Source: Branchiostoma floridae
Taxonomy: Eukaryota > Chordata > Leptocardii > Amphioxiformes > Branchiostomatidae
Direction: 5' to 3'
DNA length: 64,000 bases
Assembly: GCF_000003815.2 (NCBI RefSeq)
Contig: NC_049989.1
Coordinates: 20,333,127 to 20,397,126, forward strand
Shown here: one piece after another, positions 1 through 64,000 of the stretch
Layout: every line of letters starts with the position of its first letter
Position numbering within the stretch: the stretch's first letter is position 1
Notes under the pieces: generated by a model
Databases searched by the model: none
Told to the model about the DNA's origin: nothing
The model's input: only the letters and a program-made list of their open reading frames with translations
Made by a program: the position numbers and the translations under genes

Positions 1-235
1 CCCTGCATCCGCGGCGACGGCAGCCCGACTGTACGGGCCCCCGCTGCCGACCGCGGGACTGTCCGGTACGCAGGAGTCCCCCACGGTCTTCTCCTGGCGG
101 GAAGGCCTCCTCGAGAGCCCGACGCCCAGTCCGATAGCCATCGCTATCGCCACCACCAGCGCAACTGCAACACCGACGGCCACGTATTTCTTGGACATCT
201 TTTTCAAGATGCGTTTTGGTTGCTGTTTTTGTAAA
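1..235 (-). CDS. GGT-like gene, second exon with signal anchor (partial)
   Basis: The acceptor TTTTCAG lies at 236-242. The frame is open to the window edge and encodes a Lys/Gln-rich juxtamembrane stretch, a 24-residue hydrophobic anchor and the GGT-like AAVAADAG motif at the very edge. An internal ATG (196-198) lies just before the anchor, so a shorter isoform from a promoter near 300 is possible. A TATATA-like string at about 331-337 on the minus strand fits but is weak evidence. Confidence 0.6.
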
Positions 236-3200
236 CTGAAAACAAACATCGAAATACACGTTAGCATTTTAATTGGAGCACCTCTGGCGCTCTTACCTAA
301 GCAGAGTTCGCCATAGAAAACGGCCTTAATATATATCTGTATTGAATTTTTGCTGTACCTTCTTTCCTTAGTTTATCTTAAAATTGTAAGACTAGTTTGT
401 AATTTCCAAAACGTCCCTTGAATGCAATACAATAATCCAATCAAATGTTTCCCACAATCTGTTGTAGTTACAAATTGATTCACCGTTTAGAGTTGCTTGT
501 ATCCCCCATACAGACCATCTTACTACTTCCCAACTTTATCAGTTTTGCCACTGTCGTGATTTCATTCGGTCATCACAGAATGTTTTCAAAATCACTCGTG
601 CTGAATGTTTATGTTTGCTCCCAAGCAGGCGTTGTGTGATGTGTGTTTGCCCCAATCAGTGGGCTCATGGCGGGCTGATTATGCAAATAAAAGCCAATTC
701 CAGAAGTGTGGTCTGTGTGTGTGTGTTTGCTCCAATCGGTGAGCTGACCATGCAAATAAAACCCAGTTCCAGAAGCACTATTTAAAATGACGCGCAAATT
801 TGCCATCGGTTGGCGGCGTGTGTATTGGACGCTTCTGTAGTAGTGTTTTGAGCGGCGAGTTCACACAGATCATCGACCGAACCTCTGCTTGGAGAGTATA
901 TACGTTAGGGCTACTGAGTTCCTTGTCACAGTCTCTTCCAGATGTCTTGTTTGACTTGGCTTTTATAAAAAATTTTAGGGGTTTGTCCACCAGACCCCAT
1001 AGGTTACTGGGGTACATGATATGCCAATGGAGTTAGTCGGCCATGGAAGTTCATTTTACCATGCACCAATGTTGACATTTATTCCGTTTATATTGCTACG
1101 GCCGCGTGGCGCGTTGGTACACCCGATCCCTCGATCTCGGAAGTTAAGCAACGCGCGGTCCGGATAGTGCTTGGATGGGGGACCAACCAAGGACGTCCGG
1201 ATTGCTGTAGCCTCACGAAGTTTTCCACGAAATCGTCTTCCGGGAGGGACGTAAAACGGGGGTCCCGTGCTCGAGGAGGTGCCTCGACCACGTTAAACAG
1301 CCTCATTACTCATACTTGGGGTACCTACTGGCTGGCAAAATACACCAGATGATTATTATTACTATTATCATTATATTGCCATTTGTATATTTTTGCAGCG
1401 ACCTATGGAGCCCGGTAGAGCCAGTACCAGTCACAGACATTGATACCAATCGTCAACATTGTAAAATCGCCAGGTTCCTTGCAGTTTCCGGGTTAAAGGT
1501 CCCTTACAAGCCGCCTGGTTAACAAGGTTGATAATGTTGTTTACATGCCGTCTGTGGCCAGCAAGAAGTGATTTGTCGCAACAAAAGAACTGACACCGTC
1601 AAAACGGTGACAAAGAGATTGACATCGCCCCTGGCAACTACAGTTCATAATCGACTTTGAGTCACTTTGGCTGTCAACGTTGTCAAGTTCAAAATGTGTG
1701 GCGGTTCGCCGTGTTCAGCGACAGTGTAACGTTAGATAAGTTTGTAAGGTCCAGGCTAGGGTTTGCATCCCGGTACGTCTGTATCGCTCACCAGACTCGC
1801 TAGGAACCACTCACACCAAGAAGGACCCCATACTTTTGACCATGACGGAGATAGTACACACACCCCTCCCCATGATAAAGATCACTTTAAAAAAAGTATT
1901 TCTGTACTGTTCATGCAAATCATCGCACGTGTCATAAAAATAAAGGTTCTTTTAAAGCCAGAAAGAGTCCCCCTTTTTTCTTTCTCTTTCTCCCGACCAT
2001 GTCTCAAGTTCAACATGACACGGTCCGTTGAAACTGAGTAGAGTCTGAACGGTTGAAATGTGCATTCTCATTGTCACGCTTTGTCAACGTGATGCATTTA
2101 CATCACATGATGTCACGTGCACGGTGATACAGCAACTTTGAACACGCCCAAACAGACTATCGTCGACAAGATCTTTTGGCAGGCTGAAAACAATACGGTA
2201 CTAGAAGTTTGCTAAACCCGAGGGGGGGGGGGGAGTTGGGGGGGGGGGGTGCGGTCATTCGAAGGTAGTTGCAATTTGATACACACACACAGACACTGAC
2301 ACAAAGACACACACGCACGCACACACGGATGGATTGACAGGCGCATACTTGACCCAATTTCCTAATCTCGAAGCAGATCCTACGGTAGCATATAAAATAC
2401 AGTAGTATAAAAAGCCGGCAGAGGATTGAAGCTTTTGATACTTTAGTACTATCGTATGCTACCGTAGGATCTGCTTGGAGATTAGGTCTCCTCCAGCCAT
2501 GCGCAAACCTTCCAAAACTAACCTAATTTGTCACTTGGCCCCAGCATTACAGTGGGGTTCACATTGTCCATGTAAACTCTGTGCGAAAAGAGTTTGAAGG
2601 CACTTAATTATCATTCCTCCTTGTTGACAGTAATCAATTACGAGATGCCGAGTCTGTTTTACGTTAGTTCCTTGGCACCATTACCCAGTAGGTCATCTAT
2701 TTATAACTGTCAGTCAAGAACCTGATGACAACTTTAACTCTTCCGAGCTTTGTTGAATTTAAGTTTCTTGGGAGCCATGCCTGCTAGCCTGGGTACCGTC
2801 CGATTTCTACCGGGCTCCTTACACTTGCTACCCTAAAAAATACGGTAGCGAGTGTAATACCCCCCTCACATTAGGCGAAAATCGATCGGACGACGAGTCT
2901 GCGAGCTCTAAATTACGAGGAGGCATGACCCTGACGCGAAGGAGGAAACTCTACCATTTCTTCGTCGCCCGCAGGGCCAAGCCATTTGAAAATTTAAAGC
3001 TCGCAAACTGGAGGTCCGATCGATTTTCGCTACATGTGAGGTGGGGGGGGGGGGGGTAACCAGGCTAAGGCTGAATGGGCCTGGTTAAGACTACGCTAGC
3101 GTCGTTAAGTCAAAACTGTTAACAGAATCACCGAAATCACCGAGAATAATGTTCGATTATGTCTTATCAACGTTAGTCTAACTTAGACTAACGTTGACAA

Positions 3201-6200
3201 TAATGATTGAACTTTTATCTCTAAGTGCCAAGCTGTCTAATTGGAAACATGTCACATTGCCCCCCCCCCCCCCTGTGCCCACAATGGTCCCAGGAACGCG
3301 AGCTATGCAGGACCGAATTTTCTTACCCGAATTCCCTCACGATTCACTAGGCTAACTATTAGCGCAACGAAAATTAAGTTGGTTCAACTTAAGAGTAGAG
3401 TAGAGTTCTTCGGCTAAGACTCTGATATTCGATCCCTGACGTGTGTGCCCCTTGGTATTGTTTTATTGTTTGGAAGTTTGTCAACGGCGTCAGTACAGGT
3501 GAATTAGTTCACATGTTACAGCTAACTTCCTGTCATGATGGATGGTCATAGAGCGTTAGGTACAAAAAAATGACCTTGGTCGCGATTCTGGGTCAACCTT
3601 AAGAACACAGCATGTTGTTAAAGAGCGTATAAAACACACCAGTTGTAACACACTGGTTTATAGCACTGGTTTATAGCAGTGCGGACGTAAACCCACCCCC
3701 TCTCGTAGCCTAGAAGCCAAAGTGTTTCCAGGGCCTATACAGGCCATCCCCTCGGCACTAGGGCCAGCATGCCCTCAAGGAAATATTTACCACATGCCCC
3801 CCTAGAATTGGACCCCATCCCTTATGTTAACGGTCTGGCATCCAAGCAATCTCTCCCTTAAAACGCATGCTCCTAATTTGCTGTTCACGTTTGGCAACTT
3901 TTACAACTTTCCCAGGGCGAATTTAAGTCTTATTTCCTACTTCAGACAAGGGGGAGTTTACCTCACCTGTAGGATTCTGTGTTTACCCGTCGTAGTTGAC
4001 CCTCACTGTACGTGGCACTCGTGTGTTCCGTACGATGTAGCGTGGCAAGTAATGATAAGGCGTCCCCGGAAACCGTCCGGGTTAAGGTACAGGGATAGCG
4101 ATATCGGGTTTCAGTACGGGGAGGGGCGGCAAACTGGGCCATTCACACCTGACAGGGAGCGCTTCAGAAGTTCGCGTGACCTTAAAACCAATCTTTGCGG
4201 CTGCATATCTCCAAGCAGATGTCGGGATGTAAATCTCAACACTTTCTGACTGCCCGCTAAGAAGTGAAACTTGTTCCTATGTACATACATTACGTGAATA
4301 GGATCCGATGTATTCCGTTGCCATTATTCCGTTGCCTGGTAACCAAACCACAGGGACACCATGGTGCCCGCCCGGTCAGTTCCATTTCCGCATAGCCTTG
4401 ACGCTAGACTGTTTCCATGACATGCGTACCTACGTAGAGCTGGTCACTTTGACGGTCAATCAATGGCCAAGTGGTCCTCATGTAGAGGTGATCACTAGTA
4501 GTACAGGTTTCATTGTATATCAATGGTCCTTATGTAGAGGTGATCACTAACTACAAGTTTTTACTGTATATCAATGGCTAGGTGGTCCTTATGTGGAGGT
4601 GGTCACGGTTTGTGAAAGACCTAGCGAAAGTCTTAGTACTTTATCGTGTAAGTGGGGCATTCATGTTCAATCCTTCAACGTTTAGAAACAAGCGTAAGTT
4701 TGAAACAACCCCTTTACAAGAACACGCCCCGGAACAACTTGTGACGTCAGCATCGAACACCTTGATTGTAAGAAGTGTGTAAACATGCACGTGCAGAGGT
4801 CATGTTCTGCATGGTTATGCCATTGTGCCATTATCTTCTGTGCTGTTGACTTTCATGTATGTTTGCGACATTCTTACATGCATCTATCGTACCACGGTAG
4901 GTAACAGTATGCCCTGTTAAATAAAAGCCCGTTATAAAGTTGCCGTTGGAGGGGACTTGCATGTGGTTTTACGTAGCTTGATTTATTTCCACGTAGAACT
5001 AGTAACGTTGCGTAGTTTGTGGTCGAACCGCATGTGGCGTATTTGATGCATTCCTACGTTGTACATAGTGTACTCACTTCACCGTTTAAGGAAAGTCAGT
5101 CTGTCGACTTAAACGTAATAGTGGTACGTTGTCGTCGCGCGATCCTTCTACAGCGTAGAGCATAGACGGTAGCCCCTACACCTACCCTCATGTACGCCCT
5201 CGTTAATCTTAACTGAACTCTGTGACAAGGCACATGTCCGTGTGTTTGCGTACTGCCTAGACGTTCTTTCAACCAGATCCTTTTTTTCAACTCATAATGA
5301 CTCTCTCTGTGGGCGGGGCTGTGCACATAGATCCATTTTCTTTCAAATATGGCAAGTCATGGTGGTTCGTACCAAATACTGGGATAGCACATATCTTTTA
5401 TAAATCCATAAAGTCTATTTGCAAAATAAAGCCCAAATGCTGATCAATGACGAACAGTCTACCCTAAAAAAACACTTTTTAAGGTAGCGAGTGTAAGGAG
5501 CCCCCGTAGAAATCGGATGGTACGTGTACCCAGGCTAGTACATCCTCGAAGTAAGAGTAAAGTCATTTAGTACATAACACTTAGTATCAAAGTTAGTAAG
5601 TCCTCAGTCAGTCGGTAACAGTCAAGGTGCAAGCCTTAAGTTCGCTAAAAGTTGTCATTGGAGGTTTCTATACGTAGAGCGGAATCGGTCGTCATAACAC
5701 TTAGTTCTTTATATCTTAAGCAGCAGCGTTCTTGTGTTTGCTTGTCTGTCTGTCTGTCCGTCAACACGATAACTAGAGAACGGCTGTGTGAATTGTTTTG
5801 ATATTTAGTTTGTGATTAGGTCTTGATTAGACCGCAAAATTATAGGACTTGGGGCCTTCTAGCCGCTTACCATGGAACTGCAGCGAAATTTTAGGTTGTT
5901 CCATCTTTCAGTCTGAATACGGCACGGTCACCATATTTGAGCGTTAGATAGCCCTAGTGATCAGAATTGAATTGACGTAGATTTGGGCCGACTACAGCTA
6001 GTTAACTGTTTTGTTTTTGTTTTTCTATACACGTATTATATGATAAACAAGGAAAAAGTGGCACTGCGCACAAGTTATTCAACTTGTACTAACATACCAA
6101 TTTAAGACAAGCCAATGACATAGCGTCTAAGGTAAAAAAAATCAATCCCTCCACCCCTCACCAGGTATATCCCTGAGCTTCGCCAGTCCATCTGTGAATC

Positions 6201-7706
6201 GATCAATTAAGGCACAGTTTTACCTGGGCTATGTTGTAAAACCATGGATTAGCGCCATCGTCCGGTATTGTGGTGTATTGCAGGCCCTCAAACGAGGTAG
6301 AGTTGTCACTGACGTTCTGCAGTCTCTAATCTCCAAGCAGATGTTGGGTGGACGATCGTGACATTTTCTAAATTCTGTATAGCGTATGGCGTTGGCGGTA
6401 TCCACATGCAGAATCTCACAGACGGACATCATTACGGTAAAACCCTCAAGCCAACCTCCCCCCGTCTTCCCATAGCCTATATAGCTACATTAGAAGTCGA
6501 GCCTGTACATACAATTACAATGTAGTATAGTTCGCTCTAGGCACAGAATACACTGTATTGTATCTAGGGCAAGGTATTGGGAGGCGGAGCCCATCCCTCT
6601 CATTCCACTGTCATTTTTACTGTCACAGCCGAAGTCAAGTACACAATTCTACACCTGGATGGAGTGAAGAATGTCGTGTTAAGTGCCTTTCCTAAGAGCA
6701 CAAGATCTGTAGTATGACAGGATTCAGGACTTATGGGTTCTCAGTTAAGCACACTGTTAAGCATGTCAAATGTAACATAATAGGTACCCCCTGCCTTCCT
6801 TACATTTAGCATAGACCGTTGAGAGTATCCACATGCATGTATCCACAGTATCCCTCACAGACGGACCTTCATTTCAAACCTTCAAGACATTAGAGGTCAA
6901 GCCTGTATACATACAAGGATAGTTCGCCCAAGGCACAGAATGCACTGTACTGTATCTAGGGCAAGGTATTGGGAAGCGGAGCCCATCCTTCTCATTCCAC
7001 CGTCATTTTTACTGTCACAGCCGAAGTCAAGTACACAATTTTACACCTGGATGGAGTGAGGAATGTCGTGTAACGTGCCCTTCCTAAGAGCACAAGATCT
7101 GTAGCGTCGGACAGGATTCGAACAAAGGATCTATGGGTTCTCGGTTAAGCACACTGCAGTACAGTTACGCCCCACGACCCCCACATTGTTACATTGTATA
7201 CAGAAGTCATGAAGGACATAGTAAGGTACAATGTTCTCATATCCCTGTAATTCTACTTCTGTTTTATCACCATGCTCTGTACTTCTATACTTCATAGTAG
7301 TCTCTACCAGAATGACTACGCTGGCTGTTACAGGTAGAATAATTTGCCAGGGAAGTTTTGCTACCAGTGGAGTTGGTCGGTCTGAGGGGAAACATGAACT
7401 TAATAGCGTGGACTGACTCCCCTGGCCAATTTCCCGAATCTGTTGCCGTATTCTACGATCCCGTACCCCCGTCAGGAAGGCCTGGTGAGGGTAGCTTGTA
7501 AGAGCACAAACGAGGGTTTTTCATTTCATAATTAATACATAATTCATAAATGGTAATGACTAATTTTCAATAGAGCCACCTTACCTTCCATTCTGAGTGG
7601 ACTCCGGCACCAAGAAGTCCACAGTTTCCTCTGGCTCTGTGGGGTCTCCCTGCTCGTCGGAAGGCTTGGCGGGATCCAGCATTCTCACACTGACGGACTC
7701 CGCCAT
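1..7706 (-). CDS. Gamma-glutamyltransferase-like protein, 5' part (2 exons, continues off the left edge)
   Basis: Two minus-strand exons join in phase: 7585-7706 (122 nt, leaves 2 nt) and 1-235 (1 nt plus 78 codons), giving 119 residues. Residues 1-57 are a hydrophilic tail, about 58-81 are one hydrophobic Gly/Ala/Val-rich segment, and then a Ser/Arg-rich stalk leads to the motif GPYSRAAVAADAG. GPYxxAAVAADA is the start of the ectodomain in glutathione hydrolases, which cleave the gamma-glutamyl bond of glutathione at the cell surface; a short tail plus a signal anchor is the family's usual N-terminus. The catalytic Thr region is outside the window. An unspliced start at codon 198-196 would give a shorter tail. 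The family call rests on about 13 residues plus topology. Confidence 0.62.
640..800 (+). promoter_or_regulatory. Duplicated CCAAT-octamer block with TATA-like box (histone-H2B-like promoter relic)
   Basis: Two diverged direct copies, about 640-710 and 722-777, each hold a CCAATC motif (from 649 and 734) followed by an ATGCAAATAAAA octamer (about 682 and 750). A TATTTAAAA box follows at 779-787. CCAAT, octamer, TATA is the order in animal H2B promoters. No histone reading frame follows, so this is at best a promoter relic or a coincidental array. Confidence 0.3.
1095..1376 (+). mobile_element. SINE with 5S-rRNA-derived head
   Basis: 1095-1213 follows the 5S rRNA plan: GCTACGGCC at the start, CCCGATC, TCTCGGAAGTTAAGC (A box), CTTGGATGGGGGACC (C box) and GCTGTAGCC at the end, with many substitutions. 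It continues without a terminator into a body (1214-1330) that matches the body of the tRNA-headed SINE at 34208-34670, and ends in ATT repeats (1350-1376). This is a retroposon, not a functional 5S gene. Confidence 0.7.
2221..2330. repeat. G-runs followed by CA-rich microsatellite
   Basis: Two G-runs of about 12 (2221-2250) have quadruplex potential and are followed by an ACAC-rich tract (2281-2328). It lies in the first intron of the GGT-like gene. Confidence 0.8.
2361..2486. mobile_element. Foldback MITE, CTCCAAGCAGATC family, copy 1
   Basis: Near-perfect terminal inverted repeats of about 30 bp start CCTAATCTC and contain AAGCAGATCCTACGGTAGCA; they enclose a short AT-rich loop. No clear target duplication is seen. 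The same terminus recurs at 7975, 9506 and 52531, and single ends occur near 4207 and 6327. Confidence 0.75.
2785..3067. mobile_element. Foldback element with AGCCTGG ends
   Basis: The ends TAGCCTGGGTACC and GGGTAACCAGGCTA are inverted. Inside, a second pair of arms of about 50 bp (2866-2915 and 2990-3042) pairs around the string GCGAAAATCGATCGGAC. A G-run abuts the right end. A truncated relative is at 5459-5537 in the other orientation. Confidence 0.7.
4458..4610. repeat. Short tandem repeat, about 55 bp x 3
   Basis: Three diverged copies of a unit containing ATGTAGAGGTGATCAC and TATATCAATGG lie head to tail. The open frame across it (4308-4550) has no family features. Confidence 0.6.
5459..5537. 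mobile_element. Truncated AGCCTGG foldback element
   Basis: It shares GGTAGCGAGTGTAA, TAGAAATCGGATGG and GTACCCAGGCTA, inverted relative to 2785-2850. Only one end is kept. Confidence 0.55.
6527..6775 (-). mobile_element. tRNA-related SINE, copy 1
   Basis: Read on the minus strand, a decayed tRNA-like head (B-box area near 6720) runs into a body with CTTGTGCTCTTAGGAAAGGC and GATGGGCTCCGCCTCCCAAT. The second copy at 6919-7180 is roughly 90% alike and about 390 bp away in the same orientation. Confidence 0.6.
6919..7180 (-). mobile_element. tRNA-related SINE, copy 2
   Basis: The minus-strand head carries GTTCGAATCCTGTC (B box) near 7110-7125. It is followed by CTTGTGCTCTTAGGAAGGGC and a body shared with the copy at 6527. 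The segment after the B box resembles the same position of the SINE at 34208. Confidence 0.6.
7585..7706 (-). CDS. GGT-like gene, first coding exon (cytoplasmic tail)
   Basis: The ATG is the complement of 7704-7706, with G at -3 and G at +4. Forty codons rich in Glu, Pro, Asp and Ser end at a strong donor (GGAAG|GTAAGG, 7583-7584). The two leftover bases join the single leading base of the exon at 235 to make a Ser codon. There is no hydrophobic stretch, as expected for a cytosolic tail. The exon is too short and too spliced to be recognised by open frame alone. Confidence 0.5.
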
Positions 7707-7974
7707 GGCTGGACAGTACACAGGCCGTGCGTGGACTCGCTATAAACCTGTCTGTTACACACGAATACTGGGAAGGCGGCTAGGTGCCTGTTCTTTTCAT
7801 ATGGTAATGTTCACTATACTAGTAACATGCGGTGATACTAGTATGCGGTCACCTGTGTACATAGTATGTGTAATTAGACAACCGGTAAAACTACTTTTCG
7901 ACGATACCCACAGGGAAGGCCTTAAACAACGTTACATCCGGTGACTTGTTGCTCATATTTAGCATGCAGGTATT

Positions 7975-8128
7975 GATCTCCAAGCAGATCTTGCGTGGCA
8001 TGAGACAGTGTCACAAGCTGGGGAAGGAGTTTAGCCGGCCAATTTACTCCTCTGTCGGCTAAACGCCTTCCCGGGATCCCCAGCTTATGATACTGTCTTA
8101 TGCCACGCAAGATCTGCTTGGAGTTTGA
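7975..8128. mobile_element. Foldback MITE, CTCCAAGCAGATC family, copy 2
   Basis: Inverted arms contain CTCCAAGCAGATCTTGCGTG and extend inward, with a second pairing around GGAAGG and GTTTAGCCGGC. The flanks GCAGGTATT (7966-7974) and GCAGGTATG (8129-8137) match at 8 of 9 bases, suggesting a 9-bp target duplication. Confidence 0.78.
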
Positions 8129-8901
8129 GCAGGTATGATTCCAAAAGAAAAGAGGTCGTTTTCACCTCAGTCGAGCGTTGCCGGTTATTGTTGGCGGGAG
8201 CACTGATTTACAATTTTCGATCAGATACAAGACACAAAATAACTTTATTGGAGATCGCAGTGTTGCCATTGAATTAAAACCAATCTACACTCTTTTTAAG
8301 AACATTTCAAATTGTCAGCAAATCTAAATAGTATAGCCTAAACATTACAAAAACGTTTTTGCTATACTACTTTTATTTGCTGACAGCCTTCTGAAGCTGG
8401 CGGGAACAGACACGACCTTCACGGCAAAAGAACCTGACCCATACTAGTATAATATATGTTGAAAATCGCGAATCACCCCCCCCCCTCCATAACAACCGTC
8501 AGCACCCGTGAAAGGTCTCGAAGAATACTACTAGTAATTTCTGTGTATGTAATGGCCAATCAAATATAGTCTTGTATGCGAGTTTTGTACCTTTCTAGTG
8601 GTCCCTAGGGCAAATGATAGCCGTCCAAACGCTTAAAACTGCCACTCAATTCTAATGGTTAGTGACGAGGGCTTTTACGTGCCATGCCAGAGGCACAATT
8701 CCAAGTATCCATCCGGAACTATCTCAGTACAATGAGTTCTATCAAAGGGCCTTATGTTCCGGTTAGTGCATATATAGGACATAACGGGTACTCGATAGGG
8801 CAGCTTATCTTGTCGTTGCAGATCGCACGCAGTTATGTATATATTCAATATATGAATAAGTTGCTAGATCAATGTTTTATAATTATGATGAATACTTGAC
8901 T
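8129..8901. other. No gene seen
   Basis: AT-rich sequence with a C-run near 8477. The small open frame at 8684-8899 has no recognisable feature. Confidence 0.5.
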
Positions 8902-9483
8902 GGGGTTGGGGTTTTGTGCGCGTGAAAAAATTGCGCGAAGATATGCAAATTAGCTGATTCCCAAGGGATTCAAAAAGTTCTTGCAGTTTTATACTTAAAC
9001 CCTCAAACAAGATGGCACAAAATGGAATCAAGTATCATATTGTTGCATTCTAGAGTACAAAATCTTGATCTGAGTGCTTTTCAAGTGATTTTTAGATGTT
9101 AAGTTTTCACGCGCAAAAAAGTTTGAAATTTGCGCGTGAAACAATCTGCTTCAAAAAAGATGAAATTAAGCTTCTAGAATGGAGAAAAGCCTGAAATTGT
9201 TACATCATACAATCTAAAACATCGTATGTGTAATTTTTCTATGTATTTCTGTCAAATTTACTTGATTTTGAAATGTTCAAAATATGCAAATCAACCTATT
9301 CCCAAGGGATCTAAAAATCTTTTTTTTTTCAAACCCAAAATTCAGGTAACGGATGGGAAATTATATATTAGGTTCACATTTTTATGCCTTAGAATTCCTT
9401 GCTGCACATTTTCTGACATATTTCAGGAACTTTATTTTTTCACGCGCACGCGCAAATTCTCCACGCGCAGAAAACCCGTTCCC
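8902..9483. mobile_element. Non-autonomous DNA element with GCGCGTG-rich ends
   Basis: Imperfect inverted ends of about 40 bp share GGGG..GGTTTT..GCGCGTG. CTTGACT flanks both sides (8895-8901 and 9484-9490), consistent with a 7-bp target duplication. Two internal segments (near 8945 and 9280) share ATGCAAAT and CCCAAGGGAT, so the inside is itself partly duplicated. Confidence 0.55.
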
Positions 9484-9505
9484 CTTGACTGAACGTTTTC
9501 TACTT

Positions 9506-9629
9506 TAGTCTCCAAGCAGACCCTACGGTGTCTTAGAGATAGTATCAAAGCTGGCCAAGGAGTATAGCCGGCCAAACGGGCCAGCTTTGATACAATCTCT
9601 AAGGCACCGAAGGGTCTGCTTGGAGACTA
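9506..9629. mobile_element. Foldback MITE, CTCCAAGCAGATC family, copy 3
   Basis: Arms of about 50 bp starting TAGTCTCCAAGCAGACC pair almost fully, enclosing GGCCAAGGAGTATAGCCGGC. It has the same internal layout as the copy at 7975. Confidence 0.78.
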
Positions 9630-12600
9630 TTTTACTTCATACGTCATCTATATTCTTGCCAATCACTTTTGGATTAACATGGTGATACCAAGTGACAAAT
9701 CAAAAGAATAGACAACAAGTGTTGACAAGCTTCTATATTCAACATTGTTCCAATGTGACGTTACAGGGATACACGAAAGCAGTCATTGTTGTATCTTTAC
9801 AAGCAAAGAAGCACCTACATTTGTAAGATAACAATTAACTAAACAAACCACAATGTGTTTAAAGCGTAGTCGTTGTATACATGTCACATGAGTTGACATA
9901 ATTTCGTCCATATACATTTTTATTTTTGTATGACCAACTGTCATTCCACGGAAGTGGTCTTCTCAAAATTCCACACCGATTTTAGAGATACAGAGATCAC
10001 GAAGACATTTTATACACGAAGCAATTTGCAAGGCACCACGTACATTAAATAGATGGTCGTGAAAAATTGGGTGTTTCAGACAATTCGTATTCCGCACGTT
10101 TCAACACGTGCACTCACCAAAATACCCCTGGTTAACTTTCATAATTCTAATAGAAGTGATAAAATTAAACACAGCAAATACGTAGTGGTTATACAAAGAT
10201 CATGCTACTTTTAAAACGGAGGAAATCCGCAAAAATAAACGGAAAAGCAATGGGTTACTATCGCTTTATATATGCTTGTACTTAATTTAAAGCAAGGAAC
10301 TTTACACGACCTTATAGCAATTACTGGCAGTGACTTGGTCAGTGCTTAATGTGCACGTAAATATTGAACAATAATTGAAAACACACCAGAGAACATAGTG
10401 CTCGCTACATTGGAAGTGTTTGTCAATGTTCACATTATCACAAAATACCTTTGATACAAGTATGATAAGCAGTGGCCACAATAACTCAATTCTTGCCGCT
10501 CGGATTTGCCTTGTTTTATTTTTTGTTTTGACGAAAAACAGCAAGTGTACGTTTTAAGACATGTATCAGCACAAAAACGATAATATATTGGCACCACCAA
10601 CTGAAGAAAATATTTGTCTTCCTAATAATTTTGAAATACTATCCAACAGGCTCCTGTGGTACAGGAGCATCACAGGATGTCTGTATGTATATTTTCCTTG
10701 CTTGGCAAAACCGAGAATCATGAAATCAAACCATTGCGCCTTAGCTGAGCAACAGCTTTTAAACAATGCACTAGATAAGAGACAAATATCAGTACAGTAG
10801 AAGCTGCTTAATTGCACGGTCTATTTGTCAGTGAATTTCGTGCAGTTATCCGGCTGGTGCAATTATGCGAAGTTATTCAGCTGGACCGCACTGGTTTGGG
10901 ATTTGGGGATTCCGTGCAGTTAACAGAAGTGTGCGTTAATCCGTTGTGCAATTAACTGGCTTCTACTGTAACTGTATACTAATGATTAAGGATAGAATTA
11001 AGGAGAAATCGTCAACCTAAAACAGTTGACGGTTGGTGCAGTGACATCCCATAGCCTTCAAAAATACACCAAGTTAACGCATTGGCACTACGATTTGGCC
11101 AGCTATATATAAGGACAGTACATATAAATGATTAGAGACTATCTGTAGTCTGTAAGCTACACGATTACACAGTTTTACCATTTTCTTGAAAAGTGACCTA
11201 CAAACTTACCTAATTAGTTTGCTCATTTACAAGCCAATTGTGATAAACTAGACTAATACATAAATACTTCATTTAAGCAGCCAAAAAGTACAATGTAGTT
11301 TTTACCATTTAAACAAATGTGTATAGAGCGAATACAGGGTTTTCAAACATTTGTCTTGAATTGTAGACTTGCGGTAAAATCAAATTTAATTCTTGCAGCA
11401 CAACAGTTAATTGACAACTATTCGACTTAGGTTTTTGAAAGTTGATCCAATCATTTAACAGGATGGCAATATTGTATACTATTATTAGGTATAAATCATG
11501 TACATAAATGTCAATAACCTTGCTTACAGACCGAGTTCACAGGATTTTCTATAGATCAATGCAAAGCTTCGTCATTTCTAGAGGTGCGACTTATAATAGG
11601 TTCTGAAAAATGCTGAGTTGATTTTTTTTCTTTAATTTGCCGTATTTTTACATTTCTGTACAGTCGACCACAATAGCCCGAATGAATTTCTGGGCACTGG
11701 CCGTTGTATCATATCTGCTCAAATGCTCGTCATACAAGTGATTCGGAAAATGGTAAAATGTGAGAAAATTCTATGGGCTTAATCTTCAATCTCCTAACAT
11801 GGGAGGTGGATTTGTGTTTCCATTTAACCGAACCACTGCTGAAAATGTTTTGAAAGACTCACCAACTACACTGTTCCAAATCTTCCAAGTGCAGAAATTG
11901 CCACTTAACCGAATCAAAATACATCGCGAATATACCGACAGCTTAACCGTCAACTGACCATAAAATGCACAATCAATACTATGGCTTTCTCTTATTTACA
12001 TCTACATGGTAGTAACTCCGACCCTGTATTCTTTGCACTCCGCTCAGGTCATCGAGGTTTCACAGCGATACGCACCAAGACAAAAAAAATTTTCTGACCA
12101 CCCTTTCTATTCAAAATTTACGTGGTGCATTTTCCTTTTGAACAAAGATTGATTCATTTTATTCACATAGTTAACTAGTAGTAGATACCTTAATAAGTCA
12201 GCAACACGCAATACAAATGTTAGTTATGTACTACAAATACACTCTTATATATAGATATATATAGTAAAGCTTAAAAATATACAGCATAATGTTGGTACAA
12301 TAATAAGTAGCATGTTTATTTTTTCTTTCCCCTATTTTCTATTAAACTGGACATTATCTAAGAGCCACAAAGGTCAATATCTACTTTAAGGCCACACCAA
12401 TTTATATTCCTGGTCCTCCTGGTCAAATTCGGTAAAAGGACAAGAAGATAACCTAAGCCGTCTGAAAACGTTTACTTAAATCTGATTTTTTTTTAGAATG
12501 CCACCAAAGTGCTTTGATCATGCCGACTCCGGTGGTATGGGCATCTTGAACGTGTCGATGTCATTCCAGACAACAGTGGTCTTCGTAGACCAGAGAAATC

Positions 12601-12810
12601 ATGAATTGATACTGAGTGTCTGGGACCACCGCAGCATTACTTTACAATCAAATACTGGATAACACAACAAGTCGTATTCATATCCTGGCAGAAACGAAGC
12701 TAAAGACTTTTTCCTACGACTCTTTTTTTTTTTTCGTTTTGAAATTCTATTCTATATTCTAACATTCGAGAACCAGGAAACTATAGATTGGCGTGGTCTT
12801 TCATGCCAGT
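9630..12810 (-). other. AT-rich stretch, probably partly the NCoR 3' UTR
   Basis: No coding region is seen. The part next to the stop codon (about 10970-12810) is AT-rich and nearly free of repeats, as expected for a long 3' UTR. AATAAA occurs on the minus strand near 12310 and further left, but no single polyadenylation site can be picked. The only recognised repeat is the MITE at 10795-10968. Confidence 0.4.
10795..10968. mobile_element. pogo/Tigger-like MITE with TA target duplication
   Basis: Ends CAGTAGAAGC and GCTTCTACTG are inverted and flanked by TA (10793-10794 and 10969-10970). The inside repeats GTGCA(A/G)TTA motifs. CAGTA-type ends and a TA target fit the Tc1/mariner superfamily, pogo branch. 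Confidence 0.75.
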
Positions 12811-14638
12811 TCATGATTCCTCATCGGTGTCGGACAGAGGCTCGTACTGGGATGACAACAGAGGCGCCGGCTCGCCGTCGTGTCGGGCTGAGGTGGCCGG
12901 GGACGGGGCTGTCCTCTGCGCGGCTTCGTGGGCGATCTCGCCACCGGACGTCGGGGGCAGACCCTGTTGTGTTGCGGAGGAGGTTGGAGGGAGAGGGGAT
13001 GAGGACGGGCCCATGGATCCCCTCAGGAAGAGCGCCGAGAAGGGATAGGACGCGCTCGGTGCGTCGGCGGAGGAAGGGCGAGGGCTGGACCGAGGAGGCG
13101 TGGCTGCGCTGGATAGCCTGGAGCGTTCACTGCCTGTGGACGGCAACCGCCCGCCTGCTCCCATCTCCGCTTTCTGCGCCGCTGACATGTCTGGTGGACC
13201 AGGCATATCCGGGCGGCCGCGCGGGGAAGCCACCTCGGACATGGTGTGCTTCTTCTTCGGAGGGTAGCTGCGTGGCGACCGGCTCCGGTCTGCCACGGGG
13301 GCCTCTTTGGTCTCCGTTTCCGACTCGGTCTCCGTCTCGCTGTCGTTGCGCTGGCGCAGGATGCGGCTCTGCATCGAGCCGTCCCTCGGGGATGACGCAG
13401 AGGAGACCTGGTGGATCTGCTGCCCGTAGGAGTGGGTGGAGCTCGGCCTGGGCTGCTGTTGCTGCTGAGGAGGAGGATCCCCCTCATTCTCCTCATCATC
13501 TCCCATCAGAGCCTTGCGGATGATGTCCTCCAGGTTGGTGCCGACTCTAGGGGATGAACGTTTGGCCCCTCCACCCCAAGCCTGGCCAGCGCCGGGCCCG
13601 CTGGGAGGTGGACGACCGTACGGAGGCTGCTGCTGCTGTTGGCTTCTGGGGGGGACGTCCTGCGGGCGCGGCTGCCACTGCTCCGAGCCGGGCTGCGAGT
13701 CCTGGCTGTCGCCGGCTGGCGGAGAGATCGGCTCCACGTCGATGTTGCTCCTGGAGGAGTCGGAGCTGCAGCGCGCGTCCGGAGTCCTCGACCTCTGCAT
13801 GGCCGCCTCCCTTTCCTTTGCCGCCGGGGACCGGCTCAGGCTGGAGGTCGACTGCGGACGATGTAAAGGATTGGGCGCTGGGCTAGGGTTCTGGCCAGGC
13901 CTCTGGCTGTAGTCTTGGTGGATGATATTTGAGATGTGCTCGCCCAGGGTGATCTGCTGCACTTTCGTCGCCCTGTTAGTGGTGCTGTCGGCGTGGGCGG
14001 TGTTTCTCCCCGGCCCGTAGTGGTTCCCGGGAGGACCCTCCTGGGACGAGCTCTCCTGGCTCTCCCTCCGCCCGTGGTTCTGCTGTTGTTCCCGCGACGA
14101 CCCGTGGTCGGCCTCGGGAAGCTGCCACACGGGGGCACGGATACGCCCACCCTCCCCCTGCAGGGGTGTATGGCTCGGGCGCGGCGCGGGGGACACACGG
14201 CCCCGGGGAGGGCCACGCGAGGCGCTTTCTTGTGAATCATTTGACGACTCCTTCCTGTTGTCACCCGATATCGTGGCCGACGAGTTTATCTGGTGAGTGA
14301 TGATGGCGTCGATGAGGTTGGCTGCTGTAAGAGGACCCTGGCCCCCCTGGGGCGGGGGCTGCTCGGGAGGCTTGTCCTTCTCGAACGAAATCGATAGGAT
14401 CTGCGACGGAGATGTGATGGGCGATTTTGCCGGCTGCTCGGTGCTGCCTGGAGTGTGTGAACGGGAGCTTCTCCCTTCTTGCGGCTCTCTCCCGGCGCGC
14501 ACCATCTCCTGTCTGTACTTCATCAGCGGGGACTCGCGAGGATTCCTGTCTGCGGAGTGTGGGTCGGCTCGTTTCTGCGGGTGGACGGTGGCCTGGGGCG
14601 GAAGTCGCTCGGGCTCCGAGGGTCGGCGGACGTGTGAC
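12811..14638 (-). CDS. NCOR: NCoR exon 31 (receptor-interaction region, stop)
   Basis: An 1828-nt terminal exon, 609 codons including the stop at 12811-12813. Three CoRNR-type motifs: [11 protein letters not shown] (LIDAII at 14299-14316), LGEHISNII (13921-13947) and LEDIIRKAL (13507-13533), in the order of vertebrate RID3, RID1 and RID2. Gln/Pro/Ser-rich linkers lie between. The last residues are [20 protein letters not shown]. Acceptor ATTCACAG at 14639. Confidence 0.97.
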
Positions 14639-17600
14639 CTGTGAATAAGACATTTCAGTTGATTTATTCTCTTTTGCTCATTCATTTCTAATCACCTGCC
14701 CTGCATATAACGTAGACAGACAAAAAACAGCCAGGCATGCCCAACTAGCCTATTGCTATTACAAAGGGCTAGCTCTGCTGACAAAAATACATGTGGAATT
14801 GGACAAGATGCTTATCAACAACAATATTCTAAGTACATAAAAAGATAGAAATACAAAAAATTATATATACATGGTGTACTGTAAATGTATTTAAGTTCGC
14901 GGGGATTTAATTTCGCGGTAGCGGGAAAAAGGACTTTTCGCGGTGGATTTAAGTTCGCGGTAACATTATAGACTGCAATCTAATATCATAATAGGAAAAT
15001 GTTCGTGGTGGTTTTAAATTCGCGGTGAAATGGTCACCGCGAAAACCGCGAACATTAATCCACCGCGAACATTTCTGCATTTACAGTATTTCATAATTCA
15101 TTGTCATGTATTTTTTTTCTTTAAGTGCAAAACAAACAAACAAACAAACAAACCTGCGGTCCTGCTGCGCGTCTATCATCATGGGGTAGCCGGGGACCAC
15201 GTGGTGGCCCTTCTCCCTAATAAGTTAGTAAAGGTAGGCCTTTTCAGAAGTGGAAACTTTCGGCCTCCATTGCACTGTTGTGTTCTTTTATAATTCATTG
15301 TTATGTATCTAATTTTTTTTCTTTTCTTTCAAGTGGCCAAAATCTTACCCTGGGCAAGAACAATAAGGAAGTGCTCCCACTGTGACTTGTTCAGCAGTGA
15401 AAGGTGGATTCACCCCCATAACCACATAAACTCATAAACATCCCAGACTGTCTACAGACTGAAGGAGAATTCTTTGTACACAACCAGTGGGTACTTACAT
15501 ACTGTAGCTTACGTTTCGATGTCTCTCAGACACCTTCGTCAGAGACTTCTAACTGGAGTTCTGCTTCTCACCGCTATATGTAGCCGATGTAGGTGGCGCT
15601 TTTGCGGTGAGAAAGCAATCCCAAACGTGGCTTAGTTTGTATCCCCCCTCGTCCCGGTTCATCACTGGGGTTGACTTTCTTATCCAGATGGCCTCCTTAA
15701 TCCACCGTGCCCGCCTATTGTCTTCCCTGTCTATGACCTTCGCCCCCTCCCAGTCAATTACGCAATTGTTCCTGGCGATATGGTCTGTAACTGCCGACTT
15801 CTTTTCTTCTTTGAGCGCAAGTCTTTTCTGTGATCTTGTGGCATCTATGTTGTTGGTTTCTTTCTTGTGTTCTTCTAACCTCGTCCCAAAAGTCCTTCCT
15901 GTTTCACCAATATACACCTGATCACAGCTCTGGCACGGGATTCTGTACACACAGTCTGTTTTTAAGTCCTCCTGTTTGTCCTTAGGATGCACTAACAGAC
16001 TTCTCAGTGTTGTTTTGGGTTTCACTGCAGTCGCTATCCCGTGTTTTCGAAATACCCTTTCCAAAGGTTCCGTGACTCCAAGTTATGGAAAAGGTATGTT
16101 GATGACGTGGCAGAGGTGGTGAGGAGAGGAGCCCAGCAAGAGCTCACAGACCACCTTAACAGCATCGACCCCACCGGCAACATACAGTTTACGTATGAAG
16201 AGGAGAAGGAAGGCACACTACCTTTCCTTGACACCCTTCTAGTGCGTAAGGAGGATGGCACAGTGAAACTTTTGGTGTACAGGAAGAGTACGCACACGGA
16301 CCAATACCTAAACTTCCAGTCCCACCACCCTCTGCACCAAAAGTTAGGAGTAATCCGTACCCTGTTGGACCGATGCAACACCGTCACCACTGAAGACCAG
16401 GACAAAGAACAGGAAACACAACATGTCAAGAGAGCCCTCACACGCTGTGGCTACCCCCAATGGGCCTTCAACAAGGTGGAACAACAGAAGAAGAGACCTA
16501 AACAGAAAGAACTGAGCACTAAACAACAGGAAAAGACGAAAGGTATGGTGACCATCCCTTACATCAAAGGAGTCACGGAACCTTTGGAAAGGGTATTTCG
16601 AAAACACGGGATAGCGACTGCAGTGAAACCCAAAACAACACTGAGAAGTCTGTTAGTGCATCCTAAGGACAAACAGGAGGACTTAGCCAAAACAGACTGT
16701 GTGTACAGAATCCCGTGCCAGAGCTGTGATCAGGTGTATATTGGTGAAACAGGAAGGACTTTTGGGACGAGGTTAGAAGAACACAAGAAAGAAACCAACA
16801 ACATAGATGCCACAAGATACACAAGATCACAGAAAAGACTTGCGCTCAAAGAAGAAAAGAAGTCGGCAGTTACAGACCATATCGCCAGGAACAATTGCGT
16901 AATTGACTGGGAGGGGGCGAAGGTCATAGACAGGGAAGACAATAGGCGGGCACGGTGGATAAAGGAGGCCATCTGGATAAGAAAGTCAACCCCAGTGATG
17001 AACCGGGACGAGGGGGGATACAAACTAAGCCACGTTTGGGATTGCTTTCTCACCGCAAAAGCGCCACCTACATCGGCTACATATAGCGGTGAGAAGCAGA
17101 ACTCCAGTTAGAAGTCTCTGACGAAGGTGTCTGAGAGACATCGAAACGTAAGCTATGTAAGTACCCACTGGTTGTGTACAAAGAATTCTCCTTCATCCTA
17201 TATTCTACCAACCTGATGAAATTATTTTCGGATGTCTACAGACTGTCTACTACTAGCCAGGAACAATGGTCAGAGACAGATTAGCATAATACTGGTCACA
17301 AGATTCAAATATTCTGTACTGGTTTTCATAGGAACATTATCAAACCCAGGGTTATAGCCAGCACCTGTCCTTCCGTCCTTTGAGGGAATTTTGAAGCTGA
17401 GGCCGGAAAATTTTTTTGCCCATTCCCTCCTCTATGACAGACAAAAAGCTGTATCCCTTGTGTAATTTTTCACCAAAACAGATGCTGTCGAATAGCTTAG
17501 TCTACCAGCAAAATTTACACCTCAAAATGCAGGAAATAGCGTATCAGAGGGTCTAGATTTTGAGGGTAACATTCCTCTGGACCCCCTAGGAATGTCGCGC

Positions 17601-20600
17601 CTTCTGAGCTCAATAGTATTCAGAATCGAGGGGACGGAAAATGCTTTTAGGCTGGCTACAACCCTGATCAAACCATACAGATAAACAAACCAACCTGCGG
17701 TCCTGCTGTGACTCCATCATCATGGGGTAACCAGGGACCACATGGTGGCCCTTCTCCGGAGACTGGGGCGGGGCACTGCTCCTGCTGGCTGACCGCGGGG
17801 GAGTCATGGCGCTCCGAGGCCCCTCCCCTGGCCGCGAGGTGCTGGACGTGACCTCTGAACCGGACACGGGAGGCTTGATGGGGGTGCCCTGCGTGATGGA
17901 GCCGCCTCCCCCGCTGTCAAAGTGGGCCGCGCTGTGCTGGATCACGTTCTGCCGGCTGACCTGTGAGTGCTGCGGGGGGACTGGGTACCCCGGAATCACC
18001 TGTGCATAGAACATTTGTTTATACATTGTCATAGAACATTTGTTTACATTGTAGACATACTATAGAATTTTGGCAACAATTTAGATATTGGTGGAAAAGC
18101 GTGACAGAGCGAGAATACGATAATATATTGTGTAAGAGAACCGGTATATGAATGAATGAATGATATTTATTCAAGTGTTGTGTGTTTACCTTGCTTTTTG
18201 TATAATGGTAGCAAAATAGAGCCTTTACATTTGTTTTACTCAAGACATTAAACCCAGTATCCGACATTTCCTTTCACAACTAAAATTTCGAACATACATC
18301 ATGTACATGTAAGATGGAAGGTCCTTCTCTGTCTGTATCCATCCATGTTGTGGCACTTGTGTTTTTTGTATGTCTTTGTAATGTTTATTGAAATGAAATA
18401 AAAATTAAAAATCACCTGTGCCGGCATTCCTGGCCGGATCTGAGGCCAGGATGCGGACAGCGGGTACTGATAACCCTCCACTGAGACCGGCGGGGTGCTG
18501 GCACTGGACCTTTGCATAAGGGAGGATCCGTCGGTGATGTAGGGGAACATCCCCGGGTACACGAACATGACCCTTCCCTGTGGGTCGGTGATCATCCCTG
18601 GGGCCATCCCTGGGGGGTGCGGGAACATGCCCGGGTGGTGGACTGGATGCTCCATGGGCGGGCGGTGCTGTTGGGGCGAGTACCGCTTGTCTCTCGGGCT
18701 GCGGGGAGAGTGGCGTGCCTCCTTAGGGTACTCGACCGGCCGTTCCCGCGAGCGGGTCTGCTCGGCGTGCGCCGCGCTCATCTGCTGCGAGGTGAGAAAA
18801 TCCGCCATGAGCGTCGCTCGTGTTTCGGCCATCCCCTGGTACGGACTCACGTAGCCGGGTAGCGGGGACTTCCGCGTTCTTCCCTGGTACGGCATGCCTC
18901 CGTGAGGCTCTCGCCCGGGGCGCGTCGACATGTCCACCGGCGAATCGCGCGTCAGGTCGATCGCTCCCGAGCTTGCGCTCTCACGCGGGCTACGGGCGAT
19001 GTCAGGGCCGGAGGATGGCGGGCGGTCTCTCCCGTGGTACAGCGGGGTTCCCCTTGTGATGGACCCAGGCTCCAGCTTTCCAGCAGGGGATTTCATCGGC
19101 TTGTCCATCTCAGCAGGAGACTTCTTGGCTTCCATGGCGGCGCGGTGGGCAGCCTCATATCGCTCCCGGTCGTACGCCATCCTCAGAGCGCCCTCGTGGA
19201 TAACCGTGGGCGTGCTGCGCGACAGGGACGGCTCCATTCTCGGCGAGGGACTCTCGTCCTTCAGTGGAGTGCTTCTCCGCCGTGCCGGGCTGTCGGACCG
19301 ACCCGGGGTCCCCTGGATGTACGGCCCATCGCGTCTGCTCTCAGGGTGTGCAGGATGCTCCGCTCTCCCGGGCGACGATCGTGACAGGGTGTCGACCTGC
19401 AGTGCTCTGTTCACACCCTCAGAGTGGTGCATCGGCGTGCCTTGTGTGATGGATCCTGCTCGGGATGTGGGTGTCCCTCGCATCATTGCTCCACCGTATA
19501 CTGTCGACACTGGGTAGTCGATGGGAACACCAGTGTAGGGGTGGATGGGAACTCCCCTGGAGTCGCGGTAGATAGCTGTTCCTGGAGGAGGCACAGGTCC
19601 CCTTTGATCCTGCTTGTTGGGTTCGGCGATCGCACGCTGGATCAGCCCTTCGAACATCTCCTGCCCCGTTTTCTCCCGTCTCTCGTACTGTGGATGCGGG
19701 GATGCGCCGGGAACTTCCTCCGGCGCTCTCAAGGGAGTTCCTTTCGTGATCGAGCCTCGTGGACTCACTTCCTCGACCACCGGGTACTTCCGCATCCCCT
19801 CGCCTTGCATGGTCACCCGCGATATGTTGCTCTCGTACGACACAACGGGAGTGCCTCTCGTGATCGACCCCTCGATTCTCCTTGGCTCTCCCGCCGTGAG
19901 GAGGCCGTCGTGTTTCCTCGGAGTACCATGGATGATGGAGCCTTCGTTCGCCCCCCTCCTCCCTTCCGATGCCTCCTGCCTGCTTGATGGAGGCGGCGGT
20001 GGCACAACACCGGGATGGATCGCGTACGACATGGGGATCCCCCTGGTGATGGAACCTGTGTGGTACATTGGGTGCTGCGACTGGGGGGACATCTGCGGCC
20101 CCTTCCCTTTCGGGGAGGAGGATTTCGAGATGAGGGGAGGAGGAGGAGGAAGGCCTGGCTTGCTCTGCACCGGCATCGAGGACTGGTGAGGGACTCCCTC
20201 TGTCACCGGGACCAACCCTGTGTCACAAATAGGGAAACAGCCTTGAGACATATATAACAACAAAATTCTTTTTTCTGATGTCTGTAAGTTCCCAGAAAAC
20301 CCAACTGATATACCATCCTAGCCCCTTGTAGCAGTCACATACATGTATGTACAGTTGTTACCTTAATTCATTCCACTATTTGATTACCTTTATTTATCGT
20401 TACCACATTCCACTACTTTACTTTTCTCTTTATAACTTATAACCAATTTTGTTTAATATAAGAGGAGGAAGGCCAAGTATAAGCTATATACGATTTTTCC
20501 CTCTTTCTGCACCTCCATTGTCCATCTATTGCCTATCATTTCATGTATTACGTTTTTTTCTTGTTGTGCAAACAAACAAAAAACACAAACCGTGGGGAGC

Positions 20601-23600
20601 AAGGCGGCCGACTCTCGGGGACGCAGACGCGGTGGCTCGCTCTTTCTCGTGCTCATGGCCCTCGCTCCGCTGGCCCATGACCACCCCAATCCGCGTGTCG
20701 ATGGTGAGCGGGCTCGTGACGGGGATGTGGGCGCGCGATGGAGGCGTGATTGGCGACCGCTGCACGTGGGGCGAGCTTGACCTCGGGCGGTCTCGCCCAT
20801 GCTCCCGAGACTCCGCAAACCCTGTCAATGACAAGACTGTTACCACCAATAAAGTCTAAAAGAAATAAATTATGATTCCTCAACAATTTTAGTATGATTC
20901 ATACTTCCTAAATTCAGAGTGGTACAGGTACTTTTCAATGTTACCTGCACCAGTATTTCGAGCCCTGACGTAGGAGTTTTCTTTTTCACTACCAGTCATT
21001 CTCTCCTGCTGACAAACTCAGCCATGTTTGGATTGTGTTCTTGCTGCAAAGGCGCCACCTACATCTGCTACATATAGCGGTGAGAAGCAGAACTCCAGTC
21101 AGAAGCTCTGAGGAAGATGTCTGACAGACATCCAAACGTCAGCAGGCGAGATAAACTGGTTGTGTTTGGGACAGCATATGCCAGAAGTAGATGCAAACTG
21201 TTACATTGTTATTACAGTAGCTGTTAATTGACAACTGTTATGTGTATTACACTCCTTTACCTTTGGGACTGCATTGTAAATAAATTTGCATAAAGCAGTC
21301 TGTGCATATGTGAATTTTTTTTTCCAACCTTAATCTAGCCTTGAGTTACACACTAGTATCCCTTCGGCCTAAGCCAGTAATCAAAGGTTTAAGGTTTAGA
21401 GGAGGTCAAGAGGTCTTCCAAATACTTTATGTTTGTGTCCACATTTGAATGGAAGCAGCAGCACCTGTCCTGCAGTACAATGTAAACCAGTCAGAACTGC
21501 CCTGAAGGTGACAGACAGTCACCGAAACTTCATTGTGAATAAAGCTATTAAAAAGTTAAGGTTGCCCGCACATCTAGCAGATGCGTAGGTGTGGCGCCCA
21601 TCTTCATTTCTATAGCCCTTGGGCCACACATTTGTGCAGGTCACTACAGCAGGTTGCTGGTCCGCTAGTAGTGATGTGTGTTTAACTCCCATACTCTTCC
21701 TCATTAGTGCTGAGTGTTAAGCAGAGAAAGCAGCATGTACCATTTTTAAAGTCTTTGGTATGACCTACCGAATGCAAGGTGAACACTCTACCCACTCAGC
21801 CATTGCACTGGTGAAGAAAGCAATGGTTGACTTGTGTAAAAAGAATAAAGAGACTCTTTTTACAGAACCGTTGGTTTATTCCACACTGATGTTTCGGTGA
21901 CTGTCTGTCACTTTCTTCAGGGCAATTCTGACTGGTTCACATTGTGCTGCAGGACAGGTGTCGCTGTTCACAGTTCAGATGCGATCACAAAACGTAAAGT
22001 ATTTACATATGTACAGACAGATTTATGCAAAATATTTACAATGCGGTCCCAAACACAAGGGAGTTTAAAACATCCATAACAGTTGTCAAATAACTTTAAA
22101 ATAACTGTAAAAAGAATCTCAGAGTTTATTATACCTGTGAGCGACACGGTGTGCCCCCGGAGGGCTTGGCTAGGGATGCCCATGTTCTGTTCGATGGCTG
22201 CATCAATGAAGGACTTGACAGTGGTGGTGCTGGTGGTAACAGTTTGCTCCTGGGACCTGGGATCCATGCGAGGGTACATCAGCAGACTCTCCTGGGCTGC
22301 TGTCACAATCAGCTGTGGCATGCCTGGAGTAGAACAGTAATTAACACTCGTAATTAACACTCGTTAATAAACTGGTGGGACAGTTTGCTCCTGGGACCTG
22401 TCCATGCGAGGGTACATCAGCAGGCTTTCCTGGGCTGCTGTCACGATCAGCTGCGGCATGCCTGGAGTAGAACAGTAATTAACACTCATAATTAACACTC
22501 GTTAATAAACTGGTTTGCTCCCGAGACCTGTCCATGGGAGGGTGCATCAGCAGACTTTCCTGAGCTGCTGTCACAATCAGCTGTGGCATGCCTGGAGTAG
22601 AACAGTAATTAACACTCGTAATTAACACTCGTTAATAAACTGGTGCTGACTGCTCCATTGCCTGGAGTAGAACAGTAATTAACACTCGTTAATAAACTGG
22701 TTTGTTCCTGGGACCTGTCCATGCGAGGATACATCAACAGGCTCTCCTGGGTTGCTGTCACAATCAGCTGTGGCATGCCTGGAGTAGAACAGTAATTAAC
22801 ACTCGTAATTAACACTCGTTAATAAACTGGTTTGCTCCTGGGACCTGGGATCCATGCGAGGGTACATCAACAGGCTTTCCTGGGCTGCTGTCACAATCAG
22901 CTGTGGCATGCCTGGAGTAGAACAGTAATTAACACTCGTAATTAACACTCCTTAATAAACTGGTTTGCTGCTGGGACCTGTCCATGCGGGGGTACATCAG
23001 CAGACTCTCCTGGGCTGCTGTCACAATCAGCTGTGGCATGCCTGGAGTAGAACAGTAATTAACACTCATAATTAACACTCGTTAATAAACTGGTGGGACA
23101 GTTTGCTCCTGGGACCTGTCCATGCGGGGGTACATCAGCAGACTCTCCTGGGCTGCTGTCACAATCAGCTGCGGCATGCCTGGAGTAGAACAGTAATTAA
23201 CACTCGTAATTAACACTCGTTAATAAACTGGTTTGCTCCTGGGACCTGTCCATGCGAGGGTACATCAGCAGGCTCTCCTGGGCTGCTGTCACAATCAGCT
23301 GTGGCATGCCTGGAGTAGAACTTACAGTAATTATCACTCGTAATTAACACTCGTTAATAAACTGGTGCTGACTGCTCCCATGCCTGGAGTAGAACAGTAA
23401 TTATCACTCGTAATTAACACTCGTTAATAAACTGGTGCTGACTGCTCCATTGCCTGGAGTAGAACAGTAATTAACACTCGTAATTAACACTCGTTAATAA
23501 ACTGGTTTGCTGCTGGGACCTTTCCATGCGAGGGTACATCAACAGGCTCTCCTGGGTTGCTGTCACAATCAGCTGTGGCATGCCTGGAGTAGAACAGTCA

Positions 23601-26600
23601 TACCAATACTTAAAACCATGAAACAAATTTCAAAATATGACTTTTGCAATTGATGTTGGAAATTGTGATGAACATCTCACTACCTGATTGGCTATTGTCT
23701 ATTGGATTTTAGATTTGGCCTGTACACATGATTACTGATTGAGAACTTATTGTTTCATTGGACATATAAGTTATCTGTCTACTCCTATTCTTTCTGTTTA
23801 TAGTTGTAAAGAGATTTGATATCAAAAGATTGATTTTGCACACATGCACTGTCTTTGCACAAATGTCTTTGTATTTTCATTTCCATGTACGATGCTGTAG
23901 GTATGAGACTATGACTGAAGTTGGCAAGCCAATTGTTCTAAATATTCTTAAAAAAAAATTACCTGGTATCTGTGCATGCCTTGCCACCATCTGTTGAAGA
24001 GAAGGCCTGTGCGGCCCTGTGACCATTGTGCTCGGAGGAGGGATGAACGTTGCGGGGAAGGTTGCTGCGATACCAGACGGTGGTACGGTCTTCCCGGCCG
24101 AGACCACGCCTGCTGTTCGCTCGCCACTGGCGGACGAACTACTGGTGGATATGATCGGCTTTACGTCAGCTGTGCTCACGGCTGCAGCAGAACTCTTACC
24201 TGCATGGTCAAATGGAAAAATGTATTGTATCAAATATGGAAATTGCTAATCATTATTAGCTGTACAAGACTTTATACAAAACGTACTTCTTCACAAGCTT
24301 CATAACAATGAATCTTTTTTTTACGATATTAACCAGTGAATGCAGTCATACAATAGTAGCAAAAGTGCCTCTTGTACATGCTGGTATGTATGGCCACTTA
24401 AAGGACATGTGCCCAACTACAATGATTTCTGTGAAAATATAAATGAGCGAAACATTGTATTCTTTGAAAATAAATAGTATGCGGAGAAGTTTAATGTATG
24501 ATATGAATTAACATGTATGATATGTATGATTTATTATCATACGGTACAATATGCAGTCTTCGACATTAAGTCCATGGCTTAGAGGTTAAAGAATTCTCTA
24601 GTCTTACTGAAGCTGCCGCTGCTATGATGAGGCACTCCCTCCCCCTCGCCCCCTCCTTCGTCTGCGCTGCACGTCGCGCTGCTGTCGTTGTCTTCTTCCT
24701 TTATCTCCACCACAGGTACCGGCAGGGCCTTCACTTCTGCTGGCTTGTCCTTCTCAACCTGGTGAAGAAAATCGTAAGCATGAAGGTAAACATTAAGGAA
24801 CGTCGCACTGCTGTCAATGTCTTCTTCTTTTATCTCCACCACAGGTGCCTTCACTTCTGCTGGCTTGTCCTTCTCAACCTGGTGAAGAAAATCGTAAGCA
24901 TGAAGGTAAACATTAAGGAACGTCGCACTGCTGTCGTTGTCTTCTTCTTTTATCTCCACCACAGGTGCCTTCACTTCTGCTGGCTTGTCCTTCTCAACCT
25001 GTGGTGAAGAAAATCGTAAGTATGAAGGTAAACATTACAAAACTTTGCGCTGCTGTCGTTGTCTTCTTCTTTTATCTCCACCACAGGTACCGGCGGGGCC
25101 TTCACTTCTGCTGGCTTGTCCTTCTCAACCTGTGGTGAAGAAAGTTGTAAGCATGAAGGTAAACATTAAAAACGTCGCGCTGCTGTCGTTGTCTTCTTCT
25201 TTGATCTCCACCACAGGTACTGGTGGGGCCTTCACTTCTGTGGGCTTGTCCTTTTCAACCTTTCATAAAGAAAGGAACCTTAGTACAACTGACGATTCAG
25301 TTTACAGCACAAATATTAAGGTGCCGGCGGCGCCTTCACTTCTGTGGGCTTGTCCTTCTCCACCTATATGTATAATAAAGAACATTATCTTAGCATTGAC
25401 AATACAGTATACAGCAAAACAATTAAGGATCAGCTTCCACAATACAACAGCATTGCAATGTTTCAAGATGGTGAAAATCATTTTGTAGCAGAATTAGTTC
25501 ATTTCATTTTGAAACACTCTATAAAAATATACAAAAGTAGAGTTATGCTGTGCATCTACAAACACACATACACGGGTGGTCAGTATAACTTTAGAACCTT
25601 AGGATGGATTGTGAAGATATTTGGGAAGGTGATGGTCAAGGTCCATTTTGGGCCCCCTAGTGTGTGACATTGGAACTGCAGTGAAACCTTTCCTGCATGT
25701 TTTGTTCTGGACATGCTGCTATCTTGTTTGTATACTGTAACAGTATATTTTTGTTATCTTTTCTTATTGTGAGCTGTTCTTAGCCAGTTCGGGAAAATAT
25801 GTACCCTTAACGACTCACCTTAACTTGAGGCAGAGGCTCCGGTGGTAGGGAGGGAGTTGGCACAGCAGCCTTCTTCTCTGGCGGCTCCTCCCTGGCGACA
25901 GTGGCCTTGACCTCAAGTTTGGGCTTGCTGGCCTCGGCAGACTGCTTGTTGGGATCGTCACGGCCGTCTTCGGAAGCGCTCTCAGTGTCAGAGCTGTCCT
26001 CCTCCTGCAAGATACATTTAGTTTAGTTACACTGCATCAAATTGCTGAACTATAACTTATAGTATATGACTCTTTTGATGACATTGTTACTGTTTCCCTC
26101 CTGTGTACAGTCTTCAAGCCTTCAAACCTCATGTTTCCGGCTGTCTCCTAGCACAATTATTTCCATCATCCATCGACTTAGTGCATTGCCTAGAAGACAA
26201 GACTCAGTGGTCAAATGACCTTGCATTGAAGAAAGTCATTAAAAAGAAGACGAAAAAAAACTCTTAGAAATGGCAGTACAGGGCTTGAAATACAGAAATG
26301 CATTAACATGAATTTCAAAGCAATTACACATGTACATTTGCAGGGATCAAATTGCACCGCAGAGACAAAATGGAGTGTTTGTTGCAAAAAAATAGAAGGC
26401 AGTCAGAAGACAGTACATTTTTGCACAGGTTTCAAGTTCGAGCCCTGAAGATTTTTACAACCTTCTCCCCCCTACTAGTAACAATTCTTTACAAATGAGA
26501 GTGAAGTCGATACCTCGTTGTCCTGTGTGTTGTCCTCATCGCTGGAAGACTCTGACTCCGCCTCGTTTTCTGACTCGGCAGTGAGGGTGGACGCCGCGCT

Positions 26601-29600
26601 CTCCGCAGAGATGGAGATGTCACGCTCCCGCTGAGCCTGGAAAAGTGGAATAAAAACCTTAAAAGATGTACAATGGAAACCATAGCAGCCCATGATCATT
26701 TTGAAAGTCATGGCTACCAAGGCTGTCAGTGCTAAGAGATCCTGCCTGCTTAAAGACAACAGAAGTTTAAAAAAAAAAGAAGTTTGACTTTATCAAGATC
26801 CACAATTGTCTTAATGATATCACTAGAAAAAGTAAAAAGGGACCCAAAATCTTAAGAAATTTCCTTGATAGGCCGCTTATCCCTACACCAAATTTCAATA
26901 TCCAACCTTCCAATGTGACCACTTTTTTATGGCCCCTTGGATACTTTACTCAGCCCATTAGTTGGATAATGGGGCTCATTTACACAAGAATTAAGAATGC
27001 TGTATGTAACTTGACTAGATGTTACCAGTCCCCAAGAAAAGCTGCCAGGGACCCTTAAACTTGATAGGTCAACGCGTAACCCTATACCATACTTCACAAT
27101 AATCCATCCAATCCATCGTTTGGTGTCCAATGTGACCACTTGTTGGTAGTCTTAGATAATTGTGCTCATAGACAACAATCAAGAATCCTGTCTATATAGT
27201 CCACTGAGTGAGCTTCTTCAGTGCTCGAAATACTTTTTTCAGCCAGGTTGTCCAAGTGGCAACCTGAGACAAAAGCCAGGTTGCGCCATCAACATTTCAG
27301 GTTGCCCCACTTTTAAGTTGTTACTTTCTTCAAATCAGCTACTTATCCCTTATCTTTTGTTCCAGTTATATGTAACTATGTAAATATGTTTTATGTTATC
27401 CACAAATAAATACAAAGGCTTATGCACGTAGGTGGGGAAAAAGCAGTGCTCCAACTGCAAAATTTCAGGTTGTGCAGTGTGCAACCTGGGTTTAAAATGT
27501 AGTTGCGCGAGGCAAAATGAGGTTGCATTTTCAAGTGGGCAAGTGGGTATTTCGAGCCCTGTTCTTGACTGTACTGTACCTTGTTCCGTTTGTACTCCAT
27601 GACCAGCGTCTCCAGACTGAACTTGCGCTTGTAGTTGAAGTAAAAGTTCTTGCACTGTGCCGGCGTCTTGGTCATCACCATCTCGGATATCGCCTCCCAG
27701 TCCCGACCGTGCTCGCTCAGACCTCGCTTCGCAACTTCCATTTCGTCTTCCGTCCAGCGGGATGTCTCCACTGTTAGTCGGTCGGGAGAAAGGTTTTCAT
27801 TTGTAACTGTTAAGCAGATCGTCTAAATGTCCCCTTTATTACATACTAGTGAGTCTCCCCTTGTTTATAGTAACTAGGACTGCCCTTTTGCTATGGCTAT
27901 CCTATAAAAGCGGGAGGTCTCCACTGTTGTTCGGTTGGGAGAAAGGTTCTCATTTGTAACTGTTAAACAGATTGTCTAAAATGTCTCATGTATCACTCAC
28001 CTTCTTTATACATGTAGTACATAGGACTACCCTTTTGCTGCAGCTATCTACAACCTTGGCTGTATGTATGCATTTCACATATACAGCCAAACCTATAAAA
28101 GCGGGAGGTCTCCACTGTTGGTCGGATCTGATTTGTAACTGTTAAGCAGATCGTCTAAAATGTGCTGTTTACTACTCACCTTATTCATATATGTAGTAAC
28201 TACATGGCAAGTACCGTATATACATTGCACATCTATGATATCAGTTAACTGCTTTTCTTTTCTTGAATTTCATCAATATACATATAAAGTAGCATTCTAT
28301 CTCAGTGTATGAAAACTATAATGTTCTGTCCTAAGCTACAATGTAAATGTACATGCAAGCAATTACATGGTAGCACCATGCAACAACTAACAGTTCATAT
28401 TGGATCACCAGTACATCAACATGAGACATCTCGCACACTAATTATTTCATAAGCATTAACCTCCTCCATGCCATGGGGGCATCCATGCAGTATAACATGT
28501 ATATTGGTTAGAGCATGAGGGTTAAACAATGGAAGACAAGGGTTAAAAACATCCATATAGAAAATGCATGTACAACAGGTCCACCACAGTCAGTTGCCTT
28601 TGCCCAGTTGTTGTGCCATAATTGCAATCATTCAATCTCAAAGTCAAACCAGCATCTTCCAACAATTTGGTATGATTTCAAGGATGCATTCATTATTACA
28701 GTAGTACAATCATGGTTTGGCAATACTTTGTACTATCAGAAATCAAGAAAGCTTGCATTCACATGCCGAGAACACGGGCAGAAAAAAGCAACCAAATTTT
28801 GAACAGAAAGGTACTAGTAATTATCATAACATTATAAATCAAACTAATGACCAGTAGCTGCTAAAACAGATACAGGTGATGATAATTCTACTTTTATGAA
28901 AATGAAGATATGTTGCTCAAATATGCTCTTAACTGAATGATTAAGAAAACAAAGATTTATTTCAAATACATGTAATGAGTCTAAAGAAACAATTCTGAAG
29001 AAATAATACTTTGAGTGATTTAAGCTAAAAGTAAGAAACATCAAAATAAATACTAAGTGCCAATTCTGATTTCTTTCAAAAACCTTAATAACTGAATGTT
29101 GTACATATTTTGGTACACGCATACTACCAAAGAAGCAAATAAATATCAATATTTAAGAAACAAAGATTTAAACAATTTTGAGTGAAGATACCACGGTGCC
29201 AATTTTATTATTCTTTCAAGATCTTTATAGAATGCTATACATGTTTCAGTCGATGCAGAAATCCAAAGAAGCCAATACCAATCTTGCTGTTTGGAGGTTT
29301 CTTCTCAACTTGTTTTCTTTCTTGTGCCAATTCAATTTTTGTAGATCTTTACAGAATGCTGTACATGTTTCAGTCGATGCAGGATTCCAAAGAAGCCAAT
29401 GCCAATCTTGCCGTTAGGAAAGTTTCTCAACTTTTTTCTTTCTTGTGCAACGTCTCTAACTGTGGCAAACACCTGTGTACCTTGCTCAGACGCACTTGGG
29501 GCTTCCTTGGCGTCCTCGTCCCCGGTGCCCGGCTCCCCGCCCAGCCGGCGCGCGATCCGGTTGAAACAGGTGGCGCAACATTTGTTGATTTCCTCGGTCA

Positions 29601-32600
29601 GACCTAATGGGGGAATAACAATTTAAGAATGACAGAATTAGACAAAAAACTTTATTGTACATTTATGCTATAACAAGCTAAGTATATGTACAGAGACAAA
29701 TGAGAGTGTACTTCAAGATGTTTTGAGTGACACCCATCACTCTTCAGCATCACAAGAATGATTTGGCAGAAGGAATAATGCTGAAGAGATTGATGGATGT
29801 AACTCAAAATGTCTGGATGTAATCTCTGTACCTTGTCCAGTTGTAAATATTGAACTGTCTATAAATATTATTGACATGTATGTCTAACATCACCGTAATG
29901 TCATACATACATGTAATGAGCATAAAAATTGATATCTTACTTCAGTTGGGAAGTTAAAGTTGGTGAAGGAGAGGATGGGCTTTATCTCCTTTTACAGTGT
30001 CCCAGACACAATGGATGAACATCCCACTGACCTTAAAGGCCATGGGACCTTAATGTACATCTACTAACTAAGATAAAGATAAGAAAACTCTTACCAAACT
30101 CCTGCATGACTGGTTCTTTTTGCTCTGCTGGCATCTCGTTCAGTTTGGTGGGCAGAGTCTTCAGCCTCTTCACCTTCCTCTTGGGTGTCTTACAGGTCGG
30201 AACCGGGCAGCTAAGAACAAATTTGAAGAAAAATTAAAACCCTCCTACGCTTTTTGGAGCATACGGCAGCCGAAGCCAACTATAGCAGGGTGCTACAACT
30301 ACATTTTCCTAACTTACTACATTGTACTACTAACACTTAAGACTACACGAAGGCTGAGATTCCAACCCACCACATGGTGTTAACTTCTAATCCCTACAAA
30401 CAAAACAGACAGTAACAGTGACATACAGACGTTTGACAGGACCACATGTACTGTTCCGTATGTAAAGCGCCCATACATAACCTGAAATGTACTACTGACT
30501 AGGCCGAGATTTGAACCCACAAGCTTCAAATCTATCACCACTACTACTACGGTGAAATAACAGACAGTAACAGTGACATACAGACGTTTGAAGGCACCAC
30601 AAGTACAGTTCTGTATGTACCGCACCCTACCTACACATTACTAACCTATCACCAATACTATGGTCAAACAACAAAAACAGACAGTAACAGTGACACACAG
30701 ACATTGACGGACCACATGTACTGTTCCACTGTGTCTACCTAAGCTCACACTACTAACCATGCTAAAACTCAAACCCACCACCATGTAAACTGCTAACCCC
30801 AAAGCAAATAAAACAGACAGTAACAGTAACATACAGACGTTAGACGTTACCACATGTACTGTTCCGTATGTACCGCGCCCTACCTAAGTTCATACCGTTT
30901 GCGCACGGAGCGACAACGGCACTTGCTGCAAATGCGATGTGCAGGGCGCATGTCCTCCTCGGTAAGACCGTAGAACTCGGCCAGATTCCGCGTGATCGGG
31001 CGCGTCTCGCTGTAGTTGTCGATGATCTCGCCACAAATGACGCACTTGGTGACGGAACCGTCGTCAGGCACATCTGGGGAAGTTGAGAAAAAAGATTGGA
31101 ATTAACAAAATATTTTTAGCTAAGATACATGACTGTATACACAATATAAAGCCCACTTTAGCTGGTGATCACTGAAGCAATTCCTGTAGCATTAGAAAGA
31201 TTTCTTTCACAAAACCTTGAAAAGAACAAGACACTTGTGATTGAGAAAAAAGCTAAGACTGATCTACAGCATAACATTCATTTAATCTGCCATATTGTGG
31301 CATCATTGCAGCAGATACTGCAGCACTAACTACCACAGTATGTCCAGGGCCACAAATACTAAAACAGGAAGTCTAGCTGCAGTAGTAAAGAAAAGGCATT
31401 GATCTCCAGCTACTTGTCCATTTTTGTTTGATTTTTATTGTTAAATCTGTCATTTGATGTCATAAAGATTAGGTTTTTTGATGGACAGAAGTTTTGAATG
31501 AAATTTTTGTCCCTCCCAACAAGGAAACATCTTTACCATTTGAGGTGGTGCGCTCAGGTCGCTCTCTCTCATCATCTTCAGCAGAGTCATCATCATCGTC
31601 TTTGTCCCTGTCGAGCAGAAACACAAACAAGATATCAAGCACTTGATTCACATTTTTCTTCACCGGACAGTCACAAAATTGTTATGCAATGTTTCATTCA
31701 TCAATTTGCCTTTATTTGAGCTTGTATACTTTCACAACAACATGGAAGAACATGTACAGTATTGTTTCGAAATTAAAATATTAGTCGTTGAAGTCATGTA
31801 CCAAAAGACACAAAAGGATGCCTAATGTAATTAACATACCTGCTTTTCTCATCTTGGTCCATATCTTTGTCTTCTCTGTGAAGCTGGAAAGACACACAAA
31901 ATTTTGCACTTCAGTTTTCCTCATAGTAAAACACAAAAAAACATGTACATGTATTGATGATAATATTGTTATTCCATCCAATTCTAATTTCATCGGGTCA
32001 ATAAATGACTGATCAGAATGACAAAGTTCGACCACATAACGGTAGTTACAGGTAAAGAGATAACATTTTGGTGACCATCTGTACTTGCTGGTCTTCCTTA
32101 CACTACAGCTAGGTGTCACGGTTGTGTCAATGTCTCAAATGTGGTTCTAAATGCAAAATATTGTCTATCGTTCTTCAGTTCCTTTAGATCACAACCAAAT
32201 TTCTGAATCAGTTCATCTCACCTGTCCTTTTCCGAAGGGCCTCTTGCGCTTCAGGGCTTGTTTTCTCATCAGCTGTTTGTAGTTTTCATTCTTCTTGCTT
32301 TGATAGTAGTACAGCACACAGTCGGAGACACTCTGGAATAGGACACAGAGGCTTACATAAGTATATTTAGAAGGGCAAAGCACTTAAGTTTAGGTACTTT
32401 GTTAGATTTTACATTAAGAACACTTACTTGTTAATCAGGATAATGTCACAAAAACAGATCTATTGACAAAAGTTGGATGAAGCATCTATCAAGTAATTTA
32501 AAGTTCAAGGAAATGCAACAAAAATGCAAACATTAAAAAAATGCAAACATAAAAAAAGATACATGCTTTGTTCTGGTTTTAAGCTTTTTCTTCACTTGAA

Positions 32601-35600
32601 AGGACCAAGAAAATAAAAATAGAGTATTCACAAAGGCAATTTCTTTGCTGTCAGCAATGAGAATCGTCATTGAAGTTCCACTTTGACAAAATTACCAAAT
32701 CATCGAATCAGAACTCTGACTTACCTTCCTGTCCAGGTATGAGGCGATGAGAGCAAAGTTCTTGGGATGCTGGATGAACCTGAAAGAGCAGGGACACAGG
32801 TTTAAGATGTGAAATTCTAACCCAGCAGAATCAAATTAATTTACCGTGCTTTTTCTTCAAAATCTGGTTTTCTGGCTGCGAAGACTTCCATAAAAATGCA
32901 GGTGTACTTCTCCTTTAAGATCTGTTTCTTCTCCTCAATCAAGGTATTGATGAGCTCAAGAAATCATGCCCTAAGCTTTACCCATTTTTATTTCTTAAAG
33001 ATTTATCCACAGTGTGAACTATAAGACATACTTCTCCTTGAAGATCTGTTTCTCCTCCTCGGTCCATGTGTTGATGAGCTCCCTTAGTTTTATCTATAAC
33101 CTATAGTATAATGATAATGATAAGCTTATCCATAGTTTAAAAAAATAAGACATACTTCTCCTTGAAGATCTGTTTCTCCTCAGTCCATGTGTTGATGAGC
33201 TGGAAAAACCTTACCCTTAGTTTTATCTATAGTGATAAGGATAATAACTGTTTCTTTTTTTCTTAAAGATTTCTGAGTGTGAACTATAAGACATACTTCT
33301 CCTTAAAGATCTGCTTCTCCTCCTCGGTCCAAGTGTTGATGAGCTGGCGTTCCTTGTACTCCTTCATGGGGTCCTTGATCAGCCCATTCTTGTTGATGAA
33401 CTTGATCCTTCGCTGGTCCTCGTCAAACATCATGGGGGGCACAACCGCCAGCTGCCGCATCTGGCGCTCGTTGTTCTACACACAAAAAAACAACATTTTT
33501 CAGTTACAATCACGGCCCTGAAGGTACAGATTCTCTTTCTTTGGTACTCACCAGACACATGAACTTGTGTTTCAGGGGTACCCCCTTCCCCCCATCATAA
33601 TGTAAATCCGAGCACCATCACAATTTTCAGAACTAGGAACTCTTTAGAATGCAAGCTGCCTGGAGACAGCTCTCCATCTTCATGGCTACCTCATCCCCCA
33701 AACGACTTGGAGGTTAAGGGACTAGGTAGGTAGGTAGGCAGGCAGTAAATCTTATTCCCAGTAAAAGGCATCCATTGAAAAAGGCAAAATGCTTCCATCC
33801 CCAGCTGGACGGAGGTACATGTATGTCCTTTGTCATTTGATCATTTGTATAACTTCTATTCCATAAGTATACTTCACATAATGATTTCAACTTATGTTAT
33901 GTGCATTTTTCGTTCACTTTAATTATGTATAATTATTATTTCTGTGACTTAGTTCTGGGGGAGGCCCAAGAAAAGCCACATAGGCTTCTGTCCACCCCCC
34001 GCATGTACTTCATTTCCGTATTTACATTAATAAAAATTTTGTTTTTAAGCCATGTTATGTACGAATAAAGAAAGAAAGAAAGAAAGAATGTCCTTCTAGT
34101 GTGTCACTTGAGTGGCTTTACCCTAAGCACCATCATATTCACAGTCTTAACATCTGGGGAAATAAATACAGGAGTTAGAAACTTTCTACATATCAAGCAA
34201 ATTACAGTGGGGCCGTGTAGCACAGTGGTAGTGTATTCGGCCAGTGACCGAGAGGTCGCCGGTTCGAATCCGCCTGCCGTGTTGCCGGTCTTGTGCCCTT
34301 GGGAAAGGCACTTTACACGACTTTCCTCACTTAATTCAAGTGAAAATGAGTCGTCCCTCGGATAGGACGTTAAATGGAGGTCCCGTGTTTGGGGAGAGCC
34401 ACACCCCGGGCACGTAAAAGAACCTGCCACATGTGCGATGGTGCGATGTGGCGGATCAAACCATTCCGGCCAAAATGGGGTAGGGAATTTCCCGAGCAGC
34501 CTCGTAACCCCTGCTTCGCCTATTGAGTCAGTGAAGTCAAACTTGCTTAAGCTTGATGTTTCTGACTTAAGGAGAAGAGATGCTGCTACAGTTATTGCTA
34601 TGGGCCGCCCTTCATCAACATGATGGTAACATCAGGCCCTACGAACATGATTTAGAAAAAAAAAAAAAAATTGAAAGTTAGGTCTCCTCACCTCCTGTTC
34701 GCTGAGGCTGTCCATGATTTCCGCCATCTCCGCATCGCTCCTGGCAACTGTTGCCGCAAAACTGCTTCCACGAGCGCCGGTCCTACAGACGGAGAAAATA
34801 CACTTCTTTCCAGGCTGCCATTCAAACTACATGTCAGGGCTTTAGCCAGGTCGAAATTTTTTTCCGTCAGCCAATTCCAATCGTCGCGAAAACCGCGAAA
34901 ATTGATTAGAACTTCTGAAGGACTGAACTGAGACCTTGAAAAACAGGTTTTAATGAAATTATCGAATACGAAAGGGCGCAGACACACATTGTCAACAATC
35001 ATAACAATAGCAAAATGTGTGGCTTTTACGGCCGTGGACAGCGTCCCCAAGCCGCCTCTACCTTCTAGTGAGTTCTACCAAAAAATCACTGCCGTCAAGG
35101 TTGACGGATTGCTTTGAAAATTTTTCCGTCAGACACAGCAAATTTCCGTCAATTTTCGACGGAAAAAACAGACGCTGGCTAGAGCCCTGCTACATGTACA
35201 CATGTACATGTACAATAAGGCTAACATCCATGAAGAGTAGACATCTAGACAGGGCTGTCGCCAGGACCCGTCCTTAAGTCTTGACATAATTTACTGGTTG
35301 AGATGGAAAAAAATAATTTGGGAAGCGGTCAGACGTTTCAGACAGCCATCCGGTGTCTTCTGTCAATGACACTGGAGAAATCGTGTTAGAAAGTTATAAC
35401 CTACCTGTGCATTGATATGAGAAAGAAAAAAAAGACATCTAGTTGGAGCGTCTGACCATTCCCCAAATCATATCCAGTTGCTTGAGTAAATGCTTTTTGA
35501 CGAATGTCTAATTTTACCACCAATATACAATGTACTTGTGGTCTTGCAGACAATTTTAGCCCATCCTTTTCTGAGATAAAAAAATTTATTTGGGGCCCAG

Positions 35601-38600
35601 TGAAGTCTACATGTAAACCTACATTCTAAGTAAATAAGGATAAAGGAAATACAAGGAGATACAGGTACATTTTATCACACCCTGTGCATTGTAAAACTAC
35701 CAGGTCTTTAACTTTTAAGTTAGTACCTTAGTTTTTGACAAGTGTATTTTGGTTTAATAATAAAGATTTATTAGAAGTACAAATGAAACAAAAAAAGGAT
35801 AAAGGGAATAGATTGTTACCTCCTTTCACCGTTCTTTGCGCTGAAAGGAGAGAAAGATAGGAGGACTGTAAACACACCGTAGCTCACACAGTTCAGGTAA
35901 AAGTCCAGGCATAACCAGAGACAATGGGTTGATGGACTCTATGGATGTGGAATTCATCAATTTAACTCATGAATTACATGGAAGTCCATTACCATGAAAT
36001 TTGATCTAAAGAAACTTAACAGCCATGGAAGACCATGAATTCCACAGTCATAAAGACCATCAATTCCCATTGTCCAGAAATAGCTCAAATTGTTGTTTAA
36101 TCTCAGTGAATAAGGATGAACAAGCCATGCTAAATTTCATTCCTAGGTTTTTCTTTCTTTAATAAGCAAAATATCTTAAGAACAAACACATATAATGTTG
36201 GACACCAACATAAATTGTTTCCTTGAAGTTGGCAATTCAAATCATTATACAGACAACAGAGCGCTTGTTACACAACCAAAAGAGAGGTAGATTTAGTAGA
36301 CCTAAATTTCTCAGGGCAATACTGACAGAGGCAACAGTTGCTTCAGTCAATATTCTACCCTGACAAAGGTCTTGTAGCAGAATGACCATCGCATTGGTAT
36401 GTTATGGTCCTTTGGTTGAGCAACAAGAACTCTAAATGCATTGTTATTCAAAACATCCAATACTCATAACCATAGAATGGTATCTAACATGGCTTGAGGT
36501 ACAGGTAGGAAGAGGATTCTGTCTTCAGCAGGATTCTAAGGTACGTGTATCTTAGGCTGCAGCAACAACAACAGTCTGCTCAATATCATACTGCAGAACA
36601 GGTAAAACAACATCCAAGTGAAAAGGCATTCATAGCAGTCCAAAAGGTAAGGGTTCCTTTTCCTTTGTTTTCATGTCAACGCATAACACAAGTTCTGAAC
36701 TGCATGGACATGGTTTTTCCACTGTTGGGTGAAAATGAAGGAAAAGAAATTACATGTACTATGAAATTAAATATTTTGTACAGTTTATGTTTTTACAACT
36801 AGTAGAAATACACTTAGTAGTACAATGAAAGAACTTCAAGACACACCATATAAGGTACAACATGCAATTTCCAGGAAGGGTGTAAACAAATTCTCCAGGA
36901 AAATATATTTACATGTGAATCATTGACATTTCAGAATACTAAGTATTGTTAATGCTTTCTTTGGGTAACATAGACAATAATGAAAGCAAGCATATTTCAG
37001 AGCTTTCAGACAACACATCTTTGGGCTGTAATCTAATGATTTGAACAGCCCAAGAACTGGAGGAATTCTGGCCCATCATTGGCTTGGAGTACCTCACAGG
37101 GAAAAACCATGTCGCTGGAAACAGTTGCAGTTCAGCTCCTGTTTAAATTTTCCAAATTTTCTTATATTAGAACCAATTTATAACAATGCCATAATTGCTC
37201 CACAAGCTTTTTATTATTTTAACAAAATTTTGCACAATTTTCTTTCCCTGACATCTTGGCAAGCAAGTACAGCGTGTTGAAGTACCTTTGAACCTTGCTG
37301 CGAAAACTTGAGCGCTGATTCGTTGGTTGTTCCCAACTCACAGCATTCGGACATGGTGAATGCGCCCTACACAGGCGCAACAAGACATAATAGCTCACAC
37401 ACCACAGGCCAATACTGGGCAATACTATAGGCCACAACAACTCAATTTCTTGTTTCTCAAACAATTCTTAGAAGAAAGGTAAAGGTCTATAATCATAATG
37501 ACTCTTTAAAATCTGAAAACCAAGAAATCAAATTGGTGTGGCCTTGATTTGGCAGGACACTGGGAATTTGAAAAATCTCGAGTTTTATGTCTTACAGTTA
37601 CACTCATGCTAACTTGTAGCTGCTTGTATGCCTATTGAATAAGCATGCTCACTTAATATATACTATGTCAGACTCTTTATTTCTCTAACAAATATTTTTT
37701 GTGATTGTTGAATCACAACTGAACTGAACTGAACTGAATCACAACTGTAGTTAATTTGATTAAGCAAATTCCCAGTGTCTTTCCAAACATCTCACAGATA
37801 CCACAAATAAAAGCATGCTCATTCAATACAATCTTTGTGACATACACGACAGCAACAAGTTAAAAGATGAGACAAAGAATCAATCATAATTTCCACATTT
37901 CCAATGCCTTGCCACGTGATCAGTGCCCAGTGTTTTGTGCATATAGGCTATCATGCTTTGACACTAGCATATGGTGTAAAGAATAAGGGCCTTAAGGTGC
38001 ACTTTCTTCACTTGCATCACAGCGGGGTTCAAAAGGCACTCAAAGAATTTCAGAGATGAAAAACAAATTTCCTTACTTTTTGTGTATTTTGTTGTCTTCC
38101 AAATCATACATTTACGTATCACACAATATCTAAGATACAAAAATTTGAAGAAAAAATACAAAAAAGTGATGCAGTGAACGAACCCCGCAGCGACGCAAGC
38201 TTGACGCAAGTGCAGTAAGAGTGCACCTTTACCAAATCTTGATATCCACACATTATTCATTAACATGTTTAAATCGTGATTGCAGTTAATCAACTATCTC
38301 CATGAATGGATTTTTTTTAGCAAATCTTACAGGTCTTGAAATTTTCCTTACCTGGAGAAGCGTTCCTGCTGCTCTCGTTGCTTACGAATTTCAGGAAACA
38401 TCTTCTCATAAAACTCGCGCACCTTGGCATCTTTCGCTCTGAAGAAAACACAGAAAAAATAGCATCTGTTATACGTTGCCATCAAAGTTTGAGGTACCAC
38501 CGTCATCTGTTATTTCCATTGTTTTCAAACCATTTCACCAAGTTGAGTCAGGCTGAGTATGAAATTATCAAGCAGTGAGTTTTTTAGTTAGTTTATGTGC

Positions 38601-41600
38601 TACTTTAAAGTTTAAAATACATGATGCTAATCTATGAAGTTGGTCAAAATACACGGGTTGTATTGGTTTTTTTTATTTCTAGAAAGCAAGAGACAATTTA
38701 TTCATAAACTGCTTGTGTCGCAATTGTTCTTACCCGGTATTTGGTTATTTCATGACAAAAGTATTCTTATATAAGCACACTGTTTTTTTTCAATGATTGT
38801 TAACATATGACTGTGAATAAAACAAAGCAAGAAAAATGTACAGAACATACTTCCTCTTGTATCCATTCTCGATTCGCTCCAGGCGTTTCTCCCAGGCCTC
38901 GAACAACTGGTCGTAACGCTGACACAGGTAACGCTCCTGGGGGTTCAAACATACAAACATTAGTTAGGGTTGCAGTGCCAGACTCAAGAAGATAGTTTTT
39001 TTCTCACATCATATTATTTGAAGTATGATTATTCTTTTTCAAGGAAGACAAAAAAAATTGATATGATAAGACAGGCACTAAGATGACATTGTATTCTACG
39101 ATTCTGCTACAACCTTGAACCAGCGTCACTAGGGGTCCAGTATGCATGTGTACAATGGCAGCAGATTCAACAAAATCAGATGGCTAACAAAAAAAATTCT
39201 TGTCTTACCCTTAACTTCCTCATGTGATGCCTTCTCTTGAAGTACAGCAGGAGCTTCTTCTTCATGGCTTGGTGCCTGCAGGAAGACATCAACATAAGGA
39301 TCTCCACAGGACAGGACTTCCTACTGTAATACTCAACACTATCTGTCCAAATCAGGATATCTTGTTTGTTTGTTTCTTTTAATCAGACATAGGAAAAAAA
39401 AGCTGTGTTTCCTGTTTCCTTACTAACCCTAGAATGTTGTGTTTCCTGTTTCCTTACTAACCCTAGAATGTTGTGTTTCCTGTTTCCTTACTAACCCTAG
39501 AATGTTGTGTTTCCTGTTTCCTTACTAACCCTAGAATGTTGTGTTTCCTGTTTCCTTACTAACCCTAGAATGTTGTGTTTCCTGTTTCCTTACTAACCCT
39601 AGAAAAACCTGCTGACTGTAATTTTTTTGAGTGAGCAGTGGACAATCTCATTACAACTTTACATTGAAAAGTGAGCTATATTCAGATATCATAATAGAAG
39701 CAGTACTAGTACTACAACTACTATTGCTACAAAATAAAGACAGCAGATACGTACGTCTTGATGTTATCATGATACACCTGTGTGTCCGATGGCTGGTTGT
39801 AGAGAGGCTGGAATAGAAAACAAATTTAAAATTCCTCTTGAAAGTGACTAACTTAAAATGACATGGAGACAATAAAGCTATATTTGTTCTCAAGATATAC
39901 AAAACCAAACTCTGCTGTATACGTATAATTCAGTGGACAGTGAAGAACAAAACTTACCAGGTCGATCTTTGGACCAAGTCCTTCCAGAATCTTGTGAGCA
40001 GCCTCTGCCTTTTTCTGGAATTGGAAGAAAAAAATATGAGAAGGCAGGAAAAAAAGATTTAGGACAAATATCATCATAGGTATCATAGGTAACCCCATAG
40101 CCCCACATCATAGGTAACTGAAAAACAGATTTTATGTCTCCTGACACAAACATATTCATTGTTTGTGTTGTCTTCTTTGTCTTCTTCTGTCATGCACTTC
40201 CTTTCATAACTGCTAGGAGGTGCTGATAAACTTGGGGCCCTTTACAACATGTGTGCCAGTACAATGGTGGGAGATCTAACAGTTCTCAATCCTTACACAA
40301 CTGTGTCCTACAACTCATTAGATTCGCCAGTGAAGGTTATATTTTGAGTATCGTTTGTGGGAGTGTTCGTGTGTAGAAAAACAGCATAACTTGAGAACAC
40401 TTGAATGGATTGTATAGATATTTGGTATGTGGGTAGGTCTTGGTTTTCAATTGGGTGTGAATATTTTTAGAGCCCTATTGGTATATATTGTGTGCAAGTA
40501 GCTTGACAAAAGGCAAATTACTGGAAGGGAAACATCCTGCATTTGCTGGAAAGTGTTTCTAGTAATTCTTGGTTTTGTAAAGTAAAAAGAACACATTGAG
40601 TTAATCTGGTTTGGTACAATCTTTATGTTTATGTTACTTAAGTAATTTGGTTTCAACTATGTTATTGAAGTTAATTTGGTTTTGTTGAACTTTATGTATG
40701 ACTTATGTTCGGGGTTCTCTCCCCAGGGGGCATTGAAAAACGCCATCAGGCGATAAACCCTGGTTCAATAAAGAATAAACAAACAAACAAACATTGTGAA
40801 ACAGCGAGCCATTTCCCTACCCTGTTCTCAGCATAGATGATCTGCACGATGCTCTGGTGGCGCGGCTCCTTGGGTTCAGGCACCAGGTCCACTTCCTCGG
40901 GCTCGTCTGGCTTAGCAGCCTTCTCCTCCAGCTCACCCTGGGGTGGGAAATCACAGTATAGATGTACATTAATCAATGCTCGAAAAATAAACTTGATATA
41001 ATCTTAAACCCAGGTAGTGCAGTGCACAACCTGAAATTTTACAGGTGATGCAGGGCTTGAAATACCACCTGCATATGCAGATTAGTGCAGCTAAAATTGG
41101 AGCTGTGCAGGTATTTCTGGTGTCTACCTGCACCTAACCTGCACTGGTCCATGTACTGGGTTTTATGGATTGTTATAAGCTGTATTGAATGTTGCCATCT
41201 ATAAAGTATAACAGGAAAAACAGCAATGGTTCCTGAACAATTTCAGTATGATCCATACTTCCAAAATTCAGAGTGGTGCAGGTAAAATTTGTCTGGTGCA
41301 GGTAATTTTCAATGTTACCTGCACCGGTGCAGGGATGCAGAAAAAAGGATTCCAAGCCCTGTGATGGAACACCATTTTATCCCTCATCTACACCATAGTA
41401 GTACATGCATAAGCTTTTGCATTAATTTTATTTCTTGATATTAGGTAGTTACATGACATTGTAATTCGAAGAAAAGATAATTTAATGAACACAATGTCAC
41501 AATAATGAACTGGCAGAAACTGCACATCATCATAAACATGACATCTTAACATAGTTTACATTACTTGGCATATGATCCTTACATGTTCAACGATTTTTCT

Positions 41601-44600
41601 GATGTAGATGTACTTGAATTGTTTCTGTTTCTCATTCTAGTGAAGCTGAAGAAGAGTGATGGATGTCACTCGAAACGTCTGGAAGTTAATGTTCGTTTTC
41701 ATCCGATTGCAGAGATTGAATTTTATTTGAATATTGTTAACCTGGATGTCTAACCTTCAAAAGACAGTTTTGTTCCTAGACAAGTCGTTCAAACCCACCT
41801 GTTTCTTCTGCAGCTTGCTGATTTGCTGCTCCACCTTAGCGATCTCCCTGTCCACCCTGTCCATGGACTGGAGCAGCTCTTCCTTCGACAGTTTGGAGGG
41901 CGAGTCCTTCCCTCCACCCTCCTCAACACAGGACGGCTGTCGGGAGGGTGACACTGCCTCGAGCTTAGGAACAAGTGCCGAACCCTGGGGGAATATTACA
42001 ACATTTATTTTATCGTTCAGAGATTTATCCTTCGACAGTTTGGAAATTGGAGGGTGAGTCCTTCCCTCTACCCTCCTCTACACAAGACGGTTGTCGGGAG
42101 GGGGACACTGCCTCCAGCTTAGGAACAAGTGCCGAACCCTGGGGGAATATAATTATAACATTTATTGTTTGGAGATTCTTCCTTCGAAAGTTTGGAGGGC
42201 GAGTCCTTCCCTCCACCCTCCTCTACACAGGACGGCTGTCGGGAGGGTGACACTGCCTCGAGCTTAGGGACAAGTGCCGAACCCTGGGGGAATATTACAA
42301 CATTTATTTTATCGTTCAGAGATTTATCCTTCGACAGTTTGGAAATTGGAGGGTGAGTCCTTCCCTCTACCCTCCTCTACACAAGACGGTTGTCGGGAGG
42401 GGGACACTGCCTCGAGCTTAGGCACAAGTGCCGAACCCTGGGGGAATATAATTATAACATTTATTGTTTGGAGATTCTTCCTTCGAAAGTTTGGAGGGCG
42501 AGTCCTTCCCTCCACCCTCCTCTACACAGGACGGCTGTCGGGAGGGTGACACTGCCTCGAGCTTAGGAACAAGTGCTGAACCCTGGAGGAATATCATAAC
42601 ATTTATTTTATCGTTCAGAGATTTTATCCTTCGACAGTTTGGAGGGCGAGTCCTTCCCTCCACCCTCCTCTACACAGGACGGCTGTCGGGAGGGCGACAC
42701 TGCCTCGAGCTTAGGAACAAGTGCTGAACCCTGGAGGAATATCATAACATTTATTTTTATCGTTCAGAGATTTATCCTTCGACAGTTTGGAGGGCGAGTC
42801 CTTCCCTCCACCCTCCTCTACACAGGACGGCTGTCGGGAGGGCGACACTGCCTCGAGCTTAGGAACAAGTGCTGAACCCTGGAGGAATATCATAACATTT
42901 ATTTTTATCGTTCAGAGATTTATCCTTCGACAGTTTGGAGGGCGAGTCCTTTCCTCCACCTTCCTCTACACAGGACGGCTGTCGGGAGGGCGACACTGCC
43001 TCGAGCTTAGGAACAAGTGCTGAACCCTGGAGGAATATCATAACATTTATTTTTATCGTTCAGAGATTTATCCTTCGACAGTTTGGAGGGCGAGTCCTTC
43101 CCTCCACCCTCCTCTACACAGGACGGCTGTCGGGAGGGCGACACTGCCTCGAGCTTAGGCACAAGTGCCGAACCCTGGGAAGAAATGTCATATTCATAAC
43201 TGTCTATCGTAATTTATTTATCGTTTGGAGATTCTTCCTTTGACAGTTTAGAGGGCGAGTCCTTCCCTCCACCCTCCTCTACACAGGACGGCTGTCGGGA
43301 GGGCGACACTGCCTCGAGCTTAGGAACAAGTGCCGAACCCTGGAGGATATCATAACACTTATTTTATCGTTCAGAGATTTTATCCTTCGAGAGCTTGGAG
43401 GGCGAGTCCTTTCCTCCACCCTCCTCAACACAGGAAGGCTGTCGGGAGGGGGACACTGCCTCGAGCTTAGGAACAAGTGCTGAACCCTGGGGAGAAATAT
43501 CATATTCATAATTATCTATCGTAATTTATTTATCGTTTGGAGATTCTTCCTTGGAAAGTTTGGAGGGCGAGTCCTTTCCTCCCCCCTCCTCTACACATGA
43601 TGGCTGTTGGGAGGGCGACACTGCCTCGAGCTTAGGAACAAGTGCTGAACCCTGGGGGAATATCATTACATTTTGTACATTTATTTATCATTGAGAGATT
43701 CTTCCTTTGACACTTCTGAAAGCTAGTCCGTCCTTTCACCCTATTCTAGTAAGTTCTACAACATTGTTTCCGAAATGCTGACTGCTCAACCAAAGAAAGC
43801 AGCAAGTGCCATTTTCAACGTCTTTGGTATGACACAGCCGGGTATCGAATTACAGACACCTTTAGGCACCTTTTGTATTGTACATTGTATGAGCCAATTT
43901 AGTCTTTGGACTACCATCTTGCACTTTCTGTGTGTTGTTGTTATCTAAATAGACAGACTGACACTCACCCTCCGATGGTCCGATGAGTACCCCATCTCAG
44001 CCCCCGAGCTGATGGCGTGGGCCGCGCCCCGAGCCATGGCCCCCTCGTGGCCCTCCTGGGGGGCCAGGCGTGGCCGCTTGTGCTGCGGGGCCTCCGACAG
44101 CTCCGACTGGGCGTGGTGGCCCAGGTGGTAGGAGGCGTGGCTACGCTCGTACATGTGGCGGGAGTCTGGTATCCTGAAATATGGTTAAGAAAATGGTTGT
44201 TATATTAGTACTAGTAGGCTTTTATTTGAGGGTAAGTTTATATGGCTTGAAGTTTTAATTCCTGGGATAATGACAATTTTTTTTCTTCTTCTATAACTGG
44301 GGAAAAAGTTGGTGGGTGGTAGGAGGCGTGGCTACGCTCGTACATGTGGCGGGAGTCCGGGATCCTGAAATATGGTTAAGAAAATGTAACATTCCCCAAG
44401 TGTGGCCTTCACCCTTGTGGCATTGCCACAGGAAAAAAATTACTGTTTCCAATCAACAAAAAATTCTACTGAACAACACAACATGTAGAATCTAAGCAAA
44501 ACGAAAAGAGAGAAGAGTCAAGAAAGATCGCTCTTGATGATGATATAAATCTTTCTGCATCGACATGCATGGTTACAACAAAGCTTCACAATTTGAAACA

Positions 44601-47600
44601 TTGCAGTAAACCCAAATTATTCCAAACTTGGAAAAGGTTTTCTTTCTCATGCTTCAATGTCAAGAATGCTGTGACGCAGTATTGAAACGACTGTTTGGAC
44701 GAGCGCTCCACAGCCTACTCCTTCATTCGCTCATCAACTGACGTCCCCACCAAAAGATTTGAATATACAGTTCCCCCCACAGGTAGCAGAAGCAAACATA
44801 GGTACCCAGGCTACAAAAACAATGAGCTGGAGACAGTCCAGCTCACTGCATCCTCACCTGTCGCCGCTGGCGGGATGACCCTGGAACTCGGAGAGAAGCG
44901 AGGGTCGGCGGCGCATCTGCCCGGGCGGCTGGCCCTGCGGCAGGGCATAGTGAGGCGTGTAGTCCTGCGGTCGGGCCTGCGGTAACGCTCGGTACTCGCT
45001 CACAGTGGACAGCTCCTGTAAGGGTAAGGTACATGCATGTAAGGGAGAGCTATTATTGTCATGTACAATGTAGTAGTAGTCAACTGTGTTCTGCCAATGC
45101 AGTGGTCTGGACACTGCATGTACAATGTACAAGTCGTTTATTCAATTTTAATCCCCTAACATAAACACAGCGTTGTGTGACATGTAGTCCTGCGGTCGGG
45201 CCTGTGGTAATGCCCGGTACTCGCTTACATTAGACAGTTCTTGTACGGTACACAAATGGGGGTTGATGTCACAATGTACATCTGCATACTGTAAACGCAG
45301 AAATATTCTAGATGGTTTTATGTTCACGGTTTTTAAGTTGCCAATTCACCGCGATCATAAAACAACCATGAACATTTTTCCATGGCATTAAGAGACTACA
45401 GTGCTTTTCCCCGCCACTGCAAAATTAAATCCCCCCGAACTTAAATGCATTTACAGTAATGTCTTTGAGTCACATGAGCTTCTTAAAGATCCCACCACAT
45501 ATTAATGCTTGGTGCTAAAAGCTTTGCAATTCAGCCCTAGGGCTGCAAAGAAGCATTCAATCCATGCTGCTCTTTGCTCCTTGGAAAATAAACCAGTCTG
45601 CTACTGGTGGATACGTTACGCCTTAATGTGGTTTACAGGTTAAGTGAAACAAGCCGTTCAATTTGCAGGGCTCGAAATTCATTTTTGGGATTAGGTCCAC
45701 TGGTGCACCCAGCTTAAAAAATTGGGTGCACCAAAAAATTTTTGGGTGCACCACTTAAATTTAAGTAGAATGTCAGAAAAACCTGATAACAAAACTTAGT
45801 CATATTTTCATCATGTACCATGACAGGCATTTTTATATCTTTCTAACACTTAGATGTCAAGAATATGATGTATACTAGTATACTTTGATATCTTTACATA
45901 CATTAGCCTATGAAAATATTGGGTGCACAGCTCCAATTTTGGGTGCACATGCGCAGCACCCAGTATTTCGAGCCCTGATTTGGATGCATTTATGTCATAG
46001 TACCTGGGTATACACTGCACCACAAGTGCCATGTAGATACACAAAACTTGCAGGAAAACCACATGGAGGGGCAGTAGGTAGAAGCCATGCCATGCCTTCA
46101 ATCCTGAGACAGAACTGAGGGACTATCAAGCCGTCAGTCCCAACAAAGTTGAACACCCTTGATTCTTGAATCTTAGCCAAAACTGTCACTTCCAAATTCA
46201 CAGACAAGCCATTAGTGACTGACAGCCCCTAACAGTTGATAAGCCATATTTGGATGTCAGACTTACCAATAAACGAGAGAAAATAAAAACAATCCAGTGC
46301 AAGCTGCTCTGATACCTACCTCTACACCACTTACATGCACATCAAAGGCTATCTACATGTACCACAAAAAAATAATGTCCAAACCAAAAGATACAAAACC
46401 AGAAGTTATGCTGCACTACCAAGGAAAATTGCCATGGGGCACAAAATCGACCTTGACCTTCCTCCCTCAAATTCCTAGGCATGACCACAAAACTGTCAAT
46501 CTATCCGAAAGAGCTTAAATTATGCTGATTACAAATATCCCAAAACACAGAAACAGACAGACATCCAGAGAAACCTCAAACAAAGCATAGTGTGGTATGT
46601 TGGTGACTTACTGTAAATAAATTTTAAATCCGTGGTGGTTTAACTAGCTATGAAATGAAATAATGTTCACATTTTTCAATGTAATCTCTTCACTGTGAAG
46701 TTAAAGCGAAGTGAAAATGCCCAGTCTTTTGCTGGCCTAACACCGTGTTTCCATCACAAACTAACTAGAAAACCATGGCAAACACTCCATTTTCTACCCA
46801 CTGAAATCAAACCACTGCAAACTTCAATACAGTTACAGTAGTTACATTATACAGTACGTGATGATCTAGCCTGGAGTAATGTGCACTGCAGGCAGTTTGT
46901 TTGTTTTGTTTGAACCTTTGTTTATTCATGAAAGCTCAAATCGGCCTGCAGGCCGCTTTTCATCGAGGTCATGAGGGATGAGGCAAGGGTCAGACAACGT
47001 ATATAACAGAGATACAGTTTTAAGTCCTTATGAGTCTTGTAGGCCCATATACACGATTCCTTTAGAAGAGAGGGATTGGGTTACGCTGATCTTGATCAAG
47101 CCAAATGTGCCAAGTTCAAGGAGAGCTACAAGAGGTTCACCTAAACAAGAACACAGTCTGATTTAACTTATGTGAGTGTGAGCTATGTGAAGCTGATATC
47201 CACATGTCTTGAACAGATGCCAAATTGTAACTAGAACTTTTTTACATCAATGGTAATTGCACAGTAAGTAAGTACAGAGGATTAAATTTAAAATGAAGGG
47301 CATTTCCACTTCATGGGAACAGTTTGTTCTGCATGACCTACGAACTGAACCATTTGGATATGATCCAGTATGTTAAAGGAGGACTAAGTCTTTAATACAG
47401 TTTTTCATCAATTCCTTGAGTGTTGAATTTGCCATGGTTACTCATAATGGTTGCTGTCTCAGTGGAACTTGGAAAGTAAGTAAATTGTGCCATACTTTTA
47501 GACAAAAAGCCACAGAGAGTCACATTAAAGAACCCATCACATTCAAGTCATTTCAAACTTATGTTGAAACATGGCATTTGACGATCTGGCCTGGGGTAAC

Positions 47601-50600
47601 GTTCACTTATGGCAGTCCCTTTAGAAGAGAGGAATCGGGGTGCGCTGAACTTGATCAAGCCAAATGTGCCAAGTTCAAGGAGAGCTACAAGAAGTTCACC
47701 TAAACAAGAACACAGTCTGATTTACCTTATGTGAGTGTGAGCTATGTGAAGCTGATATCCACGTGTCTTGAACAGATGCCAAATTGTCTACTAGAACTTT
47801 TATCATGGATGCCAATTGCATGTAGTAAGTACAGAGGATTAAAATGGAGTAAGGGCATTTCCACTTCATCGGAACAGTTTGTTCTGCATGACCTACGAAC
47901 TAAACCATTTGGATATGATCCAGTATGTTAAAGGAGGACTAAGTCTTTCATACAGTTTTTCATCAATTTCCTTGAGTGTTAAATTTGCCATCAGGGTTCT
48001 AGCCAGTGCATTTTAGCGTTGTGGGCCCCTACGCTAAAATTTGTGACCACTACGCTAAAATAAGGGCCACTACGCTAATTTTTAACTAGTGTAGTGGTGT
48101 TTTGGTATCATTTGCATGTTCAACAATGTCTTATCAATGTCTGCACAATGAAAAATGGTGATATGACCCTTAAAACTGACCAGAAAATCCAACAATTTAC
48201 ATGTGATGTTAACAAAGTGCCAACTTTTAACTCTACATTTTCAAAGTCTCACCGTGGAAGGGCCAAGACCCCCCTTCCACACCATTCCCACTACGCTAAA
48301 ATGAAATCCTGGCTAGAACCCTGGCCATGGTTACTCATAATTTGGTTGCTGTCTCAGTGGAACTTGGAAAGCAAGTAAATTGAACTATACTTTTAGACAA
48401 AAAGCCACAGAGAGTCACATTAAAAAACCCATCACATTCAAGTCACTTCAAACTTATGTTGAAACATGACGTTTGACTGTCTGGCCTGGGGTAACGTTCA
48501 CTTATGGCAGTCCCTTTAGAAGAGAGGAATCGGGGTGCGCTGAACTTGATCAAGCCAAATGTGCCAAGTTCAAGGAGAGCTACAAGAAGTTCACCTAAAC
48601 AAGAACACAGTCTGATTTACCTTATGTGAGAGTGAGCTACGTGGAACTGCTATCCACGTGTCTTGAACAGATGCCAAATTTTCTACTAGAACTTTTACCA
48701 TCAATGCCAATTGTACATACAAGAAGAACAGCCATATTACAGAACCCATCACAATCTTTGATACAGTAAGGCACCATCTTGGTATGTGTGGATCACACAG
48801 CCTGCACTTGCTGTACAGAACTTATGAGTTATACGTTAACTGATTACTGATAATACAATGCGAACAACATACAAAAGCTATACTTCTAAGTTCTATATGC
48901 AGTTGTCATCACAAAGATTGCAGTATGAAGTTCACAGCAGGTAATGATGGCAAGTGTCCAGGAAACGTGGGTACCAGCAGGCTGAGTACACACTCCATAC
49001 TGGCAGGTTGCAACAATGGGTGACCTGGGACACCGCTCGTTTGGTTAAGGTCCAGGACAGGGCTTTAGCCAGCTCGAAATTTTTTTTCCATCAGCCAATA
49101 ACAATCGTCGCGAAAACCGCGAAAATTAAATAGAAGAACTGAACTGAGACCTTGAAAAACGGGTTTTAATGAGATTATCGTATGCTAAAGGGCGCCGACA
49201 CACTTTGTCAACAATAATAACAATAGCAAAACAAACAGTGTGTGGCTTTTACGGCCGTGGACGGCGTCCCCAAGCCACCTGTAGCTTCCACCAACGATTT
49301 TTGTCCTTCAAGGTTGACGGACTGGTTTTAAAATTTTTCCGTCAGACGCAGCAAATTTCCGTCAATTGACGGAAAAAAGGGCGCTGGCTAGAGCCCTGGT
49401 CTAGGACAAGTTTTTTTCTGTCCCACTCATTGTTTGATAGCCCATGCTGTTGATTTTAGCTGTTAAGTCTATTATTTTAAGGTGACAAAAATAAATTTTT
49501 GTCAGTTTGATGTGAAGAAGTTCAGTTTTCTGTAAGGACAGGGATGCGTCCAGGATGGGGGAAGGGGTCCTGGAGACAGCACTGGCCCAGGAGCCTAGGA
49601 CCCGTCTAGGCGTCTAGCTTTCTTTTGTTTAAGCTTTGTTAAGTTTAAGACACGCTACTCTTAGAAAGACGTCATTCAGACAAGTCTTAGAGGAAGGAAC
49701 AGCATATAAATTTTCATAACAGAACACCTTGCTTTCTGTCCATTTATTCCCTTGAACTGAAACACATTACACTATTACGGACAGAAAGTTCATACAACTA
49801 CAAGATGTTTCTCCTTCGGGAAAATGAGTTGGCAAAATACACTATATGGAGAAGTCAAACTGTTTGCCAAACCGTGTGCGGTGTACACTGGAGTGGCATA
49901 CTTTACTGGTACACACTGCTCAAGACCATATGTGTTCTTGTACATATCCCTACTGTAGTACATGTACGTTAGCCTCCATAGTAGGCTCTTTGGGGCCTTT
50001 TTTGGGCTCAAAATACACTTTTGCTGTTCATTTCTATTTGTACTCGGTCGCTGATTGCTGGCGCTTTCTGATTGCCGGCCTGCAAGAGCCTGCATGGAAA
50101 CGGCGTATGAAAGTGATATTAAAAAACGATTAGAGCGATTAACTAGGTGCGAATTTCCTGCCTGCCGTGGACGGCTCATAAACTACACGCATCTCCACCG
50201 GACAGTGCGCTGTCACGCCCTGTGTGCACTGACCCGACAATTCTCTAACGGTTTCGGGGTCAAACGGCTTTTTAAAAATACAGAAGTGAAAACTCAACTG
50301 TTCGACATTCTGTGATATGGGATCATATGGGGCTTTCCCCATCTGAAGCCCGAGTTATAAAATGCTTGCAGCCGACATGCGAATTGCCTCTCAAGGAGTT
50401 GTGAATTATTCCTAACGTGTGAGTTAATAAGGCCGATGAATGGCTGATCGTTTTTTAATATCACTTTCATACGCCGTTTCTATGCAGGCTCTTGGAGGCC
50501 GGCAATCAGAAAACGCCAGCAATCAGCGACCGAGTACAAATAGAAATGGCCAGCAGAAGTGTATTATGAGCCAAAAAAAGGCCCCAAAGAGCCTGCTATG

Positions 50601-52169
50601 GAGGCTACATGTACGTACAGCATACACATAGACGTAAAGCAAGGACAACAACAACAACAACAACACTTCCAAAATGACAGTTTCTTACCTGTCCATGGTG
50701 GGCTTGTGTACTGGCATACATTGCTACGTATAAAAAACATAAAATCTAAAAGTACATTCGGCATACGTTTCCAAAAGGACTTGAGACTTTATTCGAACAT
50801 CCATTTGTTTCTTACCTGTCCATGGTGCGTTCGCTGCCCGTGCACAGCATACACCGGGGTAGCATACTGACTGGTGCCCAGGACGAACCGGCTCTGCTCC
50901 GGACCGTTCGAGTACGGCGGCTGGACTCGTACCGAGGAGGACGGGCTGGGCAGGCGGTGCCGCTTGAACGGCGGCGACCCCTCGTAAGGGGGGCCATTCT
51001 GACCCCTGGGGACAAAGGTCAAAGTGTAAGTAGTTGCTTGAGGGGGATCTTGTTTGTTTTATAATTCCTGAAAAGCTGAAATTAGCACAGTCTGTGAGTG
51101 GCTGCTTTTCAATAAAATGTGAATTCCATTTCAAGTTGGAGACAATAACTGAATAAGTAAATAACAGCACTTATAATAATATTATTATTTATATTAATGA
51201 TATCTTGTTCAGATATAAACACACACACACACACTCTATACATGTTCTTTTTTTCATTTCTAAATGCATTCATTTTCTTACAGACTTAGTTTTACACAGA
51301 TTGACATGACTACGTACCAAGAACATGTACACCCCTCTCCGTCAGAGAGAACATTAATGAATTGAACATGTGTATGGGTAAATGTAATTATATTATAACT
51401 TATAAGCCCTGCTTACACATAAAAACCCAACCCACTTCAACTGGGAAATAACATATAAACACTCGACTTCCACACTTAACAAAAATTATTCCTCATCGGA
51501 GATTGAACAATTTTTGCTCGTCTACATTTTATATCTTGACAGTCGACTGATTCTCTACCTTAATTTTATAAATCTAAGTAACTCAAATAACGTTACAATA
51601 ATAAAGAAACAGACTAACAAAATCTTTAATAAGGCTTTAGCTGTCCTTATCAAACTATGTGAAGAATAAGTCGGCCTATTATCCAAGTCTACAGCTTGAA
51701 GATATCTGTCCAAGACGGAGAAGTTGGCCTTTGGCAGTCTTCAGTAAACCACAGTCACCACAAAATTTATGGGTATTTTCATAAGATCAAATTCATCCAT
51801 CTCCCGAAAACCCTAACTCTGCTCGCAGCTTTTCCCATAAATGTCACATACCAGGGATTAGATCTGAGAATATGAAAGAGTTTTCTTGTACAGGTCTGTT
51901 TTATGAAGCTGAGTGATAGGAGAATGCCAAGGCTAAAGAACTGTGCGAACTGTCGCCATTTTTTCGCGGGTGGATTTTTGCGGTGGTTCGGCAAAGAAAT
52001 CGGGCGGTTTTTCGCGACAAATTTCGACGTCGCATCCCTCAGACCCACACAGGAGTATTCTTACGGCAGTTTTGTACTTAGATGTTGGGAGAAAGGGGAA
52101 CAAATAAAAGAAAAAGGGGGTAAAATATCGGTTAGAAACGAACCTGTCGTTGGGCTGTCGCGAAGCCAT
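12811..52169 (-). CDS. NCOR: Nuclear receptor corepressor (NCoR/SMRT orthologue), complete, 31 coding exons
   Basis: I joined 31 GT-AG exons whose phases all match; they total 7476 nt, encoding 2491 residues (human NCOR1 and NCOR2 are about 2440 and 2525). Features in order: [10 protein letters not shown] and KRPRLA motifs; coiled coil with [20 protein letters not shown] (about 230-255), the TBL1/GPS2-binding part; HDAC3-activating region with SANT1 (about 495-546, including [12 protein letters not shown]); ten-cysteine segment (612-716); SANT2 (745-800); [12 protein letters not shown]; nine GSITxGTP-type repeats; CoRNR boxes at about 1991-1996, 2114-2122 and 2252-2260; C-terminus [15 protein letters not shown], nearly as in vertebrates. 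The protein is expected to scaffold HDAC3/TBL1/GPS2 in the nucleus and to bind unliganded nuclear receptors. Ten exons have an edge copied into an adjoining intron. A 63-nt cassette exon (15154-15216) would raise the length to 2512. Confidence 0.95.
14879..15086. mobile_element. Mariner-like MITE, CTGTAAATG family, copy 1
   Basis: Ends CTGTAAATGTATTTAAG and CTGCATTTACAG are inverted and flanked by TA. Inside are several TTCGCGGT boxes on both strands. Lies in the last NCoR intron. Relatives at 45299-45456 and 46611-46838. Confidence 0.72.
15154..15216 (-). CDS. NCOR: Candidate NCoR cassette exon (duplicate of exon 30 end)
   Basis: 63 nt between acceptor TTATTAG and donor CGCAG|GTTTGT, encoding [20 protein letters not shown]. 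It takes 1 nt from exon 30's 2-nt overhang and leaves 2 nt itself, so it can be included between exons 30 and 31 or skipped without shifting the frame. The differences from exon 30 keep the frame open. The acceptor has a poor pyrimidine tract, so it may be silent. Confidence 0.5.
15513..15542 (-). ncRNA. Hammerhead-like core in Penelope tail (left arm)
   Basis: Reverse complement of the motif at 17118-17147: CTGACGA, a 7-bp stem with GAG loop, then GAAAC. Penelope terminal repeats are known to carry hammerhead ribozymes. One extra A precedes stem II compared with the consensus, so activity is uncertain. Confidence 0.4.
15549..16064 (-). pseudogene. Penelope-like GIY-YIG fragment (inverted arm)
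   Basis: 171 open codons matching the C-terminal part of 16079-17111, from ERVFRKHG to the common C-terminus. It lacks two residues in two places relative to the right arm. No reverse transcriptase motif is kept. Confidence 0.85.
16079..17111 (+). pseudogene. Penelope-like reverse transcriptase/GIY-YIG, 5'-truncated
   Basis: Open over its whole length but starts inside the reverse transcriptase, just before the catalytic [12 protein letters not shown] motif. The RT thumb follows, then a GIY-YIG nuclease with [20 protein letters not shown] and a downstream WIRK motif. Fingers and most of the palm are missing, so it cannot be autonomous. Confidence 0.85.
17118..17147 (+). ncRNA. Hammerhead-like core in Penelope tail (right arm)
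   Basis: CTGACGA, then GGTGTCT pairing with AGACATC around a GAG loop, then GAAAC. Similar cores occur at 21891-21920 (minus) and 41646-41676 (plus), with more decayed ones near 21110, 21502, 29735 and 35360. Confidence 0.4.
17339..17674. mobile_element. hAT-like MITE with 8-bp target duplication
   Basis: The element 17347-17666 has ends CAGGGTTATAGCCAGC and GCTGGCTACAACCCTG. ATCAAACC flanks both sides (17339-17346 and 17667-17674). An 8-bp duplication and CAGGG-type ends fit hAT. Confidence 0.8.
17695..17999 (-). CDS. NCOR: NCoR exon 30
   Basis: Encodes [18 protein letters not shown], a ninth repeat ([12 protein letters not shown]), and [20 protein letters not shown]. Phase 0 in, 2 out. 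Its 3' 63 nt reappear as a separate phase-matched exon at 15154-15216. Confidence 0.93.
18416..20217 (-). CDS. NCOR: NCoR exon 29 (GSITxGTP repeat exon)
   Basis: A 1802-nt exon with eight motifs of the form [32 protein letters not shown] or GPYIQGTP, the hallmark repeats of NCoR/SMRT repression domains. It also has SYAIHPG and the conserved ADFLTSQQM block that vertebrates have before the receptor-interaction region. 2 nt in, phase 0 out, donor CAG|GTGATT. Confidence 0.95.
20591..20821 (-). CDS. NCOR: NCoR exon 28
   Basis: Encodes [17 protein letters not shown] through RVGRLAPH; Arg/Ser/Pro-rich. 2 nt in, 1 out, both splice sites phase-matched to neighbours. Overlapping open frames in the other strand and frames are GC-rich shadows. 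Confidence 0.85.
20881..20972. mobile_element. Right-end fragment of GGGCTCGAAATAC-type MITE
   Basis: Matches the right part of the element at 41051-41361 (CAGAGTGGTACAGGTA, TTACCTGCACC) and ends TATTTCGAGCCCTG. The left end is missing. Confidence 0.6.
21045..21160 (+). mobile_element. Penelope-like 3' tail fragment
   Basis: Closely follows the end of the element at 17060-17160 (GGCGCCACCTACATC, ATATAGCGGTGAGAAGCAGA) but carries a mutated hammerhead-like core (CAAAC in place of GAAAC). Confidence 0.75.
21425..21960. mobile_element. Inverted pair of Penelope-like tails enclosing a SINE
   Basis: Arms at about 21450-21545 and 21860-21960 are inverted copies sharing CACCTGTCCTGCAG, CCAGTCAGAA and GTGACAGACAGTCACC with a hammerhead-like core. 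Between them lies a minus-strand tRNA-derived SINE (about 21560-21815) whose head reads TGGCTGAGTGGGTAGAGTG and whose tail carries ATACCAAAGAC. Confidence 0.6.
22135..22323 (-). CDS. NCOR: NCoR exon 27
   Basis: Encodes [18 protein letters not shown] through [12 protein letters not shown]. 2 nt in, 1 out. Its 5' third and acceptor are the template of the array at 22324-23590; only the acceptor next to 22323 leaves a full reading frame. Confidence 0.9.
22324..23590. repeat. Minisatellite made from the NCoR exon 27 acceptor edge
   Basis: About eleven tandem units, eight of about 130-138 bp and three shortened to about 67-75 bp. Each includes intron end, acceptor CTCCAG and the first part of exon 27 ([18 protein letters not shown]). 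Reading on from any outer acceptor soon meets a stop in the AT-rich part (ATTAACACTCG repeats), so only the innermost acceptor supports the protein. Confidence 0.9.
23963..24199 (-). CDS. NCOR: NCoR exon 26
   Basis: Encodes [17 protein letters not shown] through [11 protein letters not shown]. 2 nt in, 1 out, donor CCAG|GTAATT. Disordered, Ser/Pro-rich. Confidence 0.88.
24608..24758 (-). CDS. NCOR: NCoR exon 25 ([12 protein letters not shown] motif)
   Basis: [18 protein letters not shown] through [30 protein letters not shown] is shared with vertebrate NCOR1. Phase 0 in, 1 out. Acceptors 120 and 240 nt further upstream (exon ends 24878 and 24998) are in frame, so 40- or 80-residue longer forms are possible. 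Confidence 0.92.
24759..25365. repeat. Minisatellite made from the NCoR exon 25 acceptor edge
   Basis: Five more copies of the [20 protein letters not shown] unit with its acceptor, ending at 24878, 24998, 25129, about 25258 and about 25363. The first two steps are exactly 120 bp, so they stay in frame; the third step is 131 bp and does not. Confidence 0.88.
25819..26004 (-). CDS. NCOR: NCoR exon 24
   Basis: 62 codons, [17 protein letters not shown] through [10 protein letters not shown]; acidic, then Pro/Glu/Lys-rich. Phase 0-0, donor AAG|GTGAGT. Confidence 0.88.
26514..26636 (-). CDS. NCOR: NCoR exon 23
   Basis: 41 codons, [16 protein letters not shown] through [12 protein letters not shown]; Ser/Glu-rich and presumably disordered. 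Phase 0-0, donor GAG|GTATCG. Confidence 0.85.
27214..27566. mobile_element. hAT-like MITE with 5-bp target duplication, GGCAACCTG type
   Basis: The element 27219-27561 has ends CAGTGCTCGAAATAC and GTATTTCGAGCCCTG, flanked by TTCTT on both sides. The inside carries inverted CCAAGTGGCAACCTG boxes. A relative is at 61451-61757. Confidence 0.8.
27580..27770 (-). CDS. NCOR: NCoR exon 22 (SANT2)
   Basis: [20 protein letters not shown] through [12 protein letters not shown] is the complete SANT2 domain, linked in vertebrates to histone-tail binding. 2 nt in, phase 0 out. The 5' edge with its acceptor is copied twice upstream (27912-27990 and 28101-28160). Confidence 0.96.
27912..28160. repeat. Two copies of the NCoR exon 22 acceptor edge
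   Basis: GGGAGGTCTCCACTGTT followed by TAACTGTTAA(A/G)CAGAT repeats at 27912-27990 and 28101-28160. It copies the acceptor and first codons of the SANT2 exon plus adjacent intron. Confidence 0.8.
29205..29455. repeat. Tandem duplication of about 125 bp
   Basis: Two copies share AATGCTGTACATGTTTCAGT and CCAAAGAAGCCAAT, ending just short of exon 21. The exon itself is not included. Confidence 0.8.
29481..29603 (-). CDS. NCOR: NCoR exon 21 (Cys-rich, CCATC)
   Basis: Encodes [20 protein letters not shown], then a Gly/Glu/Ala-rich tail ending ASEQ. It closes the ten-cysteine segment just before SANT2. 2 nt in, 1 out. Confidence 0.9.
29725..29835. mobile_element. Decayed Penelope-like tail pair
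   Basis: Inverted GCTGAAGAG..GATGGATGTAACTC and its complement lie about 40 bp apart, with hammerhead-like cores damaged at GAAAC. Same motif as 41646-41676. Confidence 0.4.
30095..30210 (-). CDS. NCOR: NCoR exon 20 (Cys-rich, CPVPTC)
   Basis: Encodes [19 protein letters not shown] then [19 protein letters not shown]. Two further cysteines and a strongly basic patch. 1 nt in, 1 out, donor TTTG|GTAAGA. Confidence 0.88.
30390..30895. repeat. Fourfold repeat including the NCoR exon 19 donor edge
   Basis: Units start ACAGACAGTAACAGTGACA and contain CCACATGTACTGTTC. The rightmost unit runs into exon 19's donor (TACCTAAGTTCA), and the third unit carries a copy of it (TACCTAAGCTCA). Units are about 115-170 bp. 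Confidence 0.78.
30884..31073 (-). CDS. NCOR: NCoR exon 19 (Cys-rich, CVICG and CSKCRC)
   Basis: 190 nt encoding [14 protein letters not shown] and [18 protein letters not shown]. Five cysteines in CxxC and CxxCxC patterns suggest metal binding. Vertebrate NCOR1/2 have low-complexity sequence between the SANT domains as I recall them. The 3' edge with its donor belongs to a fourfold repeat at 30390-30895. Confidence 0.88.
31537..31607 (-). CDS. NCOR: NCoR exon 18 (acidic linker)
   Basis: 71 nt, [17 protein letters not shown] then PERTTSN. 1 nt in, 1 out, donor AATG|GTAAAG. Confidence 0.82.
31840..31883 (-). CDS. NCOR: NCoR exon 17 (charged linker)
   Basis: 44 nt, [14 protein letters not shown], phase 0 in, 2 out, donor GCAG|GTATGT. 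A low-complexity linker; its identity comes from the phase fit with both neighbours. Confidence 0.8.
32222..32332 (-). CDS. NCOR: NCoR exon 16 (SANT1 end)
   Basis: [19 protein letters not shown] completes SANT1, followed by a basic tail. The tyrosines and paired lysines of YYYxxKKNENYK form the HDAC3/inositol-phosphate contact in vertebrate SMRT. Phase 0-0. Confidence 0.96.
32725..32779 (-). CDS. NCOR: NCoR exon 15 (SANT1 core)
   Basis: [18 protein letters not shown], the middle helix of SANT1 and almost invariant in NCORs. 1 nt in, phase 0 out. Confidence 0.96.
32905..33202. repeat. Three copies of the NCoR exon 14 donor edge
   Basis: ACATACTTCTCCTTGAAGAT with the SANT1-start codons and donor recurs at 33015-33081 and 33146-33202, and in diverged form at 32905-32958. 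Each copy preserves GAGAAGTATGT or near it, so decoy donors are present downstream of the true one. Confidence 0.88.
33297..33475 (-). CDS. NCOR: NCoR exon 14 (start of SANT1)
   Basis: Encodes [17 protein letters not shown], then [21 protein letters not shown] and the SANT1 start [13 protein letters not shown]. Phase 0 in, 2 out, donor GAGAA|GTATGT. Its 3' edge with the donor is copied three times in the downstream intron (32905-32958, 33015-33081, 33146-33202). Confidence 0.96.
33945..34090 (+). mobile_element. Non-LTR retrotransposon 3' tail
   Basis: GGGGGAGGCCCAAGAAAAGC and CATGTACTTC, then an AATAAA-rich end and an AAAG microsatellite, as in LINE 3' ends. No coding part is kept. Confidence 0.5.
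34208..34670 (+). mobile_element. tRNA-headed SINE with A-rich tail
   Basis: The head has A box TAGCACAGTGGTAGTG and B box GGTTCGAATCC. Then come TTGTGCCCTTGGGAAAGGCA and a body with GGACGTTAAATGGAGGTCCC, shared with the 5S-headed SINE at 1095. It ends in about 15 A residues. Confidence 0.85.
34692..34782 (-). CDS. NCOR: NCoR exon 13
   Basis: Encodes [16 protein letters not shown] then [14 protein letters not shown], aligned with the vertebrate block ending in GLSEQE. 1 nt in, phase 0 out, donor GAG|GTGAGG. Confidence 0.95.
34827..35197. mobile_element. hAT-like MITE with perfect 8-bp target duplication
   Basis: The element 34835-35189 has ends CAGGGCTTTAGCCAGG and CTGGCTAGAGCCCTG, flanked by CTACATGT on both sides. 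The inside has TTCCGTCA boxes. The closest relative is 49058-49398. Confidence 0.88.
35820..35840 (-). CDS. NCOR: NCoR exon 12 (21-nt microexon)
   Basis: Only 21 nt (1 + 6 codons + 2) between acceptor TTTCAG and donor GGAG|GTAACA, encoding about AKNGERR. It fits the variable link between ERFS and TGARG. Being a multiple of three, it can be skipped without frameshift. Confidence 0.75.
38352..38438 (-). CDS. NCOR: NCoR exon 11
   Basis: Encodes [18 protein letters not shown] then [10 protein letters not shown], conserved with vertebrates. 1 nt in, 2 out, donor CCAG|GTAAGG. Confidence 0.95.
38851..38936 (-). CDS. NCOR: NCoR exon 10
   Basis: Encodes [18 protein letters not shown] then [11 protein letters not shown]. 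Matches the vertebrate CQRYDQLMEAWEKK block. Phase 0 in, 2 out. Confidence 0.95.
39209..39275 (-). CDS. NCOR: NCoR exon 9
   Basis: Encodes [17 protein letters not shown] then MRKLR. Acceptor CTGCAG, donor AGG|GTAAGA, 1 nt in, phase 0 out. Confidence 0.95.
39404..39603. repeat. 34-bp minisatellite
   Basis: About six nearly identical 34-bp units, TGTTTCCTGTTTCCTTACTA followed by ACCCTAGAATGTTG. It is in the intron between exons 8 and 9 and does not touch an exon. Near-identity suggests recent expansion. Confidence 0.95.
39755..39807 (-). CDS. NCOR: NCoR exon 8
   Basis: Encodes [17 protein letters not shown], highly conserved in the HDAC3-activating region. Phase 0 in, 2 out, donor AGAC|GTACGT. 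Confidence 0.95.
39957..40013 (-). CDS. NCOR: NCoR exon 7
   Basis: 19 codons, [19 protein letters not shown], nearly identical to vertebrate NCORs. Phase 0-0, donor CTG|GTAAGT. Confidence 0.95.
40640..40792 (+). mobile_element. Non-LTR retrotransposon 3' tail
   Basis: GTTCGGGGTTCTCTCCCCAG, then GGCATTGAAAAACGCCAT, AATAAA, and ACAAACAAAC repeats: a LINE-type 3' end just right of the exon 6 donor side. Confidence 0.5.
40821..40937 (-). CDS. NCOR: NCoR exon 6
   Basis: Encodes [17 protein letters not shown] through [13 protein letters not shown], colinear with the vertebrate LEEEAAKP and IVQIIYDENR segments. 39 codons, phase 0-0. Confidence 0.95.
41046..41366. mobile_element. hAT-like MITE with 5-bp target duplication, CTGCACC type
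   Basis: The element 41051-41361 has ends CAGGGCTTGAAATACC and GGATTCCAAGCCCTG, flanked by TGATG on both sides. The inside is rich in ACCTGCACC and GGTGCAGGTA. Confidence 0.82.
41646..41676 (+). ncRNA. Hammerhead-like core, Penelope-type tail
   Basis: CTGAAGA, then GAGTGA pairing with TCACTC around TGGATG, then GAAACGTC. The following sequence (to about 41755) resembles a Penelope-type terminal segment. One extra A before stem II departs from the consensus. Confidence 0.38.
41799..41984 (-). CDS. NCOR: NCoR exon 5 (TBL1/GPS2-binding coiled coil)
   Basis: The last half, [19 protein letters not shown] followed by [14 protein letters not shown], is the conserved coiled coil that binds GPS2 and TBL1 in vertebrates. 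62 codons, phase 0-0, acceptor CCCCAG, donor CAG|GTGGGT. Only this innermost acceptor gives the full exon; about eleven outer copies of its 5' part lead to stops. Confidence 0.95.
41985..43690. repeat. Minisatellite made from the NCoR exon 5 acceptor edge
   Basis: About eleven units, each with acceptor CCAG and the exon 5 start ([18 protein letters not shown] through SPSKLSK). The left part is a two-unit block repeated with a 299-bp period (41985-42582), the middle is identical 148-bp units (about 42583-43175), and the right part is more diverged. 148 and 299 are not multiples of three, so the arrays do not read through; outer acceptors lead to stops. Confidence 0.93.
43775..43865 (-). mobile_element. 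SINE fragment
   Basis: On the minus strand it shares ATACCAAAGACGTTGAAAAT and TGCTGCTTTCT with the SINE at 21560-21815; a GATACCC string resembles a decayed B box. Confidence 0.45.
43969..44173 (-). CDS. NCOR: NCoR exon 4 (KRPRL motif)
   Basis: Encodes [11 protein letters not shown] through [15 protein letters not shown] and ends SSDHRR. KRPRL is the conserved basic motif after exon 3's SLLSEF in vertebrates. Phase 1 nt in, 0 out, donor AGG|GTGAGT. A single copy of its 5' edge and acceptor sits 191 bp upstream (44315-44386). Confidence 0.92.
44315..44386. repeat. Copy of the NCoR exon 4 acceptor edge
   Basis: 72 bp nearly identical to 44124-44195, including the first 17 codons of exon 4, its acceptor and 20 bases of intron. 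Confidence 0.9.
44858..45015 (-). CDS. NCOR: NCoR exon 3 ([10 protein letters not shown] motif)
   Basis: Encodes [13 protein letters not shown] through [13 protein letters not shown], a stretch conserved near the N-terminus of vertebrate NCOR1/2. Acceptor TTACAG, donor GACAG|GTGAGG, phase 0 in and 2 out. Its 5' edge has a decayed copy at about 45181-45246. Confidence 0.92.
45181..45246. repeat. Decayed copy of the NCoR exon 3 acceptor edge
   Basis: TAGTCCTGCGGTCGGGCCTG and GGTACTCGCT match exon 3 codons about 200 bp to the left; the acceptor region is mutated. Confidence 0.82.
45299..45456. mobile_element. Mariner-like MITE, CTGTAAATG family, copy 2
   Basis: Ends CTGTAAACGCAG and TGCATTTACAG, flanked by TA. 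Orientation opposite to 14879-15086, with which it shares CCCCCGAACTTAAATGCAT. Confidence 0.68.
45661..45982. mobile_element. hAT-like MITE with 5-bp target duplication, GGGTGCACC type
   Basis: The element 45666-45977 has ends CAGGGCTCGAAATTC and GTATTTCGAGCCCTG, flanked by ATTTG on both sides. The inside has inverted GGGTGCACC boxes. A longer relative is at 62149-62673. Confidence 0.85.
46611..46838. mobile_element. Mariner-like MITE, CTGTAAATG family, copy 3 (diverged)
   Basis: Starts CTGTAAATAAATTTTAAATC after TA and ends AGTTACAG before TA; ends are less alike than in copies 1 and 2. Confidence 0.45.
46897..47055 (-). mobile_element. Non-LTR retrotransposon 3' tail
   Basis: Starts with TTTGTTTGTTTTG on the plus strand, so A-rich at its 3' end on the minus strand, then GGCCTGCAGGCCG. 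It interrupts the repeat unit that precedes the copy starting at 47061. Confidence 0.45.
47056..48720. repeat. Tandem repeat of a 559-bp unit
   Basis: TTTAGAAGAGAG marks unit starts at 47061, 47620 and 48515. Units share GATCAAGCCAAATGTGCCAA and TGTCTTGAACAGATGCCAAA. The second unit is longer because it holds the MITE at 47992-48323; without that the period is unchanged. The third copy is partial. Confidence 0.9.
47987..48328. mobile_element. hAT-like MITE with 5-bp duplication, GCTAAAAT type
   Basis: The element 47992-48323 has ends CAGGGTTCTAGCCAGTG and TGGCTAGAACCCTG; GCCAT is duplicated on its flanks. The neighbouring repeat unit has the uninterrupted site TTTGCCATGGTTACTCAT, which proves both ends. 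Confidence 0.9.
49050..49406. mobile_element. hAT-like MITE with 8-bp target duplication (7/8)
   Basis: The element 49058-49398 has ends CAGGGCTTTAGCCAGC and GCTGGCTAGAGCCCTG. Flanks GTCCAGGA and GTCTAGGA differ at one base. Closely related to 34835-35189. Confidence 0.85.
49865..49945 (-). repeat. Diverged copy of NCoR exon 2 3' part
   Basis: The minus-strand translation has [18 protein letters not shown], alike to exon 2's [20 protein letters not shown]. The donor is not kept. Confidence 0.6.
49961..50616. mobile_element. Mutator-like foldback element with 9-bp target duplication
   Basis: The element 49970-50607 has inverted arms of about 160 bp (49970-50133 and 50447-50607) starting TAGCCTCCATAG. 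CATGTACGT flanks both sides (49961-49969 and 50608-50616). Long arms and a 9-bp duplication are Mutator-type traits. No transposase frame. Confidence 0.85.
50687..50740 (-). repeat. Copy of the NCoR exon 2 donor edge
   Basis: TTTCTTACCTGTCCATGGTG, holding donor CAG|GTAAGAAA, is repeated about 125 bp left of the true donor at 50814. Confidence 0.78.
50816..51005 (-). CDS. NCOR: NCoR exon 2
   Basis: Encodes [18 protein letters not shown] through [18 protein letters not shown]. The acceptor is CCCCAG and the donor CAG|GTAAG, with 1 nt in and phase 0 out. Its 3' edge is copied at about 50687-50740, and a diverged longer copy ([10 protein letters not shown]) lies at about 49865-49945. Confidence 0.85.
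52144..52169 (-). CDS. NCOR: NCoR exon 1 (start codon)
   Basis: The ATG is the complement of 52167-52169. Eight codons (MASRQPND) plus two bases end at donor GACAG|GTTCGT, which is weaker than the other donors. The two bases join the first base of exon 2 to make Arg. A six-codon upstream frame ends one base before this ATG. Confidence 0.7.
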
Positions 52170-52170
52170 C

Positions 52171-52191
52171 TCAGCTCTGAGCGGCGGCCAT
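52171..52191 (-). promoter_or_regulatory. Upstream open frame abutting the NCoR start
   Basis: ATG GCC GCC GCT CAG AGC TGA encodes six residues in a strong start context (A at -3, G at +4). It stops one base before the main ATG, which could make translation depend on reinitiation. If transcription starts at the overlapping YY1-like site, the uORF would be absent from the mRNA. Confidence 0.45.
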
Positions 52192-52207
52192 CTTGGGTAT
52201 GACGTCA
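52187..52207. promoter_or_regulatory. YY1-like and CRE sites at the NCoR promoter
   Basis: GCCATCTTG (52187-52195) matches the YY1 consensus and TGACGTCA (52200-52207) is a full palindromic CRE, five bases apart. CpG density is raised over about 51940-52260 compared with its surroundings. Together these mark a likely CpG-type promoter. Confidence 0.55.
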
Positions 52208-52530
52208 CGGGCGGGAAGCAGAGGATCCTGGGACGGGTTCCGAATGTGAGATGTTTGGAGTTGGGGAAGTCAAGAAAGTTGGTGTGTTTTCTTTGACATA
52301 ACTTCCTAAAACTGACCAAAATAGTGTTGAATCAATCTATTTTATATTCTAGAAGCTCACTGAAATCGTCTAGTGGGTTAGAGTTACTCCTAAAGGAGCT
52401 GAAATAGATGATTGACAATGATTAATGATGGCATGTCGTGCAGCTATGTGCCTGATAAGGGACAGCAAGTGGGGACATCTAGCGATCATCTGCAAACTAC
52501 AGCCAGCACATGGAGTTGGAACATTTGCCC

Positions 52531-52704
52531 ATCTCGTAGCAGATCCTACGGTGCCATAAGATAGTATCAAACTGGCCAAGGGGTAAAGCTCAGACCAAAG
52601 AGAGTCAGACAGGCACCAGAGCATACGTCACACTCCTAGGCTAGCTTCACTCCTCTGCCAGCTTTTGATAGTATCATAAGTTACCGTAGGATCTGCTTGG
52701 AGAT
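52531..52704. mobile_element. Foldback MITE, CTCCAAGCAGATC family, copy 4
   Basis: Arms with AGCAGATCCTACGGT and ACCGTAGGATCTGCT, ATAGTATCAAA and TTTGATAGTATC; the loop differs from other copies. Lies about 350 bp upstream of the NCoR start. Confidence 0.75.
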
Positions 52705-55140
52705 TACGTTGTGCTACATCTGCAAGTATTCTAAGCCTAATAGTGAAATTAACCATTTTGCTTCTAGCATTCTTCCACAGTCACCCCGACCAATAGAATC
52801 TGGACATCCTCACGTCACGTTGAATTCCCACCTTGAAGACTGCTTTAATTCAAGCTTGAGGCAGTCCGTCGGTGCTGACGATGATTTCACGCTGCTAGCT
52901 GCCCACATGAGTTCTACTGTTGCTGATCAGACCAGTTTTTCATGAAGAATTAAGCCACCTACAAGTGGTGAGGCTGTGCTGTTGTTTGGCCGGAAGAGGC
53001 GGCTAAGCATCTGTCCTTCCTTCCGTCGTGTAAGTCTGTAACGCTAGTTCACCTTTATCTGTTGAGTTACCTATATCCATTGTTTTTAAAAACAGGGTAT
53101 TTGGGGATATCACGTCGACGGACGTTAGATTCAAATTGCAATATTTTCAGGATATTGCCGTTTAAAACAATCACCTGTCGACTTGATGTGCCTACGTACC
53201 CTGCATTTAAAAGCAACGGATATAGGTTACCCAACGAATAAAGGTGAATTAGTGTTACATGAATTCCTGAGGAATGGGTGCATTCCTCTGGGTAGGAAAG
53301 CAGACATTCCTTGCCTTTCCTTTTGGAAGCATACAATTTTTACTTGTAAGCATTCATCCCTTAGGTAAATTTCTCGTCTAGCTGGCCTGGGTATTTCTCC
53401 TTGGCAAGTAGAATCGGCCGTCACATATCCCAAATTCTGTGTAATCACTACCCTTGATTTTATCATAATATCAGGGTGTTCAGCTTCTGAACTGAGCATG
53501 AAGCGTTGTCGGGACACCCATGCATGCAGACCCTTTTGACCAAAGCAGCGATCTCAAATTTCTTCAACTGAGCAAAGTGCCATTTTCTTACTTGGAGCGC
53601 CAGGAATGGCATCCAACAATAAACTTTAGCAGTCGGGTAACTAAAGGTTTCTCCAGCATGAGGGAATGCTCTGCTGCTGCAAAGTAACTTCAATATGAAG
53701 CCAAAAATTGTGTCTTCTATAAATGTAATAGTGCTTTGAACCAGCAGAGCCATGGGCAGCAGCTGCATTGTAACTAGAATGCTCTTCCCTCTCATCATTA
53801 GATACAATACAACACTGGGAAATGGGGGCATCTGTTGGAACATTTTATTCATTGCAGTTATTTATAATAACTTACAGTCTTACATGTATTGCATGCACTT
53901 CAGATTGGCACAAAATATCACAACAGAAATGAAGTGGGTTCTCTGTTACACTCACTCCATGAAGATTGAATATCTTGGCTATTAAGAACAAGTTAAATTT
54001 GTACAATTTTGGTCCATTCATGATTGAGTTCTATATTTATTTAAAAGTGTACTGAAATATGTATGTACAAAATAATCTGATTACCACACTACTAGCTTGA
54101 TCATTGTGAAACTGGAATAAACATATTTTACATGCTTGCAACTAAGCATCAAGTAAAATAATCATAGACTTAAGTTTAATTAATGAAATTAGAGCAATGC
54201 AATGTTTGTTTTCCTTGCATTATGTCCTTCATTCTATTTATTGTAATTTTTTATTACCATTGAACTTCAGGATAAATGCCATGTATGTAACACAGGTGTC
54301 AACAATCATCATCATCATTAGTCTCAGACTAAATCGTGCTCCTAGCGGTCCACCCAACAGTTCCCACCAGCAAGAGATTGTGTATGCACAGGCTATCATC
54401 ATTATGATCATCTTTGCCTCATTTCTATTGTGAACTACTTGCAAAAAATGTCAACAACAAGTGACATTGGTATTTGAAATCATTGCTATTAAAATGTGCC
54501 ATTCACACCAGGTTAAAAGCTAAAAGATACAGTGCTGAGAAGCCTAGCTTGACCTCTGACCAAGTTCTACTGTCACTAACCCCTGATCTTTCACCTGTCA
54601 CCTCCCTATACTTCTCCCTAAAGTGGTTTTCTAACTGTAGGAGTTTCTGTAGAACTGCTCGGCTCTCAGCACCTGTCAATGTCCCATTTCTCCTTGTCCA
54701 CATACTAGTAGGCTGTCGTCCACCTTACACCTGCTGGTGTACTTGCTCAGGGGGTCCAGACTTGAGGGCACCTGTCGGGACAGTCACACCTGTAACAAAC
54801 TCACCTGTTAGCACACCTGTATCAAAGTATTACGGCAATTGAATAAAGAACATTGTAGACTTGTAATACATGTTAACACCTAAAACTTAGCACCAAACAC
54901 TACATTCTTTGAGAATGGAGAAAGCTGTGTCAGTAAGGAACTTTATTTGTCTAGAGATATAATCAGCCCTGCTTAATTCCAGAATATGTATGAGCATTGT
55001 TGTATTAAGTAATTATCATAGATAACAAAATTAGTTCTATATCAACATCTGTAGCATGTTGGCATCACTTTATAATTACTTTACAAAGAAAGTACTAGTA
55101 AGCGGACCTGAGACAATGAACGGGTCCGCATGTTGCCCAC
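52705..55140. other. Intergenic stretch, no gene seen
   Basis: Between the NCoR promoter and the NACHT-LRR gene end. A cluster of seven CACCTG(T/C) strings lies at 54592-54820, without a convincing exon. Open frames at 52697-52945 and 54503-54703 have no family match I recognise. Confidence 0.5.
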
Positions 55141-55210
55141 CTAGGTGCGGCACAGCTCCAGGCAGCTGGCTGTGGTGTCTGCTCCCTTAGGAACCAGTTC
55201 CTCAGAGTAG
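55141..55210 (-). CDS. NACHT-LRR gene, last coding exon
   Basis: Acceptor CCATACACAG, then 1 nt plus YSEELVPKGADTTASCLELC and a TAG stop at 55141-55143. The phase fits the 2-nt overhang of the main exon. Supported by phase, frame and acceptor only. Confidence 0.6.
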
Positions 55211-58200
55211 CTGTGTATGGTAAAAGGAGGAAAGTTGCTCTCATCAAATTCCAAATGCTTTCATTATAGCATTAACTGCAGAATGTGGTTCAACTGATAA
55301 ACTAGAAATTCTGGTGCCAAGTAGGTTAGTGTATACATTCAATATTGCTACATTGGAACAAAATTGACATAACACAGAGTGTGGTTTACCAAATAATAGA
55401 TTTTTGTTCTTTTGCATCTTCTTTTGTGACCTTAGAATTAATGTTGGCATTCTACCTCATAAGTATCTGCTTTCCGACATTTTTTTTTTGCAATCTACAG
55501 CATATACAACTGCTTTGTACAATTTACAGTACACTTTTTGGGAGGACAAAAGCGGGAAACAAGGGAATCCAGAACGAGACCTTCAATCCGTTCTTTAAGG
55601 AAGGGCAAAAATCGGCTTCAGGAGGTAGATGTGAAGTTCAATAAGTAAAAGGTGGGAAATGGCAGTTGACCTGGACAACTGCTTCAGCTAATAGCTTGGT
55701 CTTCCAAGAAACATCTGCAAAGCAGCTTTGCACCCAGACATACAATGTAGTGCTTTGGTCATCAACTCAGAGAACAGTCGTACCAGTAATAACTATCTCG
55801 TGGGAAGAGCAATTATTATTCAAGCAGCATTTGAAAGGGAGAAGCTGAAGCACCAAGATTTAGTCCAACAGTGCTCAGAAAAAGAATGGAGAGCGTTACT
55901 GTATCCAGTTGAAGTGAGATGTAGGGGCTTTTTGGGAACGTCCCTCATATTTCTATGCAGAAATCTCTCCATTTGCAACTAACAGCTAGTGAAAATGATG
56001 TCAAAAGAAGTGGAGAGATACAGCTTCGGGCTGTGAGTGAAGAGAAAGGATGCACAGTGGGAAACCAAAGAGTACTCTGGAGGGAGTTACAGAGAAGCAA
56101 AGCGGAGACGTCCGCCCTGCTGTCCCCCCACCTAGAGGCTGCCTAAGATTATGGAAGGAAATGACCCATGAGAGGTGGTCCTGACTGATGATTTCTGCAA
56201 CCTTAAAAGCTGGAAAGTGCAACAGGCAGCAAGCCTACTACAAGTACTAGGCAGGTGAGACTCCGGCTGTATATGTTCTAATTTCATAATAAAGAATTCA
56301 ATACTGGAGTAGAGTACAGTATATGCCTGTAACCAGTATAAGTACTATAACTCACATCAGACTCTCCAGTGTTGGGTGTTCCTCAGCAGCCTGCACCACA
56401 GCCTGGAACCCTGCAGGCTCTATGTAGATGTACTTCAGGTCAAGCCACTCCAGGGCAGGGAGTCTGGGTAGAGCCTCGGCCAGAGCCATGGCAGCGGTGT
56501 CAGACAGGTGCTTCGGTGTGCCCCAGCCGAAACTAGACATATCAAGCTCGATCAGTGCTGGCAGTGCGCTGATGAGTTGTGTTAAGCTACCGAGTCCGAC
56601 TTCTGTTACTTTCCAATTCCTCCCTATGTGCAGCACCTGTAGTGTTGTGTTATAGTGAGGGGCTGTGGTCAGACTCTTGTCACCAGCTGCAGGTGGGTTT
56701 AGTTCCATGTCCAAACTGCTGGGCTGGCAGAGTGTTTGCACCAGTGAGACAATCCCCGAGTCTTCTATGTGATTCCTTCTCACATCCAACACCTGTAATT
56801 GCACCAGGTGAGGTAGAGCTTTGATGAGGGATGATATTCCCCTGTCACTGATACCTATCTCACTGAGAAGCAACACCTTCATGGCTGTGAGGTGGTGGAG
56901 GATAGCAGCCAGGCATTCCAGCCCAGGGTCTCCTATATCATTCTTACTAACGTCCAGTACAATAAGTCTGGGTAACTTGCACAGAGCAGGGCCCAGTGCA
57001 CGCATGCCTGTGGGGCTGATGCCGATCTTCTCCAGCAACAACACCTTAATAGCAGTGAAGATGGGAAGGACAGCAGTGAGTGATTCCAGCCCAGTGTCAC
57101 CGATCTGATTCTCACTTATATCCAATTCTTTCAGTCCTACTAGGTGTTGTATGTAGGCAGCCAGGGATGACATGCCCACAGCTGTCATGTTGACTCTCCC
57201 AAGATGGACTACAGCCAGGTGTGGGACGCCGGACAGTGGCTCTTGCAGGACTTCCATCCCAGCATCACCAAGGGCAGGGTTGTCAGTAAGATCCAGCTCC
57301 TCTAACAGAGACATGTGGCTGAACCCCTTCACAAGTGGCTGGAGTGATGATGGTGTTAGGTCTGTGTGTGACAGATCCATTGCCCTCAGACCAGGAACAT
57401 TCTTCAGAACTAAAACCAGCCTGGCTGTCTTATCCGAAATGTCAAACTGTCCTGATAGTCCCAAGTCCAATTGAAGTCCAGGGCGTGAACTTGTAAAACA
57501 CTGCTGTAGGTACTGAACTGTGTCTCTGCTGTCAGCATCTCCATGGATTGTAAGTATGAGCCTGTCTGGCAGCTTTGCTGAATGAAGATTCTGTATGTAA
57601 TACTTCAGACCTGTGGCTTCTCTACTGTTAATGGAGCTGTCCAGCATGACAATAGGCAGGGCTTGACAGATGTGCTGTAGCACTTCTGGTTCTCGTCTCT
57701 CACTAAGGATGGTCAGGCACAATGCTGCAAACGTTTCATAGGTTTCACAGGATTTTTGCAAGTCTCGATCGATTGGCACATTTGAACTTTCAAATTGTTC
57801 TGGTCTCAAGTTTGTGAACTCTCTTTTGCTGAGCTTACTCAGTTCCTCCATCACAGCTTGTGCTGCCCGTGAGTCACAGCCACAGGTGAAAAGGAGCAGG
57901 TAACCAAGTTCCAGTGCCTTGCTAATGGAGGTGAGCTGCAGCAGCTCTACAATGTCTTGGTTCACCACAGCATGAGCAACATATTGTCCGGCCAAAAACT
58001 CTTGGATGGTTTTGTGTGAAAAGTTTAACAGTTTCATAGGATGCAGTTTAGATGAAGAAACCTCTAAGGAAACCACACCAAGCTTTAACAACAGCTTCCA
58101 ATTCACATTTTCTTTCTCTACTTGTGCAAGGTCAAGCAAGCTCTCATTCCTCAGCAGTGCCTCTAGCGCAAGCTTACCAAGCTGCAGTAATGACTCATCA

Positions 58201-59718
58201 ACCTCTGTAGGCAGCCCTTCTGTTGGCATGTCCACTCCTTCCCGCTTACAGTATCTTCTAACCAGACATGTCAGCAGGTTGTCGTACAGCCCCGTCATTG
58301 TTCCAGTAAACACCTCTTGGTCCTCCTCCCACAACACACAGAGGAACATCAGGAACATTGGGATCTGGATTAGATTATCTAGAAAACTCTCCTCCTCCTC
58401 CTCCTCCTCTTGACTGCCAAAAGATGAATCATAACTATGTCCATAATTGTCATCGTAGTCATCATCATCATCATCATCACTAGTGAAGTACTGCTTGATG
58501 ATCTCCTCTGCCAGCTCAGGATTTCCTGTGATGCAGAAATATTTCCTGACGAAATTAAACGCATGTTCATGTGAGAAGCCCAAAATGTGCACATGACAGT
58601 CTGACCGGGTGTGCTGCTGCACTCCTGCTGAGGGTCGGGAGGTGATCACAATCGTGCTGTTGGGGTACAACTTGCCAGACAGCAGTTTGGGAATGGCCTG
58701 CCTGGCTGCCCTGGCCTCAGGCCGCAGCTCATCATACCCATCTAGGAGGAAGAGCACACGAGACTCGTTCTTCTGTAGAATTTTTCTGATGGATTGTACA
58801 TCAATACCTTCAGCTGTTTCAGGAACACACTGGTCCCACACCATCTCCTCTATAGTCTCTCCCTCTCTCACCTCCCGGAGTCGGACCAATAGGACCAAGT
58901 CATGTTGTCTTCCCAGCTCTGTTTTCTGTGAGACAGCATCTAGGGCTTCTTTGGACAGAAATGTTGTCTTCCCCCCTCCGGCTTCACCCTCAATCAGAAT
59001 GCACCTTGGAGTTTTGGACAGTCCTGTGACATCTGGGTTGAACAAGTCATCTAATGACTTCAGTTCTTTTCTTTCTTTTCCCGTTAGTGTCTGTACTAAC
59101 TCTAACTTGGTGAAGACGTCACTGAGGGTAAGTGTGAAGTTGTCATTCCAGATCAGAGGCTTAAAATGAGACAATTTCAACTCATAGTAGGTCTTCACAG
59201 ACTTCTGCAACAAATCTGGAATAAAAAAAGGACACTGTTGTAAGATGTACCCAAGCGAACCTTGATCTCAGGTTGGAACTATAGGTGAAGATGAGGAGCA
59301 CTAGTTCCTGGAAAGTTGGAACTAGTTCCTACCTAAAGCCAAGCCTTTTGGCCCTGCCTGAGAGCTTTTTGTGTTTGTTTTAGAGGAACTACACTTGATG
59401 TAGGGCCTCATCGCACAGCAGCCAGTATCAAGCCAATGTAGTTCCACGTAATCAATCACTCCAGGAGCAGAGCCTGGCTGGAGAGAAGCCTTCTAGCCTT
59501 ATCTGTGGGGCTAATTATGTGTGACATATCAATTAGCCATGCACTAAGTGGGTGCCTGACTGTACTTTCACAGCCCCCCTTTGACTTAAATAACAGGATA
59601 CCAAAGTAAAGGCTAATTCGAAATGTGTTTTGAGAATGAAAAAAAATTCTATACAGCTGTTATGCAAGTTCTAAATATGTTACCTGTTTTCCTTACCAGG
59701 GATGAGGGGGATAAGCAT
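55141..59718 (-). CDS. NACHT-LRR (NLR-type) protein, three coding exons
   Basis: Exons 59697-59718, 56356-59215 and 55141-55210 join in phase to 983 residues. NACHT: Walker A GEAGGGKTT (84-92), Walker B LFLLDGYDE (162-170), ITSRPS (198-203), then a helical region with FSHKTIQEFLAGQYVA. About nine or ten ribonuclease-inhibitor-type LRRs (LxxLDLSxNxIxDxGL) fill about 600-960. NLRs are STAND ATPases that oligomerise when the LRRs sense ligand or damage; this one is probably cytosolic. In this model the N-terminus is only about eight residues ahead of the NACHT-linked helix, so no death-fold or CARD signalling domain is seen; another first exon may exist outside or in the unassigned region to 64 kb. 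A 32-residue Asp/Glu/Tyr-rich insert (253-284) is unusual. Confidence 0.85.
55540..56155 (+). pseudogene. Decayed retroelement-type coding remnant
   Basis: With frameshifts the plus strand reads WEEQ, AAFEREKLKHQDLVQQ and YPVEVRCRGFLGTSLI, alike to a segment found downstream of reverse transcriptase in some amphioxus and cnidarian retroelements, as I recall. Lies in the last intron of the NACHT-LRR gene. Tentative. Confidence 0.3.
56356..59215 (-). CDS. NACHT-LRR gene, main exon
   Basis: A 2860-nt exon, open throughout, with acceptor TTATTCCAG at 59216. The apparent start of the open frame is a TTG, so an upstream exon is needed. Donor CTGAT|GTGAGT at 56354-56355; without splicing, the frame stops at 56352-56354 within the same string. 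Confidence 0.9.
59697..59718 (-). CDS. NACHT-LRR gene, candidate first coding exon
   Basis: Encodes MLIPLIP plus one base, ending at donor CCTG|GTAAGG; the leftover G joins AT of the next exon to make Asp. An in-frame stop lies two codons upstream, so the ATG would be the true start. Very short; a longer alternative N-terminus cannot be excluded. Confidence 0.4.
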
Positions 59719-60419
59719 CTGTCACTAGTTTACAATAACTGAGTTGTTCAGCACAGAAGGTTACCATCTTGGACCAACATACTGCCAGGTCCCCTGTGGG
59801 ACCACATGCATGGGTAACAGGCCTTTGCTTACCCAATACTACAAAATGTGGCTGAGTATGTGGGAGTACTACCAGTAGTTAATTCCCTATCAAGGTACAG
59901 AAATAACAACCACATTAGTGTATTCTAAATCTATTAGCATCATATATTCTTACCTCTAATTGGTTCACATGAGATTGAACCTGCAATTTGAAGCTGTTTT
60001 ATCAAGTGACCACGCAAATACCCAGTCAGCCCAAGTCTTGGACCATGATTAGAAAGTGTATCATTTAAGATATTTACAAACATGTAAACATAAAGTGCAC
60101 CATGGGGAGTTTCCATTCACTGAATTTGAGACTCTTTTTCACAAGCTCGGAAGAGAATCGCTGTCTATGTAAACGAGGACAAGAACACGAGAATAGGGTA
60201 GTGGCCACTGTCAAGCAAAGTGGCTGGCATTTGTTGTCTTCTCGGATGAAATAACAAAGCATTGAACGAGACTGGTTGACGCACGTGTATCAACAATGAT
60301 AAGATAACAACCATAAGAATCTGAGATTCTGGGTATAGTAGAATATTACTGCTGTGAGTAAGGTTGAGATCAAAGGAATTCTTTTTCCATCATTTGATGA
60401 CTGAACTTAGAAGCACTTA

Positions 60420-60935
60420 TCTTCCAGGATACAGATGACACAGAGCTGGTCCTGGGGGATAAGGCTTCAAAAAATTTAGACGTAGTTGAATATATAGTTT
60501 TCTATCTTTTCCGATTTGAATAAAGAGAAGACAGAAGCCATGTGGCTAGGCCCTTGGGTGGGTAGTTCTGAAACGATAGGCGGATTGAAATGGACCTTTA
60601 GGGTACAATGTGTAGGTGTATATTTTCATCCACAAGCTCTGCTTCCAAAATAGTTGACAATTGGAATGACAAATTTTGTAAAATGAAAAAGATATTGTCA
60701 ACTTGGTCATCTAGATACCTAAGTATCCTGGGCAAAATAATGGTTCTCAAAAGTATAGTCCTTTATATCTCAGCTTTCTTACATGTTGGGAGCATTAGTA
60801 ACCCCAGACACATTTCTCAATAAGGTCAATTCTTTGTTTTCTAAATCTTTATGGGGAAAAAAGACAGCGTTAAACAGAATGTCATTATTCAGGATTATGC
60901 GGCAGGTGGTCTAAACATATAAGAATTGTCCATCC
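60420..60935 (+). pseudogene. L1/Tx1-like LINE reverse transcriptase remnant
   Basis: Across stops and shifts: DDTELVLGD (from the YADD box region), NKEKTEAMWLGPW-like, then an open piece 60608-60823 with DNWNDKFCKMKKILSTWSSR and YLSILGKIMVLKS, then QDYAAGGLNI. This order is the palm-to-thumb part of L1/Tx1-type LINEs. Confidence 0.6.
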
Positions 60936-61450
60936 TTAGTTTCCAGACAGTTCTAATCAAAATGTAAATCTCCAAACTTCACACTCTAGCTACAAGTACA
61001 ACTCTATGGCTATAATCAAGACAACAAGCTCACCTCAGCCCTAACAATGTGATACTTAATAATGCATAAAAAGTAAAAAAAAAAAACAGTGAAGCTCATT
61101 TCGCCCTACTTTAGTACCTACATTGCATTTCTCAATTTAGAGAAAACTCAAACAACTTATTGCTATATAGTAAAATAGAATCTGAGTTTTTTTGGTTGTT
61201 GTTTTAATAGATATGATAGAGATACCACTTTGCCTGGCCTTCTCTCCCCTGTAATTTGAGCATGCTCAGGAATGCATTTCTTAAGTTGAAATTTCATGGG
61301 TGGCTGCAGCCAAGGTTTCTTGGGGTTTTCAGCTGACCCCAGTGACCCGGCCCTTCTGATTCTCTAGGAGGACCTCTGGTGGGGTCGGGTCAGTGCTATG
61401 AAAGAAAAATAGTTGACTTGGGGAAGAGACAGACAGAATGATTCCAGTGT

Positions 61451-61757
61451 CAGTGCCCGAAATACTTTTTTTCAGCCTGGTTTTCCAAGTGGCAACCTGA
61501 GTTAAAAGCCAGGTTGGGCCATCAACATTTCAGGTTGCCCCACTGTCAAATTCTTACTTTCGTCAAATCAGCTACTTATCCATTATCTTTTCTTCCAGTT
61601 ATATGTAACTATGATATAAAAAAATAAATACAAAAGCTTAGTAGGGGGGGGGAGCAGTGTTCCAACTGCAATATTTCAGGTTGCGCAGTGGGCCAAGTTG
61701 TGCCAAGCAAAATGTGGTTGCATTTTCAAGTGGGCAAGTGGGTATTTCAAGCACTCG
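61451..61757. mobile_element. hAT-like MITE, GGCAACCTG type, decayed copy
   Basis: About 80-85% alike to 27219-27561 through CCAAGTGGCAACCTGAG, TTCAGGTTGCCCCA and CAAGTGGGCAAGTGGGTATT. The right end is mutated and no target duplication remains. Confidence 0.75.
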
Positions 61758-62148
61758 TATATCAAACATGTAACATATTATATCACTTTTCAAGACGTGA
61801 AGCCCAGAATGCTGGTGAGACAGAAAAGGCGGGCTTTCATTTTCAAAAAGAGGCTCAAACACTGAGCATAAGAGAGACTGAGCGAGCACCCCCACCCCCA
61901 TCCCCACGCACATACATTTACTAACACACACCATGGCATGGCTTACAAACACCAAACAGAACAAGAAATCACCATCCACATACAGCCAAGAAAAAATGGT
62001 TTGAGCAAGATGGGGTACACATCAGATCTACAGATCCCACTCCCCAGTCTGCAACACCTCATGAAAATGACAACACTGGTCTCTGAAGATCTTCAGGTTC
62101 AAGTGCCATTATAGGAAATGGAAAAAGGTTCATAAAATGGAGAAATGA

Positions 62149-62673
62149 CAGGGCTTGAAATTCATTTTTGGGATTAGGTGCTCTTGTGCACCCAACCTAA
62201 AACAAAAAATGTTGGGGTGCACCACATAAAGTTAAGCTGTAGAATGTCAGAAAAACCTACTTGTACTTCATTCTGTTCATGTAATTTTTTATACCCATAC
62301 TTAGTTTTACCCATACTTATTTTTTGATTAGTAAGAAAACTAGATAGAAATACTTCACAAAATGTCAATGTAATATCATTAGAAAATTTAAATTATAATA
62401 CAATTTCTGCATGTTGTATACAAAATGGTAAGATATATATATTACAAAAGAAATTGTGGAGTTTTGCAGCATTGATAATTTCAATGAAACCAAATGCTTT
62501 AAATTCTTTTAACAAGCAAGTACTATGGCAACATTTATTTTCTTTCCAACATTGTAGATGTCAAGAATTGGTGTATATGTCACAGGAGAGATGTCGATCC
62601 AGTAGAATCGTCGATTCTCCTTCCAAATTCGGGTACACCAATGGTGCACATGCACCCAGTATTTCCTGCACTG
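62149..62673. mobile_element. hAT-like MITE, GGGTGCACC type, longer copy
   Basis: Left end CAGGGCTTGAAATTCATTTT matches 45666; the right end is decayed (GTATTTCCTGCACTG). Flanks AATGA and AAGGA match at 4 of 5. About 200 bp longer than the copy at 45666. Confidence 0.65.
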
Positions 62674-63111
62674 AAGGATACATATCACAGTGTCTTCCAG
62701 CTTATCATCTGTTCTGAGATGGCCAACTGAAAACCTGGGTAGGGTGCAGATCAATTATCCATGGTTTGGCTGGCCAAGGGTCACCACAGAGAGTGGTACA
62801 AAACAATCTTGCAGGGTGTATCTACCCCCCCCCCCCCCCTTACCAAATTACGAACCCCGAATTGCGACTTTCGGCAGCTTTCGCGTCTTTTCTGCAACAT
62901 TTCTAAATGTGCCAAAAGCCAGTAGCTGCCACCTGCTAGGCCATGGCTGCGACGTATCACCGGGGTCCCGATTCCTACAGATATGAGTTGCACCGCCGGC
63001 CGGAAACTGCGTCTTTTCAGTTACAGTTACACACGGTCGGTGTCAGATTCTGCCATATTCGGTGGCCCTTTCCCTGTCATGAGACCCTTAACTTTCTCTT
63101 TACACTGTGGC

Positions 63112-63152
63112 TGAGACGTCTTGGCTGAGACGGTCTTGGCCAAGACGTCTCA
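63112..63152. repeat. 14-bp perfect inverted repeat
   Basis: TGAGACGTCTTGGC and GCCAAGACGTCTCA lie around a 13-base loop that itself repeats TGAGACGGTCTTG. Confidence 0.85.
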
Positions 63153-63334
63153 GAAAAACCTTGTGTAAAGCGTGTGATAGGCTAGGCACGTGCCGTCTCC
63201 AATCTACCGTGGCTTCCTGCTGTGTTTTGTAATTAGCGAGGGGCGGGCGGTCTCTACCACAAAAGTCTTACCAAGGAGCTCCTTGGTTTTACAAAATGTA
63301 CCAGGAAAGTCTGTATCTACGTACGGTACTTGCG

Positions 63335-63440
63335 AGTAAAATGAATGAATGAATTTGAATGAATAAAATGACCTTTATTATACATCTGTGCTCAAACAAG
63401 CTAAGTACAGGTCGTAGCGCTAGAGATAAGGTTTGTTTTG
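63335..63440 (-). mobile_element. Non-LTR retrotransposon 3' tail with GAAT repeats
   Basis: ATGAATGAATGAAT followed by ACCTTTATTATACATC and AACAAGCTAAGTACA; the latter also occurs, diverged, at 29645-29690. It reads as a LINE 3' end on the minus strand. Confidence 0.45.
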
Positions 63441-64000
63441 ACAATTTTGTACATAAGAAAAAGGTATCTTATCATCTTTACATATGCTAATACATTCTAG
63501 TATGTACAAGTTAAACTTCTTCCCGCTTCTTAAAACAGTTATAAACATAAGAACAGATGGAATCAATAATGTATGATTTATCTAATTGCATAAGAAATAT
63601 GAGTTTTTCCGTGGTATTCAAGTATCGGAAATGGGAACACATGTTGTATACTAGTAATAATGTGCCTATTATTTACAGAGGTCGCTGTACTTGCTTGCGT
63701 TCATAAAGATTGTTGTTGTTTAAACAAGCTTAGCGATGATTTGCCTGTGCGTGGTAAACATGCGTGGATCACGGAGTTTATTGTAAACTATAAACTCCTC
63801 CGAGTTTATATACTATAAACGGATCCGAGCATGGCCGTGCAACACGATCGAGGCGGAGATCGACAAGCCTGTACGCTGCGCGATACCATGCAAAGATCGA
63901 GTAGTTTATCTATGTAAACTACAGACTCTTTGCGTAGCCGTGAAACACGAAACCAGCTCTGCAAGCCGCCGCCAGCTACGCGACTCGCGCGCCAACGACT

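Follow-up and report, generated by a model that had tools for sequence, protein, structure and literature searches.

Tandem copies of exon edges in the amphioxus NCoR gene display coding constraint consistent with sequence exchange with the genuine exons

Ten exon edges of a single amphioxus gene, the one encoding the nuclear receptor corepressor NCoR, are accompanied by nearby copies of themselves (nine edges being clear and one weak), and these copies, here termed decoys, differ from the genuine exon and from one another mainly at sites that are synonymous in the frame of that exon. Neutral decay of the decoys is rejected by the data presented below, and their constraint is best explained by exchange of sequence with the genuine exon, a reading that we consider probable and that is drawn from one haplotype sequence. 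The analysed window comprises 64,000 nucleotides of Branchiostoma floridae (assembly GCF_000003815.2, contig NC_049989.1), and all positions refer to this stretch.

The NCoR gene lies on the minus strand and contains 32 coding exons with consistent phases and a single terminal stop, one more than the 31 exons counted in a first-pass annotation of this DNA. Its product of 2532 residues is identical at 2505 positions to P0001 (LOC144874293 isoform X4), a protein from the independent annotation of a B. floridae x B. japonicum hybrid, with 0 internal gaps; this best match marks the host as a cephalochordate gene, and the SANT/DAD region matches SMRT/NCOR2 (4a69, E=1.5e-43). The protein difference of about 1.1% between the window and P0001 is read here as within-species variation; for the Chinese lancelet B. 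belcheri, an allelic dS of 0.070-0.075 and a dN/dS of 0.067-0.089 have been reported (PMC4284660). A second annotated protein, P0002 (LOC144916696, floridae x belcheri hybrid annotation), is 98.5% identical to P0226, a partial B. belcheri record, and given this identity it probably stands for B. belcheri. The gene model was drafted by splice-aware dynamic programming and subsequently corrected against P0001: early versions counted decoys as exons, and both a 21-nt candidate exon (44364-44344) and a run of candidates of 60-67 nt at 43.5-42.5 kb turned out to be decoys. Regarding the N-terminal 353 residues, 0 of 105 matches were labelled Branchiostoma, many of these matches carrying no species label. 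Another lancelet protein, P0227 (B. lanceolatum Hypp9392, 746 residues), is NCoR-like but shares only about 64% identity with the remaining lancelet sequences, and is perhaps a degenerating paralogue. Upstream of NCoR, on the same strand, a long open reading frame (56352-59267, minus strand) displays a NACHT domain (E=1.3e-25) and leucine-rich repeats, and is predicted to encode an NLR-type immune receptor.

To catalogue the exon-edge copies, the 100 bp around every one of the 62 splice junctions were aligned locally with the 2.5 kb flanking them in each direction. The score threshold was set at 121, five above the 99th percentile of 150 shuffled queries, whose maximum was 132. Clear copies, the best of which scored at least 195 at every edge, were found at the acceptors of exons 3, 4, 5, 22, 25 and 27 and at the donors of exons 14, 19 and 30; donor 2 fell below the threshold in this general scan, and its degenerate copy was obtained from a targeted search only (Table 1). 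The total amounts to 39 copies, with 1, 1, 11, 2, 5 and 11 (3 truncated) at the six acceptors in the order given, 3, 3 and 1 at the three donors, and 1 at donor 2. This agrees with the first-pass annotation, which had listed ten copied exon edges with one to about eleven copies each. A marginal copy at acceptor 17 (score 123) was left out of the count, as was the similarity between acceptors 17 and 18 (score 123-132), which resembles a common polypyrimidine tract. Each unit consists of an exon edge and the adjoining intron, with lengths of roughly 80-190 bp, and no unit was found that duplicates a complete exon. Junction overlap is minimal in two donor-19 copies with 3-4 exonic nt, in one acceptor-27 copy with 5 exonic nt, and in the outermost acceptor-25 copy, which crosses the junction by 2 intronic nt. 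Among the large arrays, that of acceptor 5 has a period of about 148 bp with a two-unit higher-order repeat of 299 bp, the decoys of acceptor 25 are mostly spaced by 120-131 bp, and the full units of acceptor 27 mostly by 130-138 bp.

Table 1. Coordinates of the NCoR coding region, its exon-edge copies and two contrast cases within the window.
Feature	Position	Strand	Details and source
NCoR coding region, 32 exons	12811..52169	-	ATG at 52169, stop ends 12811
Weak degenerate copy of the exon-2 donor edge	50667..50720	-	Score 118 vs shuffled maximum 103
Acceptor-3 mirage, one decoy	44941..45300	-	Decoy 45300-45166; pairwise alignment
Acceptor-4 mirage, one decoy	44114..44386	-	Decoy 44386-44310, 97% identity across 72 nt; pairwise alignment
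Acceptor-5 mirage, 11 decoys	41878..43748	-	Upstream of exon 5 (41984-41799); alignment and unit extraction
Donor-14 mirage, three decoys	32834..33358	-	Downstream of exon 14 (33475-33297); pairwise alignment
Donor-19 mirage, three decoys	30378..30895	-	Downstream of exon 19 (31073-30884), mostly intronic, 3-12 exonic nt; pairwise alignment
Acceptor-22 mirage, two decoys	27756..28202	-	Decoys 28202-28100 and 28027-27909, each with 15 exonic nt; pairwise alignment
Acceptor-25 mirage, 5 decoys	24669..25428	-	Upstream of exon 25 (24758-24608); alignment and unit extraction
Acceptor-27 mirage, 11 decoys (3 truncated)	22230..23628	-	Upstream of exon 27 (22323-22135); alignment and unit extraction
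Copy of the exon-30 donor edge	15128..15216	-	Exon 30 at 17757-17669; alignment, P0001
Intronic 34-bp minisatellite, clear of splice sites (contrast case)	39404..39604	.	Window scan; family span 39340-39619
Tandem duplication within intron 21 (contrast case)	29207..29450	-	Begins 31 nt past the donor; alignment

With a tandem unit across the exon-intron boundary at 9 clear and 1 weak of the 62 junctions, the NCoR arrays fit the definition of the amphioxus mirages. The likeness to mirages, already pointed out in the first pass, is confirmed by the published descriptions of Adh3, the globins BflGb6 and BflGb9, TnC and PGBD5 (PMC3087553, PMC3902484), and further loci are cited in PMC3087553 via papers on retinol dehydrogenase and presenilin. 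In known mirages as in NCoR, one exon-intron border is tandemly duplicated into the intron, on the acceptor or the donor side; the described units (150-160 bp in BflGb6, 157 bp in BflGb9, 60 and 108 bp in PGBD5) overlap those of NCoR in size, AG or GT is often retained, as it is in the NCoR copies, and for the described mirages regular splicing is reportedly undisturbed. However, these sources describe mirages at one border, or two, per gene in a small number of amphioxus genes, whereas in NCoR ten borders of one regulator are involved, the coding constraint of the decoys has been measured, and one of the copies figures in an annotation as a coding exon. Neither frame-specific constraint of decoys nor such a density per gene was found in the passages of the mirage literature covered here; PMC3087553 does propose that a mirage unit may turn into an exon, and it notes concerted evolution inside mirage clusters.

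Local duplications in NCoR are enriched at splice sites. A whole-window scan at one sensitivity yielded 14 families in this gene scoring at least 150 and not purely exonic, and 9 of these span exactly one splice site, as compared with 3.2 expected under random tolerated placement (P=0.0008), in one gene picked for its striking looks. Placement was considered tolerated, by a rule of our own, when wholly intronic or across exactly one junction; arrays were collapsed, and unit lengths and collapsed spans are our estimates. The 14 families omit donor 2, acceptors 17/18, weaker intronic families at 15087, 27219 and 36708, weak exonic families at 13319, 18614 and 18976, and a transposon fragment pair (17020/21012); a wider set with donor 2, acceptors 17/18 and three weak intronic families gave 11/19 (P=0.0007-0.003, for p=0.22-0.26). 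Donor 21, spanning according to the window scan, was classed as non-spanning, given that its best alignment begins within the intron. Five intronic families avoid splice sites (the two contrast cases of Table 1, 26820-27205, 41030-41325 and 45352-48731), in addition to weaker ones. Consequently, the earlier statement that copies always span the splice site was too strong, and the suggestion that selection tolerates copies only there is contradicted by the five families. Enrichment at splice junctions is supported in this gene. As for other repeats, a three-part repeat in intron 2 (47059-48717, about 95% identity over 390 bp) is possibly a transposon remnant, and two copies 14 kb apart in the same orientation (34917-35015 and 49133-49231, 91% identical) are probably a dispersed element.

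The coding constraint was assessed by counting distinct states in eight decoy families, excluding donors 2 and 30 as well as 3 of the 11 acceptor-27 copies. Read in the genuine exon's frame, these families gave 27 nonsynonymous (N) and 64 synonymous (S) states, where 67.7 N are expected (P=3.7e-19). Reading the same columns one or two positions out of frame gave 76:11 and 79:10, against 62.7 and 65.4 N expected, with no N deficit. The deficit was also present when decoys were compared with decoys alone (16 N:47 S, P=3.4e-16) and in private states of single copies (22 N:41 S, P=4.2e-11), and it was left unchanged by transition and CpG weighting: among 111 parsimony events, 29 were N, against expectations of 80.8 for a weighted neutral null and 63.7 for a lenient fossil model (P=1.9e-11), in which the genuine exon changes silently only and N per site is at least half of S per site. 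Under this lenient model, P was 0.011 for the five small families alone (N 14/36) and 6e-6 for the variable columns of the three large arrays (13 N:38 S). Summed over decoys, S:N differences were 49:3 at exon 5, 16:8 at exon 25 and 21:7 at exon 27, with 0 stop codons, and the pN/pS of the large arrays ranged from 0.02, at acceptor 5, to 0.14; the small families were less constrained, as in acceptor 3 (5 N:9 S) and donor 14 (8 N:8 S). Silent divergence between decoys and exon was 0.168, 0.206 and 0.158 at exons 5, 25 and 27, respectively, versus 0.128, 0.239 and 0.036 for the intronic part, i.e., comparable at exons 5 and 25 and much lower in the intron at exon 27. Since plain decay of an intronic decoy would produce N changes at the neutral rate, the observed N deficit rejects it.

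The splice signals are retained as well, with AG or GT kept in 38 of the 39 copies (30/31 acceptor copies and 8/8 donor copies, respectively), and the sole loss of AG at the homologous position is that of the acceptor-3 decoy. PWM acceptor scores of the 27 array decoys (1.8-3.7) fall inside the range of the genuine sites (0.9-5.5), and thus motif strength cannot separate decoys from true sites. No decoy insertion was found in the three proteins compared, P0001, P0002 and the partial P0226, all of them annotations. Presumably, the decoys leave splicing undisturbed because no fitting partner splice site lies an exon's length away from them. The decoy acceptors at 24998 and 24878 are of genuine strength, with potential protein variants of 80 or 40 additional residues.

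The decoys could be ordinary tandem duplicates that decay after birth, their position at exon edges being due to chance or to a filter against protein-altering duplications. This would account for the absence of whole-exon duplicates among the units, and within the acceptor-25 array intronic divergence is far higher in the two outer copies than in the three nearest the exon; however, neutral fossils were predicted to reach a pN/pS of at least about 0.5, far from that of the large arrays, their lenient version is rejected by the complete data and by the small families, decay is also rejected for the decoy-decoy pairs, and chance placement yields about a third of the spanning families observed, all of which leaves this reading quite improbable. 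An improbable alternative, too, is direct function, i.e., that exonic parts of decoys enter minor transcripts as alternative acceptors or in-frame extensions and are selected as coding sequence. Two acceptor-25 decoys (24998 and 24878) are indeed open in frame to the genuine donor at 24608, adding 240 or 120 nt, AG is kept in 27/27 array decoys, weak internal donor candidates (-0.7 to 0.6, with genuine donors down to -1.0) are present in 10/11 acceptor-5 and 5/5 acceptor-25 decoys, and exon 31, described below, is a precedent for a copy becoming coding. Conversely, 25 of the 27 array decoys hit a stop before the genuine donor, so that translation cannot account for constraint in most of them; donors above -1 in the open part were found in 0/11 acceptor-27 decoys, and the annotated proteins lack decoy insertions.

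Regarding the origin of the copies, breaks or template switches might favour exon-intron borders (through R-loops, positioned nucleosomes or GC steps) and thereby generate the duplications, which we hold possible but rather doubtful. The enrichment in NCoR speaks for such a process, as do several spacings that approximate a nucleosome in length (148 bp at exon 5 and 120-141 bp elsewhere); yet five families lie away from borders, including three whose units are about 120-190 bp apart, the enrichment is seen in one gene, and exchange with the exon would keep exon-anchored copies recognisable for longer, which may yield part of the excess. Finally, it is very improbable that the copies derive from collapsed or falsely joined haplotypes. 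Allelic divergence would likewise be mainly synonymous, and one mirage was misassembled in an earlier B. floridae draft (PMC3087553), but duplicated haplotypes would not be expected to yield as many as 11 copies of about 130-150 bp that have a higher-order structure, the duplication of exons 30/31 is also found in an independent annotation, and the PGBD5 mirages are reported to have been upheld in re-examined Sanger and Illumina data.

According to the exchange explanation that we prefer, the decoys would be mirage-type minisatellites, short tandem duplications of one exon edge and its neighbouring intron, most of them untranslated and yet engaged, through gene conversion or unequal recombination and for the most part between alleles, in two-way exchange of sequence with the genuine edge. 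Each of the copies may then turn into the genuine edge, where selection would purge amino-acid, frame or splice damage, and the decoys would constitute an exchange pool of functional exon edges. To the stronger proposition, that intronic decoys stay translatable and spliceable through write-back into the exon by inter-allelic gene conversion and not through use, we give even chances. Several features are consistent with exchange. The Hudson-Kaplan minimum number of recombination events, which assumes no recurrent mutation (another possible source of incompatible site pairs), was 3 at exon 5, 2 at exon 25 and 4 at exon 27. An in-frame CCC of the genuine exon 27, present in the window and in P0001, recurs in a single non-adjacent decoy, the fourth full one away, and is missing from the other 7 full decoys and from B. 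belcheri. Moreover, the acceptor-25 decoy at 25259 carries the P0001 allele (a stretch of 13 residues): the 28 residues that it encodes match those of the genuine P0001 exon 25 exactly, at a site where the window's own exon 25 presents a different reading (a stretch of 15 residues).

In forward simulations, run with 2-3 replicates per setting, a scaled population and parameters of our choice, only two-way inter-allelic exchange came close to the data: at 1000-6000 times the mutation rate, it led to a silent divergence of 0.13-0.20 and a pN/pS of 0.11-0.17, versus 0.16-0.21 and 0.02-0.14 in the observed arrays. One-way copying outward from the exon resulted in low silent divergence or high N:S, and its inter-allelic form gave low N:S only with a silent divergence of at most about 0.04-0.06; exchange restricted to one chromosome homogenised the copies, and simulated neutral fossils did not fit. 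The exchange model falls short at the acceptor-5 array, where pN/pS is tighter than in every simulated setting, and the low intronic divergence at acceptor 27 relative to exonic silent sites is not predicted by it; the predicted excess of allelic differences at mirage edges points the right way (4/206 versus 23/2326 residues differ from P0001) without reaching significance (P=0.27). For B. floridae, a mutation rate of 5.89e-9, a silent diversity of 0.0397 and an Ne of about 1.7 million have been published (PMC12862219), as well as a pedigree of 104 offspring in which 9,992 paternal non-crossovers were scored across 6.71 million markers, with a mean tract of 99 bp and 90.9% of tracts under 200 bp (PMC12500494). 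The quotient of these published counts is a conversion rate of 1.4e-5 per marker and transmission, which exceeds the published mutation rate about 2,430-fold and is of about the same order as the simulated exchange rate; this rate was measured for allelic exchange, and exchange of units out of register is inferred.

In small tandem families undergoing concerted evolution by gene conversion, copy number inflates silent divergence, and mosaic copies and shared variants appear. NCoR shares these features and differs in that only one member is functional, the others being intronic partial exons, and constraint on these would be second-order, via write-back. If this is true, selection on the exon would reach non-coding DNA, as second-order purifying selection on intronic sequence; the array would lift silent diversity at the exon edge several-fold and supply it with allelic variants, an effect that the very large populations of amphioxus and its high rate of conversion would enable. 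Ten mirage borders in one regulator, with decoys under coding constraint, offer a measurable system, readable from phased genomes, for the rate of exchange between an exon and its neighbours, for selection through conversion and for the step from decoy to exon. Furthermore, intronic sequence that resembles conserved exon can mislead gene prediction and dN/dS scans in lancelets, as it did our early NCoR models.

The step from decoy to exon is represented by the copy of the exon-30 edge, an 89-bp segment comprising the last 63 nt of the exon and 26 nt of intron at 86.5% identity. The first-pass annotation had recognised this copy correctly but placed it in the intron, whereas P0001 includes its translation (21 residues) in frame after exon 30. 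The resulting exon 31 (15216-15154, 63 nt, phase 2 to 2) starts with the first base of the copy, directly after an intronic AG. Exon 31 is missing from both B. belcheri records, P0002 and P0226, and the B. lanceolatum protein P0227, 64% identical and possibly a paralogue, likewise has a single copy of the exon-30 edge. On the basis of annotation, exon 31 would be a mirage turned coding exon in this lineage, and a gain is favoured over a loss in B. belcheri. As in intron or exon gain by tandem duplication, a duplicated exon edge is flanked by an acceptor and a copied donor. In the Rogers-type model of intron gain by tandem genomic duplication, the splice site reportedly lies inside a copied AGGT; exon 31 differs in that a 63-nt segment is gained as an additional exon, with the acceptor AG at the start of the homology and not within AGGT. 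Between exons 30 and 31 there is also a near-perfect inverted repeat (15453-17202), with arms of about 630 bp and long blocks of 100% identity, surrounding an open reading frame on the plus strand (15996-17111). A Pfam search of this reading frame returned no family; it contains YVDD and what we take to be GIY-YIG-like motifs, and the whole structure resembles a Penelope-like retroelement bearing an inverted terminal duplication.
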